Source: a virus | Direction: 5' to 3' (one strand) | Virus record (IMG/VR): IMGVR_UViG_3300002835_000453 | Location: 1-39,141 of that record | DNA: 39,141 nucleotides | In this document: positions 1-39,141 of the stretch, one piece after another | Position numbering within the stretch: the stretch's first letter is position 1 | How the letters are laid out: every line of letters starts with the position of its first letter | Program-made: the position numbers and the translations under genes | The notes under the pieces: generated by a model | Databases searched by the model: none | What the model saw: only the letters and a program-made list of their open reading frames with translations | What the model was told of the DNA's origin: nothing

Positions 1-78
1 AAAGGATCGATGTGGGGCGGGCGTTTCCTCAATTCCGCTGACCTATATCGTTAACATTCACTAGGAGGTGAAATAATT
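1..78 (+). promoter_or_regulatory. Leader of the major capsid gene
   Basis: No gene is recognisable here; the upstream gene must end before the window. A strong SD (AGGAGGTG, 63-70) lies 8 nt before the capsid ATG. A GC-rich block at 12-30 stands out in this AT-rich genome and is nearly the reverse complement of a block in the tail tube leader (3789-3803). A weak -10-like TATATC lies at 43-48 with no convincing -35, so I do not call a promoter. Confidence 0.5.
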
Positions 79-1062
79 ATGGCAGAAGAAATTTTAGAAA
101 AGGCTGCTGCTACAGGATCTATCGTTTCTGGTGGTATTGGAGGTGTAAGCACCCCAGCCGCAGGAGACCTTGGTGTTGCAGGAAGTTCCGCTAATGACGG
201 AGGTATTCTTGCTCCTGAGCAATCACGCCAATTTATCGAATACATATTCGAACAACAAGTACTAGCAAGAGATGGACGCAGAGTAACAATGCGTACAAAC
301 GCTGCTGAACTTGAAAAACTTAACGTTGGAGAACGTGTAATCCGTGCCGCTGCACAAGCAGATGCAACTTACACAAACGCTGGTGTTACTTTCACAAAGG
401 TAGAAATCTCTACAAAGAAGATTCGTCTTGACTGGGAAGTATCAACTGAAGCACTCGAAGACAACTTGGAAGGTGCAGGATTGGAAGACCACTTGGTCCG
501 TACAATGACTCGTGCTTTCGCAAATGATCTCGAAGATCTCGCAATCAACGGAGTAGGTTCTGGTTCAAATGCATTCTTGAACATCATGGAAGGTTTTGTT
601 GCAAAAGAAGACACTTCTACAAACACTGCAACATTCGGTACAGATATCGAAGACTTACAAGCACTTGTGCTTGCAATGCCTCGTAAATATCGTGCTTCAC
701 GTTCAGCAATGAAGTTCTATGCAGACACAGAAACAGTATCAAACATTATCAACGGCCTTGGCTCTTCAGGTAACCTGAACAGCGAAAGAATCGTTGAAAG
801 AGTTGTTGCTGGTCAAGAACCACAAATCCTCGGTGCTCCATTGCAGTACCGTGTACTAGGTCTTCCTTTATTGGAAGTTCCTTTGATGCCTGCAAACCGT
901 GTATCTCTAACATTCCCTGAAAATCGTATTTGGGGTTTCCAAAGAGATGTCACAGTTCATCGTGAATTCCAACCTAAGAAAGATACAGTAGAATATACTG
1001 TCTTCTTACGTTTCGGCGTTCAAGTTGAAGAAACCAGTGCTATCGCAGTTGCACAAGGATAA
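79..1062 (+). CDS. Major capsid protein (HK97 fold)
   Basis: This 327-residue protein is the likely shell subunit of the icosahedral head. It has a flexible Gly/Ala/Ser-rich N-terminus (about 1-45), then a region reading KIRLDWEVSTEALEDN (about 112-127) that resembles the spine-helix region of HK97-type capsid proteins, and a C-terminal beta-rich stretch ending near VEYTVFLRFGVQV. No large scaffold (delta) domain is obvious, so a separate scaffold or protease gene may sit upstream. The start is set by a perfect SD 8 nt before ATG. Codon use is unusual for the window: Arg is mostly CGT, Ile ATC, Asn AAC, Phe TTC, consistent with very high expression. A terminator follows directly. The fold call rests on motif pattern and position before connector genes. 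Confidence 0.88.
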   Translation: MAEEILEKAAATGSIVSGGIGGVSTPAAGDLGVAGSSANDGGILAPEQSRQFIEYIFEQQVLARDGRRVTMRTNAAELEKLNVGERVIRAAAQADATYTNAGVTFTKVEISTKKIRLDWEVSTEALEDNLEGAGLEDHLVRTMTRAFANDLEDLAINGVGSGSNAFLNIMEGFVAKEDTSTNTATFGTDIEDLQALVLAMPRKYRASRSAMKFYADTETVSNIINGLGSSGNLNSERIVERVVAGQEPQILGAPLQYRVLGLPLLEVPLMPANRVSLTFPENRIWGFQRDVTVHREFQPKKDTVEYTVFLRFGVQVEETSAIAVAQG

Positions 1063-1082
1063 TATCCTTAACAACTAATTAG

Positions 1083-1120
1083 AGAGGGGAGCAGAAATGT
1101 TCCCCTCTTATTTATTTATT
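1083..1120 (+). terminator. Intrinsic terminator after the capsid gene
   Basis: AGAGGGGA (1083-1090) pairs perfectly with TCCCCTCT (1101-1108) across a 10-nt loop, followed by TTATTTATTTATTTAT. It lies 20 nt after the capsid stop and just before a new promoter, so it should cap the abundant capsid transcript. A near copy occurs at 38874-38899. Confidence 0.8.
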
Positions 1121-1126
1121 TATAAA

Positions 1127-1135
1127 TGATATAAT
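1127..1135 (+). promoter_or_regulatory. Extended -10 promoter for the connector genes
   Basis: TGATATAAT is a perfect TGnTATAAT extended -10, with no clear -35. Predicted transcription start is near 1142, followed by an SD (AGAGGTG) and ATG 1153. It restarts transcription after the capsid terminator at a presumably lower level. Confidence 0.65.
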
Positions 1136-1152
1136 AATTTAGAGGTGTATTA

Positions 1153-2025
1153 ATGGAAATTTTAAGATTAAATAATTCTACTTCATTATCTGCATCATTT
1201 TCTGGACTAACAGCAAGCGGATCATATACTTTAGATCTAGATGATTTAATAACATCTACCTCATACTCAGCAAGTGCTATAGCAAACCAATCAGGGCTTG
1301 CAGTATTTACACTTCCAAATCATTACCTAACATATACTGGCCAACTCTCCGTTTCAGTAAAAGATAACTTAGATAACATAGTAAACATGACAAATCTAGA
1401 TGTAATAAGACCATATTGCAATATAGCATCAACTGCTTCATTATTAAATATTAAAACTTCAGAGGCTACAGAATATGAAAGAATTGCTAGATATATTATA
1501 GATTCACATACAGGTGGATTTAATTATGTAAGAAAAGAAAAAGAGTTTATTGGGGATGGAACTGATCAACTTTTAATTGATGAAAATATTCATAATTTAT
1601 ATAAGTTGTATGAGAATGGAGAACTTATTTATGATTCTACCTCGGAAAGCAATGAATCAACATATAGAGTTAATAAACAATTGAATGCTATTGTTCTTGA
1701 TATTCCAGAAACTAATAGAATAAATTATCCTAAAATATGGAGAGATAGATTTTTAGATGTAGACTTTTTTGACGGGTATGAATATGTGGTTGATGGAGAC
1801 TTTGGATGGAGGGTTATTCCTCAAGATATCCAAGAGGCATCTCAACTATTGATGCAAGATATAGTTCAAGATAATCTAAGATATATTAATAAGTACATAG
1901 AGTCTTTTGATAATGATGACTTTAAGATTAAGTTTTCTAAAAATTGGACATCTACTACTGGAAATCGTATTGTAGATAGAATATTGGAGAAGTATCAAAA
2001 GTCTATTCGTGTCGGAGTGTTGTAA
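1153..2025 (+). CDS. Putative head-tail adaptor (connector) protein
   Basis: The 290-residue product has two parts. Residues 1 to about 95 are Ser/Thr-rich and beta-like, resembling an Ig-like decoration module. Residues about 95-290 contain the pattern PQDIQEASQLLMQDIVQDN, which resembles the helical core of gp6/gp15-type head-tail connectors, and a C-terminal helix (RIVDRILEKYQ). Its place directly after the capsid gene and before the stopper-like gene supports an adaptor that docks on the portal ring. It abuts the next gene (stop 2023-2025, ATG 2026). The specific role is inferred from synteny. Confidence 0.6.
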   Translation: MEILRLNNSTSLSASFSGLTASGSYTLDLDDLITSTSYSASAIANQSGLAVFTLPNHYLTYTGQLSVSVKDNLDNIVNMTNLDVIRPYCNIASTASLLNIKTSEATEYERIARYIIDSHTGGFNYVRKEKEFIGDGTDQLLIDENIHNLYKLYENGELIYDSTSESNESTYRVNKQLNAIVLDIPETNRINYPKIWRDRFLDVDFFDGYEYVVDGDFGWRVIPQDIQEASQLLMQDIVQDNLRYINKYIESFDNDDFKIKFSKNWTSTTGNRIVDRILEKYQKSIRVGVL

Positions 2026-2481
2026 ATGTTACCTAAGTCAAGTTTAGATGATGTCTTATACCCTATGACTGCAGAGATATATTACGCAGATACTAAGCAA
2101 GATGAGTTAGGATCAATGAAGAAAACCTGGGTATATGATAGAACTATTAAATGTTCAACTATATCTCAAGCATCAGATAAAACAACTTTAAGTCCTGAAA
2201 GTGTTAATGTTAAATCATTATTTGAATTAAATGCTGATGCTATATTAAGAACTAATGATAATATACAAAAAAAGAAAAATGGTACTTTTTACCCAATATC
2301 TGAAATACTTATAACAGATATAAAAGATCCTAGGGGAGATTATGTTTGGGAAGATACATTGAATAAAAGGGTTCAATTTGAATTAAAATCATTTGTAATA
2401 CAGTATGGTCCAGACCATAATAAACAATTTTATAAAGGATACTTGTCTAGGTCTAAAAAACAAGAAGAGGTATTATACTAA
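2026..2481 (+). CDS. Putative head-closure (stopper) protein
   Basis: This 151-residue beta-rich protein starts with a pattern (IYYADTKQDELGSMKKTWVY) typical of phage head-closure proteins, where a tag-side strand carries 'D/E-x-G-x-x-x-K-x-W'. Stoppers form the ring below the adaptor and keep DNA in the filled head. SD GGAG lies about 9 nt before ATG. The stop shares one base with the next ATG (TAATG), so translation is probably coupled. The function comes from gene order and the short N-terminal pattern, not from catalytic residues. Confidence 0.55.
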   Translation: MLPKSSLDDVLYPMTAEIYYADTKQDELGSMKKTWVYDRTIKCSTISQASDKTTLSPESVNVKSLFELNADAILRTNDNIQKKKNGTFYPISEILITDIKDPRGDYVWEDTLNKRVQFELKSFVIQYGPDHNKQFYKGYLSRSKKQEEVLY

Positions 2482-3173
2482 TGATACGTACCTCTTTTGA
2501 TACTAAGAAAATGACTAAAACTATAAATAATATTATTCAGTATTCAAATGGATATCTTGATGAAACAAAGAAAAGTGAAAGCAAAATAGCATCTAAAATT
2601 GCTAGAATAAGCGTCAAAACATTTTATGATTATTTAGATGGTTTAGCAAGGATGCATCCAGAAATGCTACATCATGTTTATGAATGGGGCGAAATAGGCA
2701 ATCCTGGAGAAAGACTTTTTAATTTAAAAACAATATCTGTTGGAAAGTCCGTTAGTGTTGATGGTGAACTAACTCAATCTTCAAGCATTAAAGATGGTTC
2801 TACTGAACCATTTTATGATAAAGCAAGCATTATGGAATATGGAGAAACGGTAACAGTTTCAGAGAAAGAAGCACAGTCCCTATTCTTTGAAATAGATGGA
2901 GAAGAGTTTTTTAGAAAGGGACCTATAACAATAGCAAATCCTGGAGGAGAAGCAGTTAGAGGATCTTTTGTTAGATCTTTTAATGAATTTTATAAAAACT
3001 ATTTCTCTCAAATATATTTAAGATCTATAAAATTTTATCAACATCTAGAAAATGCAAATGCCTATAAAAAAAATATTAAAGGATCTACTATAAGTAGTAA
3101 TCCTAGAAATTTAGGTAAGAATTCTGCAATGCAATGGATAGCAACTATGCCAGGAGATGATTTCATTGGCTAG
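2481..3173 (+). CDS. Putative neck or tail-completion protein
   Basis: A 230-residue protein in the place where siphoviruses encode an HK97 gp10-like neck or tail-completion factor. It has an N-terminal helical region (about 1-55) and a beta-rich middle with HHVYEWGEIGNPGERLF (about 64-80), a pattern I have seen in minor tail or neck proteins of actinophages. SD AAGAGG precedes its ATG, which overlaps the previous stop. It is followed by a gene starting within its last codons. No enzymatic motif is visible. Confidence 0.5.
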   Translation: MIRTSFDTKKMTKTINNIIQYSNGYLDETKKSESKIASKIARISVKTFYDYLDGLARMHPEMLHHVYEWGEIGNPGERLFNLKTISVGKSVSVDGELTQSSSIKDGSTEPFYDKASIMEYGETVTVSEKEAQSLFFEIDGEEFFRKGPITIANPGGEAVRGSFVRSFNEFYKNYFSQIYLRSIKFYQHLENANAYKKNIKGSTISSNPRNLGKNSAMQWIATMPGDDFIG

Positions 3174-3768
3174 TCCTATATTGCTTCCAGACATTAAAGA
3201 TCCTCAATTTTGGACCATGTCTGCTAGTGTGGCAGCAGAAGATGTTACTTTGAATATTTTAAAGTATGCTTTTAATGAACTTATTCAACTTCCAGGGTTT
3301 GCTAAGTATGGACAAATTAAAGATACTAATGGTCTTATGGTTGTACCTATATACCCTGTAACAAATGCTGGGGTAAGACTACCAGAGACATCTATTCCAG
3401 ATGAACTAACAATAATTTATGATGATTTTATAAAGTCTAGATCTGGAGAGTATAAATACTTTTATCCTATAAAGGGTGTTCAGTCAAGATTTAAGGTAAC
3501 AACATATGACTATGCTGTAACAAGGATTATTACTAATAGGTTGGTAGAAATTATAGATAGGGAAGATGAGGCTGCCTCAGACATTAATGGCTTTATGAGG
3601 CAATATTACGGGGGGAATCATAGAATTATGCTTCATTGTGTAAATGCTTATCAAACAACATACTTAAAAGACGCTACTACCTTAGATGATCAAAGAAGTG
3701 TTTTTTCTCAAGATATTATAATAAAGGCAGACTATCATATGCTGCCAATAAATAGTAAGTTTGCATAA
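3166..3768 (+). CDS. Putative tail terminator protein
   Basis: The product (about 200 residues) lies just before the tail tube gene, the usual place of the tail terminator that caps the tube and joins it to the neck. It is a mixed alpha/beta protein with no recognisable enzymatic motif. An ATG exists at 3157, but it directly abuts the SD (AGGAG, 3152-3156), while TTG 3166 lies 9 nt from that SD in the same frame. I therefore prefer the TTG start, which overlaps the previous gene by 8 nt. Function is by synteny only. Confidence 0.5.
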   Translation: MASPILLPDIKDPQFWTMSASVAAEDVTLNILKYAFNELIQLPGFAKYGQIKDTNGLMVVPIYPVTNAGVRLPETSIPDELTIIYDDFIKSRSGEYKYFYPIKGVQSRFKVTTYDYAVTRIITNRLVEIIDREDEAASDINGFMRQYYGGNHRIMLHCVNAYQTTYLKDATTLDDQRSVFSQDIIIKADYHMLPINSKFA

Positions 3769-3776
3769 ACAAGATA

Positions 3777-3830
3777 TATAATTGTACTGAGGAACGCCCC
3801 CACTATTAAAAACTAGAGGAGGAAAAAAAC
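3777..3830 (+). promoter_or_regulatory. Promoter and leader of the tail tube gene
   Basis: A consensus -10 TATAAT (3777-3782) is followed by a roughly 40-nt leader with the GC-rich block GAGGAACGCCCCCAC (3789-3803) and a strong SD (AGAGGAGG, 3815-3822). There is no TG extension or convincing -35. A dedicated strong transcript fits the need for many tube subunits. Confidence 0.5.
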
Positions 3831-4505
3831 ATGGCTTATACTCGTGGAGATTCAAAACAGATTATCGTAGGTGCCGCAGCACTTTTTATCGGAGACTATT
3901 CATTAGAATATTATGAAGCACTTTCCGCATACAAATTTTCTGCAGCCGCAGCAAGTGCAAACGGACTTCCAGCATTCGTACAAGGTACAAGTTTTAAAGA
4001 AACTTTATCAGGCGGAGCAGGAGACGCAGCATATTGGTCAAACGTAGGCTACACAATGAATGGTTTGGAAATGCAATTCCAACCAGACTTTGGTGAAGTT
4101 CAAGTTGATCAATTACTAGACGTTGCTCGTTTGTACAAGCAAGGAATGACCGTAAGTTTAGTCACCGCATTTGGTGAAGCAACTTTGGAAAACCTTGTAA
4201 CTGCAATTGCAGGAGATGATGCTGACCTAACAGGCAACTCATCTACATCTAATGGTCAAACACTTGAGTTATTGTCTGGAGATATCGGAGACGTACCATT
4301 GGAGCGAGCAATCGCTGCAGTTGGTCCAGGAACTGGTGACCCAAACACAACTAAAGAACGTGTCTATGTTGCAAACCGTGCACTTTCAATTGAAAATGTA
4401 ACAGTTTCAGCAAAACGTGACGAACCATCAATGTTTGAAGTAACATTCCGCTTGCTCTCAGCAGCAAACGGATCTTACGGAAAAATTGTTGATCGTACCG
4501 TTTAA
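3831..4505 (+). CDS. Major tail (tube) protein
   Basis: A 224-residue protein predicted to stack in rings to form the tail tube. It is rich in Ala, Gly, Ser and Thr, with a beta-strand pattern ending in VSAKRDEPSMFEVTFRLLS, which resembles the closing strands of siphovirus tube proteins. Its location just before the frameshifted chaperone pair and tape measure gene is diagnostic in long-tailed phages, although here a cupin gene intervenes. Like the capsid gene, it uses CGT, AAC, TTC and ATC codons and many C-ending codons, in contrast to flanking genes. It has its own promoter, strong SD and terminator. Confidence 0.82.
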   Translation: MAYTRGDSKQIIVGAAALFIGDYSLEYYEALSAYKFSAAAASANGLPAFVQGTSFKETLSGGAGDAAYWSNVGYTMNGLEMQFQPDFGEVQVDQLLDVARLYKQGMTVSLVTAFGEATLENLVTAIAGDDADLTGNSSTSNGQTLELLSGDIGDVPLERAIAAVGPGTGDPNTTKERVYVANRALSIENVTVSAKRDEPSMFEVTFRLLSAANGSYGKIVDRTV

Positions 4506-4526
4506 GATAAATTCATAAACACTTAG

Positions 4527-4553
4527 CCCACTCTCTTTAAGGGGGTGGGTTTT
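4527..4553 (+). terminator. Intrinsic terminator after the tail tube gene
   Basis: CCCACTCTC (4527-4535) pairs with GGGGGTGGG (4541-4549), with two G-T wobbles and loop TTTAA, followed by TTTT (4550-4553). It insulates the tube transcript from the cupin gene. Confidence 0.7.
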
Positions 4554-4554
4554 G

Positions 4555-4563
4555 TGCTATAAT
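4555..4563 (+). promoter_or_regulatory. Extended -10 promoter for the cupin gene
   Basis: TGCTATAAT matches TGnTATAAT perfectly and starts 2 nt after the terminator T-run. The -35 region is occupied by the terminator hairpin and has no consensus. Predicted start is near 4570, then SD AGGAAAGG (4573-4580) and ATG 4586. Confidence 0.68.
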
Positions 4564-4585
4564 TTTTATCTAGGAAAGGTAAGAA

Positions 4586-4981
4586 ATGTCTTTTTATTTA
4601 GGTCAAATAGAAATTTTAAATCCAGCAATAAACCTATCTACAGTTAAAGATGGTAGAGGTGCAATTCTAAGTTGGGTATCAGAAGAAGATATAAAAGAGT
4701 TTACTATGTTATATTTTTACCCACATCAAACTAGGGGAAATCACTATCATCCAGAATTTGTTGAATATTTTTTAGTAACAGAAGGATCTATAATTTTAAC
4801 AACAATAGACAGTAATACAGGTGAGCAACTTAGCATAACGGGGGGTAGGGGATTTTGTTTTAGAACCCCTATTGGAGTTCCTCATGCTACAAATGCACTT
4901 GAATTTTCAACATGCATATCCTTATTGACAAAAACTTGGGATTCTTGCGATAGTCCGATTGTCCAACAGCCTTTGTTTTAA
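4586..4981 (+). CDS. Cupin-fold protein inside the tail module
   Basis: A complete small single-domain cupin (131 residues). Motif 1 is G51-N-H53-Y-H55 with E60 and G67. Motif 2 is G89, P95, G97, H100 and N103. His53, His55, Glu60 and His100 are the usual metal-binding set. The GNHYHPEFVEYFLVTEG pattern resembles sugar-nucleotide isomerase or epimerase-like cupins (FdtA/WxcM or CapF C-terminal type), so modification of a sugar is possible, but a dioxygenase or plain metal-binding role cannot be excluded. It sits between tube and chaperone genes with a terminator and promoter before it and another promoter after it. That makes it an independently transcribed 'moron' rather than a structural gene. 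Confidence 0.8.
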   Translation: MSFYLGQIEILNPAINLSTVKDGRGAILSWVSEEDIKEFTMLYFYPHQTRGNHYHPEFVEYFLVTEGSIILTTIDSNTGEQLSITGGRGFCFRTPIGVPHATNALEFSTCISLLTKTWDSCDSPIVQQPLF

Positions 4982-5000
4982 GTCTGTTTTATGCTATAAT
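4973..5000 (+). promoter_or_regulatory. Promoter for the tail chaperone and tape measure operon
   Basis: A -35-like TTGTTT (4973-4978), a 16-nt spacer and TGCTATAAT (4992-5000) give a good extended -10 promoter overlapping the end of the cupin gene. SD AGGAGG (5015-5020) and ATG 5026 follow. It probably drives 5026 onward through the tail genes. Confidence 0.65.
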
Positions 5001-5025
5001 TTTAATATATCCATAGGAGGATTTA

Positions 5026-5370
5026 ATGGCAACAAGTGTTTACCAAGTTGTAGAGATAGAGTTAATAGACGGTACAAAGTTAACTTTAAGACCTTTAAAA
5101 ATTTCTTTATTAAGAGATTTTATGAAAAAGTTTCAGGGGTTAGATAACGTAGATGTAGCATCAGATAACGATAAATCAATGGATTTATTAATAGATTGTG
5201 TTCAAATTGCTATGCAACAATACAGTCCAGAATTATCAACAGACAGAAAAAAACTAGAAGATGTAATTGATTTACCAACAGTATACAAAATAATTGAAAT
5301 TGCTTCAGGGGTTAAACTTAACGACCCAAACCTTCTAGCCGCAACAGCGGCTCTAAGTGGTCAGATTTAG
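5026..5370 (+). CDS. Tail assembly chaperone, short form (gpG-like)
   Basis: This 114-residue acidic helical protein is the unshifted product of the G/GT-type chaperone pair that binds the tape measure protein and tube subunits during tail assembly and is absent from the finished virion. SD AGGAGG is 5 nt before ATG. Near its end, the in-frame heptamer C-CCA-AAC (5325-5331) lets a fraction of ribosomes move to the -1 frame and read on to 5708. The position directly upstream of the tape measure gene, the size and the frameshift site together make the call firm, although sequence conservation in this family is low. Confidence 0.83.
   Translation: MATSVYQVVEIELIDGTKLTLRPLKISLLRDFMKKFQGLDNVDVASDNDKSMDLLIDCVQIAMQQYSPELSTDRKKLEDVIDLPTVYKIIEIASGVKLNDPNLLAATAALSGQI
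5325..5357 (+). other. Programmed -1 ribosomal frameshift site
   Basis: The slippery heptamer C-CCA-AAC (5325-5331) has the X-XXY-YYZ form in the zero frame. Five nt later, AGCCGC (5337-5342) pairs perfectly with GCGGCT (5347-5352) over loop AACA, and CTT (5332-5334) pairs with AAG (5355-5357) beyond a CT/CT internal loop. After slipping, frame reading continues from CCT 5331 without stop to 5708. All classical elements of a -1 frameshift cassette are present. Confidence 0.87.
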
Positions 5371-5708
5371 ATCTTGTACCTATAGAATCTGAAGTATTTC
5401 TTCTTGGTAATTGGAAAGATTATCAAGAATTGGAGGATAGTTTATCGATGCCTGAGTTAGTGGCCATTCTCGAAGCAAAAAGAGAAAAAGACCATACTGA
5501 CAGAAAATTTTTAGGTGCCTTGCAAGGTGTTGACATAGACAAGGGTACTAGTGCTGACGCACAAGATGAATGGGAAAGAATAAAAGCAAAGGCTTTTAGT
5601 AAAGGTAAAAGTAATAACCCTAATGATATTGTTTCTTTAAATGGGGCTGCAGCAAAAAGGGCTGGCTTTGGAATTGGGGAGGGCCTTGATTACGAGGTAA
5701 TTGATTAA
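5331..5708 (+). CDS. Tail assembly chaperone extension (T part of G-T fusion)
   Basis: Read after the -1 shift, this adds 125 residues to the first 102 of the upstream gene, giving a fusion of about 227. The added segment starts PSSRNSGSKWSDLDLVP, contains an acidic core (WKDYQELEDSL, SMPELVAILEAKREKDHTDRKFLGALQGVDID) and ends at a stop that overlaps the tape measure ATG (TAATG). Independent initiation at TTG 5430 would give 92 residues but would lack the conserved-looking first part and has no good SD. The fusion therefore probably is the real product, made at a low ratio and binding the tape measure protein. Confidence 0.82.
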   Translation, partial: PSSRNSGSKWSDLDLVPIESEVFLLGNWKDYQELEDSLSMPELVAILEAKREKDHTDRKFLGALQGVDIDKGTSADAQDEWERIKAKAFSKGKSNNPNDIVSLNGAAAKRAGFGIGEGLDYEVID

Positions 5709-8700
5709 TGGCTGAAAATATAAATACTAATATTAATATTGATGTTAATATTGCAGAGGCTCTTGGCAAATTAAAGTCTTTAGAAAAACAAATACAATCA
5801 TTTAATAAGAATATTATTCAAGGTAGTGCTCAAGCACGAAGTGTACAAAATGATTTTAATGCAAGTTTAATTCACAATATAAACGCCACTGGAAAATTTA
5901 CTGCCTCTATGGGCAAAGTTCATACAGAAACTGAAAGATTTACTAACGCTTTAGAAAAAAATAAATTTTCTGCTAGAGAATATTTTAGATATTCAATGGC
6001 CTCTACAAAAACCTTTGGAAAACTATTTGGAAAAGAATTTAGCACTATTACAAAAGTTGCTGAAGAAAGAGTAAAAGAATTACAGGCTAGACATATAGAA
6101 CTTGGTCGTGCTGCAGATGGTGCTATGAGAGCAGTAAAGATTGTTCCTAAATCTCTTGATTACTCAAAAGCAACTACTTCTATGCAATTAGCAATACAAA
6201 AACAACAAATATTTAATAAGTTATTAGATACTGGAACAACCAAACTTTTAAATTTTGGTAAAAATACTCAATGGGCTGGTCGTCAGTTGATGGTGGGTTT
6301 TACAATTCCACTTACTATTTTAGGGTCTACAGCAATTAGAACATTTAAAGATATGGAAATGCAGGCAATAAGATTTAAAAAAGTATACGGAGATATGTTT
6401 ACATCTAAATCAGAAACAGACGCTGCTTTAGTAAGTATTAAAAAACTAGCAAACGAATATACAAAATATGGTGTTACCGTAGTAGATACTATGAAGATGG
6501 CTGCAGATGCAGCCGCTGCTGGCAATGCTGGAAAACAATTAGAGAATGTTGTTGCTCAAGCAACAAAACTATCGGTGTTGGGTGGTGTAGCACAAGATCA
6601 GGCCCTAGAGGCCACAATCGCTATTCAAAACGCTTTTGGTGCTACTGGAAAAGAACTAGATAAAACTATTAATTTTTTAAACGCAGTTGAAAACCAAACA
6701 GTAGTTGCATTAGATGATATTACTCAGGCAATTCCTAAAGTAGCCCCAGTTATTAGACAACTTGGTGGAGACATAGAAGACTTAGCATTTTTTATGGCAG
6801 CAATGCAAGAAGGTGGGGTTGCAGCATCAGAAGCAGCAAACGCACTAAAATCTGGTCTTGCTTCTTTAATTAACCCATCTAAAGCAGCAAAAAAAATGGC
6901 AGATGAACTTGGTATTAGTTTAGATGGAATTGTAGAAGGAAATGCTGGTAATCTAAGAGCAACAGTTCTTGCATTTTCAGAATCATTAAAACCATTAGAC
7001 GATTTAGCAAAATCAAGATTGATTGAAACAATATTTGGTAAGTATCAATTTGCAAGACTTTCTACCCTGTTTGAAAATGTTAGCAAAAGTGGAACTCAGG
7101 CATCTAGAGTTTTAAGAATTACAGCAGCATCTGCTGAAGAATTAGCAATAATGTCAGAAAGAGAATTAGGTGTTACTGCAGACTCTGCTGCAGTTAAATT
7201 TACGGCATCAATAGAAAAATTAAAAATGTCACTAGTTCCATTAGGAGAACAATTTGCAAAAATATTAACTCCAGTAGCAGAATTTTTAACTAAGGCTATG
7301 GAAAAATTTAATAATTTTTCTGACGGAACAAAAAGAGCAATAACTACTGTGCTTGCAGTTCTTGGAGGAATTGGGCCAGTAGTGTTAATGGGTATAGGTC
7401 TTATTGGCAACGGTATAGCAAACTTTTTAAAGGGTATAAATTTATTAAGAAAAGGATATCAAAATATAGTTCTTGGTAGTGGGGAGTTGGGTAGAGCCAC
7501 AAACTATTTAAGTATGGAGCAGTTAGAAGCATTGTCTGTAGCAAATAATTTACACAGTGCTCATAAAATGTTAACTAGTCAATTTGCTATGGAATCAAAT
7601 GCAGTTGCTACACTTACTACAGCATATAGACAGGCAGCCACTGCTGCAGCAGCATTTTCTAAGGCAAACCCAGGAATGGTCATGCCAACGCCAGGAAGGG
7701 GCCCTAGGACTCCTGGAAGAAGAATGGCTACTGGAGGTTGGGTTCCTGGTACTGGAAATACAGACAGCGTTCCAACCGTATTGATGCCTGGAGAATTTGT
7801 TGTTCGTAAAGATGCAGCACAGGCTAATTCACAAACTCTTGAAAGAATGAATAATGGTGGTCAGACATACAGAACAAAAGGAACTCCTAGTTTTGGAAAA
7901 ATGGAATACAGAGAATTTGGATCACAAAGTCAACAAGGTGGTTCTACAGTTTTTGCACATGCTCAAGATAATGTTGAGGTAATACAAGGAAATGATTTAT
8001 ATAAGTTATTAGATTTAGAATCATCAGATAAAATATTTAATCCATTAAAATTAGCAAAAGAATTTGGTTTAGATTTAACAGATATTAAATCTACAGCACT
8101 TGTTGCGGGAGATTTTGGATTAGGATTAGATAAAGGATTAAATTCTGACTTAAATATTGCAAATGATCCAGCAAAACCTGGGGTACTAGGACAAGATTTA
8201 ATAGACTCTATAGTTGAAAATGCTAAACTTGACTCTAAAAAAGCAAGGGAAGATAGAAATAGACTTGCTTCTTCATTAGGTTTAGATGTTAAAGGAAAGA
8301 GTAAAACTCAAGTAGATATGTTATTTGAAAAAATTGTAAAGGTAGTAAAAGAAGGTGGGGTTATTGATCCTGGTGCTGAATATTCAGATAAAGGTGGAAA
8401 TGGAAAAAGATCATTTTATAGAGATGGAAGTAATTTAATTGAAAGAGCAATTTTAGAATCAGGAATTGCATTAAGTCCAGAACAAGCAAAATCAAAAGTA
8501 GCAAATGCAAAAACAAAAGCAAGAGAATTAAGATTACAGATGAACAATCCTATATTAAAAAAATTAGAAGCAGAAGGAGTTGTAAGAAAAGATGGTAAAG
8601 GTGGATATGAAGTAATTAAGGGAGCCATGAGGGGTACTAGAATATCTCCTAGAATTACACAAACTCCTCGTGCAATGTTTTCAAGACTGCAAGAAGTTAT

Positions 8701-11700
8701 TGATAGCATTAAGTTAGAAAAATCAAAAGTAAGTCAGGGAAGAGGTTTAAGAAAAGCCTTAAAAAATCCTGATGCAAAAATTGGTTTTACTAACCCAGAC
8801 GCTCCAGCAAGAAGAGGTATTCCTGGAAGAATGAGATTTCGTGCAGGTGGTACTCCTGCATATGGAGAACAAGGTGTAACTCCTGCAATGCTAACCCCTG
8901 GAGAATTTGTTGTTAATTCACAATCAGCACAAAAATTTGGCCCACAATTACAAAGTATGAATCAAGGTGGTGTGGCTTATAGACAAGAGGGAACAGGTTC
9001 TAATAAAATAAAACCTACAAATGTTCAATTTTTAGAAGCAACAACTTCAGGACCTTCTAGACAAACAATAAATAATGAAGTGTTGAAAGAACAAAAAGAA
9101 TTGTTTAACAAAAATAAATTTGCACAAACTGATAATATTAAAGCAATAACTGAATCAACAAAAATAACAGAAGACATTACAAAGGTACAAAAAGATAAAT
9201 TAAAACAATCTAAAAAAGAAACAAATGCTTTAAGAAATCAAAAGTTAATGAATGCTTCTGGAACAGCCTCAATGTTAGGATTTGCTGTATCTGGTGGACT
9301 TATGGCAATGTCTGGAATGGAAGGACCAGTTGGAGATCTTGCTAAAAGCATAGGTCCAGCAGCCATGGGATTATCAGCAGTTGCTGGATTTTTACCATTA
9401 CTAGCAAATCCAACTTTTGCTATGGTTGCTGGAATTACTACGGTAGTTGGCGGACTAGTCTTGCTAGATAAAGCAGTACGAGGTGCCACTAAACAGGGAT
9501 TCCAAATGGGTACTCAAATGATCAACACTACAGAAGACTTAAAAACTATGGGTGAGTTAACAGGAACAGTTTCTGCATCTGAAATAGCAGCAAGACAAAG
9601 ATCTGAAAGATTATCTCCAATTAATCCATTGAAGAGCGATTTTGGATCAGTCTTTATGGGGTCAGAATTAGGAAAATCTATGTTTAAAGAAGTAGATAGA
9701 TTAATGAAATCTGGACAATCACCAGCAGAAATTATAGGGGTAAAGTTAGCAGAGTATGTTTCACAAGGAGTATTGGATGCCGCTCAAGCACAAAGTATTG
9801 CTGAAGAAATTGGTAGACAAATGAAAAATGAAACACTTGCTTTAAAAATAAATGGAGAGTTAACTTCAATTATTGGATCAAATGGTAGAGATATTCTTAA
9901 AGATCCACTTAATGTAAGAATAAGATTAGTAGAAGAAGCCCAAGGTAATTTAGAAGAATTTATTAATAAAATTCCAGACTTAACTCAAAAAAATCTAAAC
10001 GACTCTATAGTAGCAGAAATGGGTAGTAAAAATACAAATTTCTTTGAAGAACAAATTTTAGGAATAGATTTTGGACAATTTAAGAAAAAATTAGGAAACG
10101 CTTTTCAAGGTGAAATTGAATTAACAGAAATTGGAGATTTCCTTGTTCAAATTAATCCATTTACTAGGGCGGTAAAAGATTTATTAAATCTTCCAGGATT
10201 TACAAACGCAAAAAATAGAAATCTGATTGCTGGCCAAACTGCTGGTTTAGGTTCTGCTGTAATTCAAAGTTCTTCAAGGGGTATAGAATCATTTGATATT
10301 GAAATGGAAAGAAGAAGAATAGAAGCAGAGCAAACATTAAAATCATTAGAAGCACAACTTTTAGTAACAAAAGATGCTGAAAAAAGACTAGAGATAGAAA
10401 AAAGAATTGCTGATGTAAAAAGAGGTCAGAATAGTTTAGATAGGCAAACCATAGAAGGAAGAGCAAAATTAATTGAACAACAAAATAAGGCTATTGGTCA
10501 AGTTGCTGGTGCATTTGTTAATGCTGACGTTAAGTCGCAACAAAAAATGATTGAGGCTACACAAACTTCTTTGCAAGATAAATATAAAGATGATCCTATA
10601 GGAAAAGCAAGTGCTGCACTGCTTACAGGACAAACAGGTCAATTAAAAAATAAAGAACTTACTTTTATGATAAATACTTATGCTGCAAGCGATGCCCTTG
10701 GTTTAGATAATGCATCATCTCTTGTTAGTTTATTTATAGATCCAACAACTGGAAAACCAGATGAAAAAAGATTAGAAAAACAAATGGATGTTATGGTAGA
10801 TACTCATGGACTTGAAGGTTTGAATAGAGCCCTAACCTCAACTAGTGAAATAACAGATAATTTTACAAGAGGAAAAATGGTTTCATATCTAAAAGATTTA
10901 GATGCTAATGCATTTAATACTGCAAACACATTTTTAGAAATGGCCACAAGTGTGGATGACAAGTATATAAATATGATTGATTTAACTGTAAATGCAAATC
11001 AGGATAGAATAGATGATTTTGCTGAAGCGGGAGAGCGTATTAAAAAGGTAGAAGAAGAACTTCCTGATAATATAACAAAAGAAGCATTAATAAAATTTAC
11101 TACAGATAATGCAGATTTTTCTGGAATGCAACAACAAATGGATTGGTATGCAAGTCTTCCGCAAGATCAAATAAAACAAGCAACACAATTATATACAACA
11201 ATTTATGAAACTATAGATAAAGATGCTTTAAGAAAACAAATTCAGTCTAGTGAAGCACTTGCAGTTTCTCAAGGAAGAATGGATCCAAAAGAACAAGGCA
11301 GGGATATGGATAGAAAAGTAAAATATGCAGCATCACAACAAGCAAATTTTGCTGTTCAAGAACATTATATTCCTGGACAAGGATTTAATACAGGAGCAGG
11401 TGAAGGCTCTGATCCAGGAGGTACTGGATCAAGTGCAGAAATAACTACAGCACAATTAATAGAATTAAGAATGAAAGGATTAGATCCAGCAGCGGCAGCA
11501 CAGTTAGATTATGCTAGTGCAGCAAAAATATTGAGTGGTAGTATAAAAGATCAAAAAACTCAAATAGCAGCATTAAATGAAGAACTTCGCAATAATGCAA
11601 TTAAAGCACAGTTGTTAAAATCTGACCAACAGGTACTAGAAGATCAAATGAATGCAACTTCTAATGCAATAGGTGCATACATTGACTCAATAGAAAGAAC

Positions 11701-13204
11701 AAGTATTAAACCAGTTCAAGATCAAATTGATGCATATAATGAGTTAACAAAAACTCAACAAGAACAATTAGATAAATATCAAAAAGGATTAAAAACTTTA
11801 TCTGATCAAGAAAATAATATTAATAAGGTTTATAACGAAAGAGTAACTGCAATTGATAAGGTTTCTTCTGCAAATCAAAGAGCAGCCGAAAAACAAAAGC
11901 AACAGATAGATCTTGCTTCTGCTTTAACATCTGGAGATTTTGGAGCAGCCGCACAAGCAGCCGCAGAGATGACAAGTACTGCAGCAGGATATCAGTTAGA
12001 GGATACAAAAGCAGCGTTAGAAGAAAAACGTCAAAATGATCTTAAAAATTTGACGGTAGAAATAAATGGAGTTTTATATACTCGTGAACAAATAGAAACT
12101 AATATAAATACAATAGATGAACAGATATATCAAAGAAGTTTATTAATTAGAGCAGAAGAACAAAAAATTGCTGATATTCAAAAAACTATTACTGCAGAAA
12201 AAGAAAAACAACGTAAACTTCAGGTTCTTACACAAATATCTCAATTGTCTACACAGATGCAAACAACTGTAGATCAAACTCAAAGACAGGCTATGTCTGC
12301 TCAAATTGGATATTTAGGACAATCAGTAGGTCTAGATGTAAACAATCCACAATCTATTACAAATCTTTCTAATGAATTAGGAATTAATGCACAATCTTTA
12401 GTAAACAGCCTTGCTACTGCTCAACAAATTGCTGGTTTAACTGCTGCAGAGTTTGAAGCACAATTTTTAACTGTAAGTAAAAGAGTAAAAAGCGTTGCAG
12501 GATTTATGGATGAAACAAGTGTTCAAGGAAAAAATGCTTTAAATTTTATGACTAATTTAAAAAATTCTTGGTCTGGAGATGCAAAAACTGGTATCGGTGG
12601 ATTAGTTTCAACAGGTACTACAATAAAAGATAATTTAATAAGTGCTGGAAATTCAATTGTTGCAGGTAAGAAAGCACTAGATGATGCTCTTTCTGCAGCA
12701 AATATTGCATTAGCAAATGCTAAAGCATATCAAACAAGAGGGGCTACTAGAAGTTATTTTGGTGGAGTAGTTGGTTACATGGGTGGTGGAAAGGTTAAAA
12801 GATATGCAAATGGTGGAAATGTTAACTATAAAGGATCTAATGAGCCAGCACCAGTAAGAATGGCTTTTGGAAATATTGTTCCAGGAATCGGAATGACAGA
12901 TAAGGTTCCAGCACTGTTAACACCTGGAGAATTTGTAGTTAGAAAATCTGTTGCTCAAGCAAACATGCCTTTGTTAAATGCACTTAATGGAAATTCATTC
13001 CCATCAATGGGATCATCTGAATTGCCAGGAACTTATATTGATTCTCCAAAAAATGTTGTATCTAATATATCTTCTCCAGTGTATAATTATAGTGTAAACG
13101 TTAATGTACCTAATACATCATCTTCTCCAAATGAAATTGCTGATGTTGTAATTAGTAAAATTAAGATGACTCAAGGAAGAGAAATAAGGAGAAATAGATT
13201 CTAA
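5708..13204 (+). CDS. Tape measure protein
   Basis: At 2498 residues this is the largest gene of the window; it sets tail length and fills the tail tube. The N-terminus is helical, followed by a TP901/PhageMin-tail-like region (about 185-480, including QWAGRQLMVGFTIPL and Ala-rich helices). Hydrophobic segments lie at about 544-570 and about 1180-1255, suitable for inserting into the host membrane on DNA entry. Three copies of a Gly-rich module centred on PGEFVV lie at about 694, 1063 and 2406, each followed by an Ala/Gln-rich helix (RKDAAQAN, NSQSAQKF, RKSVAQAN). Long coiled-coil stretches occupy about 1940-2200. At the usual 0.15 nm per residue the tail would be about 370 nm (inference). 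SD GAGGT precedes ATG. No lysozyme or peptidase motif is evident. Confidence 0.92.
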   Translation: MAENINTNINIDVNIAEALGKLKSLEKQIQSFNKNIIQGSAQARSVQNDFNASLIHNINATGKFTASMGKVHTETERFTNALEKNKFSAREYFRYSMASTKTFGKLFGKEFSTITKVAEERVKELQARHIELGRAADGAMRAVKIVPKSLDYSKATTSMQLAIQKQQIFNKLLDTGTTKLLNFGKNTQWAGRQLMVGFTIPLTILGSTAIRTFKDMEMQAIRFKKVYGDMFTSKSETDAALVSIKKLANEYTKYGVTVVDTMKMAADAAAAGNAGKQLENVVAQATKLSVLGGVAQDQALEATIAIQNAFGATGKELDKTINFLNAVENQTVVALDDITQAIPKVAPVIRQLGGDIEDLAFFMAAMQEGGVAASEAANALKSGLASLINPSKAAKKMADELGISLDGIVEGNAGNLRATVLAFSESLKPLDDLAKSRLIETIFGKYQFARLSTLFENVSKSGTQASRVLRITAASAEELAIMSERELGVTADSAAVKFTASIEKLKMSLVPLGEQFAKILTPVAEFLTKAMEKFNNFSDGTKRAITTVLAVLGGIGPVVLMGIGLIGNGIANFLKGINLLRKGYQNIVLGSGELGRATNYLSMEQLEALSVANNLHSAHKMLTSQFAMESNAVATLTTAYRQAATAAAAFSKANPGMVMPTPGRGPRTPGRRMATGGWVPGTGNTDSVPTVLMPGEFVVRKDAAQANSQTLERMNNGGQTYRTKGTPSFGKMEYREFGSQSQQGGSTVFAHAQDNVEVIQGNDLYKLLDLESSDKIFNPLKLAKEFGLDLTDIKSTALVAGDFGLGLDKGLNSDLNIANDPAKPGVLGQDLIDSIVENAKLDSKKAREDRNRLASSLGLDVKGKSKTQVDMLFEKIVKVVKEGGVIDPGAEYSDKGGNGKRSFYRDGSNLIERAILESGIALSPEQAKSKVANAKTKARELRLQMNNPILKKLEAEGVVRKDGKGGYEVIKGAMRGTRISPRITQTPRAMFSRLQEVIDSIKLEKSKVSQGRGLRKALKNPDAKIGFTNPDAPARRGIPGRMRFRAGGTPAYGEQGVTPAMLTPGEFVVNSQSAQKFGPQLQSMNQGGVAYRQEGTGSNKIKPTNVQFLEATTSGPSRQTINNEVLKEQKELFNKNKFAQTDNIKAITESTKITEDITKVQKDKLKQSKKETNALRNQKLMNASGTASMLGFAVSGGLMAMSGMEGPVGDLAKSIGPAAMGLSAVAGFLPLLANPTFAMVAGITTVVGGLVLLDKAVRGATKQGFQMGTQMINTTEDLKTMGELTGTVSASEIAARQRSERLSPINPLKSDFGSVFMGSELGKSMFKEVDRLMKSGQSPAEIIGVKLAEYVSQGVLDAAQAQSIAEEIGRQMKNETLALKINGELTSIIGSNGRDILKDPLNVRIRLVEEAQGNLEEFINKIPDLTQKNLNDSIVAEMGSKNTNFFEEQILGIDFGQFKKKLGNAFQGEIELTEIGDFLVQINPFTRAVKDLLNLPGFTNAKNRNLIAGQTAGLGSAVIQSSSRGIESFDIEMERRRIEAEQTLKSLEAQLLVTKDAEKRLEIEKRIADVKRGQNSLDRQTIEGRAKLIEQQNKAIGQVAGAFVNADVKSQQKMIEATQTSLQDKYKDDPIGKASAALLTGQTGQLKNKELTFMINTYAASDALGLDNASSLVSLFIDPTTGKPDEKRLEKQMDVMVDTHGLEGLNRALTSTSEITDNFTRGKMVSYLKDLDANAFNTANTFLEMATSVDDKYINMIDLTVNANQDRIDDFAEAGERIKKVEEELPDNITKEALIKFTTDNADFSGMQQQMDWYASLPQDQIKQATQLYTTIYETIDKDALRKQIQSSEALAVSQGRMDPKEQGRDMDRKVKYAASQQANFAVQEHYIPGQGFNTGAGEGSDPGGTGSSAEITTAQLIELRMKGLDPAAAAQLDYASAAKILSGSIKDQKTQIAALNEELRNNAIKAQLLKSDQQVLEDQMNATSNAIGAYIDSIERTSIKPVQDQIDAYNELTKTQQEQLDKYQKGLKTLSDQENNINKVYNERVTAIDKVSSANQRAAEKQKQQIDLASALTSGDFGAAAQAAAEMTSTAAGYQLEDTKAALEEKRQNDLKNLTVEINGVLYTREQIETNINTIDEQIYQRSLLIRAEEQKIADIQKTITAEKEKQRKLQVLTQISQLSTQMQTTVDQTQRQAMSAQIGYLGQSVGLDVNNPQSITNLSNELGINAQSLVNSLATAQQIAGLTAAEFEAQFLTVSKRVKSVAGFMDETSVQGKNALNFMTNLKNSWSGDAKTGIGGLVSTGTTIKDNLISAGNSIVAGKKALDDALSAANIALANAKAYQTRGATRSYFGGVVGYMGGGKVKRYANGGNVNYKGSNEPAPVRMAFGNIVPGIGMTDKVPALLTPGEFVVRKSVAQANMPLLNALNGNSFPSMGSSELPGTYIDSPKNVVSNISSPVYNYSVNVNVPNTSSSPNEIADVVISKIKMTQGREIRRNRF

Positions 13205-13794
13205 TGGCTACCTCGGCATATATGCAGAACAGATGGGCTTATGCAAGGCCACAGGCTATAGCATGGTCTAATAACTCTGGTATTTTAAGTAGTGGTCTAG
13301 TAGTTCCAAATGGAACAGAGGGTTCTGACTTTATTATCTTATCTGATCATAATAGAAGTGAAATAGCCGTGGGTCAAAATAGAATTGAAAATAGAAAAAG
13401 AATGATTAATGGAAATATGCGTTCATATCATATAGCAGATAAACTTAATATTTCATGGGATTGGGACATGCTTCCATCTAGATCATATAATGGAGATCCT
13501 AACTTTAATGTTTACGGAAACCCAACCTCTGGACTAACTGAATATACTGTTGATGGTGGTGCTGGAGGTGTTGACATAGTAAAGTGGTATGAAGATCACC
13601 CAGGATCTTTTTATATGTTTATGTCATATGATAGACATGATAAGTTTGCAGATCAAAATGATGAGTATAATCATTTGAATCAATATAATGATATTGTTGA
13701 AGTTTATTTTTCTTCTTTTAGTTTTAATATAGTAAAACGTGGCGGTTCAAATTTTGATTTTTGGAATATATCATTATCAGTTGAGGAAGTTTAA
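13204..13794 (+). CDS. Putative distal tail protein
   Basis: This 196-residue protein follows the tape measure gene, where Dit-like distal tail proteins are encoded; these form the hexameric hub joining tube and tip. It is aromatic-rich and mostly beta (about 85-196), with a region SFYMFMSYDRHDKF and a C-terminal strand pattern VEVYFSSFSFNIVKRG typical of short tail-hub domains. SD AAGGAG is upstream, and the start overlaps the tape measure stop (TAATG). The next gene begins in its stop codon. The call is positional plus fold impression. Confidence 0.55.
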   Translation: MATSAYMQNRWAYARPQAIAWSNNSGILSSGLVVPNGTEGSDFIILSDHNRSEIAVGQNRIENRKRMINGNMRSYHIADKLNISWDWDMLPSRSYNGDPNFNVYGNPTSGLTEYTVDGGAGGVDIVKWYEDHPGSFYMFMSYDRHDKFADQNDEYNHLNQYNDIVEVYFSSFSFNIVKRGGSNFDFWNISLSVEEV

Positions 13795-16700
13795 TGTTTA
13801 CAGATTCAGATTTAAAAAATTATATAGAAATTAATAATACTATAAAGACTGAGTCTTTGGTTATTGCAGAATGGAATTTGAATGATTTTGAAAATATTGA
13901 GAACTATGGAAATTATAGATATAGGCCAGGTACTCAAACAATATATAACACATTGCCTTTATCTTATGATAAACAAGATTTGGGAGATTATTATACAGAT
14001 GCTATTACGTCTACAATTACCTCGGAAACTTTGTTAGATAATCAAGATAGCCCTATATCATTTTCAACTGTAGATGTTAATAGAGGATTGTATTATGATT
14101 TAAGGCAATGTTTTAATTCATTTAGACCTAGATCTGGTATTAATAAACCATTGTTTTTTGATACTGGAAAATATGTAGATGAGATTAAGTCTGGAGAAAG
14201 ACCAAGATATTATTTGGCATCTAAGAATGATGTGTTTAAATATTGGAATTCTTTTAGACTTGAAGATAGTATTGAGCGAGGGGTATCTAAAAGAACAGAT
14301 CCTAATTCTATTGGGTATGAAATAACAGATGTCTCTCCATTTATAGTATATAAAGAAGATGTTGCTTGTAATAGAATAGTAGTTAAGATGCAAACTAATC
14401 TTGCAAAAGTATCTTTGTTAAATTTAAAAAATCAAGATGGTCAGGTTATTGTTGACCCACTGGGGGATAAAAATAAGTCAACTATTCCTAAAAGATGGTC
14501 TATTGAATATTTAGATAATAATGATAATTGGCTTAATGCTATTACATTTAATGAAGATTCTTTGAGAAGAGATGGGACAGATATAGTAAAGTGGGATGGA
14601 TATGTAGAACTTTTTTATGGAATTTCTATACCAGATAAATATAAGGGTCAGTTTTATTTTGTTGACATGCTGGATGACTCTACTCAATTACCACCATATG
14701 GAACAGTGACTGGAGAATCTTACATTATTAATGCTTCTTCAATAACTGCTGGAGATTTAAAAGTGTGGGACGAAGGGGACTATGAATGGAAAACTTTTGC
14801 AGTTGAATATAAATTTCAATTACTTGAAGATGACAATACAAAAAAGGTTGGAACAATTCAATCATTAACTAATCCTTCATTTTATATTGATGGCGGAAGG
14901 GCTATATTTAGAGATATTGTTTTCCTAAAAGGTTTAAGGTTAAAGGTTGAAACCATGTATGCTCCAGATGTTACTTTTGATTTAATAGAATTGAGTCCAA
15001 GACTAGCCGCTGATATATCTAATTATGTCTTGGGTTTTGAAATTACAAAAAGTTTATCTAATGACACTACGGGACTTCCAGTAGGTAACGTATCTGTTTC
15101 TAATGGGTCAATGACAATAATGAATCATGATTTTGCTTTTAGTGATCAAAATTTGATGGAAGATAATCAAGGAAGTATTATATCTAATTTGTTAAATCCT
15201 AATACAAGGGTAGATTTTTATGAAATAGTTAAAAGTGTAAATGATTATGATAAATATATTCCTATAAAAAGTATGTATGTGGAATCATTTCCTAAAGGAG
15301 GTAGTGGATTGATAGATGTTAATCTGACACTTCGTGACTCATTTTTTAAGTTTGAAACACAGTCTTGCCCAGCATTATTTTTTCAAAATGTGTCATTAAC
15401 ATTTGCCGTAGCAGCATTGTTAGATAACATAGGGTTTGGCAACTATGTATTTAAAAATATTAGTGGTAAAACAGATCCTATTATTCCATATTTTTTTGTT
15501 GAGCCAGAAGCAAATGTAGCAGAAGTTTTACAAAGACTATCTCTTTCAACTCAAACAGCAATGTTTTTTGATGAATATAATAATTTTGTTGTTATGAGTA
15601 AAGAGTATTTGTTACCAAACTTAGGAGAAAGACAAACTGATATGGTAATGCTTGGTCAAAAAACTAATGAAGTATTACCAAACGTTATTGAAATAAAAGA
15701 TGGTCAAACTAAAGTAATTAATGATGGAAAGATAAACTATACTACTAGGTATGTTCAAAGGGTTCCTATTTCACTTAAACAGGGTATTTATACAGATGAG
15801 GATAGAACTTACGGATATCAACCAGTACTATTGTGGGAAGTTCCTGCTCAAACAAATTATAAAACCATTAATGAAAAAAGTAAAACTGGTACATATACTC
15901 TTGGTGCAGTAGCATTAAATCTAACTATTCCAGCAGTAGAACCTTATGTTGAAAATAATCAAATATTAAATAATGTTATAGATATTGGAGAGAATGTATA
16001 TTGGCTTCCAAGACTTCAAGGATATTTGTATGCTAATGGTGAAATAATAAAGTATGATGCTATTCAGTATACAATTCCAGGGGTAGGAATAGAATGGATA
16101 ACTGATGAAATAGAATATCAAGAATACTTTAGTCAACTACCTTTTAATGGGAAAATGTATCCTACTGGACTTATAAGAATTTATACTGAGCCATATTATG
16201 AAGATATTATAAATGCTAGTGCAACATATACAACAGTTTATAAAAATGGTCCAATAAAGAAAAGTGGAAGAGCACAGTTTGGGACTAAGTTGGTTGAGCA
16301 CCCAGCAGGTTTAAGATCTTTTTGGTCAGATGTTAATAACCTTGATGGATATAAAATGGATTCAAGTTATTTGTTTACAACTACCCCTACAGAAAAAATT
16401 ACAAGGCCACCAGAAGGAAGTGCTAGTGAAAAGGTTTGGCAAGAAGGTAAACTAATTGCTAAAAATTCTTTAGTCAATGGCGTAATTGCAAATTTTCAAA
16501 GAGAAAATATTCCTTCAGATGATACTGTAAAAACTTTAAAAGTTACTTCCAAGGGAACAGTTCAATCCTCAGCATTAGTTTTTAATGGTCCAAGTAGTAA
16601 TGCAACCAAAGATAATATTAGTTTGGTTAAAAAGACTTTAGACTCAGACTACAAACATTTTGGAACAAGGATAAGAATTATAGGAAGAAAAGAATCAAAT

Positions 16701-18107
16701 CAAAGTACTCAAACTGCAACCAATGCTAGCGAATACTATATTGTTCCATCACCTTTTGGATCAGAAAATGTTACCCTTTCTGGAGGATCTGGGGGTATGG
16801 CAATAATGCTTGACTCAGATAATATTAATGGATATTATTTTGAAATATGTACACTAAGTACGGATAATCTAGAAAACTATAATACAAAAGATAAAGACAC
16901 TGGAGAAGAGTCATCTGTATTGCATAATATTTTATTTTATAAGGTTACAAGAGGAATTTTAGATAGTAAAGAAATTGCCATACCAGTTAAACTGTGGGGT
17001 GGGTTATCAAAAATTTTAACAGATGAGGGTAAGTTTGTAGGTCAAGATAGAATTTCAAATGAATCAAATCCTACAATATATGATTTGGCAATAGAATACA
17101 AAGATATTGGGGCTACTCGTAGATTTTATTTATACTTAAATGGAACACAGATTGCTACAGTCGATGATGGAAGTCCTTTGCCTAAGTATAACAACATGGC
17201 TTTATTTATTAGATCTAGATCAAAATGTATGTTTGAAAACATCTATGCTTTAAAAAATCAAGAATCTCAAAATAAAACTACTATTGTAGAAGATGTATCA
17301 AAAATCTTTGGGGCAAAACAAATAACTTCTTCAGATACTCTTAAAAAATATTCTTTATCTGGATTTATTCAAGATGCATATTTAAGTGGTATAGAAACCC
17401 AAACTGCTCCTAAGTATGATATTTACTATGATGAGTTTGGAACTATCTTAAGAGAGTGTGCATATTTTAATATTAAATACGATAAGGCATACCCAGCATT
17501 TAGAGCAATGCTTAAGCCTATATTTAGTAATGAAAAAACATACGTTACCTCTGGATTTTATGCAGACTCGTATGGTGCAGAATTTTTAGTATTTAATGCT
17601 ACCGATAAAATGATTACTCTAGACGAAACATCTGGTAATTATTTGCAGATAATAGGAATAACATTTACACAGAATACCTCTAATACTTTAACTGCAGATA
17701 GTTATTATCAAGAAAGGTCAAGTTTTTCTGATCCTGTTATAATAAATAATGCTATTCTTTCTCCTAGTCGACAAGAAAAAATATTTCAAGATGTTAAAAT
17801 AAGTAGGTCAAAATACGGTAAGCAAGAGTTTACTTTAGACACCTTGTATATTCAAAGCGAAGATCAGGCTAAAAATTTGCTTGGCTGGGTTTTGTCTAAG
17901 ACTATAAGTCCAAGAAGAATTGTTTTATTAGAAGTTTTTGCGACATCTCATTTACAATTAGGAGATATTGTTACAATAGATTATACTATGCCTAGCGGGG
18001 ATAAATTTGTAGATGTTGATAAACAGTTTGTTGTTTCAGAAATACAGTATGCTAGATCTACAGAGGGTCCTTCTAGCATAATAAAGGTGGTTGAGGTTAA
18101 TGGCTAA
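13794..18107 (+). CDS. Large tail-tip protein with lectin-like domain
   Basis: A 1437-residue protein likely forming the central tail tip or baseplate and host-contact surface. The N-terminal half (about 1-640) contains hub-like beta regions; residues about 400-560 (SNYVLGFEITKSLSNDTTGLPVGNVSVSNG and following) look like a tail-associated hub domain. Residues about 960-1160 resemble a concanavalin A/LamG jelly roll (FYLYLNGTQIATV followed by MALFIRSRSKCMFENIYAL). The C-terminus (LQLGDIVTIDYTMP) ends in a compact beta domain also typical of hub proteins. The lectin-like insertion suggests sugar binding on the host surface. No protease or hydrolase motif is evident. SD GAGGAAG lies before ATG. 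Confidence 0.65.
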   Translation: MFTDSDLKNYIEINNTIKTESLVIAEWNLNDFENIENYGNYRYRPGTQTIYNTLPLSYDKQDLGDYYTDAITSTITSETLLDNQDSPISFSTVDVNRGLYYDLRQCFNSFRPRSGINKPLFFDTGKYVDEIKSGERPRYYLASKNDVFKYWNSFRLEDSIERGVSKRTDPNSIGYEITDVSPFIVYKEDVACNRIVVKMQTNLAKVSLLNLKNQDGQVIVDPLGDKNKSTIPKRWSIEYLDNNDNWLNAITFNEDSLRRDGTDIVKWDGYVELFYGISIPDKYKGQFYFVDMLDDSTQLPPYGTVTGESYIINASSITAGDLKVWDEGDYEWKTFAVEYKFQLLEDDNTKKVGTIQSLTNPSFYIDGGRAIFRDIVFLKGLRLKVETMYAPDVTFDLIELSPRLAADISNYVLGFEITKSLSNDTTGLPVGNVSVSNGSMTIMNHDFAFSDQNLMEDNQGSIISNLLNPNTRVDFYEIVKSVNDYDKYIPIKSMYVESFPKGGSGLIDVNLTLRDSFFKFETQSCPALFFQNVSLTFAVAALLDNIGFGNYVFKNISGKTDPIIPYFFVEPEANVAEVLQRLSLSTQTAMFFDEYNNFVVMSKEYLLPNLGERQTDMVMLGQKTNEVLPNVIEIKDGQTKVINDGKINYTTRYVQRVPISLKQGIYTDEDRTYGYQPVLLWEVPAQTNYKTINEKSKTGTYTLGAVALNLTIPAVEPYVENNQILNNVIDIGENVYWLPRLQGYLYANGEIIKYDAIQYTIPGVGIEWITDEIEYQEYFSQLPFNGKMYPTGLIRIYTEPYYEDIINASATYTTVYKNGPIKKSGRAQFGTKLVEHPAGLRSFWSDVNNLDGYKMDSSYLFTTTPTEKITRPPEGSASEKVWQEGKLIAKNSLVNGVIANFQRENIPSDDTVKTLKVTSKGTVQSSALVFNGPSSNATKDNISLVKKTLDSDYKHFGTRIRIIGRKESNQSTQTATNASEYYIVPSPFGSENVTLSGGSGGMAIMLDSDNINGYYFEICTLSTDNLENYNTKDKDTGEESSVLHNILFYKVTRGILDSKEIAIPVKLWGGLSKILTDEGKFVGQDRISNESNPTIYDLAIEYKDIGATRRFYLYLNGTQIATVDDGSPLPKYNNMALFIRSRSKCMFENIYALKNQESQNKTTIVEDVSKIFGAKQITSSDTLKKYSLSGFIQDAYLSGIETQTAPKYDIYYDEFGTILRECAYFNIKYDKAYPAFRAMLKPIFSNEKTYVTSGFYADSYGAEFLVFNATDKMITLDETSGNYLQIIGITFTQNTSNTLTADSYYQERSSFSDPVIINNAILSPSRQEKIFQDVKISRSKYGKQEFTLDTLYIQSEDQAKNLLGWVLSKTISPRRIVLLEVFATSHLQLGDIVTIDYTMPSGDKFVDVDKQFVVSEIQYARSTEGPSSIIKVVEVNG

Positions 18108-18939
18108 AAACAAAGTTTCGGCTCCTAAAAATGCTGGTAAACAAGGTGGTAGTGCTGGTACTGTTACAACTGTTAAAAACATAGTCAATGCAGCATTGTC
18201 TTCAACTAAAGGAAAGTTGGATACTAAAGAATCAAAGTTTATTACTAATATGATTGCTCAAGCAGCAAAAACTGGCAAAGGTATTAGTATTGCAGAACTT
18301 GAGGTAATTAAAAGAGAGGCTGTTAAACAAGCAAGTTTAAAAGATAAGGCTGGGGTAGCAGCATTTAAAACTCAAAATATAGGAAAGTATATAGAGGACT
18401 ATAAATTAAAATTATCTCCAGCAAAAGAAACTAGTGGAACTGTAGATCCTGGTTTTAATATTGGTAATGTAAGTAGCACAAATATTACAACAGTTACTGG
18501 AGACTCTTCATCTAATAAAATTCCTAATAAAGATAACGTTGTGTCATTAGATAGGGGAACAAATGATGTTTCTGAAATAACCTTTTTAGTATTTGAAAAA
18601 TTAGGGGCGGTAGAGTTAACTAAATTTACAAGACATGATACTGTAGATGGAATTAACCCTTTCTACAATATTATATCTAATTTGTCTGCTATTAAAAAAG
18701 AATATGATGCTTCAAATCTAATATCGTTTCAAAAATCTAACGATTCTTTGTATAATGCTTTTTCTATTAAACTTGAAAACAAAATACCAGGGGACGAATA
18801 TTTAGAAGATAGAGGATTGAACAGTTATATATACATAGATGATAATGGTGCCCTGATTATTGAGTTAATCAATTTAACCTCTGATGAGTTAATTGAGGTT
18901 GAGATAGACACAAATGGTACAATTATAGAGGTGCGATAA
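18100..18939 (+). CDS. Tail protein of unknown role
   Basis: About 279 residues. It starts with a Lys/Gly-rich low-complexity segment, a helical region (about 20-105), a Ser/Thr/Asn-rich linker (about 110-155) and a beta-rich acidic C-terminus. A longer reading from TTG 18091 is possible, but ATG 18100, with AAAGGTGG and GAGG upstream, is more natural and gives an 8-nt overlap with the tip gene. Neighbours imply a baseplate or fibre-attachment part. I do not recognise a family. Confidence 0.5.
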   Translation: MAKNKVSAPKNAGKQGGSAGTVTTVKNIVNAALSSTKGKLDTKESKFITNMIAQAAKTGKGISIAELEVIKREAVKQASLKDKAGVAAFKTQNIGKYIEDYKLKLSPAKETSGTVDPGFNIGNVSSTNITTVTGDSSSNKIPNKDNVVSLDRGTNDVSEITFLVFEKLGAVELTKFTRHDTVDGINPFYNIISNLSAIKKEYDASNLISFQKSNDSLYNAFSIKLENKIPGDEYLEDRGLNSYIYIDDNGALIIELINLTSDELIEVEIDTNGTIIEVR

Positions 18940-20051
18940 TGATTACTAATGACGGAAAGCAGATTATTGCTAAATACATGCTTGGGCAAGCACCTACCTT
19001 TGCTACTCATATTGCTGCTGGGGTAGGTCCAGAAGCATTAATTACTGGTGCCTCTGCATCTATATCTCCTGATAAAAAATCTTTAGATTTTGAGGTTTTT
19101 AGGGTACCCATATTGTCTAGGGGTTTTATTAAAGATGGAGAAGACGAAAAGTTAGTATTTAAAGCACAGATGCCAAATGATCAAAGATATAAGATTACAG
19201 AAATAGGATTGTTTCCTGGTGCAAATAACGTTGTTGCTGGAAGATATGATAGCAAAATGCTTATAACTTTTTCTCCAGGGGAGCCATGGACATACTCAAA
19301 TGGAGTAAGTGCTTCAATTGTTACATACCCAAACATTCCAATTGATCAAGGAAACCTAACAGCAAGTGTTAACTCAAGTACTCCAGAATTTGTTTTTATA
19401 AATTCGGATTCAACTATTTTTGACAACTCTGATAGAAAAAATAAACAAGAGCCGCCAAGGTTTTTAAATAGAGCAATGCTAGCCAATGGGGCAGCAGCAT
19501 ATTTAAATTCAAGTTTTGTTCCACAGGTTGGATCTAGATATTTACAAAACTCAAATGTAAATATTGATTTAAGTCAAAACCTTCCAGATGATGAAATAAA
19601 AATAGCATTTAGCATAATTGGAAGGTATACAAATTCAAATGATACTCCAGATGATATTAGAATACTAGTGGAGTTTGTTAACAATTTACCAAACATTGAA
19701 ACAGAGCCTCCAAAAGCATATGCAGAATTTTCTACAGACTCAGTATCTGTAGCAGAAAATAGATATCAAGTTTTAACTAAAAAAATATCTGATTTTACTA
19801 CAGACCCTACATTTTCTTGGGCTAATATAAACTTAATTAAAATTTATTCATCTATGTCAAATCTAGGGGTAGCAGATAATAATTACTTTTTTCTATTTGA
19901 TGGAATAAGAATAGACAATGTTACTGCAACAAATCCATTATATTCTTTAGTTGGATATAATCTTATAACAACAAATGATAGTTATCCAGTATTAAAAGAA
20001 GAGAATACAAACAACTTTATTGAGTATAGATTTGGTATTGGTGTTTTATAA
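18939..20051 (+). CDS. Putative baseplate or tail-fibre protein
   Basis: A 370-residue protein. The N-terminal about 125 residues (MITNDGKQIIAKYMLGQ, then LDFEVFRVPILSRGF and RYKITEIGLFPG) show the pattern of phage tail-fibre or baseplate-attachment domains, in which a 'YxITEIGL' strand closes a small beta sandwich. The rest (about 130-370) looks like a carbohydrate-binding-module-like jelly roll (INLIKIYSSMSN, YFFLFDGIRIDNV). It probably links a receptor-binding part to the tip. SD AGAGGTG precedes ATG, whose first base is shared with the previous stop. Confidence 0.55.
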   Translation: MITNDGKQIIAKYMLGQAPTFATHIAAGVGPEALITGASASISPDKKSLDFEVFRVPILSRGFIKDGEDEKLVFKAQMPNDQRYKITEIGLFPGANNVVAGRYDSKMLITFSPGEPWTYSNGVSASIVTYPNIPIDQGNLTASVNSSTPEFVFINSDSTIFDNSDRKNKQEPPRFLNRAMLANGAAAYLNSSFVPQVGSRYLQNSNVNIDLSQNLPDDEIKIAFSIIGRYTNSNDTPDDIRILVEFVNNLPNIETEPPKAYAEFSTDSVSVAENRYQVLTKKISDFTTDPTFSWANINLIKIYSSMSNLGVADNNYFFLFDGIRIDNVTATNPLYSLVGYNLITTNDSYPVLKEENTNNFIEYRFGIGVL

Positions 20052-20500
20052 TGCCTAGAGTTATTATTCCAGTAGATAAATTACCATACCCTGGCCAAGA
20101 TGGAAAACATAAAATTAGATTTAGAATAACAACAAAAGACTATAATGAAATTTCTGAGTGGTCTCCAATATTTGTTCTTGATAGTACAGGTCAGGTTGCC
20201 AGTGCAAGTGCCTCATATACATTTGATATCAACACAACAACCTATGGACAAAAAACTATAACACTTTCTTGGGATGATGTAATGCCTTTAACTGATTTAG
20301 AAAATCATGATATATTTATAGACTGGGATCAAACAGGTAACTATACCTTTTTTAAAAGAAACAGTGGAAATAGTATAATTATTAATGCTCCAGTTCTAGC
20401 CGACTATGTTCAAATAAAAGTACAGATGCCTTCATATCCAATACCTCCTTCAGAAGACGATATATATAAATTGTTTGAAACTGAAGTTATAGCCCTATAG
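20051..20500 (+). CDS. Tail protein with fibronectin-III-like domain
   Basis: A 149-residue protein whose first 60 residues (HKIRFRITTKDYNEISEWSP) match the strand pattern of a fibronectin type III-like domain, common on phage tail surfaces where it can bind polysaccharide. A second beta domain follows (about 55-149). It starts one base inside the upstream stop with only a weak SD, so translation is probably coupled. The next gene has its own promoter beginning right at its stop codon. Confidence 0.5.
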   Translation: MPRVIIPVDKLPYPGQDGKHKIRFRITTKDYNEISEWSPIFVLDSTGQVASASASYTFDINTTTYGQKTITLSWDDVMPLTDLENHDIFIDWDQTGNYTFFKRNSGNSIIINAPVLADYVQIKVQMPSYPIPPSEDDIYKLFETEVIAL

Positions 20501-20509
20501 TGATATAAT
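20501..20509 (+). promoter_or_regulatory. Extended -10 promoter, near-leaderless
   Basis: TGATATAAT is a perfect extended -10, with 9 nt to the ATG at 20519 and no SD between. The predicted transcript would start at most 2-3 nt before the start codon. Confidence 0.6.
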
Positions 20510-20518
20510 GGATACAAT

Positions 20519-20941
20519 ATGGCAACTATAAACACTCCTAGTCGTGGTCAACCAATAGACGTAACCCTTCTATCATCGATAGTAGACGCAATTGGAGACC
20601 TTCAAACAACACAAAACACAGCCACCTTTTCTACTATAAATAAAACAAAGGCTGGTACAAGTTCTTTAAAATTTTACGCAGAGGTTCAATCTATATCTAT
20701 CAATAACATTACAACTTCTCCAGAACAAAGTTTTTCATTTTTCTATCCAAGTTTTAATTCCGTCCCAGTTGCAGTTGCTGGAGTTACCAACGTTACAAGC
20801 ACAGTATCTGGTGGTAACGCCGCTACAGTAGTTTTAACATCAGTAACAAGAGACAGGGTAGATGGAATAGTAAAATTCCCATCAGGAAGCACTGGATCTG
20901 TAAATATAGAAATTAACCTTATTGCCATAGGTTTATCATAG
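20519..20941 (+). CDS. Small beta-rich tail-tip protein, possible lectin
   Basis: A 140-residue protein with an N-terminal helix (about 12-32) followed by a beta-rich domain. The segment SFSFFYPSFNSVPVAVAGV resembles the F-x-x-x-F-x-x-x-P-x-V core of H-type-lectin-like tail proteins, suggesting a trimeric receptor-binding knob. It ends the tail gene block, the usual place for a host-range determinant, and has its own near-leaderless promoter, so it can be made in larger amount than the upstream tail genes. The lectin assignment is a pattern match, not proof. Confidence 0.5.
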   Translation: MATINTPSRGQPIDVTLLSSIVDAIGDLQTTQNTATFSTINKTKAGTSSLKFYAEVQSISINNITTSPEQSFSFFYPSFNSVPVAVAGVTNVTSTVSGGNAATVVLTSVTRDRVDGIVKFPSGSTGSVNIEINLIAIGLS

Positions 20942-20943
20942 TC

Positions 20944-20952
20944 TGATATAAT
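20944..20952 (+). promoter_or_regulatory. Extended -10 promoter, leaderless
   Basis: TGATATAAT is followed by exactly 6 nt (TTCAAA) and ATG 20959, with no SD. A -35-like TTGCCA (20922-20927) has a long 19-nt spacer. It starts the replication gene block. Confidence 0.65.
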
Positions 20953-20958
20953 TTCAAA

Positions 20959-21168
20959 ATGGATATAAAAAAAGCCTTGACTTGTAAAAAGTGTTATGGT
21001 AAGATGTTTGTTGATAGGGTATTTTTATCCTATGATCATATAGAATTATATTGTTTAAAGTGTGGGCAAAGAGAGATGTATCATAATGTTAGTTCGTTTG
21101 ATGAGAGAATAAGATGGATAATGAAATTGGAAAAGGCCAGAGCAAAAAAGAATGGCAACATAGTATAG
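20959..21168 (+). CDS. Zinc-ribbon protein
   Basis: A 69-residue protein with Cys9-x2-Cys12 and Cys32-x2-Cys35, a classic zinc ribbon, then a basic helical tail. It is the first gene after the tail block and the first of the early or replication block, a usual spot for small regulators. It probably is translated from a leaderless mRNA. Its last codons contain A-AAA-AAG (21144-21150) in the zero frame, and the next ORF overlaps in the -1 frame, so a longer zinc-ribbon/HTH fusion of about 233 residues may also be made. Target unknown. Confidence 0.7.
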   Translation: MDIKKALTCKKCYGKMFVDRVFLSYDHIELYCLKCGQREMYHNVSSFDERIRWIMKLEKARAKKNGNIV

Positions 21169-21659
21169 AGGCAAGTAAGACTATATTTTTTTTAAATAAA
21201 AATCTAGTTAGAGTTGTTCATTCTAATAGGGCTAGTAATATAGTATATTTATATAATTATGCTCAAGATAAAGATCAATCTATGTTATTGTCTGATTTTA
21301 GAAAACATAGGAAAAGGGCTTTTACAATAGGTAATACAATTAAAATTTTTAGAAAATCTAGAATTCAATTTGAAAGACTTATAAAGGCTCAGTTAATACC
21401 ACCACCTACTGGTGCAACTTTAAATGGTGAAAGAAAGTGGCAAAAGATGTCTTACTATTCAGAAGATGACTTGTTTAATATTCGTGAGGGAATGTGCAAT
21501 ATTCATGTGGGAAGGCCAAGAAAAGATGGACAAATAACAATAGGTAAAAATGTTCCTACTGAAAAGGACTTGCGTTCTTTGATAGGAGATGCTATTATGT
21601 TATATACACAAACTAAAGACGGAGAATTTATCCCCGTCTGGGCAGAGGAAACGTGGTGA
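21114..21659 (+). CDS. Helix-turn-helix-like protein, start uncertain
   Basis: The ORF encodes 181 residues from ATG 21114, but this start has only a poor SD (GAGAG, 21103-21107) and lies 55 nt inside the upstream gene. Reading may instead enter by -1 frameshift at 21144-21150. The segment about 60-110 (TIGNTIKIFRKSRIQFERLIKAQLIPPP, then YYSEDDLFNIREGM) looks like a MerR/excisionase-type winged HTH, in which a helix pair is followed by a 'L-I-P-P-P' wing. It is basic in this region, fitting DNA binding. Possible role: transcription switch or replication origin factor. The family is not certain. Confidence 0.6.
   Translation: MDNEIGKGQSKKEWQHSIEASKTIFFLNKNLVRVVHSNRASNIVYLYNYAQDKDQSMLLSDFRKHRKRAFTIGNTIKIFRKSRIQFERLIKAQLIPPPTGATLNGERKWQKMSYYSEDDLFNIREGMCNIHVGRPRKDGQITIGKNVPTEKDLRSLIGDAIMLYTQTKDGEFIPVWAEETW
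21144..21150 (+). other. Candidate -1 frameshift heptamer (dnaX type)
   Basis: A-AAA-AAG lies in phase as X-XXY-YYZ within the overlap of two ORFs whose relative frame is -1. An SD-like AAAAGG (21131-21136) ends 7 nt upstream, reminiscent of the stimulator at E. coli dnaX. Downstream structure is weak (TATAG/CTATA). Confidence 0.45.
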
Positions 21660-21661
21660 TT

Positions 21662-21862
21662 ATGTCAGATAAAACTAATGTATCGGTAACACTTGGTTAC
21701 ACACTTAATTTAGGAAATTTTCAAAGTCTAAGAGTTGATTTAGGATGTACAGACTTTCTTAGAGAAGGTGAAACAATGGACTCAGCAATGGATCGTGTTT
21801 ACAAATTTGTTGAAGAGCAAGTTATTGCAAAAGTAGACGAGGCTAAGAAAGAATTAGAATAG
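21662..21862 (+). CDS. Small conserved-looking protein, unknown
   Basis: A 66-residue acidic protein. A beta-like N-terminal half (VSVTLGYTLNLGNFQSLRVDLG) is followed by a C-terminal helix (about 37-66) rich in Glu and Lys. An in-frame GTG at 21653 is closer to the SD (AGAGG, 21644-21648), so a product three residues longer is possible; ATG 21662 begins just after the upstream stop (21657-21659). The stop overlaps the next GTG (TAGTG). Similar short proteins occur in phage replication blocks, but I cannot assign a function. Confidence 0.6.
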   Translation: MSDKTNVSVTLGYTLNLGNFQSLRVDLGCTDFLREGETMDSAMDRVYKFVEEQVIAKVDEAKKELE

Positions 21863-22182
21863 TGTCAGAAGAAAAAAAACTAACAAAGAATCAAATTAAG
21901 CATCAGTTTCTTAGTGAGTTTGAAAAACGTTTAAAGCAAAAAGGTTTAGATCATAAACTAAATAGGTATACTGAGCAGTATGCAGCACAAGCATTAATAG
22001 ATTCTTACACCGTTGATGAGTGTTATAAGTTGATGAATTATTATTTTGAAGTTTCTTTAACACCATCATGGCTTTGGTTTAAAAACAATGCTGATAAAAT
22101 ATATAAGGCTAAAAATTTAAGAGATGAAGATAGTAGGGTTAGAATGATTTTAAGGCAACAAGCAAAGGATTGGCTAAAGTAA
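21862..22182 (+). CDS. Helical protein before helicase, possible loader
   Basis: A 106-residue protein that is Lys-rich and nearly all helical, with a hydrophobic aromatic core (YKLMNYYFEVSLTPSWLWF, about 55-73). It starts at GTG 21862 within TAGTG and ends in TAATG with the DnaB helicase ATG, so the two are translationally coupled. Being fused so tightly to the helicase gene is typical for helicase loaders or replisome organisers, but no ATPase motif is present and the role is only suggested by place. Confidence 0.5.
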   Translation: MSEEKKLTKNQIKHQFLSEFEKRLKQKGLDHKLNRYTEQYAAQALIDSYTVDECYKLMNYYFEVSLTPSWLWFKNNADKIYKAKNLRDEDSRVRMILRQQAKDWLK

Positions 22183-23408
22183 TGTCTGCAGATTTAGAAT
22201 CAAAGGTTCTTTCAGCCGTATTGAAAGATAAGCAGATATATGTTTTACTACAGGCAAATCCAGATAGTTTATTTAGAACACATAAAGATGTTTGGGATTT
22301 TATAAAGCAATACAGTGAACAAAATTCTGTAGTGCCATCTATGTCTTTGGTGGTAGAAAAGTTTAAAGACTTTAATCCAGTTGGAGAAATAGGAAATACA
22401 AAATATCATTTAGAAGAATTGAGAACTTCTTTTTTGCAAGATAGTTTAAGCGGAGTCTTGATGTCTACCGCTAAACAATTACAAGACAACAAGCCAAATG
22501 ACGCTTTAAATAATTTAATTGGAAAAACTTCTGAGTTAAAAAAGATTACAGTTAACATTAGAGATATTGATGCTACAGATATAGATGATGCTATTGAACA
22601 TTTTAAACACATAAGGGAGTTAAATGAAAAAGGTAACTACGGTATTAAAACAGGTCTTGCGGGCTTTGATAACTATCTTCCAGCAGGTATTACTCCTGGT
22701 CAGTTTGGCATTCTTCTTGCTTATCCTGCTATTGGTAAGTCTTGGCTTGCACTTTTTATGGCTGTTCAAGCATGGAAAAACGGAAGAAGACCACTAGTTA
22801 TATCTCTTGAAATGACGGAGACTGAAGTTAGAAATCGTGTATATACAATTATGGGTCAAGGAATGTTTTCACATAGAAAGTTAAGTTCTGGAGAAGTTGA
22901 TCCAGACTCTTTAAAACTTTGGGCAGATCAACATATAAAAAATATGCCACCATTTCACATTGTTTCAAATGATGGGGTAGGAGAATTATCTACTTCTGTA
23001 TTAAGAGGAAAGATAGATCAATACTCACCAGACATAGTATTTGTAGATTATATTCAATTGATGCAATCAAATGTTCCAACTGAAAATGAAGTTGTAAAAA
23101 TTAAAAGTATTTCAAGAGAGTTAAAGGTATTGGCTATATCTGCACAGGTTCCTATTGTTGCTATTGCCTCTGCTACTCCAGATGATGCTACTGATATGAA
23201 CAGTGTGCCATCTCTTGGTCAGGTTGCTTGGTCAAAGCAGTTGGCTTATGATGCTGACTGGGTTTTGGCATTGGGTCGTGCTCAGGGTACTACAATTCTA
23301 GAATGTGCTTTTAGAAAGAATAGGCATGGGTTTTGTGGAGATTTTATGATAGATGTTGACTTTGATTCTGGAAGATTTATATATAAGGATTTTGAAGACA
23401 AATCATAA
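22182..23408 (+). CDS. Replicative DNA helicase (DnaB family)
   Basis: A 408-residue DnaB-type helicase that unwinds the replication fork. Residues 1 to about 105 form the helical N-terminal domain and about 135-408 the RecA-like motor. Walker A is AYPAIGKS (180-187), with Ala in place of the first Gly; Walker B is DIVFVD (284-289); the ELK-containing helix and the final Arg/basic loops (ALGRAQGTTILECAFRKNRHG) follow. An upstream TTG (22170) is in frame, but ATG 22182 overlaps the previous stop and gives the natural DnaB start (MSADLESKVLSAVL). It works with the primase encoded just downstream. Confidence 0.9.
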   Translation: MSADLESKVLSAVLKDKQIYVLLQANPDSLFRTHKDVWDFIKQYSEQNSVVPSMSLVVEKFKDFNPVGEIGNTKYHLEELRTSFLQDSLSGVLMSTAKQLQDNKPNDALNNLIGKTSELKKITVNIRDIDATDIDDAIEHFKHIRELNEKGNYGIKTGLAGFDNYLPAGITPGQFGILLAYPAIGKSWLALFMAVQAWKNGRRPLVISLEMTETEVRNRVYTIMGQGMFSHRKLSSGEVDPDSLKLWADQHIKNMPPFHIVSNDGVGELSTSVLRGKIDQYSPDIVFVDYIQLMQSNVPTENEVVKIKSISRELKVLAISAQVPIVAIASATPDDATDMNSVPSLGQVAWSKQLAYDADWVLALGRAQGTTILECAFRKNRHGFCGDFMIDVDFDSGRFIYKDFEDKS

Positions 23409-23416
23409 TCTAACTA

Positions 23417-23422
23417 TATAAT
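23417..23422 (+). promoter_or_regulatory. Leaderless -10 promoter
   Basis: TATAAT is followed by exactly 6 nt (TATTAC) and ATG 23429, with no SD. A TTGAAG (23392-23397) lies 19 nt upstream, which is long for a -35. Confidence 0.55.
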
Positions 23423-23428
23423 TATTAC

Positions 23429-23740
23429 ATGTATAGTCATAAGTCAATAAAAAAATTTGACCTTGAAGGCGAGATCCATGATGATTCTCAAATTGTTAGG
23501 TTAAAACAGCAATACATATTTATGCTTGAGTCCGCTATGAGAAATAACGGATACGTTCCTAGATATGATATTGACACAGACTTTACATTGTCGTATAATG
23601 GTAAAGCATTCAATTTTAGATTATCAGTTTATGGGGTACATGTTGGTAAGGATAGGGCAAAGTGTATAGCAGGAATAGACAAAAACAACCCAGTAATGTT
23701 ACCTACTACTCAGAAGAACAAGTCAAGCGAAGTCTTATAG
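23429..23740 (+). CDS. Small protein of unknown function before primase
   Basis: A 103-residue protein with an N-terminal helix (about 18-40) and a beta-rich C-terminal half (DFTLSYNGKAFNFRLSVYGVHVG). It has no SD and probably is expressed from a leaderless transcript starting next to its ATG. Its 3' end overlaps the primase ORF by 79 nt, unusual for this phage. No family recognised. Confidence 0.6.
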   Translation: MYSHKSIKKFDLEGEIHDDSQIVRLKQQYIFMLESAMRNNGYVPRYDIDTDFTLSYNGKAFNFRLSVYGVHVGKDRAKCIAGIDKNNPVMLPTTQKNKSSEVL

Positions 23741-24618
23741 CCGCTGGCATAGATATTCAATACGAACTAGACAATGACTTAATGATTTTTTGTCCCTTTC
23801 ATAATAACTATAGATCTCCAGCAGGAGAGGTTTCAAAAGAGACAGGAATATTTTGGTGTTTTTCTTGTCAGGAATCTAAAAATTTAATAGAAGTTATTAT
23901 GCAGATTAGTAAAAAATCTTATTTTGAAGTAATGAGATTGATAGATTCAAAAGCAGATAGTAGAAATCTTATAGATCAAATATCAAGTACCCTTGAAAAA
24001 ACAAACACTTTTATACAATATGATTTAGAAGTAATAGAAAGATTACATGAAAATGTTTTTACAAATGTTAGGGCTATGAAATATTTTAACGACAGAGGCA
24101 TAAATAAAGATAGTATTGATAGATATAAGTTAGGATATTCAACAAATCAAGATATGGTAATTATCCCAGTACATTCACCAGATGGAATATGTCTAGGTTT
24201 TGTTGGAAGGTCAATAGAAGGAAAAAGATTTAAAAACTCAGTAGATCTTCCTAAAAGTAAAACTTTGTTTAACCTATTTAGAAATAAAAGAGTAGATAAG
24301 ATATTTGTTGTTGAGTCATCGTTTGATGCTATTAGACTAGAACAGGTCGGTGCTCATGCAGTTGCTACTTTAGGTGCAACAATATCTAAAGAACAAAGAA
24401 AACTATTAAAACAATATTTTAATCAAGTTATTGCATTAGGTGATAATGACGATGCTGGAACTAATATGTCTAACAAACTAATAACCGATCTTGGATCTAG
24501 TAGATGTGTAGTAGCAAAACTTCCAAATGGTGTTAAAGATGTGTCTGATTTGTCTGATAAAGAATTAAAAGATTTTGTTTTAGGGTTTGACAATATAGTC
24601 ATGTCAATGCTACAATAA
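23662..24618 (+). CDS. DNA primase (DnaG type, zinc plus TOPRIM)
   Basis: A 318-residue primase making RNA primers for lagging-strand synthesis. The CHC2-type zinc finger is C44-P-F-H47 with C66-F-S-C69. A central basic region (VIIPVHSPDGICLGFVGRSIEGKRF, about 170-192) matches the RNA-polymerase part of DnaG. The TOPRIM domain shows KIFVVESSFDAI with catalytic E218 and LGDNDDAG (about 258-265). It lacks the C-terminal helicase-binding domain of cellular DnaG. Start: GTG 23662 with SD AAGGA (23648-23652) 9 nt upstream, overlapping the upstream gene deeply. No canonical slippery site was found in the overlap. Confidence 0.88.
   Translation: MYSRNRQKQPSNVTYYSEEQVKRSLIAAGIDIQYELDNDLMIFCPFHNNYRSPAGEVSKETGIFWCFSCQESKNLIEVIMQISKKSYFEVMRLIDSKADSRNLIDQISSTLEKTNTFIQYDLEVIERLHENVFTNVRAMKYFNDRGINKDSIDRYKLGYSTNQDMVIIPVHSPDGICLGFVGRSIEGKRFKNSVDLPKSKTLFNLFRNKRVDKIFVVESSFDAIRLEQVGAHAVATLGATISKEQRKLLKQYFNQVIALGDNDDAGTNMSNKLITDLGSSRCVVAKLPNGVKDVSDLSDKELKDFVLGFDNIVMSMLQ
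24587..24616 (+). promoter_or_regulatory. Strong sigma70-type promoter for the ssDNA-binding gene
   Basis: TTGACA (24587-24592), 18-nt spacer, then TGCTACAAT (24608-24616), a -35 consensus plus extended -10. Predicted start near 24623 gives a roughly 33-nt leader with a short GTCC/GGAC hairpin (24627-24641 region) and an SD (AAGGAG, 24646-24651). It overlaps the primase 3' end. Confidence 0.72.
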
Positions 24619-24655
24619 GGTAAGTCCATTTACAGGACAAACACTAAGGAGAAAT

Positions 24656-25306
24656 ATGGCAATTATAAGAGGGTTAAAAAATATAGAAGCAATTGTTGAT
24701 AAACCAAAATATGATAACAATGGTCCAAAAATTAAGTGGTTAAAACTTGATGATGGACAAAGTGTACAAATTAGGTTCGTTGCAGAATTAGATGCAGACT
24801 CACCACATTATGAAGAAAAGCGTGGATTAAGTCTTGTTGTAAAAGAACACACAAATCCAAAAGACTATAAGCGTAAGGCTATAGACACTGTTGACACAGA
24901 GGGTAGAGACTGGGCAGAAGAAATGCACAGAAAAGATCCAAAGGCTGGATGGGGTGGACGTTTAAGGTTTTACACAAGCGTTCTAGTAGATGATGCAATT
25001 AACGAACCATATGTTGCAATCTGGAGTATGGGAGTTGCTAAGTCAGCAACATTTAATACTATCAGAGAATATGCTTCAGAGTCACAAAGTCTATCAAATA
25101 TGACTTGGAAACTAAAGCGTAGTGGCAAGGGTACAGAAACTACATATACTCTTATTCCACTTAAGCAAGATGCAGAACCATTTGACTGGTCAAAATATGA
25201 ATTTCCAAATATTGAAAATGCATTAAGAAAAGTTCCTTATGCAGAACAAGAAGCATTTTATTTGGGCTTTGATAATCCAGCAACATCTGCAGCAGCAGAG
25301 TGGTAA
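24656..25306 (+). CDS. ssDNA-binding protein, phage replisome type
   Basis: A 216-residue protein placed between primase and polymerase. The N-terminal region (IKWLKLDDGQSVQIRFVAEL, about 22-42) has the 'K-L-x-D-G-x-x-x-x-I-R-F' pattern of phage OB-fold ssDNA-binding proteins of gp32 type. A middle segment (YVAIWSMGVAKSATFNTIREY, about 118-138) and TWKLKRSGKGTETTYTLIPL follow. The C-terminus is acidic only weakly (FDNPATSAAAEW). Codon use is CGT- and C-rich compared with neighbours, and it has a strong promoter, both fitting an abundant protein. It differs from the SSB at 38256. Identity is by pattern and context. Confidence 0.68.
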   Translation: MAIIRGLKNIEAIVDKPKYDNNGPKIKWLKLDDGQSVQIRFVAELDADSPHYEEKRGLSLVVKEHTNPKDYKRKAIDTVDTEGRDWAEEMHRKDPKAGWGGRLRFYTSVLVDDAINEPYVAIWSMGVAKSATFNTIREYASESQSLSNMTWKLKRSGKGTETTYTLIPLKQDAEPFDWSKYEFPNIENALRKVPYAEQEAFYLGFDNPATSAAAEW

Positions 25307-25333
25307 GAGAAAGATAATCTGAAGGGCTATGGT

Positions 25334-28300
25334 TTGAATTACGTTCCACTACACGTTCATACACACTATTCATTAATGGATGGTGTTGCAACTCCAGAAG
25401 AGTATTGCAAACGTGCAAAACAAAACGGCATGACAGCCATAGCCATTACAGATCATGGTGCACTATCTGGACATCGTCCAATGTATCGTGCAGCAAAAGC
25501 CGAGGGTATAAAGCCAATTCTTGGTATAGAAGGATATATTACTCATGATAGATTTGATAGAAGAGATAAAGCAGAAAGAGGAGATAATCCCTTAGACTTG
25601 GTTTATAACCACATTGTTATTCTTGCTAAGAATCAACAAGGATTAGAAAACTTAAATAGATTAAATGAAATAGGTTGGACAGAAGGGTTTTATAAAAAAC
25701 CTAGAATTGATTTTGAAGTATTAGAAAAATATAAAGATGGTTTGATTGTTTTATCAGCCTGTATGTCTGGATTAATTGCTAAAGCGTTAGAGCATAAAGA
25801 ATATGCAGAAGCAAAAAGATTATTAACTTGGTTTAAAAATACATTTGGTGATGATTTCTATGTAGAGGTTATGCCACATAATTCAAAAGAATTAAATAAT
25901 GAACTACTTGAGATTGCAGACAGCATGGACATTAAATCTGTTGTTACGCCAGACTGTCATCATTCTACAGTTGATCAAAAGGTTGTTCAAGAAATTATGC
26001 TTCTTTTAAATACACATGCAAAACTTGATAAAGAAGCAAGGTTTGAAAAATCTCAAAAGATAGATGATATTATGAAACGTCTTGACTACCTGTATGGTGC
26101 AGATAGACCTATGTCATTTAGATCATTTGATATTCATCTTCTTTCATATGAAGAGATGAAACAACAGATGAATATGCAGGGTATAAAGAGAGAAGATATC
26201 TATACTAATTCACTAGAGATAGCAGATAAGATAGAAGAATATGATATTAAATCTGGATTAGACTTACTACCAACAAAAATAGATGACCCTCATATGGGCT
26301 TAGTAGATTTGGTATTAAAAGGTTTAACTGAAAAAGGTTTATATGATAAGCCAGAATATAGAGAAAGAATGCAAGAAGAGTTAGATATTATTAAAGATAA
26401 AAACTTTTCCCCATATTTTTTGATTGTAAGCAATATGCTTAATTGGGCAAAGAGTCAAGGAATTCTAGTAGGACCTGGCCGTGGTTCAGCAGCAGGATCT
26501 TTAGTTTGCTACGCACTTGGAATCACAGATGTTGATCCACTTAAATATGGTTTATTGTTTTTTAGATTTGTTAATCCAGAACGTAATGATTTTCCAGATA
26601 TTGATTCCGATATTGCTGACTCAAGACGTGATGAGTTAAAGGGATATTTAGAAGAAGAGTATAAAAACGTTGCATCTATTGCTACATTTTTAGAGTTTAG
26701 AGGAAAAGGAATTGTTAGAGATGTTTCTAGAGCATTTAACATACCTTTATCTGATGTAAATAAAGTTTTAAAAAATGTAGATGATTGGGATGAATTTACC
26801 TCAAGTAAAAATGCACAATGGTTTAGAATGAAGTATCCAGAAGTAGTTAAGTATGGAGAGCAACTTCGTGGACGTATTCGTGGGACTGGTATTCATGCTG
26901 CTGGTGTTGTAACTGCAAAAGACTCTATCTTTAAATACGCACCTATGGAAACTAGAGTGGCACCAGGAAGTAAGGATCGTATACCAGTTGTTGCTGTAGA
27001 TATGAACGAAGCAGCAGATATTGGATTGATTAAACTAGATGTTCTAGGACTAAAAACATTAACTGTTATTGATGAAACAATTAAAACTATTAAACAAAGA
27101 CACAAGGTAGATATTAAATTAAATAGTATTGATCTTAATGATAAAAAAGTTTATGAAATGCTTTCAGATGGAAGAACAAAGGGGGTCTTTCAATGTGAAG
27201 CAACTCCATATACAAACTTACTAGTAAAAATGGGTGTGTCTAACCTAGACGAATTAGCAGCATCTAACGCACTTGTAAGACCAGGTGCTATGAATACTAT
27301 TGGTAAAACATATCTTGCAAGAAAGCATGGAAAAACAATTACAGAATATATTCATCCTATTATGCAAGAGTTTACAAAAGATACATATGGTTGTGTTTTA
27401 TATCAAGAGCAGGTTATGCAGGCTTGCGTTTATCTTGGTGGAATGAGTATGGCAGAAGCAGATAAGGTTAGAAAGATTATTGGTAAAAAGAAAGATGCTA
27501 AAGAATTTGACGAGTTTAAGGATAGATTCGTAGTTGGTGCATCAAAACATGTTACCCCATTTAAAGCAGAGGCCCTATGGCATGATTTTGAGGCTCACGC
27601 AGGCTACTCCTTTAACAAGTCACATGCCGTTGCTTATTCAATGCTTTCATATTGGACTGCATGGTTAAAATATTATTATCCAATTGAGTTTATGTATTGT
27701 TTGTTAAAAAATGAACAAGACAAAGATGCAAGAACAGAATATTTAATTGAAGCAAAAAAAATGGGTATATCGGTAAAACTTCCACACGTTAATGAATCAG
27801 ATTCTGATTTTACAATTGAGGGTAAGGGAATTCGTGTTGGACTATCTTCAATTAAATGGATATCAGATCTAGTTGCGTCAAAAATCATAGCACGCAGACC
27901 ATATACTTCTTATGAAGAGTTTACAAGTCTTGCTTCTAAAAAAGGAAGTTCAATTAACATTAGAGCAGTTCAGGCTTTAAACGCTATTGGTGCTTTAGCA
28001 TTTCCAGATAACTTAAGACAAGAAAGTGTTGTAAAAGAAAATCTTTATGAATACTTAAACCTTCCAGAGTTTACGACAAGTGTTCCACCGCACTATTACG
28101 CTTATATAGATGATATTGAAGATTTTGATGAAACAGATGTTCACATTATTATGGGTGTTGTCAAAAATATTAAACGTGGCAAGGGATGGTCAAGAATAGA
28201 AATAATGGATGCTACAGGAATGCTTGGAGTATTTGATGAAGAAGATACTAAAATAGAGCAAGGCAAGACTTATTTATTTTTAGTTGGAGCAAATAGAATT

Positions 28301-28612
28301 AGTGAAGCAATTATTATAGATGAAATAAAAAACTTTACAACAAATAGTTTGGTTAAATTTTTAAACTATAAATCTTTACCTTATAGCGGAGAAGAGTATT
28401 ATGTGCTATCATTTAAGCCTAGGGTAACTAAGGCTGGAAAGAAGATGGCTCATATGATAGTTGCAAACTCTGATCGTGAAATGAAACCTATTATAGTTTT
28501 CCCTCGACAATTTTCTGAGGGTTATATGAAATGCGAGCCAGGAACTGCTGTTAAAATGACTTTTGGAAAGTCTGAAGATGGTTCCCTAATACTGAATGAG
28601 GTAAGTAAATAG
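25334..28612 (+). CDS. dnaE: DNA polymerase III alpha subunit (DnaE)
   Basis: A 1092-residue bacterial-type C-family replicative polymerase. The N-terminal PHP domain keeps its metal residues (H7, H9, D16, D40, H41, E66), so proofreading by PHP is possible. The palm has GRGSAAGSL (about 385) and the catalytic P421-D422-I-D424-S-D426; the third Asp is D569 in KLDVLGLKTL. Thumb and fingers follow, then an OB-fold C-terminal domain (VHIIMGVVKNIKRGKGWSRIEIMDATG). Start TTG 25334 has SD AAGGG (25322-25326) 7 nt upstream; the ATG a few nt earlier is out of frame. No sliding clamp or loader is seen in the window, so it may use the host clamp. Confidence 0.95.
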   Translation: MNYVPLHVHTHYSLMDGVATPEEYCKRAKQNGMTAIAITDHGALSGHRPMYRAAKAEGIKPILGIEGYITHDRFDRRDKAERGDNPLDLVYNHIVILAKNQQGLENLNRLNEIGWTEGFYKKPRIDFEVLEKYKDGLIVLSACMSGLIAKALEHKEYAEAKRLLTWFKNTFGDDFYVEVMPHNSKELNNELLEIADSMDIKSVVTPDCHHSTVDQKVVQEIMLLLNTHAKLDKEARFEKSQKIDDIMKRLDYLYGADRPMSFRSFDIHLLSYEEMKQQMNMQGIKREDIYTNSLEIADKIEEYDIKSGLDLLPTKIDDPHMGLVDLVLKGLTEKGLYDKPEYRERMQEELDIIKDKNFSPYFLIVSNMLNWAKSQGILVGPGRGSAAGSLVCYALGITDVDPLKYGLLFFRFVNPERNDFPDIDSDIADSRRDELKGYLEEEYKNVASIATFLEFRGKGIVRDVSRAFNIPLSDVNKVLKNVDDWDEFTSSKNAQWFRMKYPEVVKYGEQLRGRIRGTGIHAAGVVTAKDSIFKYAPMETRVAPGSKDRIPVVAVDMNEAADIGLIKLDVLGLKTLTVIDETIKTIKQRHKVDIKLNSIDLNDKKVYEMLSDGRTKGVFQCEATPYTNLLVKMGVSNLDELAASNALVRPGAMNTIGKTYLARKHGKTITEYIHPIMQEFTKDTYGCVLYQEQVMQACVYLGGMSMAEADKVRKIIGKKKDAKEFDEFKDRFVVGASKHVTPFKAEALWHDFEAHAGYSFNKSHAVAYSMLSYWTAWLKYYYPIEFMYCLLKNEQDKDARTEYLIEAKKMGISVKLPHVNESDSDFTIEGKGIRVGLSSIKWISDLVASKIIARRPYTSYEEFTSLASKKGSSINIRAVQALNAIGALAFPDNLRQESVVKENLYEYLNLPEFTTSVPPHYYAYIDDIEDFDETDVHIIMGVVKNIKRGKGWSRIEIMDATGMLGVFDEEDTKIEQGKTYLFLVGANRISEAIIIDEIKNFTTNSLVKFLNYKSLPYSGEEYYVLSFKPRVTKAGKKMAHMIVANSDREMKPIIVFPRQFSEGYMKCEPGTAVKMTFGKSEDGSLILNEVSK

Positions 28613-29619
28613 TGTCAATACAGATAGAAGAGTTTTTATCACAACTAGATCCTAGTTTAAGAAAAAGATTAAGTAATGCTACAGACGTTGAAGTCATAAA
28701 ACAAAAAACACCAAGCATTAGTCTTAATAATGCACTCAAGGGTGGATTTGCTTATGGTAGACAAGTCTTAGTTTGGGGAAATAAATCTGCTGGTAAGTCA
28801 TCATTTTGTTTACAAATGATTGGTGAGGCACAAAAAGAAGGAAAGTTGTGTGCATGGATAGATGCAGAGCAATCATTTGATCCAGACTGGGCTAAAAAAC
28901 TTGGGGTAGATACGGATAAATTAATATACTCTGCTGCTAAGACTATTAATGATATGGTTGATGTTGCTACTCAACTAATGAAAGCAAAGGTAGATATATT
29001 AGTAGTTGATTCTATATCTGCATTATTACCTGCTATTTATTTTGAAAAAGACTCTAATGAATTAAAGGCTCTTGAAAATACCAAACAAATTGGTGCAGAA
29101 GCAAAAGATATGACTAATGCTGTAAAGATGCTTAACTATGCAAATAATCAAGATGGTCAAACACTATTAGTATTAATATCACAATTAAGAAATAACATTG
29201 GTGCGATGTATGCTTCCCATATGCCAACTGGAGGATTAGCAGTTAAGTTTTTCTCAAGCACAGTAGTTAAGTTGTGGTCAAGTGATTCAGATAACAATGC
29301 TCTTAAATCAAAAATTACTGTAGGAGATAAACTTATAGAAGGAAAAGTTGGAAGAAAAGTAAACTGGCATATTGATTTCAACAAAACTGGACCAGGATTT
29401 CTTTCTGGAGAATATGATTTTTATTTTGATGGAGATACCATTGGAGTAGATAAGGTAGCAGATCTTGTAGACACTGCAGAACTTTTGGGCACAATTGAAA
29501 AAGGTGGTGCCTGGTATACAGTTCTAGGTGAAAGATTGCAGGGTAGAGCAAAAGTAATTGAATACCTAAAAGAAAATCCAGAGAAACTAAAAGAACTTGA
29601 ATCAACAATCAACAAGTAA
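28612..29619 (+). CDS. RecA-like recombinase
   Basis: A 335-residue strand-exchange ATPase of the RecA/UvsX superfamily. Walker A is GNKSAGKS (56-63), the catalytic glutamate is E86 in IDAEQSFD, and Walker B is ILVVDS (129-134). A LISQLRNNIGAMY segment corresponds to the switch or DNA-binding loop region. It lacks the extended acidic C-terminal tail of cellular RecA. GTG 28612 overlaps the polymerase stop (TAGTG) with SD GAGG upstream. It likely promotes recombination-dependent replication and repair with the nucleases and resolvases encoded downstream. Confidence 0.9.
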   Translation: MSIQIEEFLSQLDPSLRKRLSNATDVEVIKQKTPSISLNNALKGGFAYGRQVLVWGNKSAGKSSFCLQMIGEAQKEGKLCAWIDAEQSFDPDWAKKLGVDTDKLIYSAAKTINDMVDVATQLMKAKVDILVVDSISALLPAIYFEKDSNELKALENTKQIGAEAKDMTNAVKMLNYANNQDGQTLLVLISQLRNNIGAMYASHMPTGGLAVKFFSSTVVKLWSSDSDNNALKSKITVGDKLIEGKVGRKVNWHIDFNKTGPGFLSGEYDFYFDGDTIGVDKVADLVDTAELLGTIEKGGAWYTVLGERLQGRAKVIEYLKENPEKLKELESTINK

Positions 29620-29767
29620 CTATACTTTATATCCTGGCAAATTTGTTTGTCATACATGTAAAGAAATAGTAGCACAGGCAAGAATGTATATAGAAAAAGG
29701 AGATCTTACTTGGATGTGTACTAAAAAACATATGTCTAAAGTAACTTTTCCACAAAGAGGGTATTAA
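29597..29767 (+). CDS. Small zinc-finger protein overlapping recA end
   Basis: A 56-residue ORF found between the RecA-like gene and the next gene. It reads FVCHTCKEIVAQARMYI and DLTWMCTKKHMSKVTF, giving Cys18, Cys21, Cys41 and His45, a treble-clef or ribbon-like zinc site. The stop overlaps the next ATG (TAATG). The only likely start is TTG 29597, overlapping the RecA-like gene by 23 nt, with a weak SD, so the N-terminus is uncertain. Similar short CxxC proteins accompany recombination genes in other phages to my recollection. The spacing of the residues makes a chance ORF unlikely. Confidence 0.7.
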   Translation: MNQQSTSNYTLYPGKFVCHTCKEIVAQARMYIEKGDLTWMCTKKHMSKVTFPQRGY

Positions 29768-30057
29768 TGAGTGAGCGTTCTGAACTAAAACGTATTGGTG
29801 CTAAGCCACACGTTAATTCAGGTAGGGGACCAGTCAAGGCTGACGGATCATTGGATGACTTCGTAGTAGATGTCAAAGAGTATTCTAAATCCTATTCCGT
29901 TAGCCAAGACTCATGGGCTAAGATTGTGTCAGATACAATGAAGGTAGATAGAAAAAAAGACCCAGCATTAATGGTTGTTCTTGGAGAGGGAAATAAAAAA
30001 GTAAGACTTGCTATAATTGAATGGGAAGTATTTGAACAGTTAAGAGAGAAGAACTAA
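29767..30057 (+). CDS. Putative Holliday junction resolvase-like mini nuclease
   Basis: A 96-residue protein with an N-terminal basic patch (SERSELKRIGAKPHVNSGRGP) and then LDDFVVDVKEY, which places D30/D31, D35 and K37 in an order reminiscent of a minimal PD-(D/E)xK endonuclease core (D...D-x-K). SYSVSQDSWAKI follows as a helix that in such enzymes carries a Ser/Gln. Phage proteins with this layout are usually annotated as Holliday junction resolvases. The upstream SD is AGAGGG. Neighbours are recombination genes, fitting the role. Catalysis is not proven by the sequence alone. Confidence 0.55.
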   Translation: MSERSELKRIGAKPHVNSGRGPVKADGSLDDFVVDVKEYSKSYSVSQDSWAKIVSDTMKVDRKKDPALMVVLGEGNKKVRLAIIEWEVFEQLREKN

Positions 30058-30368
30058 TGGAAACTACAGTAGATTTATTAAATAGACTTACAGAGTTTAA
30101 TGAGATGTCAGATTTTATGAAAGATGAAGAGTTTGAAAAGACTCTTGGTATAGTTGCAAAATTAATAATTAATCCAGATGTGCCAGCAGCAAAGGCTACG
30201 CTTTTAATTACACAACTACAAGCATACTCTGCTAAGTTTGCAATGATGGCTGCTTGGTATTCTCATGTTAAAAAAGACGATAGGGCAAAAAAGAATATGT
30301 ACTATGCAATAAGAGAAGCAACCGACAAACTGGTCGATGCCCTTAAATATAGCGTAAGGAATTTTTAA
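30057..30368 (+). CDS. Helical protein before Cas4-like nuclease, unknown
   Basis: A 103-residue nearly all-helical protein (about 15-100) with no catalytic motif. It overlaps neighbours by a single base at both ends, making a translationally coupled set with the resolvase-like gene and the Cas4-like nuclease, which suggests a partner in the same complex. I do not recognise a family. Confidence 0.6.
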   Translation: METTVDLLNRLTEFNEMSDFMKDEEFEKTLGIVAKLIINPDVPAAKATLLITQLQAYSAKFAMMAAWYSHVKKDDRAKKNMYYAIREATDKLVDALKYSVRNF

Positions 30369-31141
30369 TGACAAAAGCATTAATAAAAAAAATGGTTAAA
30401 AAAGAACCTAACACTATTGACTTTTCTATTATAGAAAAAGAAATTGTAGAAGGTCACGTTAGGGTTTATGGAACGAATAAGTTTATGACTAAAAAAACTT
30501 TTGCACCATCCTCATTGGTATACGGAAATGGAATGTGTCCTAGATATTGGTATCTTGCCTTTGAAGGAAATGAGTTTGAAAATAAAACTGATGGAACATC
30601 TTTTGCAAATATGAATGCTGGAACAGATGCACATACAAGAATAATTGAAAATGTATTAAAAGACTCTGAAATTGTAGAATGGTATGAGCAATATGTAACA
30701 TGTGATGATCCACCAATCAATGGAAAGATGGACGCCTTACTTAAAATTGATGATAATCTTGTAGCGTTTGAATTAAAAACAGCCAAAGATGAAGGTTTTA
30801 ATTATCACAAGGCTAAAAATAGTGCTAGCAGATATCATATAGAACAAGTATTAATTTATATGAAGATATTGAATTTAAAGTATGGGGCTATTGTTTATGA
30901 AAATAAAAATACTTTTGAAATATTATCTATACCTATAGTAGTAAATGAAAAACATGTAGAGTTTATTAACTACCTATTTGATTGGATGCGTAGAGTTAAA
31001 AAAGCATTTGATGAAAAGCAGTTGCCAGAAAGAGGATATAGAAAAGATTCTAAGATATGTAAATCTTGTCCTTTAGAAAAAGTATGTGATTCAAAAGATA
31101 AGGGTGTAATTAAAATCGAAAGAAGGAAAGAACTTGAATGA
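30368..31141 (+). CDS. Cas4/RecB-like PD-(D/E)xK nuclease with Fe-S site
   Basis: A 257-residue nuclease of the RecB/Cas4 family. Active-site residues are H89 (GTDAH), D122 (NGKMDALL) and E135-x-K137 (FELKT), followed by a Gln-helix-like segment (HIEQVLIYM). Four cysteines match an iron-sulfur cluster: C57 (MCPRYWY) and C231-x2-C234-x5-C240 near the C-terminus. Such enzymes are 5'-3' exonucleases that trim DNA ends for recombination. No cas1/cas2 or repeat array is present, so this is a phage recombination nuclease and not part of a CRISPR system. SD AAGGA. Confidence 0.88.
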   Translation: MTKALIKKMVKKEPNTIDFSIIEKEIVEGHVRVYGTNKFMTKKTFAPSSLVYGNGMCPRYWYLAFEGNEFENKTDGTSFANMNAGTDAHTRIIENVLKDSEIVEWYEQYVTCDDPPINGKMDALLKIDDNLVAFELKTAKDEGFNYHKAKNSASRYHIEQVLIYMKILNLKYGAIVYENKNTFEILSIPIVVNEKHVEFINYLFDWMRRVKKAFDEKQLPERGYRKDSKICKSCPLEKVCDSKDKGVIKIERRKELE

Positions 31142-31431
31142 TAAAATATTGCGAATGGTGCGATGATTCTTTTGATACAAAAAATAAAAATCAAATCTAT
31201 TGTGATCCAAAATGTAGAGCGATTGCTACAAAGAAAAAGATTGCTCAAAGATATAAACTTAATAAATCAAAAGAAAAAATGGGTAAAACAAAAAAATGTG
31301 CTGGGGGATGTACCACTATGATTAGTGTATATAGTGATTCAAAGTTTTGTGATGTTTGTTTAGTGGATATCAAAAAAACAGAAAGATTTATTAAAGATTT
31401 GAGGAATTTATTTAATTATGAGCAAAAGTAA
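31138..31431 (+). CDS. Double zinc-finger protein
   Basis: A 97-residue protein with two Cys modules: C5-x2-C8 with C22-x3-C26, and C54-x3-C58 with C71-x2-C74, separated by a Lys-rich linker. The first resembles the treble clef of DUF2116-like or transcription-associated fingers (CEWC...YCDPKCR). It overlaps the Cas4-like gene by ATGA, so it is translated in the same set. Probably nucleic-acid binding; target unknown. The missing His-Asn-His residues rule out an HNH nuclease. Confidence 0.7.
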   Translation: MIKYCEWCDDSFDTKNKNQIYCDPKCRAIATKKKIAQRYKLNKSKEKMGKTKKCAGGCTTMISVYSDSKFCDVCLVDIKKTERFIKDLRNLFNYEQK

Positions 31432-32032
31432 ATTAAGGTATATAGGAAATCCAAAAACTATTTTAGCAATTGATGCGTCAACAAATTCTATGGCATTTTC
31501 TTTATTTACAGATAGAAAGTTAGTAAAGTATGGCAAGGTAAATTTTTATGGAAACCATGTTTATGAAAGAACTGGTGATGCAACTAAAAAGATTAGTGAA
31601 TTTTTAAAAGATTATAATATTGATGCAATAGTAGTTGAGTCTGCTATATTTACAAACTCTCAAAATACAGCCATAACTTTATCTTTAGTTCAAGGAGCAA
31701 TACTTGGTGCAAGTCAAATGTACAATAAGTCACCAATAGTTTCATGCTCTCCAGTTTCTTGGCAGTCATGGATTGGAAACGGTAGACTTAAAAAAGAAGA
31801 AAAACAAGCAATTAAAGATCTTCATGGAGAAGAAAAGTCTTATTCGTTTTATAAATCAAAAGAGAGAGAATTTAGAAAATTAAGAACTATAAAAAAGATA
31901 AACATGGAATTTGATCTTACAGTAAATGATGATGATGTTGCTGATGCTGTTGCTATAGGATGGTATGCATCAGAAAATTGGCATAAGTTAGTAGATCAGC
32001 CTCATAATCTTGACAAGGGAAATAGGAAATGA
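31418..32032 (+). CDS. RuvC-like Holliday junction resolvase
   Basis: A 204-residue RNase H-fold nuclease. D19 (AIDAST), E74 (VVESAIF) and D173/D176 (DDVADAVAI) reproduce the RuvC acidic tetrad, on strands 1, 4 and the last helix. A Lys/Arg-rich insertion (about 120-155) is longer than in cellular RuvC and may bind DNA. Located with RecA-, Cas4- and terminase-related genes, it probably resolves branched replication DNA before packaging. The SD (GAGGA) is about 13 nt before ATG. Confidence 0.85.
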   Translation: MSKSKLRYIGNPKTILAIDASTNSMAFSLFTDRKLVKYGKVNFYGNHVYERTGDATKKISEFLKDYNIDAIVVESAIFTNSQNTAITLSLVQGAILGASQMYNKSPIVSCSPVSWQSWIGNGRLKKEEKQAIKDLHGEEKSYSFYKSKEREFRKLRTIKKINMEFDLTVNDDDVADAVAIGWYASENWHKLVDQPHNLDKGNRK

Positions 32033-32036
32033 TAAA

Positions 32037-32186
32037 ATGAAGTTATATACAAGTGAAGCCTGGCTTAAGAAAAGGTATCAAGTTGACAAGAAAAGTCCTG
32101 AGCAAATTGCTAAAGAATGCGGAGCATCTGTTGAAACTATATACGTATATCTTGCCAAGTTTGGTCTTAGAAAGTCAAAAAGGTAA
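32037..32186 (+). CDS. Small helix-turn-helix protein
   Basis: A 49-residue basic protein. The segment PEQIAKECGASVETIYVYLAKFGL (about 21-44) is a textbook HTH, like a sigma-factor region 4 or resolvase-type HTH, with the Ala in the turn (GAS). SD AGGAAA precedes ATG. It sits between RuvC-like and DUF1599-like genes; it may be a DNA-binding regulator or a terminase-associated recognition protein. The ORF is short, but the codon-level pattern and precise fit between neighbours (stop 32186, next ATG 32189) support it. Confidence 0.75.
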   Translation: MKLYTSEAWLKKRYQVDKKSPEQIAKECGASVETIYVYLAKFGLRKSKR

Positions 32187-32188
32187 AT

Positions 32189-32524
32189 ATGGCAGATTAT
32201 AAGTATCCAGATTTTGAAAAACAACTTGAAGATCGTATGAAGTTTATTCGTGATATCTCAACCCAAGCACCTGCTGGTAGAAAGATATTAGATGAATGTC
32301 TTGATATAGCAGAATTACTTATTAAAAAGAATAACTCTTATGGTAGTTCATATAGTCATCCTATTAACATATTCAGTAAATCTACCCCAAAAGAACAAAT
32401 TTATATCCGTATTGATGATAAACTTAATAGAATACACAAAGGTAAAGAGTATGCATCTGAAGATACTATTTTAGATCTTATTGGCTACCTTGTATTATTA
32501 AGGACATTAGATGAGCGAGAATGA
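32189..32524 (+). CDS. DUF1599-like (nucleotide modification-associated) protein
   Basis: A 111-residue protein with the pattern KNNSYGSS, then PINIFSKSTPKEQIYIRIDDKLNRI and DTILDLIGYLVLLRT. This strongly resembles the DUF1599 family (Nmad1-like, all-helical and distantly MazG-like), which occurs in phages near DNA or nucleotide-modifying genes. The conserved Asp/Glu positions fit metal-dependent nucleotide binding. No modification enzyme is seen beside it, so its substrate is unclear. SD AAAGG. Confidence 0.72.
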   Translation: MADYKYPDFEKQLEDRMKFIRDISTQAPAGRKILDECLDIAELLIKKNNSYGSSYSHPINIFSKSTPKEQIYIRIDDKLNRIHKGKEYASEDTILDLIGYLVLLRTLDERE

Positions 32525-33032
32525 TTTAGTTAAACACTTAGACTTGGTTAACCAGGTTGCTGCAGAGTATCTTAAAGGATATGATGCTTCTCAAATTGCT
32601 AAAGAGTTAGACATTCCTCGTCAAAAGGTCATGGCACTTCTTAATGACTGGCGTTCTATGATTTCTAATAATCAAGCCATTCATATGAGAGCAAAGGAAG
32701 CATTGGCAGGTGCTGATCAACACTACTCATCTTTAATTAAAAAAACTTATGAAGTTATTGATGCTGCAGATTCTACTGCAAATCTTACAGCAAAGACAAC
32801 CGCTATCAAACTGATAGCAGATATTGAAAGCAAAAGACTTGAAATGCTGCAAAAAGCAGGGTTGCTAGATAATAAAGAAATAGCAGAACAAATTATTGAA
32901 ATGGAAAGAAAGCAAAGTGTTCTTATTGGAATATTAAAAGAGATAGCAACAAAGCACCCAGAAATTCGTGAAGAAATAATGCGTAGACTATCTGAAGTAC
33001 AAACAGAGGTGATAGTAATTGACAACGATTGA
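32511..33032 (+). CDS. terS: Terminase small subunit
   Basis: A 173-residue DNA-recognition subunit of the packaging motor. Residues about 10-50 form an HTH (AEYLKGYDASQIAKELDIPRQKVMALLNDW), followed by a long helical oligomerisation region (about 60-150) and an acidic tail. It overlaps the DUF1599-like gene by 14 nt, and the large subunit starts in its last codons (TTG 33019), the usual TerS/TerL arrangement. Identified by the HTH and by direct coupling to the large subunit. Confidence 0.8.
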   Translation: MSENDLVKHLDLVNQVAAEYLKGYDASQIAKELDIPRQKVMALLNDWRSMISNNQAIHMRAKEALAGADQHYSSLIKKTYEVIDAADSTANLTAKTTAIKLIADIESKRLEMLQKAGLLDNKEIAEQIIEMERKQSVLIGILKEIATKHPEIREEIMRRLSEVQTEVIVIDND

Positions 33033-34794
33033 TTTTAGTGAATTTATAGAAGCACTGGATGAAAGTCCTTTTGAGGAAATGCCAGTAGATGTTAAAACAT
33101 TTGTAAGAAGTAAAGATTATTTAAACATGCCAGAATTATCTGAATATCAATATACTCTTGTAGAATGTATGAGTCAAATATATAAACAAGAAGATGTTGA
33201 GAGATGGCTTGGAAAACAAAAGGGTGACGAACACTATAGAAAGTATACTAAGTCTGAAGTTATTCTTATGTGTGGCAAGGGTAGTGGGAAAGACCATACT
33301 TCTACTATTGGCTGTGCTTATATTGTTTATAAACTACTTTGCCTTAAAGACCCATCAAGATATTTTGGAAAGCCTTCCAATGATGCAATAGATCTTATTA
33401 ACGTAGCAGTTAACGCACAACAAGCAAAGAATGTTTTTTTTAAAGGCTTTAAATCTAAGATAGAAGGATCACCTTGGTTTGCTGGTAAATATAAAGAGCC
33501 TAAGATAGATAGCATAGAGTTTAATAAATCAATAACTGTTTATTCAGGTCACTCTGAAAGAGAATCAGCAGAAGGTTTAAACTTAATGCTTGCAGTTCTT
33601 GATGAAATTTCTGGATTTGCAATGGAGAACGCTGGAGGAAATGATCAAGGAAAAACTGCTGATAACTTATACAAAGCATTTCGTGGATCAGTAGACTCTA
33701 GATTTCCAGACTATGGAAAAGTTATTTTACTTTCCTTTCCTAGATTTAAAGGAGACTTTATATCTCAAAGGTATGATGATGTTGTTGCTGAAAAAGAAAC
33801 AATAGTAAGAGAGCATGAGTTTATAATTAATCCAACATTGTCTGAAGATGATCCATCTAATAAGTTTACTATTGAGTGGGAAGAAGATAATATTTTATCT
33901 TATAAGTTCCCTGGAGTTTTTGCATTACGAAGACCAACTTGGGAAATGAATCCAACAAGAAAAATAGAAGATTTTAAGATAGCATTTTTTACAGACTCTT
34001 CAGATGCACTAATGCGTTTTGCTTGTATGCCAACAACTTCTTCAGATGCATTTTTTAAATCAAGAGAAAAGGTTGAAAGAGCATTGTCTTCTAGAAATCC
34101 TTTAGACACTAATAGAAGATTTGATTTAACTTTTAAACCAAAAGAAGATATAGAATATTTTGTTCATGCAGATCTTGCACAAAAACATGATAAATGTGCA
34201 GTGTCAATTGCTCATGTTGACAAGTGGGTAAGTGTTCAATCATTTAATGACTATGAGCAAATAGTTCCTTTTGTAGTAGTAGACGCTATTGCTTGGTGGG
34301 AGCCAAAGCGTGAAGGACCTGTAGATCTAAGTGAAGTTAAAAACTGGATTATAGATTTAAGAAGAAGTGGTTTTAACTTAGGCTTAGTAACATTTGATCG
34401 TTGGCAATCATTTGACATCCAGCAAGAATTAAAACAGGTAGGAATAAGAACTGAAACTTTATCTGTTGCTAAAAAACATTATGAGGATTTGTCTATGCTT
34501 ATATATGAAGACAGAGTTATTGCACCACATATTGATATCTTATTAGAAGAGTTATTAGAATTAAGAATAATGAACAATAATAAGGTTGATCATCCTAGGA
34601 AAAAATCTAAAGACTTAGCAGATGCTATGTGTGGGTCTGTTTATAATGCTATAGTGCATGCTCAAAGAGATAGAGTAAAAGAAATAGATATTCATACTTG
34701 GTCAAGAGGAAGTATTGATAACGATACTGGACTGCCTAAAGACAAAATTCGTGGTAAGGAGTTGGACTGGGGTTCGGGGTATAGATTAATATGA
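33019..34794 (+). CDS. terL: Terminase large subunit
   Basis: A 591-residue packaging ATPase and nuclease. Walker A is C85-GKGSGKD (86-92), with Asp after the Lys as in many siphovirus terminases; Walker B is LMLAVLDE (D195, E196). The RNase H-like nuclease carries D385 (HADLAQ), D460 (VTFDRW) and D535 (KDLADAM). The TTG start 33019 has SD GAGGTGAT (33006-33013) 5 nt upstream. It overlaps the next gene by ATGA. The portal gene usually following is not next; instead come an unknown gene and the Tudor-like protein. Confidence 0.93.
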   Translation: MTTIDFSEFIEALDESPFEEMPVDVKTFVRSKDYLNMPELSEYQYTLVECMSQIYKQEDVERWLGKQKGDEHYRKYTKSEVILMCGKGSGKDHTSTIGCAYIVYKLLCLKDPSRYFGKPSNDAIDLINVAVNAQQAKNVFFKGFKSKIEGSPWFAGKYKEPKIDSIEFNKSITVYSGHSERESAEGLNLMLAVLDEISGFAMENAGGNDQGKTADNLYKAFRGSVDSRFPDYGKVILLSFPRFKGDFISQRYDDVVAEKETIVREHEFIINPTLSEDDPSNKFTIEWEEDNILSYKFPGVFALRRPTWEMNPTRKIEDFKIAFFTDSSDALMRFACMPTTSSDAFFKSREKVERALSSRNPLDTNRRFDLTFKPKEDIEYFVHADLAQKHDKCAVSIAHVDKWVSVQSFNDYEQIVPFVVVDAIAWWEPKREGPVDLSEVKNWIIDLRRSGFNLGLVTFDRWQSFDIQQELKQVGIRTETLSVAKKHYEDLSMLIYEDRVIAPHIDILLEELLELRIMNNNKVDHPRKKSKDLADAMCGSVYNAIVHAQRDRVKEIDIHTWSRGSIDNDTGLPKDKIRGKELDWGSGYRLI

Positions 34795-35141
34795 GAGATA
34801 TTAACGAAGAAGAATATCATAGATTAATAGAAAAACTACTTGAAATAGGGGTTTTAGAAATAACTGGATATGATTCTATATCTGATCAATTTACCTATAA
34901 TATTACCCCTGAATGTGAAGAGTTGCTGCCAGAACTATGGCAAGAGCATTTTAAATTCATTAATGAATTAGCCTTTGAAATGTGGAATGAGGGTTTGATA
35001 GAGATGAATTTTAGTAAAGATGGGACTCCAATGGTTATGTTAAAGCCAGAAACGGTAGCCATAAAAAACTCTCTTCCAGACGATAAAAGATTTTTTATAG
35101 AAAACCTATTAAATAAACATAACACTGGTGATATAATTTAA
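34791..35141 (+). CDS. Protein of unknown function after terminase
   Basis: A 116-residue acidic protein starting in the terminase stop (ATGA). Its residues 5-50 (EEYHRLIEKLLEIGVLEITGYDSISDQFTYNITP) have the helix-helix-wing pattern of a winged helix ('L-I-E-x-G-x-L-E-I...F-x-Y-x-I-T-P'), so a DNA-binding or adaptor role is possible. Its last codons carry the -10 element of the next gene's promoter. Confidence 0.55.
   Translation: MRDINEEEYHRLIEKLLEIGVLEITGYDSISDQFTYNITPECEELLPELWQEHFKFINELAFEMWNEGLIEMNFSKDGTPMVMLKPETVAIKNSLPDDKRFFIENLLNKHNTGDII
35129..35137 (+). promoter_or_regulatory. Extended -10 promoter, leaderless, inside the upstream gene end
   Basis: TGATATAAT encodes the last residues of the upstream gene and is followed by 6 nt and ATG 35144, with no SD. 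Confidence 0.65.
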
Positions 35142-35143
35142 CT

Positions 35144-36466
35144 ATGCCTTATGATATTAAAAGAAACTATGGTGGTTGCAGTGGTTATGCAGTCGTAGGT
35201 CCTGGTGGTACCAAGGGCTGTCATTCAACACGAGGCAAAGCCGTTGAACAACAAAGGGCTTTATATGCCGCTGAATCGCAAACCAAAAAATCAGACACTG
35301 GGATTATAACAAATCAAGATGTTCCACAACCATACCCACATTCAATAGAAGATTGTCCAGATTTAAAAAATTGTCCAGACCACATGGCTTCTTATGACGA
35401 AGAAGCAAATAAAAAAGCACCATGCTGGGACGGATATGTACAACGTGGTATGAAGCCAGGAGAGGGTGGAAGAATGGTTCCAAATTGTGTTCCTGTTGCA
35501 AAATTAAAAGATTGCTGTCCAGATATGATTAAAATGGAAAACCCACAAGAAGGAATGTTTGTAATGGGTCCTGGAAATGAGTACACAAAAGAACATTCAC
35601 ATGGAAAAATAGAACATGTTATGAGAGATGGAAGTCTTGGTCCAGGATCTAAGTTTGAAATACAAGCCACTATGGAAGATCCAGCGTTACTAATTAGAAT
35701 TTATAAACAAACAGAAAATGGTTGGGAAGAAACAGATTTAATGACAGGATTTAAATCATCAGAAGCAACACTCGTTGGTAACGAACAAGATATGCAAGAG
35801 CATTCAATGGAAAAAGCAGATTCAGTTCGTATTGGACAAATGGTATCTTGGAACTCCAGTGGTGGAAGAGCAGAAGGAAAAGTAATTAGAATAATTAGAA
35901 GTGGAAAATATAAAGTTCCAGATAGTTCTTTTGAAATTAACGGAACAGAAGAAGATCCAGCAGTTGCAATTAGATTGTATCGTGATGGAGAGCCTACAGA
36001 TACAATTGTTGGTCATAAAATGAAAACATTAACAGTTAAAAAATCAATGGAAGAAATTGATTTAGAAAAAAGATCATTAGAAGATTTAGACTTAAGGCCA
36101 ACAGAATCGATGGCATCAAATGCTCGTAGAGGATTAGAATTAAGAAGAAAATTTGGCAGAGGCGGAACAGCAGTAGGAGTTGCTCGTGCTAGAGATTTAT
36201 CAAACAGAAATCAATTAAGCCCAGATACAGTATTAAGAATGTATTCTTTCTTTTCTCGTCATGAAGTAGATAAAAAAGGTAAAGATTTTAACAACTCAGA
36301 AAGACCATCAAATGGAAAAATTGCTTGGCTTCTTTGGGGTGGAGACTCTGGATTTGCATGGGCTAAGTCCAAAAGAAACGCAATTATGAATATTAGATCT
36401 CAAAAATCAAACGATGCAGCCTGGCAAGATTCAGCATTTTCATTTAAAAAATATCTTGACAATTAG
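35144..36466 (+). CDS. Multidomain head-associated protein with Tudor-like repeats
   Basis: A 440-residue protein with three recognisable parts. Residues 1-46 (CSGYAVVGPGGTKGCHSTRGKAVEQQRALYAAES) match the short 'GYAV...GCH-x-T...A-x-x-Q-x-x-ALYA' module often found in phage head-maturation proteins. Two repeats of about 80 residues (about 120-215 and 222-305) share the pattern FEI-x-x-T-x-EDPA-x-x-IR-x-Y, and the second starts VRIGQMVSWNSSGGRAEGKV, like the DUF2945/Hva_TUDOR domain. The C-terminal part (about 320-440) has ARRGLELRRKFGRGGTAVGV and IAWLLWGGD-x-x-FAWA, a domain seen in phage structural or protease-linked proteins. Seven cysteines cluster at about 60-125. Function unknown; expressed leaderless. 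Confidence 0.65.
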   Translation: MPYDIKRNYGGCSGYAVVGPGGTKGCHSTRGKAVEQQRALYAAESQTKKSDTGIITNQDVPQPYPHSIEDCPDLKNCPDHMASYDEEANKKAPCWDGYVQRGMKPGEGGRMVPNCVPVAKLKDCCPDMIKMENPQEGMFVMGPGNEYTKEHSHGKIEHVMRDGSLGPGSKFEIQATMEDPALLIRIYKQTENGWEETDLMTGFKSSEATLVGNEQDMQEHSMEKADSVRIGQMVSWNSSGGRAEGKVIRIIRSGKYKVPDSSFEINGTEEDPAVAIRLYRDGEPTDTIVGHKMKTLTVKKSMEEIDLEKRSLEDLDLRPTESMASNARRGLELRRKFGRGGTAVGVARARDLSNRNQLSPDTVLRMYSFFSRHEVDKKGKDFNNSERPSNGKIAWLLWGGDSGFAWAKSKRNAIMNIRSQKSNDAAWQDSAFSFKKYLDN

Positions 36467-36484
36467 ACTGTATTAGTATAAAAT
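36456..36484 (+). promoter_or_regulatory. Sigma70-type promoter for the accessory gene block
   Basis: TTGACA (36456-36461), a 17-nt spacer and TAAAAT (36479-36484), overlapping the end of the upstream gene. SD AAAGGAG (36490-36496) and ATG 36506 follow. It likely drives the accessory genes downstream. Confidence 0.6.
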
Positions 36485-36505
36485 TGTATAAAGGAGTTTT
36501 ATAAC

Positions 36506-36907
36506 ATGGTCGTAACAGGAATAAGAAGTATTTTTAAATTGTGTTTAATTGCTGCTGGAAGCAGTGCTTTAAATTTGGGTATCAATTTTAACTTTATAAA
36601 AAACATAATGAATGAAAATAAGAAAAACAATTTAAAAAATTTAACTGTTGAAAAAATAATTTCTACTCCACCAAAAGAACAGTCATCAATTCCTGAAGAA
36701 GATATTATAAAAGATGATGAAGATGTAAATGTTTCTATAGTAAATGATCTAGCGTATTGGATCAAAAATAATAAAGTTTATACTTCAAGAATTAATAAGT
36801 TTGGCGATATTGATGTTAAAAACGCTAAGGTAGTTGATGTTTTTAAGTTATCAAATAAAGAAACTCAGATGCTTTTAAAAATAGTAGATAACCTGAATTC
36901 TAATTAA
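36506..36907 (+). CDS. Unknown protein with N-terminal hydrophobic segment
   Basis: A 133-residue protein. Residues about 8-30 (SIFKLCLIAAGSSALNLGINFNFI) are weakly hydrophobic, possibly a membrane anchor or signal; the rest is Lys/Asn/Glu-rich and acidic around 60-75. A later start at ATG 36608 would drop the hydrophobic part, but the SD fits ATG 36506. No family recognised. It begins the accessory block after a sigma70-type promoter. Confidence 0.55.
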   Translation: MVVTGIRSIFKLCLIAAGSSALNLGINFNFIKNIMNENKKNNLKNLTVEKIISTPPKEQSSIPEEDIIKDDEDVNVSIVNDLAYWIKNNKVYTSRINKFGDIDVKNAKVVDVFKLSNKETQMLLKIVDNLNSN

Positions 36908-36908
36908 T

Positions 36909-37256
36909 ATGATTATTACAGTAGAGGGTACTAAAACCTTTTCCGATTATGAAATTTTTATGAGAGCAATGAGTGTGGCTTTGTCAAATATTAAAGATAA
37001 TGAAATAAATGTTTGGTCTTTAGGTCCTCATAAAATAAATAGTTTTACAGCATCTTTTTGTAATTCTTCAGAATCGTTTTTAAAAAATAAAGGTTTTAAA
37101 GTTAATTTTTATAAAATATCACATCAGTGGCTAGCAGAAAATTTGTTCAGTGTTGACTATTATGCTTTTTTTAGTATGCCAAAGGAACCTGAATCAAAAA
37201 TGTGTAAGGCTGCACAACTAGTAGAAGGGTGCGAAGTTGGAATTTTTAGATACTAG
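36909..37256 (+). CDS. SLOG-like nucleotide-binding-fold protein, putative
   Basis: A 115-residue protein. The N-terminal MIITVEGTKTFSDYEIFMRAMSVAL has the 'G-x-x-x-F-x-D-Y-x-x-F' start of SLOG (DprA/YspA-like) domains, which bind nucleotide-related ligands, and NVWSLGPHKINSFTASFCN looks like the second phosphate-binding strand-loop. The C-terminal half ends with a conserved-looking CEVGIFRY. No SD precedes ATG, which directly follows the upstream stop. Function unknown; SLOG folds are found in phage counter-defence and in signalling systems. Confidence 0.5.
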   Translation: MIITVEGTKTFSDYEIFMRAMSVALSNIKDNEINVWSLGPHKINSFTASFCNSSESFLKNKGFKVNFYKISHQWLAENLFSVDYYAFFSMPKEPESKMCKAAQLVEGCEVGIFRY

Positions 37257-37512
37257 TTATTGGTCTATAATTATTTTTATTATACAAACCTTATCTTTAA
37301 TTACGGTTTTGTTATTATTGATAAAGCAAAGTATGTTTGCAGCAACTCTGTCTGCAATTTTTTGGGTATTGCTTCAATTATCTTTTTCAATATATGGTTA
37401 TGCAACAAGTCAGGTAGGATTCTTTTTAATGGGAGTTGTTAATATTATAATTTCCATGATTGGGGTAATGGTCGGGGTATATAGAGATGAGGAAATAAGT
37501 AATGAAGATTAA
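37237..37512 (+). CDS. Small three-helix membrane protein
   Basis: A 91-residue protein with hydrophobic segments at about 8-27 (WSIIIFIIQTLSLITVLLLL), 33-55 and 58-80, ending with a short acidic tail (YRDEEISNED). TTG 37237 with SD AAGGG (37225-37229) 7 nt upstream gives a 20-nt overlap with the previous gene. The 'QVGFF-x-x-GVVNIIISMIGV' pattern resembles half of a PQ-loop/PnuC-type protein. Its size and topology would also fit a class I holin, but no endolysin is nearby, so that is only a possibility. Confidence 0.6.
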   Translation: MEFLDTSYWSIIIFIIQTLSLITVLLLLIKQSMFAATLSAIFWVLLQLSFSIYGYATSQVGFFLMGVVNIIISMIGVMVGVYRDEEISNED

Positions 37513-37723
37513 CGGATTTGATGAAATGAATTCTATAGTAAGCCTAAATAATAATGTTGAGTGGGATAATTGGACGGTAGTTGTATTAACAGATGATGAT
37601 GGCTATTATACTAAGAATGGCATTTTTAAAGACGGAGTATGGAAAACTCAATATAGATATGAAATGGTGGACTATGGTGTGTGGGAAATTCCAGATAGGT
37701 TTTTAACACATGTACAAGTTTAG
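37502..37723 (+). CDS. Small acidic protein of unknown function
   Basis: A 73-residue Trp-rich protein (six Trp) with alternating beta pattern (WDNWTVVVLTDDDGYYTKNGIF). SD GAGGAA precedes ATG. It overlaps the membrane gene upstream and the WhiB-like gene downstream. No family recognised. Confidence 0.55.
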   Translation: MKINGFDEMNSIVSLNNNVEWDNWTVVVLTDDDGYYTKNGIFKDGVWKTQYRYEMVDYGVWEIPDRFLTHVQV

Positions 37724-37994
37724 TGAGGATAGATCGTGTTTAAATATGGACACAAATTTATTTTTTGAAAAGTATGAAGAGGATGTTATTGTTGCACAGG
37801 GTATAGATACTCTATGTTCAAAATGTCCGTTTCAAAGAAAGTGTCTTGCGTATGGGGTAAGCAATCAAGAGTGGGGTGTTTGGGGCGGGGTATATATTGA
37901 ATCAGGTAAAATATCTAGAGAGTTTAATAAACATAAGGATAATGATGCTTGGTTTAAAATATGGTCTGGTGTAACAATGGATAAAAATGTATAA
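37710..37994 (+). CDS. WhiB-like Fe-S transcription factor
   Basis: A 94-residue protein with the full WhiB signature: C10 after an N-terminal DRSCL, then C36-x2-C39-x5-C45 as ligands of a [4Fe-4S] cluster, and the G56-V-W-G-G60 turn. WhiB proteins bind the primary sigma factor to redirect transcription and are redox- or NO-sensitive; they are found in Actinobacteria and their phages. The C-terminal basic part is short (about 66-94) and lacks the usual AT-hook-like Lys/Arg run, so it may act by blocking rather than binding DNA. Likely role: shift host transcription or regulate phage promoters. ATG overlaps the previous gene by 14 nt. Confidence 0.85.
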   Translation: MYKFSEDRSCLNMDTNLFFEKYEEDVIVAQGIDTLCSKCPFQRKCLAYGVSNQEWGVWGGVYIESGKISREFNKHKDNDAWFKIWSGVTMDKNV

Positions 37995-37995
37995 T
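37990..37995 (+). promoter_or_regulatory. Leaderless -10 promoter
   Basis: TATAAT lies exactly 6 nt before ATG 38002, with no SD. It overlaps the end of the WhiB-like gene. Confidence 0.5.
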
Positions 37996-38001
37996 TTATC
38001 A

Positions 38002-38256
38002 ATGCAAAAAGCATTTAAGTCAATTCCAGTTCCTAAAGATTTTAAGGCACATATAGTTGACTATGATACCTTTATTGTGATAAGATTTTATGAAAGCCAA
38101 TGGAGACATTATACAGAGGCAGAAAGATTTAAGTGCGTTACTTACATGTTAAATGTAAAACAAGCACTTGAAAAGTTAGGGGCTAGAGTGGCATTAGATC
38201 CAGTCCTTGACTTAGAAACACCAAAGGATAGAGCAGAGAGAAGAAGGAGAAAATAA
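38002..38256 (+). CDS. Small basic protein before SSB, start decided by leaderless promoter
   Basis: An 84-residue protein with a beta-rich centre (KAHIVDYDTFIVIRFY) and a basic C-terminal tail (KDRAERRRRK). An in-frame ATG at 37987 would add five residues but has a weak SD and would lie inside the predicted -10 region. ATG 38002 has TATAAT 6 nt ahead, as at other leaderless genes here. The stop overlaps the SSB ATG (TAATG). Function unknown; a DNA-linked role next to SSB is possible. Confidence 0.6.
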   Translation: MQKAFKSIPVPKDFKAHIVDYDTFIVIRFYESQWRHYTEAERFKCVTYMLNVKQALEKLGARVALDPVLDLETPKDRAERRRRK

Positions 38257-38648
38257 TGCCGCAAGTAATAACAGCAATTGGAAACTTAGTAAAAGATCCA
38301 GAAGTAAAAACTTTTGAAAAGGGTTCTTTAACTAAACTAAGAATAGCATGCACAGACAGAATGTCTGATGGTAATGGTGGATGGAAAGATGGGGACACAA
38401 ATTTTTATGATGTCGCTGTTTGGAAAACACTAGGGGAATATGCTGCGTCTACCTTAAAAAAGGGAGACAAGGTAATGGTTCAAGGTAAACTAAAATATCG
38501 TGAATTTAAACGTAACGATGGAACTAACGGAAATGCATACGAAATTGATGCTACCGATTTAGGAATGTACCTTACTAAAAAAACTGCTGGTAGTTCCAGA
38601 GTAGCAACATTAGTTCCAGCAGACGGTTCCACAACCGTTTGGGGATAA
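38256..38648 (+). CDS. ssb: Single-stranded DNA-binding protein (SSB, OB fold)
   Basis: A 130-residue SSB. The N-terminal pattern VITAIGNLVKDPEVKTFEKGS and the KGDKVMVQGKLKYREFKRNDG strand match the bacterial SSB OB fold (about 1-110). It lacks the cellular acidic DDDIPF-like tail (ends DGSTTVWG), so it may not recruit host partners. It differs from the gp32-like candidate at 24656, so the phage may carry two ssDNA-binding proteins. Start overlaps the upstream stop with SD AAGGAG. A perfect hairpin (38621-38640) lies in its last codons. Confidence 0.88.
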   Translation: MPQVITAIGNLVKDPEVKTFEKGSLTKLRIACTDRMSDGNGGWKDGDTNFYDVAVWKTLGEYAASTLKKGDKVMVQGKLKYREFKRNDGTNGNAYEIDATDLGMYLTKKTAGSSRVATLVPADGSTTVWG

Positions 38649-38666
38649 AACAAGGGAGGTAATACA

Positions 38667-38855
38667 ATGTTTTCATTTTTTAAAAAGAAAAAAGAAACAG
38701 TAATTCAAGCAGAAATGATTGACGATAGACGTGAGTCAATTGAGCAATCAAGACAAGCACAAGTGCCATCAGAACCTGATGACAGACGTGAAGCAATTAA
38801 GCAGTCAAGAGAAGTCAAAAAGACTGTTAAAAAGGCTACACCTAAAAAGAAATAA
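38667..38855 (+). CDS. Lys-rich protein with DDRRE repeat
   Basis: A 62-residue protein built around two copies of DDRRE(S/A)I(E/K)QSR (about 19-29 and 38-48), between a basic start (MFSFFKKKK) and a tail of KKTVKKATPKKK. SD GGGAGG is 9 nt upstream. The C-terminal Lys/Ala/Thr/Pro part resembles H1-like DNA-binding tails. Function unknown; a terminator-like hairpin follows. Confidence 0.65.
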   Translation: MFSFFKKKKETVIQAEMIDDRRESIEQSRQAQVPSEPDDRREAIKQSREVKKTVKKATPKKK

Positions 38856-38863
38856 TAAGATAG

Positions 38864-38869
38864 TATAAT
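38864..38869 (+). promoter_or_regulatory. -10 element just before a terminator-like hairpin
   Basis: TATAAT with no TG extension and no clear -35. The predicted start (about 38876) lies inside the hairpin at 38874-38899, so any transcript would begin with that hairpin. The downstream bases (TATAATAATTAGAGG) repeat those at 1130-1146, but there the hairpin comes before the promoter. Confidence 0.4.
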
Positions 38870-38873
38870 AATT

Positions 38874-38910
38874 AGAGGGGTGGAGAAATCTTCCCCTCTA
38901 TTTTATTTAT
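38874..38910 (+). terminator. Terminator or attenuator hairpin
   Basis: AGAGGGG (38874-38880) pairs perfectly with CCCCTCT (38893-38899), followed by ATTTTATTTATT. Nearly the same as the hairpin after the capsid gene (1083-1108), sharing GGAGAAAT-like loop bases. It separates the DDRRE-repeat gene from the last gene. Confidence 0.7.
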
Positions 38911-38923
38911 TAGGAGACAATAA

Positions 38924-39141
38924 ATGGGAATGTATATTCAAGAAAAAGATGATAAGGTAAAACAATCATTTAAGCCTAAAAAATGGCAGCCAATGATATT
39001 AAATGGAAAAGATGCAATTGTTCCTACAGAAGCAGGTAAATGTTTTTGGGAAGCACAATTACATTTGACTCTACCTAAAACAGGTAGGCCAACATATGTA
39101 AAGATGAACTACTCAAGAGACTATAAAGGTAAAAACGATAC
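38924..39141 (+). CDS. Unknown protein, cut off at window end
   Basis: At least 72 residues, beginning MGMYIQEKDDKVKQSFKPKK and open to the last base of the window. SD AGGAG (38912-38916) lies 7 nt before ATG. No family recognised from this part; the segment CFWEAQLHLTLPKTGRPTYV looks beta-rich. Confidence 0.6.
   Translation, partial: MGMYIQEKDDKVKQSFKPKKWQPMILNGKDAIVPTEAGKCFWEAQLHLTLPKTGRPTYVKMNYSRDYKGKND

Follow-up and report, generated by a model that had tools for sequence, protein, structure and literature searches.

Three genes of a freshwater (lake) virus, starting at positions 20,959, 23,429 and 35,144, begin exactly 6 nt after a TATAAT hexamer, and these starts very probably represent extended -10 promoters, read by a host sigma factor, that give rise to leaderless or near-leaderless mRNAs. 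All coordinates refer to the analysed window, a stretch of 39,141 nt corresponding to positions 1 to 39,141 of IMG/VR record IMGVR_UViG_3300002835_000453. A large share of actinobacterial genes is translated from leaderless mRNA with a 5'-terminal AUG. The pattern in the phage is real and conserved, yet it represents a kind of gene start that is already known. In the proposed mechanism, the extended -10 element (TGnTATAAT), unaccompanied by a -35 element, would be recognized by the main sigma factor of the host. Transcription would begin about 7 nt after the -10 element, on the A of the ATG or no more than 1-3 nt away from it, and the mRNA, having neither a leader nor a Shine-Dalgarno (SD) sequence, would be translated from its 5'-terminal AUG. 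We infer promoter activity, transcription start, leaderless translation and host sigma use from sequence.

The phage has a GC content of ~33%, and its own WhiB-family gene (37,710-37,994, plus strand; PF02467, E=1.5e-10, 41.9 bits against a cut-off of 23.6) marks it as actinobacterial; a WhiB gene is also found in 16 of 18 relatives. Its closest named phages are the Stanwilliamsviridae (Streptomyces phages) and Rhodococcus phage Weasels2. The terminase shares up to 58% identity with Streptomyces phages, while DnaB is about 34-37% identical to that of Stanwilliamsviridae, and the order DnaB-x-primase-SSB is common to both. Scans of bacterial genomes returned no match for the terminase and one for the capsid, on an Actinomycetota MAG contig (L248). 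An Rfam search of the whole window found nothing.

The strongest of the putative leaderless cases is gene 35144 (35,144-36,466, plus strand), which adjoins the terminase genes and encodes a 440-aa protein with an Hva1_TUDOR domain (Pfam PF11160, 1.6e-9). Its predicted leaderless start follows the candidate extended -10 promoter TGATATAAT-TTAACT-ATG (35,129-35,146, plus strand). Among 45 distinct orthologs, TATAAT stands at k=6, where k is the number of nucleotides between the -10 element and the start codon, in 96% and TANNNT in 100%; an SD, scored in orthologs as an AGGA/GGAG/GAGG-type motif, occurs in 0%. T-15, G-14 and positions -12 to -7 are at or near 2 bits, while most positions further upstream are far lower; TGnTATAAT is nearly invariant and the sequence upstream of it variable. 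The start is ATG in 45/45 sequences, and the N-terminus MPYDI is conserved from ATG 35144 in relatives. Relatives L272-L274 start with GTG instead of ATG and retain the 6 nt spacing, and in distant homologs from other phages an SD takes the place of the promoter.

In the window, the upstream stop ends 2 nt before ATG 35144, so this gene could also be translated by coupling to the one before it. The promoters could then be real, with translation proceeding mostly from read-through mRNA coupled to the upstream gene and the leaderless form being minor; the upstream stops lie at most 20 nt before 20959 and 23429 as well, and the genome has genes, such as dnaB at 22,170, that are poor in SD and abut or overlap their upstream neighbour. 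However, 35144 relatives in which the upstream gene ends ~18 nt earlier, where the TGnTATAAT element is non-coding, keep the promoter and still have no SD, and coupling does not require a fixed spacing of 6 nt. We consider predominant coupling unlikely.

The predicted leaderless gene 23429 (23,429-23,740, plus strand; 103 aa, PHROG 17515) lies between the DnaB helicase and primase genes. Its candidate promoter, TATAAT-TATTAC-ATG (23,417-23,431, plus strand), is without TG in the window copy and falls within the 20-nt gap after dnaB, and is thus non-coding there. Conservation is high: across 53 distinct orthologs, TATAAT is found at k=6-8 in 96% (70% at k=6 and 26% at k=7), an SD in 4% and an ATG start in 52. 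Stanwilliamsviridae and Weasels2 share with the window phage the order DnaB - 23429 - primase - SSB, with the ortholog at the same gene position, but there it overlaps or closely follows dnaB, or carries an SD, and is without the promoter. The idea that the promoter is ancestral in the larger group of phages was rejected, as the Streptomyces phages and Weasels2 do not have it. These promoterless orthologs count against the leaderless reading.

Conservation is partial for gene 20959 (20,959-21,168, plus strand; PHROG 12850), which encodes a zinc-ribbon-like protein of 69 aa with two CxxC pairs; its match to the Pfam TFIIB zinc ribbon (E=0.027) is below the cut-off. The start, predicted to be leaderless, follows the putative extended -10 promoter TGATATAAT-TTCAAA-ATG (20,944-20,961, plus strand). 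Among 27 orthologs, 26 with an ATG start, TATAAT occurs at k=6-8 in 41% (19% at k=6, 22% at k=8) and an SD in 11%; the remaining orthologs have TATACT or a shifted start. That only ~41% of the family has the exact layout is an observation that counts against the leaderless reading.

The fifth site named by the sequence-only reading, TGATATAAT with TATAAT at 20,504-20,509, does stand 9 nt before ATG 20519. Its full layout, TGATATAAT-GGATACAAT-ATG (20,501-20,521, plus strand), is a variant and a mixed case, a putative promoter that is not strictly leaderless and has a predicted leader of 2-3 nt. In 17 distinct sequences of the family, TATAAT is immediately followed by GGAG (the window copy has GGAT), and the family is split between members with k=9 and GGAG after the -10 element and members with k=15-18 and an AGGAG leader. 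Gene 20519 would thus be an intermediate, in which the SD-like GGAG of the family could serve read-through mRNA. The earlier statement that these genes have no SD holds for 20959, 23429 and 35144 and fails for the 20519 family.

TATAAT-N6-ATG occurs four times in the window, as had been reported, always on the plus strand (20,947-20,961, 23,417-23,431, 35,132-35,146 and 37,990-38,004). The first three are promoter-like gene starts. The fourth, 38002, does not qualify as a gene start: conservation among orthologs begins at ATG 37987 (gene 37,987-38,256, plus strand), 38002 is an internal Met, and TATAAT is found at this site in 0/30 distinct orthologs. The hexamer at 37,990-37,995 is coding, being part of the ATG-TAT-AAT that opens gene 37987, and contains the TAA stop (37,992-37,994) of the overlapping whiB; by conservation it is a coincidence and no promoter. 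One could suppose from 38002, where the start codon was indeed misplaced, that the other real starts also lie upstream or further in. At 20959, 23429 and 35144, however, no other start codon lies between the preceding in-frame stop and the ATG, and close relatives share the N-terminus that begins with it, which leaves misplacement scarcely credible.

The 6-nt spacing had been called unlikely to be chance. Counted over any ATG in the window, the four matches are only weakly unusual (shuffled mean 1.33, sd 1.22; 7/100 shuffles reach at least four), as would be expected if AT-rich upstream sequence yielded TATAAT near ATG, and chance is the correct explanation for 38002. Counted at the 44 real gene starts, three TATAATs stand at k=6 against a shuffled mean of 0.057, with 0/5000 shuffles reaching three, and the probability of at least three at any single spacing is 0.0014. 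The enrichment over a shuffled background is thereby borne out for the window, and the claim stands for three genes, 38002 excepted. A broad TANNNT scan of the window that ignored gene starts gave no clear peak. Chance is further countered by the near-complete conservation of the spacing in two families, which refutes it for 35144 and 23429, and by five equally AT-rich non-actinobacterial phages (250 kb, 34% GC), which show no such peak, with TGnTATA(A/C)T once at k=5-9 versus 18 times at k=10-40. Overall, we give chance a very small probability.

The relatives show the same preference. In related contigs, TGnTATA(A/C)T precedes approximately 18 gene families at k=6 and 8 at k=7, and no k of 10-40 has more than 6; at k=6, the phage's own clade alone contributes 9 families and the outer group 10 (all family counts are approximate, as they use single-linkage clusters and crude ORF calls). 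Of 103 genes in the relative G002, seven have TATAAT at k=6, and any other spacing is represented at most twice. These results support the view that selection keeps the -10 element of the phage gene set 6 (6-9) nt from the start codon. Separately, k=11-13 is empty in the spacing counts; with few families contributing, this is at most a hint of a forbidden leader length.

A search of the 35144, 23429 and 20959 families for the -35 of classical sigma-70 promoters, TTGACA at 16-18 nt upstream, gave mean matches equal to or below shuffled. TGn is present in 57-100% across the three families. Lack of a -35 would also suit a T4-type class of phage-specific late promoters, in which a -10-like box is read by a phage sigma factor. 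Against this, the consensus is TGnTATAAT and not TATAAATA, leadered genes are served by the same element, and a Sigma70_r2 search of 13 related contigs, which are fragments in which a gp55-like sigma could be missed, found none. Such a class is very unlikely.

The leadered promoters noted earlier do have SD sites. They comprise TGATATAAT followed by a GAGGTG SD and ATG 1153 (k=17; 1,127-1,155), TGCTATAAT followed by a AGGAAAGG-type SD and ATG 4586 (k=22; 4,555-4,588), TGCTATAAT followed by AGGAGG and ATG 5026 (k=25; 4,992-5,028), and the SSB gene promoter at 24608, in which TTGACA-18-TACAAT, with a -35 present, precedes an AAGGAG SD and ATG 24656 (24,587-24,658), all on the plus strand. In the 4992 promoter family, 88% of the orthologs have TATAAT within 45 nt and 91% have an SD. 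Because SD-led promoters carry the same TGnTATAAT as leaderless-type genes, the phage probably uses both translation modes, as had been proposed. The suggestion that the modes separate stages of infection finds no backing: genes with leaderless-type starts include replication genes, a neighbour of the terminase and, in G002, tail-fibre-like genes, and being spread over gene types such starts mark no single stage by gene content.

A distant relative resides in a MAG, which points indirectly to a candidate host family. In one genome of that family, 66 of 376 genes have TANNNT at k=6, versus 7-9 at k=12, 20 or 30. TGn accompanies only 4% of these k=6 signals and few are TATAAT, so the phage element is no plain copy of the host's, and this, like the indirect host link, counts against the main reading. 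This gene-start test used one genome; an exact-TATAAT scan of 31 putative-host-family genomes counted any ATG and was uninformative.

Leaderless arrangements are known in Actinobacteria and predicted in mycobacteriophages. Genes 20959, 23429 and 35144 share with the TA-led genes of Actinobacteria and Deinococcus-Thermus, interpreted as leaderless from the same signal (Zheng et al., 2011; PMC3160421), a TANNNT-type -10 element ~12 bp upstream (k about 6), no SD, an AUG or GUG start and a conserved spacing above the shuffled background, whereas 38002 falls outside this group and 20519 sits at k=9. Deinococcus -10 elements next to the ORF (PMC12340547) show the same likeness; unlike both, the phage is of ~33% GC with near-consensus TGnTATAAT. 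In Mycobacterium tuberculosis, leaderless transcripts were demonstrated by transcription start site mapping (Cortes et al., 2013; PMC3898074) and are likewise driven by a -10 element without a -35, starting no more than 5 nt from the start codon; only 7% of its TANNNT promoters have TGn, against 57-100% in the three phage families, whose transcription starts are predicted from sequence. In Cluster O mycobacteriophages, PL1, PR2 and PL2 represent a few promoters of one phage cluster (PMC4351075), whereas the promoters of the freshwater phages are internal, span many gene families and were tested by conservation. Leaderless phage mRNA, predicted here, is documented for PY54 cI and cro (by RACE) and lambda cI (PMC4488713), but these are repressor genes of temperate phages with Gram-negative hosts, while those of the window phage are replication-region and packaging-adjacent genes.

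While the known mechanism of leaderless mRNAs is left unchanged, the conservation data argue that leaderless genes form a regular gene class of freshwater actinophages, in which start-site callers that rely on SD sequences can misplace starts. It is possible, though doubtful, that a strong consensus extended -10 element at a fixed 6 nt restricts the translation of some genes to their own leaderless transcript, since ribosomes would make poor use of read-through operon mRNA where a gene has no SD. If so, these genes would be regulated independently of SD-led ones through changes in such promoters or in how well the host translates leaderless mRNA. Within one gene family, the gene has an SD in some phages and directly adjoins its promoter in others, and such swaps, as in the 35144 and 20519 families, would then be an evolutionary trace.

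Four copies of TATAAT-N6-ATG, all on the plus strand, occur in the virus record (39,141 bp, about 33% GC). Counted at any ATG, four matches are weakly unusual against whole-window shuffles (mean 1.33; 7 of 100 shuffles reach four). Gene starts, not any ATG, are the right basis for testing this spacing, and three of 44 starts carry TATAAT at exactly 6 nt, where dinucleotide shuffles of those upstream stretches give 0.057. None of 5000 shuffles reached three, and the probability of at least three TATAATs at any single spacing was P = 0.0014. This enrichment over shuffled background bears out the claim, made from the sequence alone, that the repeated 6-nt spacing exceeds chance. That claim had named four genes, and it holds for 20959 (zinc-ribbon-like), 23429 (between DnaB helicase and primase) and 35144 (a Hva1_TUDOR-domain protein next to terminase). 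The fourth, 38002, was rejected as a gene start: its ATG encodes a methionine inside a longer gene, ortholog alignments begin at the ATG at 37987 (MYT/MYN...), and TATAAT is found at this place in 0 of 30 orthologs. The ATGTATAAT at the site is the beginning of gene 37987 and also includes the stop codon, TAA, of an upstream gene that overlaps it, a member of the WhiB family (37710-37994; PF02467, 41.9 bits).

Four query proteins, DnaB, terminase, capsid and the product of 35144, were used to collect relatives. In the 35144 family, 45 distinct upstream sequences carry TATAAT at exactly 6 nt in 96% of cases and TANNNT in 100%, and the TGnTATAAT columns reach or approach 2 bits (except n and one A, which are lower), most positions further upstream being far lower. 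This conservation cannot come from coding, because in many relatives the upstream gene stops 5' of the element. In three members (L272-L274) the start has changed to GTG with the 6-nt spacing kept. TATAAT lies at 6-8 nt in 96% of 53 members of the 23429 family and in 41% of the 20959 family, the remainder of which has TATACT or a shifted start. The reported lack of Shine-Dalgarno (SD) sites extends to the orthologs, with none among the 45 sequences of the 35144 family, 4% for 23429 and 11% for 20959. TGn accompanies TATAAT in 100% (35144), 57% (23429) and 100% (20959) of members that have it, and no -35 signal rose above shuffled level in these three families. Other tested families show exact TATAAT at 6-8 nt in about 0%, the 20519 family having it at 9 or 15-17 nt. 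Distant 35144 homologs in other phages (L286, L294, L297, L302) begin with the same MPY, have a GGAG-type SD and lack the promoter; one and the same gene start is therefore SD-led in some phages, while in another group a promoter abuts it. WhiB is present in both phages checked among those carrying these homologs.

The arrangement recurs beyond these families. Across 297 related loci, distinct TGnTATAAT sites ahead of an ORF of 60 aa or more numbered 86 at 6 nt, 14 at 7, 7 at 8 and 22 at 9, with zero at 11-13 and a second cluster at 14-18. Gene families with a TGnTATA(A/C)T member numbered 18, 8, 5 and 4 at 6, 7, 8 and 9 nt, and at most 6 at any single spacing of 10 to 40; the 6-nt class is seen in 9 families of the clade to which the window belongs and in 10 of a group further removed. 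In 250 kb of sequence from five non-actinobacterial phages with a similar GC (T4, HTVC008M, K, P-SSM2 and KSY1), TGnTATA(A/C)T was present once at 5-9 nt versus 18 times at 10-40 nt. One relative, G002 (87 kb, 103 genes), has seven TATAATs at 6 nt and at most two at any other spacing. Several of its 6-nt genes code for C1q-, glycine-rich- or collagen-like proteins, which are probably tail fibres. A run of such genes lies on its minus strand (L335:4487-13263), and because several carry their own TATAAT-N6-ATG start, each fibre gene seems to be separately promoted.

Transcription usually starts about 7 nt after the -10 element, and a -10 followed by 6 nt would set that start on the A of the ATG, so that the mRNA would be leaderless and translation would have to begin at a 5'-terminal AUG. 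Genes 20959, 23429 and 35144 are predicted to be of this kind; some of their translation may also come through coupling to the gene before them. The TANNNT of M. tuberculosis has its centre 7-12 bp before starts (PMC3898074), and translation from a 5'-terminal AUG is widespread in Actinobacteria (PMC3160421, PMC3898074). Leadered genes of the same phage (1153, 4586 and 5026) have the same TGnTATAAT at 17-25 nt, with an SD, and the two modes therefore differ by promoter position, not promoter type. The suggestion that they serve different infection stages found no support. Use of a host sigma factor would follow from the promoter consensus and from the failure to find sigma-70 region 2 in 13 relatives.

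Gene 20519 does have TATAAT 9 nt 5' of its ATG, as the sequence-only reading noted, but its family is mixed and does not fit a plain leaderless class. Members have either 9 nt with GGAG directly 3' of the -10, where the promoter itself would contain the SD, leaving it usable on a read-through mRNA alone, or 15-18 nt with an AGGAG leader. The site at 20501-20521 and its orthologs (L016, L040, L064) alternate between TATAAT-GGAG-N5-ATG, with a very short leader, and TATAAT-TAACTAGGAG-ATG, with the SD almost at the 5' end of the mRNA. The family thus looks like a natural series of leader lengths.

Other promoters were also noted. The coding sequence of 23429 contains a perfect TTGACA-17-TATAAT sigma-70 promoter (23571-23599), some 60 nt ahead of the primase gene 23662. 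This is probably a genuine internal promoter for primase, because in 64 of 64 orthologs of 23429 that have the YNG motif five or more of the six -35 positions are retained along with TATAAT or TACAAT, and because Asn in the element is always AAT, AAC making up 46% elsewhere in the gene. A 156-nt gene-free gap (32033-32188), with TTGACA-17-TAAAAT ending at 32038, gave no Rfam match at the gathering threshold; it possibly holds a small RNA or a missed small gene. Gene 36506 has a TTGACA-17-TAAAAT promoter (36456-36505), and in its relatives both TTGACA and a TAGTGTAAAAT-like -10 persist though the protein varies strongly.

Leaderless genes with such a signal are already known from Actinobacteria (PMC3160421, PMC3898074) and Deinococcus (PMC12340547). 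Among phages, cluster O mycobacteriophages are predicted to have leaderless promoters whose +1 is the first base of the start codon (PMC4351075), and RACE has shown mRNAs of this kind in PY54 (PMC4488713). No report of such a class in freshwater actinophages was found in the literature searched, and the class seen here is a further case of a known kind. WhiB, taken as exclusive to Actinobacteria (PMC10202952, PMC6802176), is encoded in the window and in 16 of 18 related contigs. Among named phages, the nearest are those of Streptomyces in the Stanwilliamsviridae and Rhodococcus phage Weasels2, which share the gene order DnaB - 23429 - primase - SSB. One capsid relative was found in an Actinomycetota MAG, and 400 kb of one genome (40% GC) from that MAG's family was scanned. 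Of its 376 genes, 66 have TANNNT at a distance of exactly 6 nt from the start, versus 7-9 at 12, 20 and 30 nt. The phage therefore follows a promoter-start geometry used by its probable hosts, the assignment of the host to this family being indirect. The signals in that genome are mostly non-consensus, with TGn in only 4%, whereas the phage has near-consensus TGnTATAAT.
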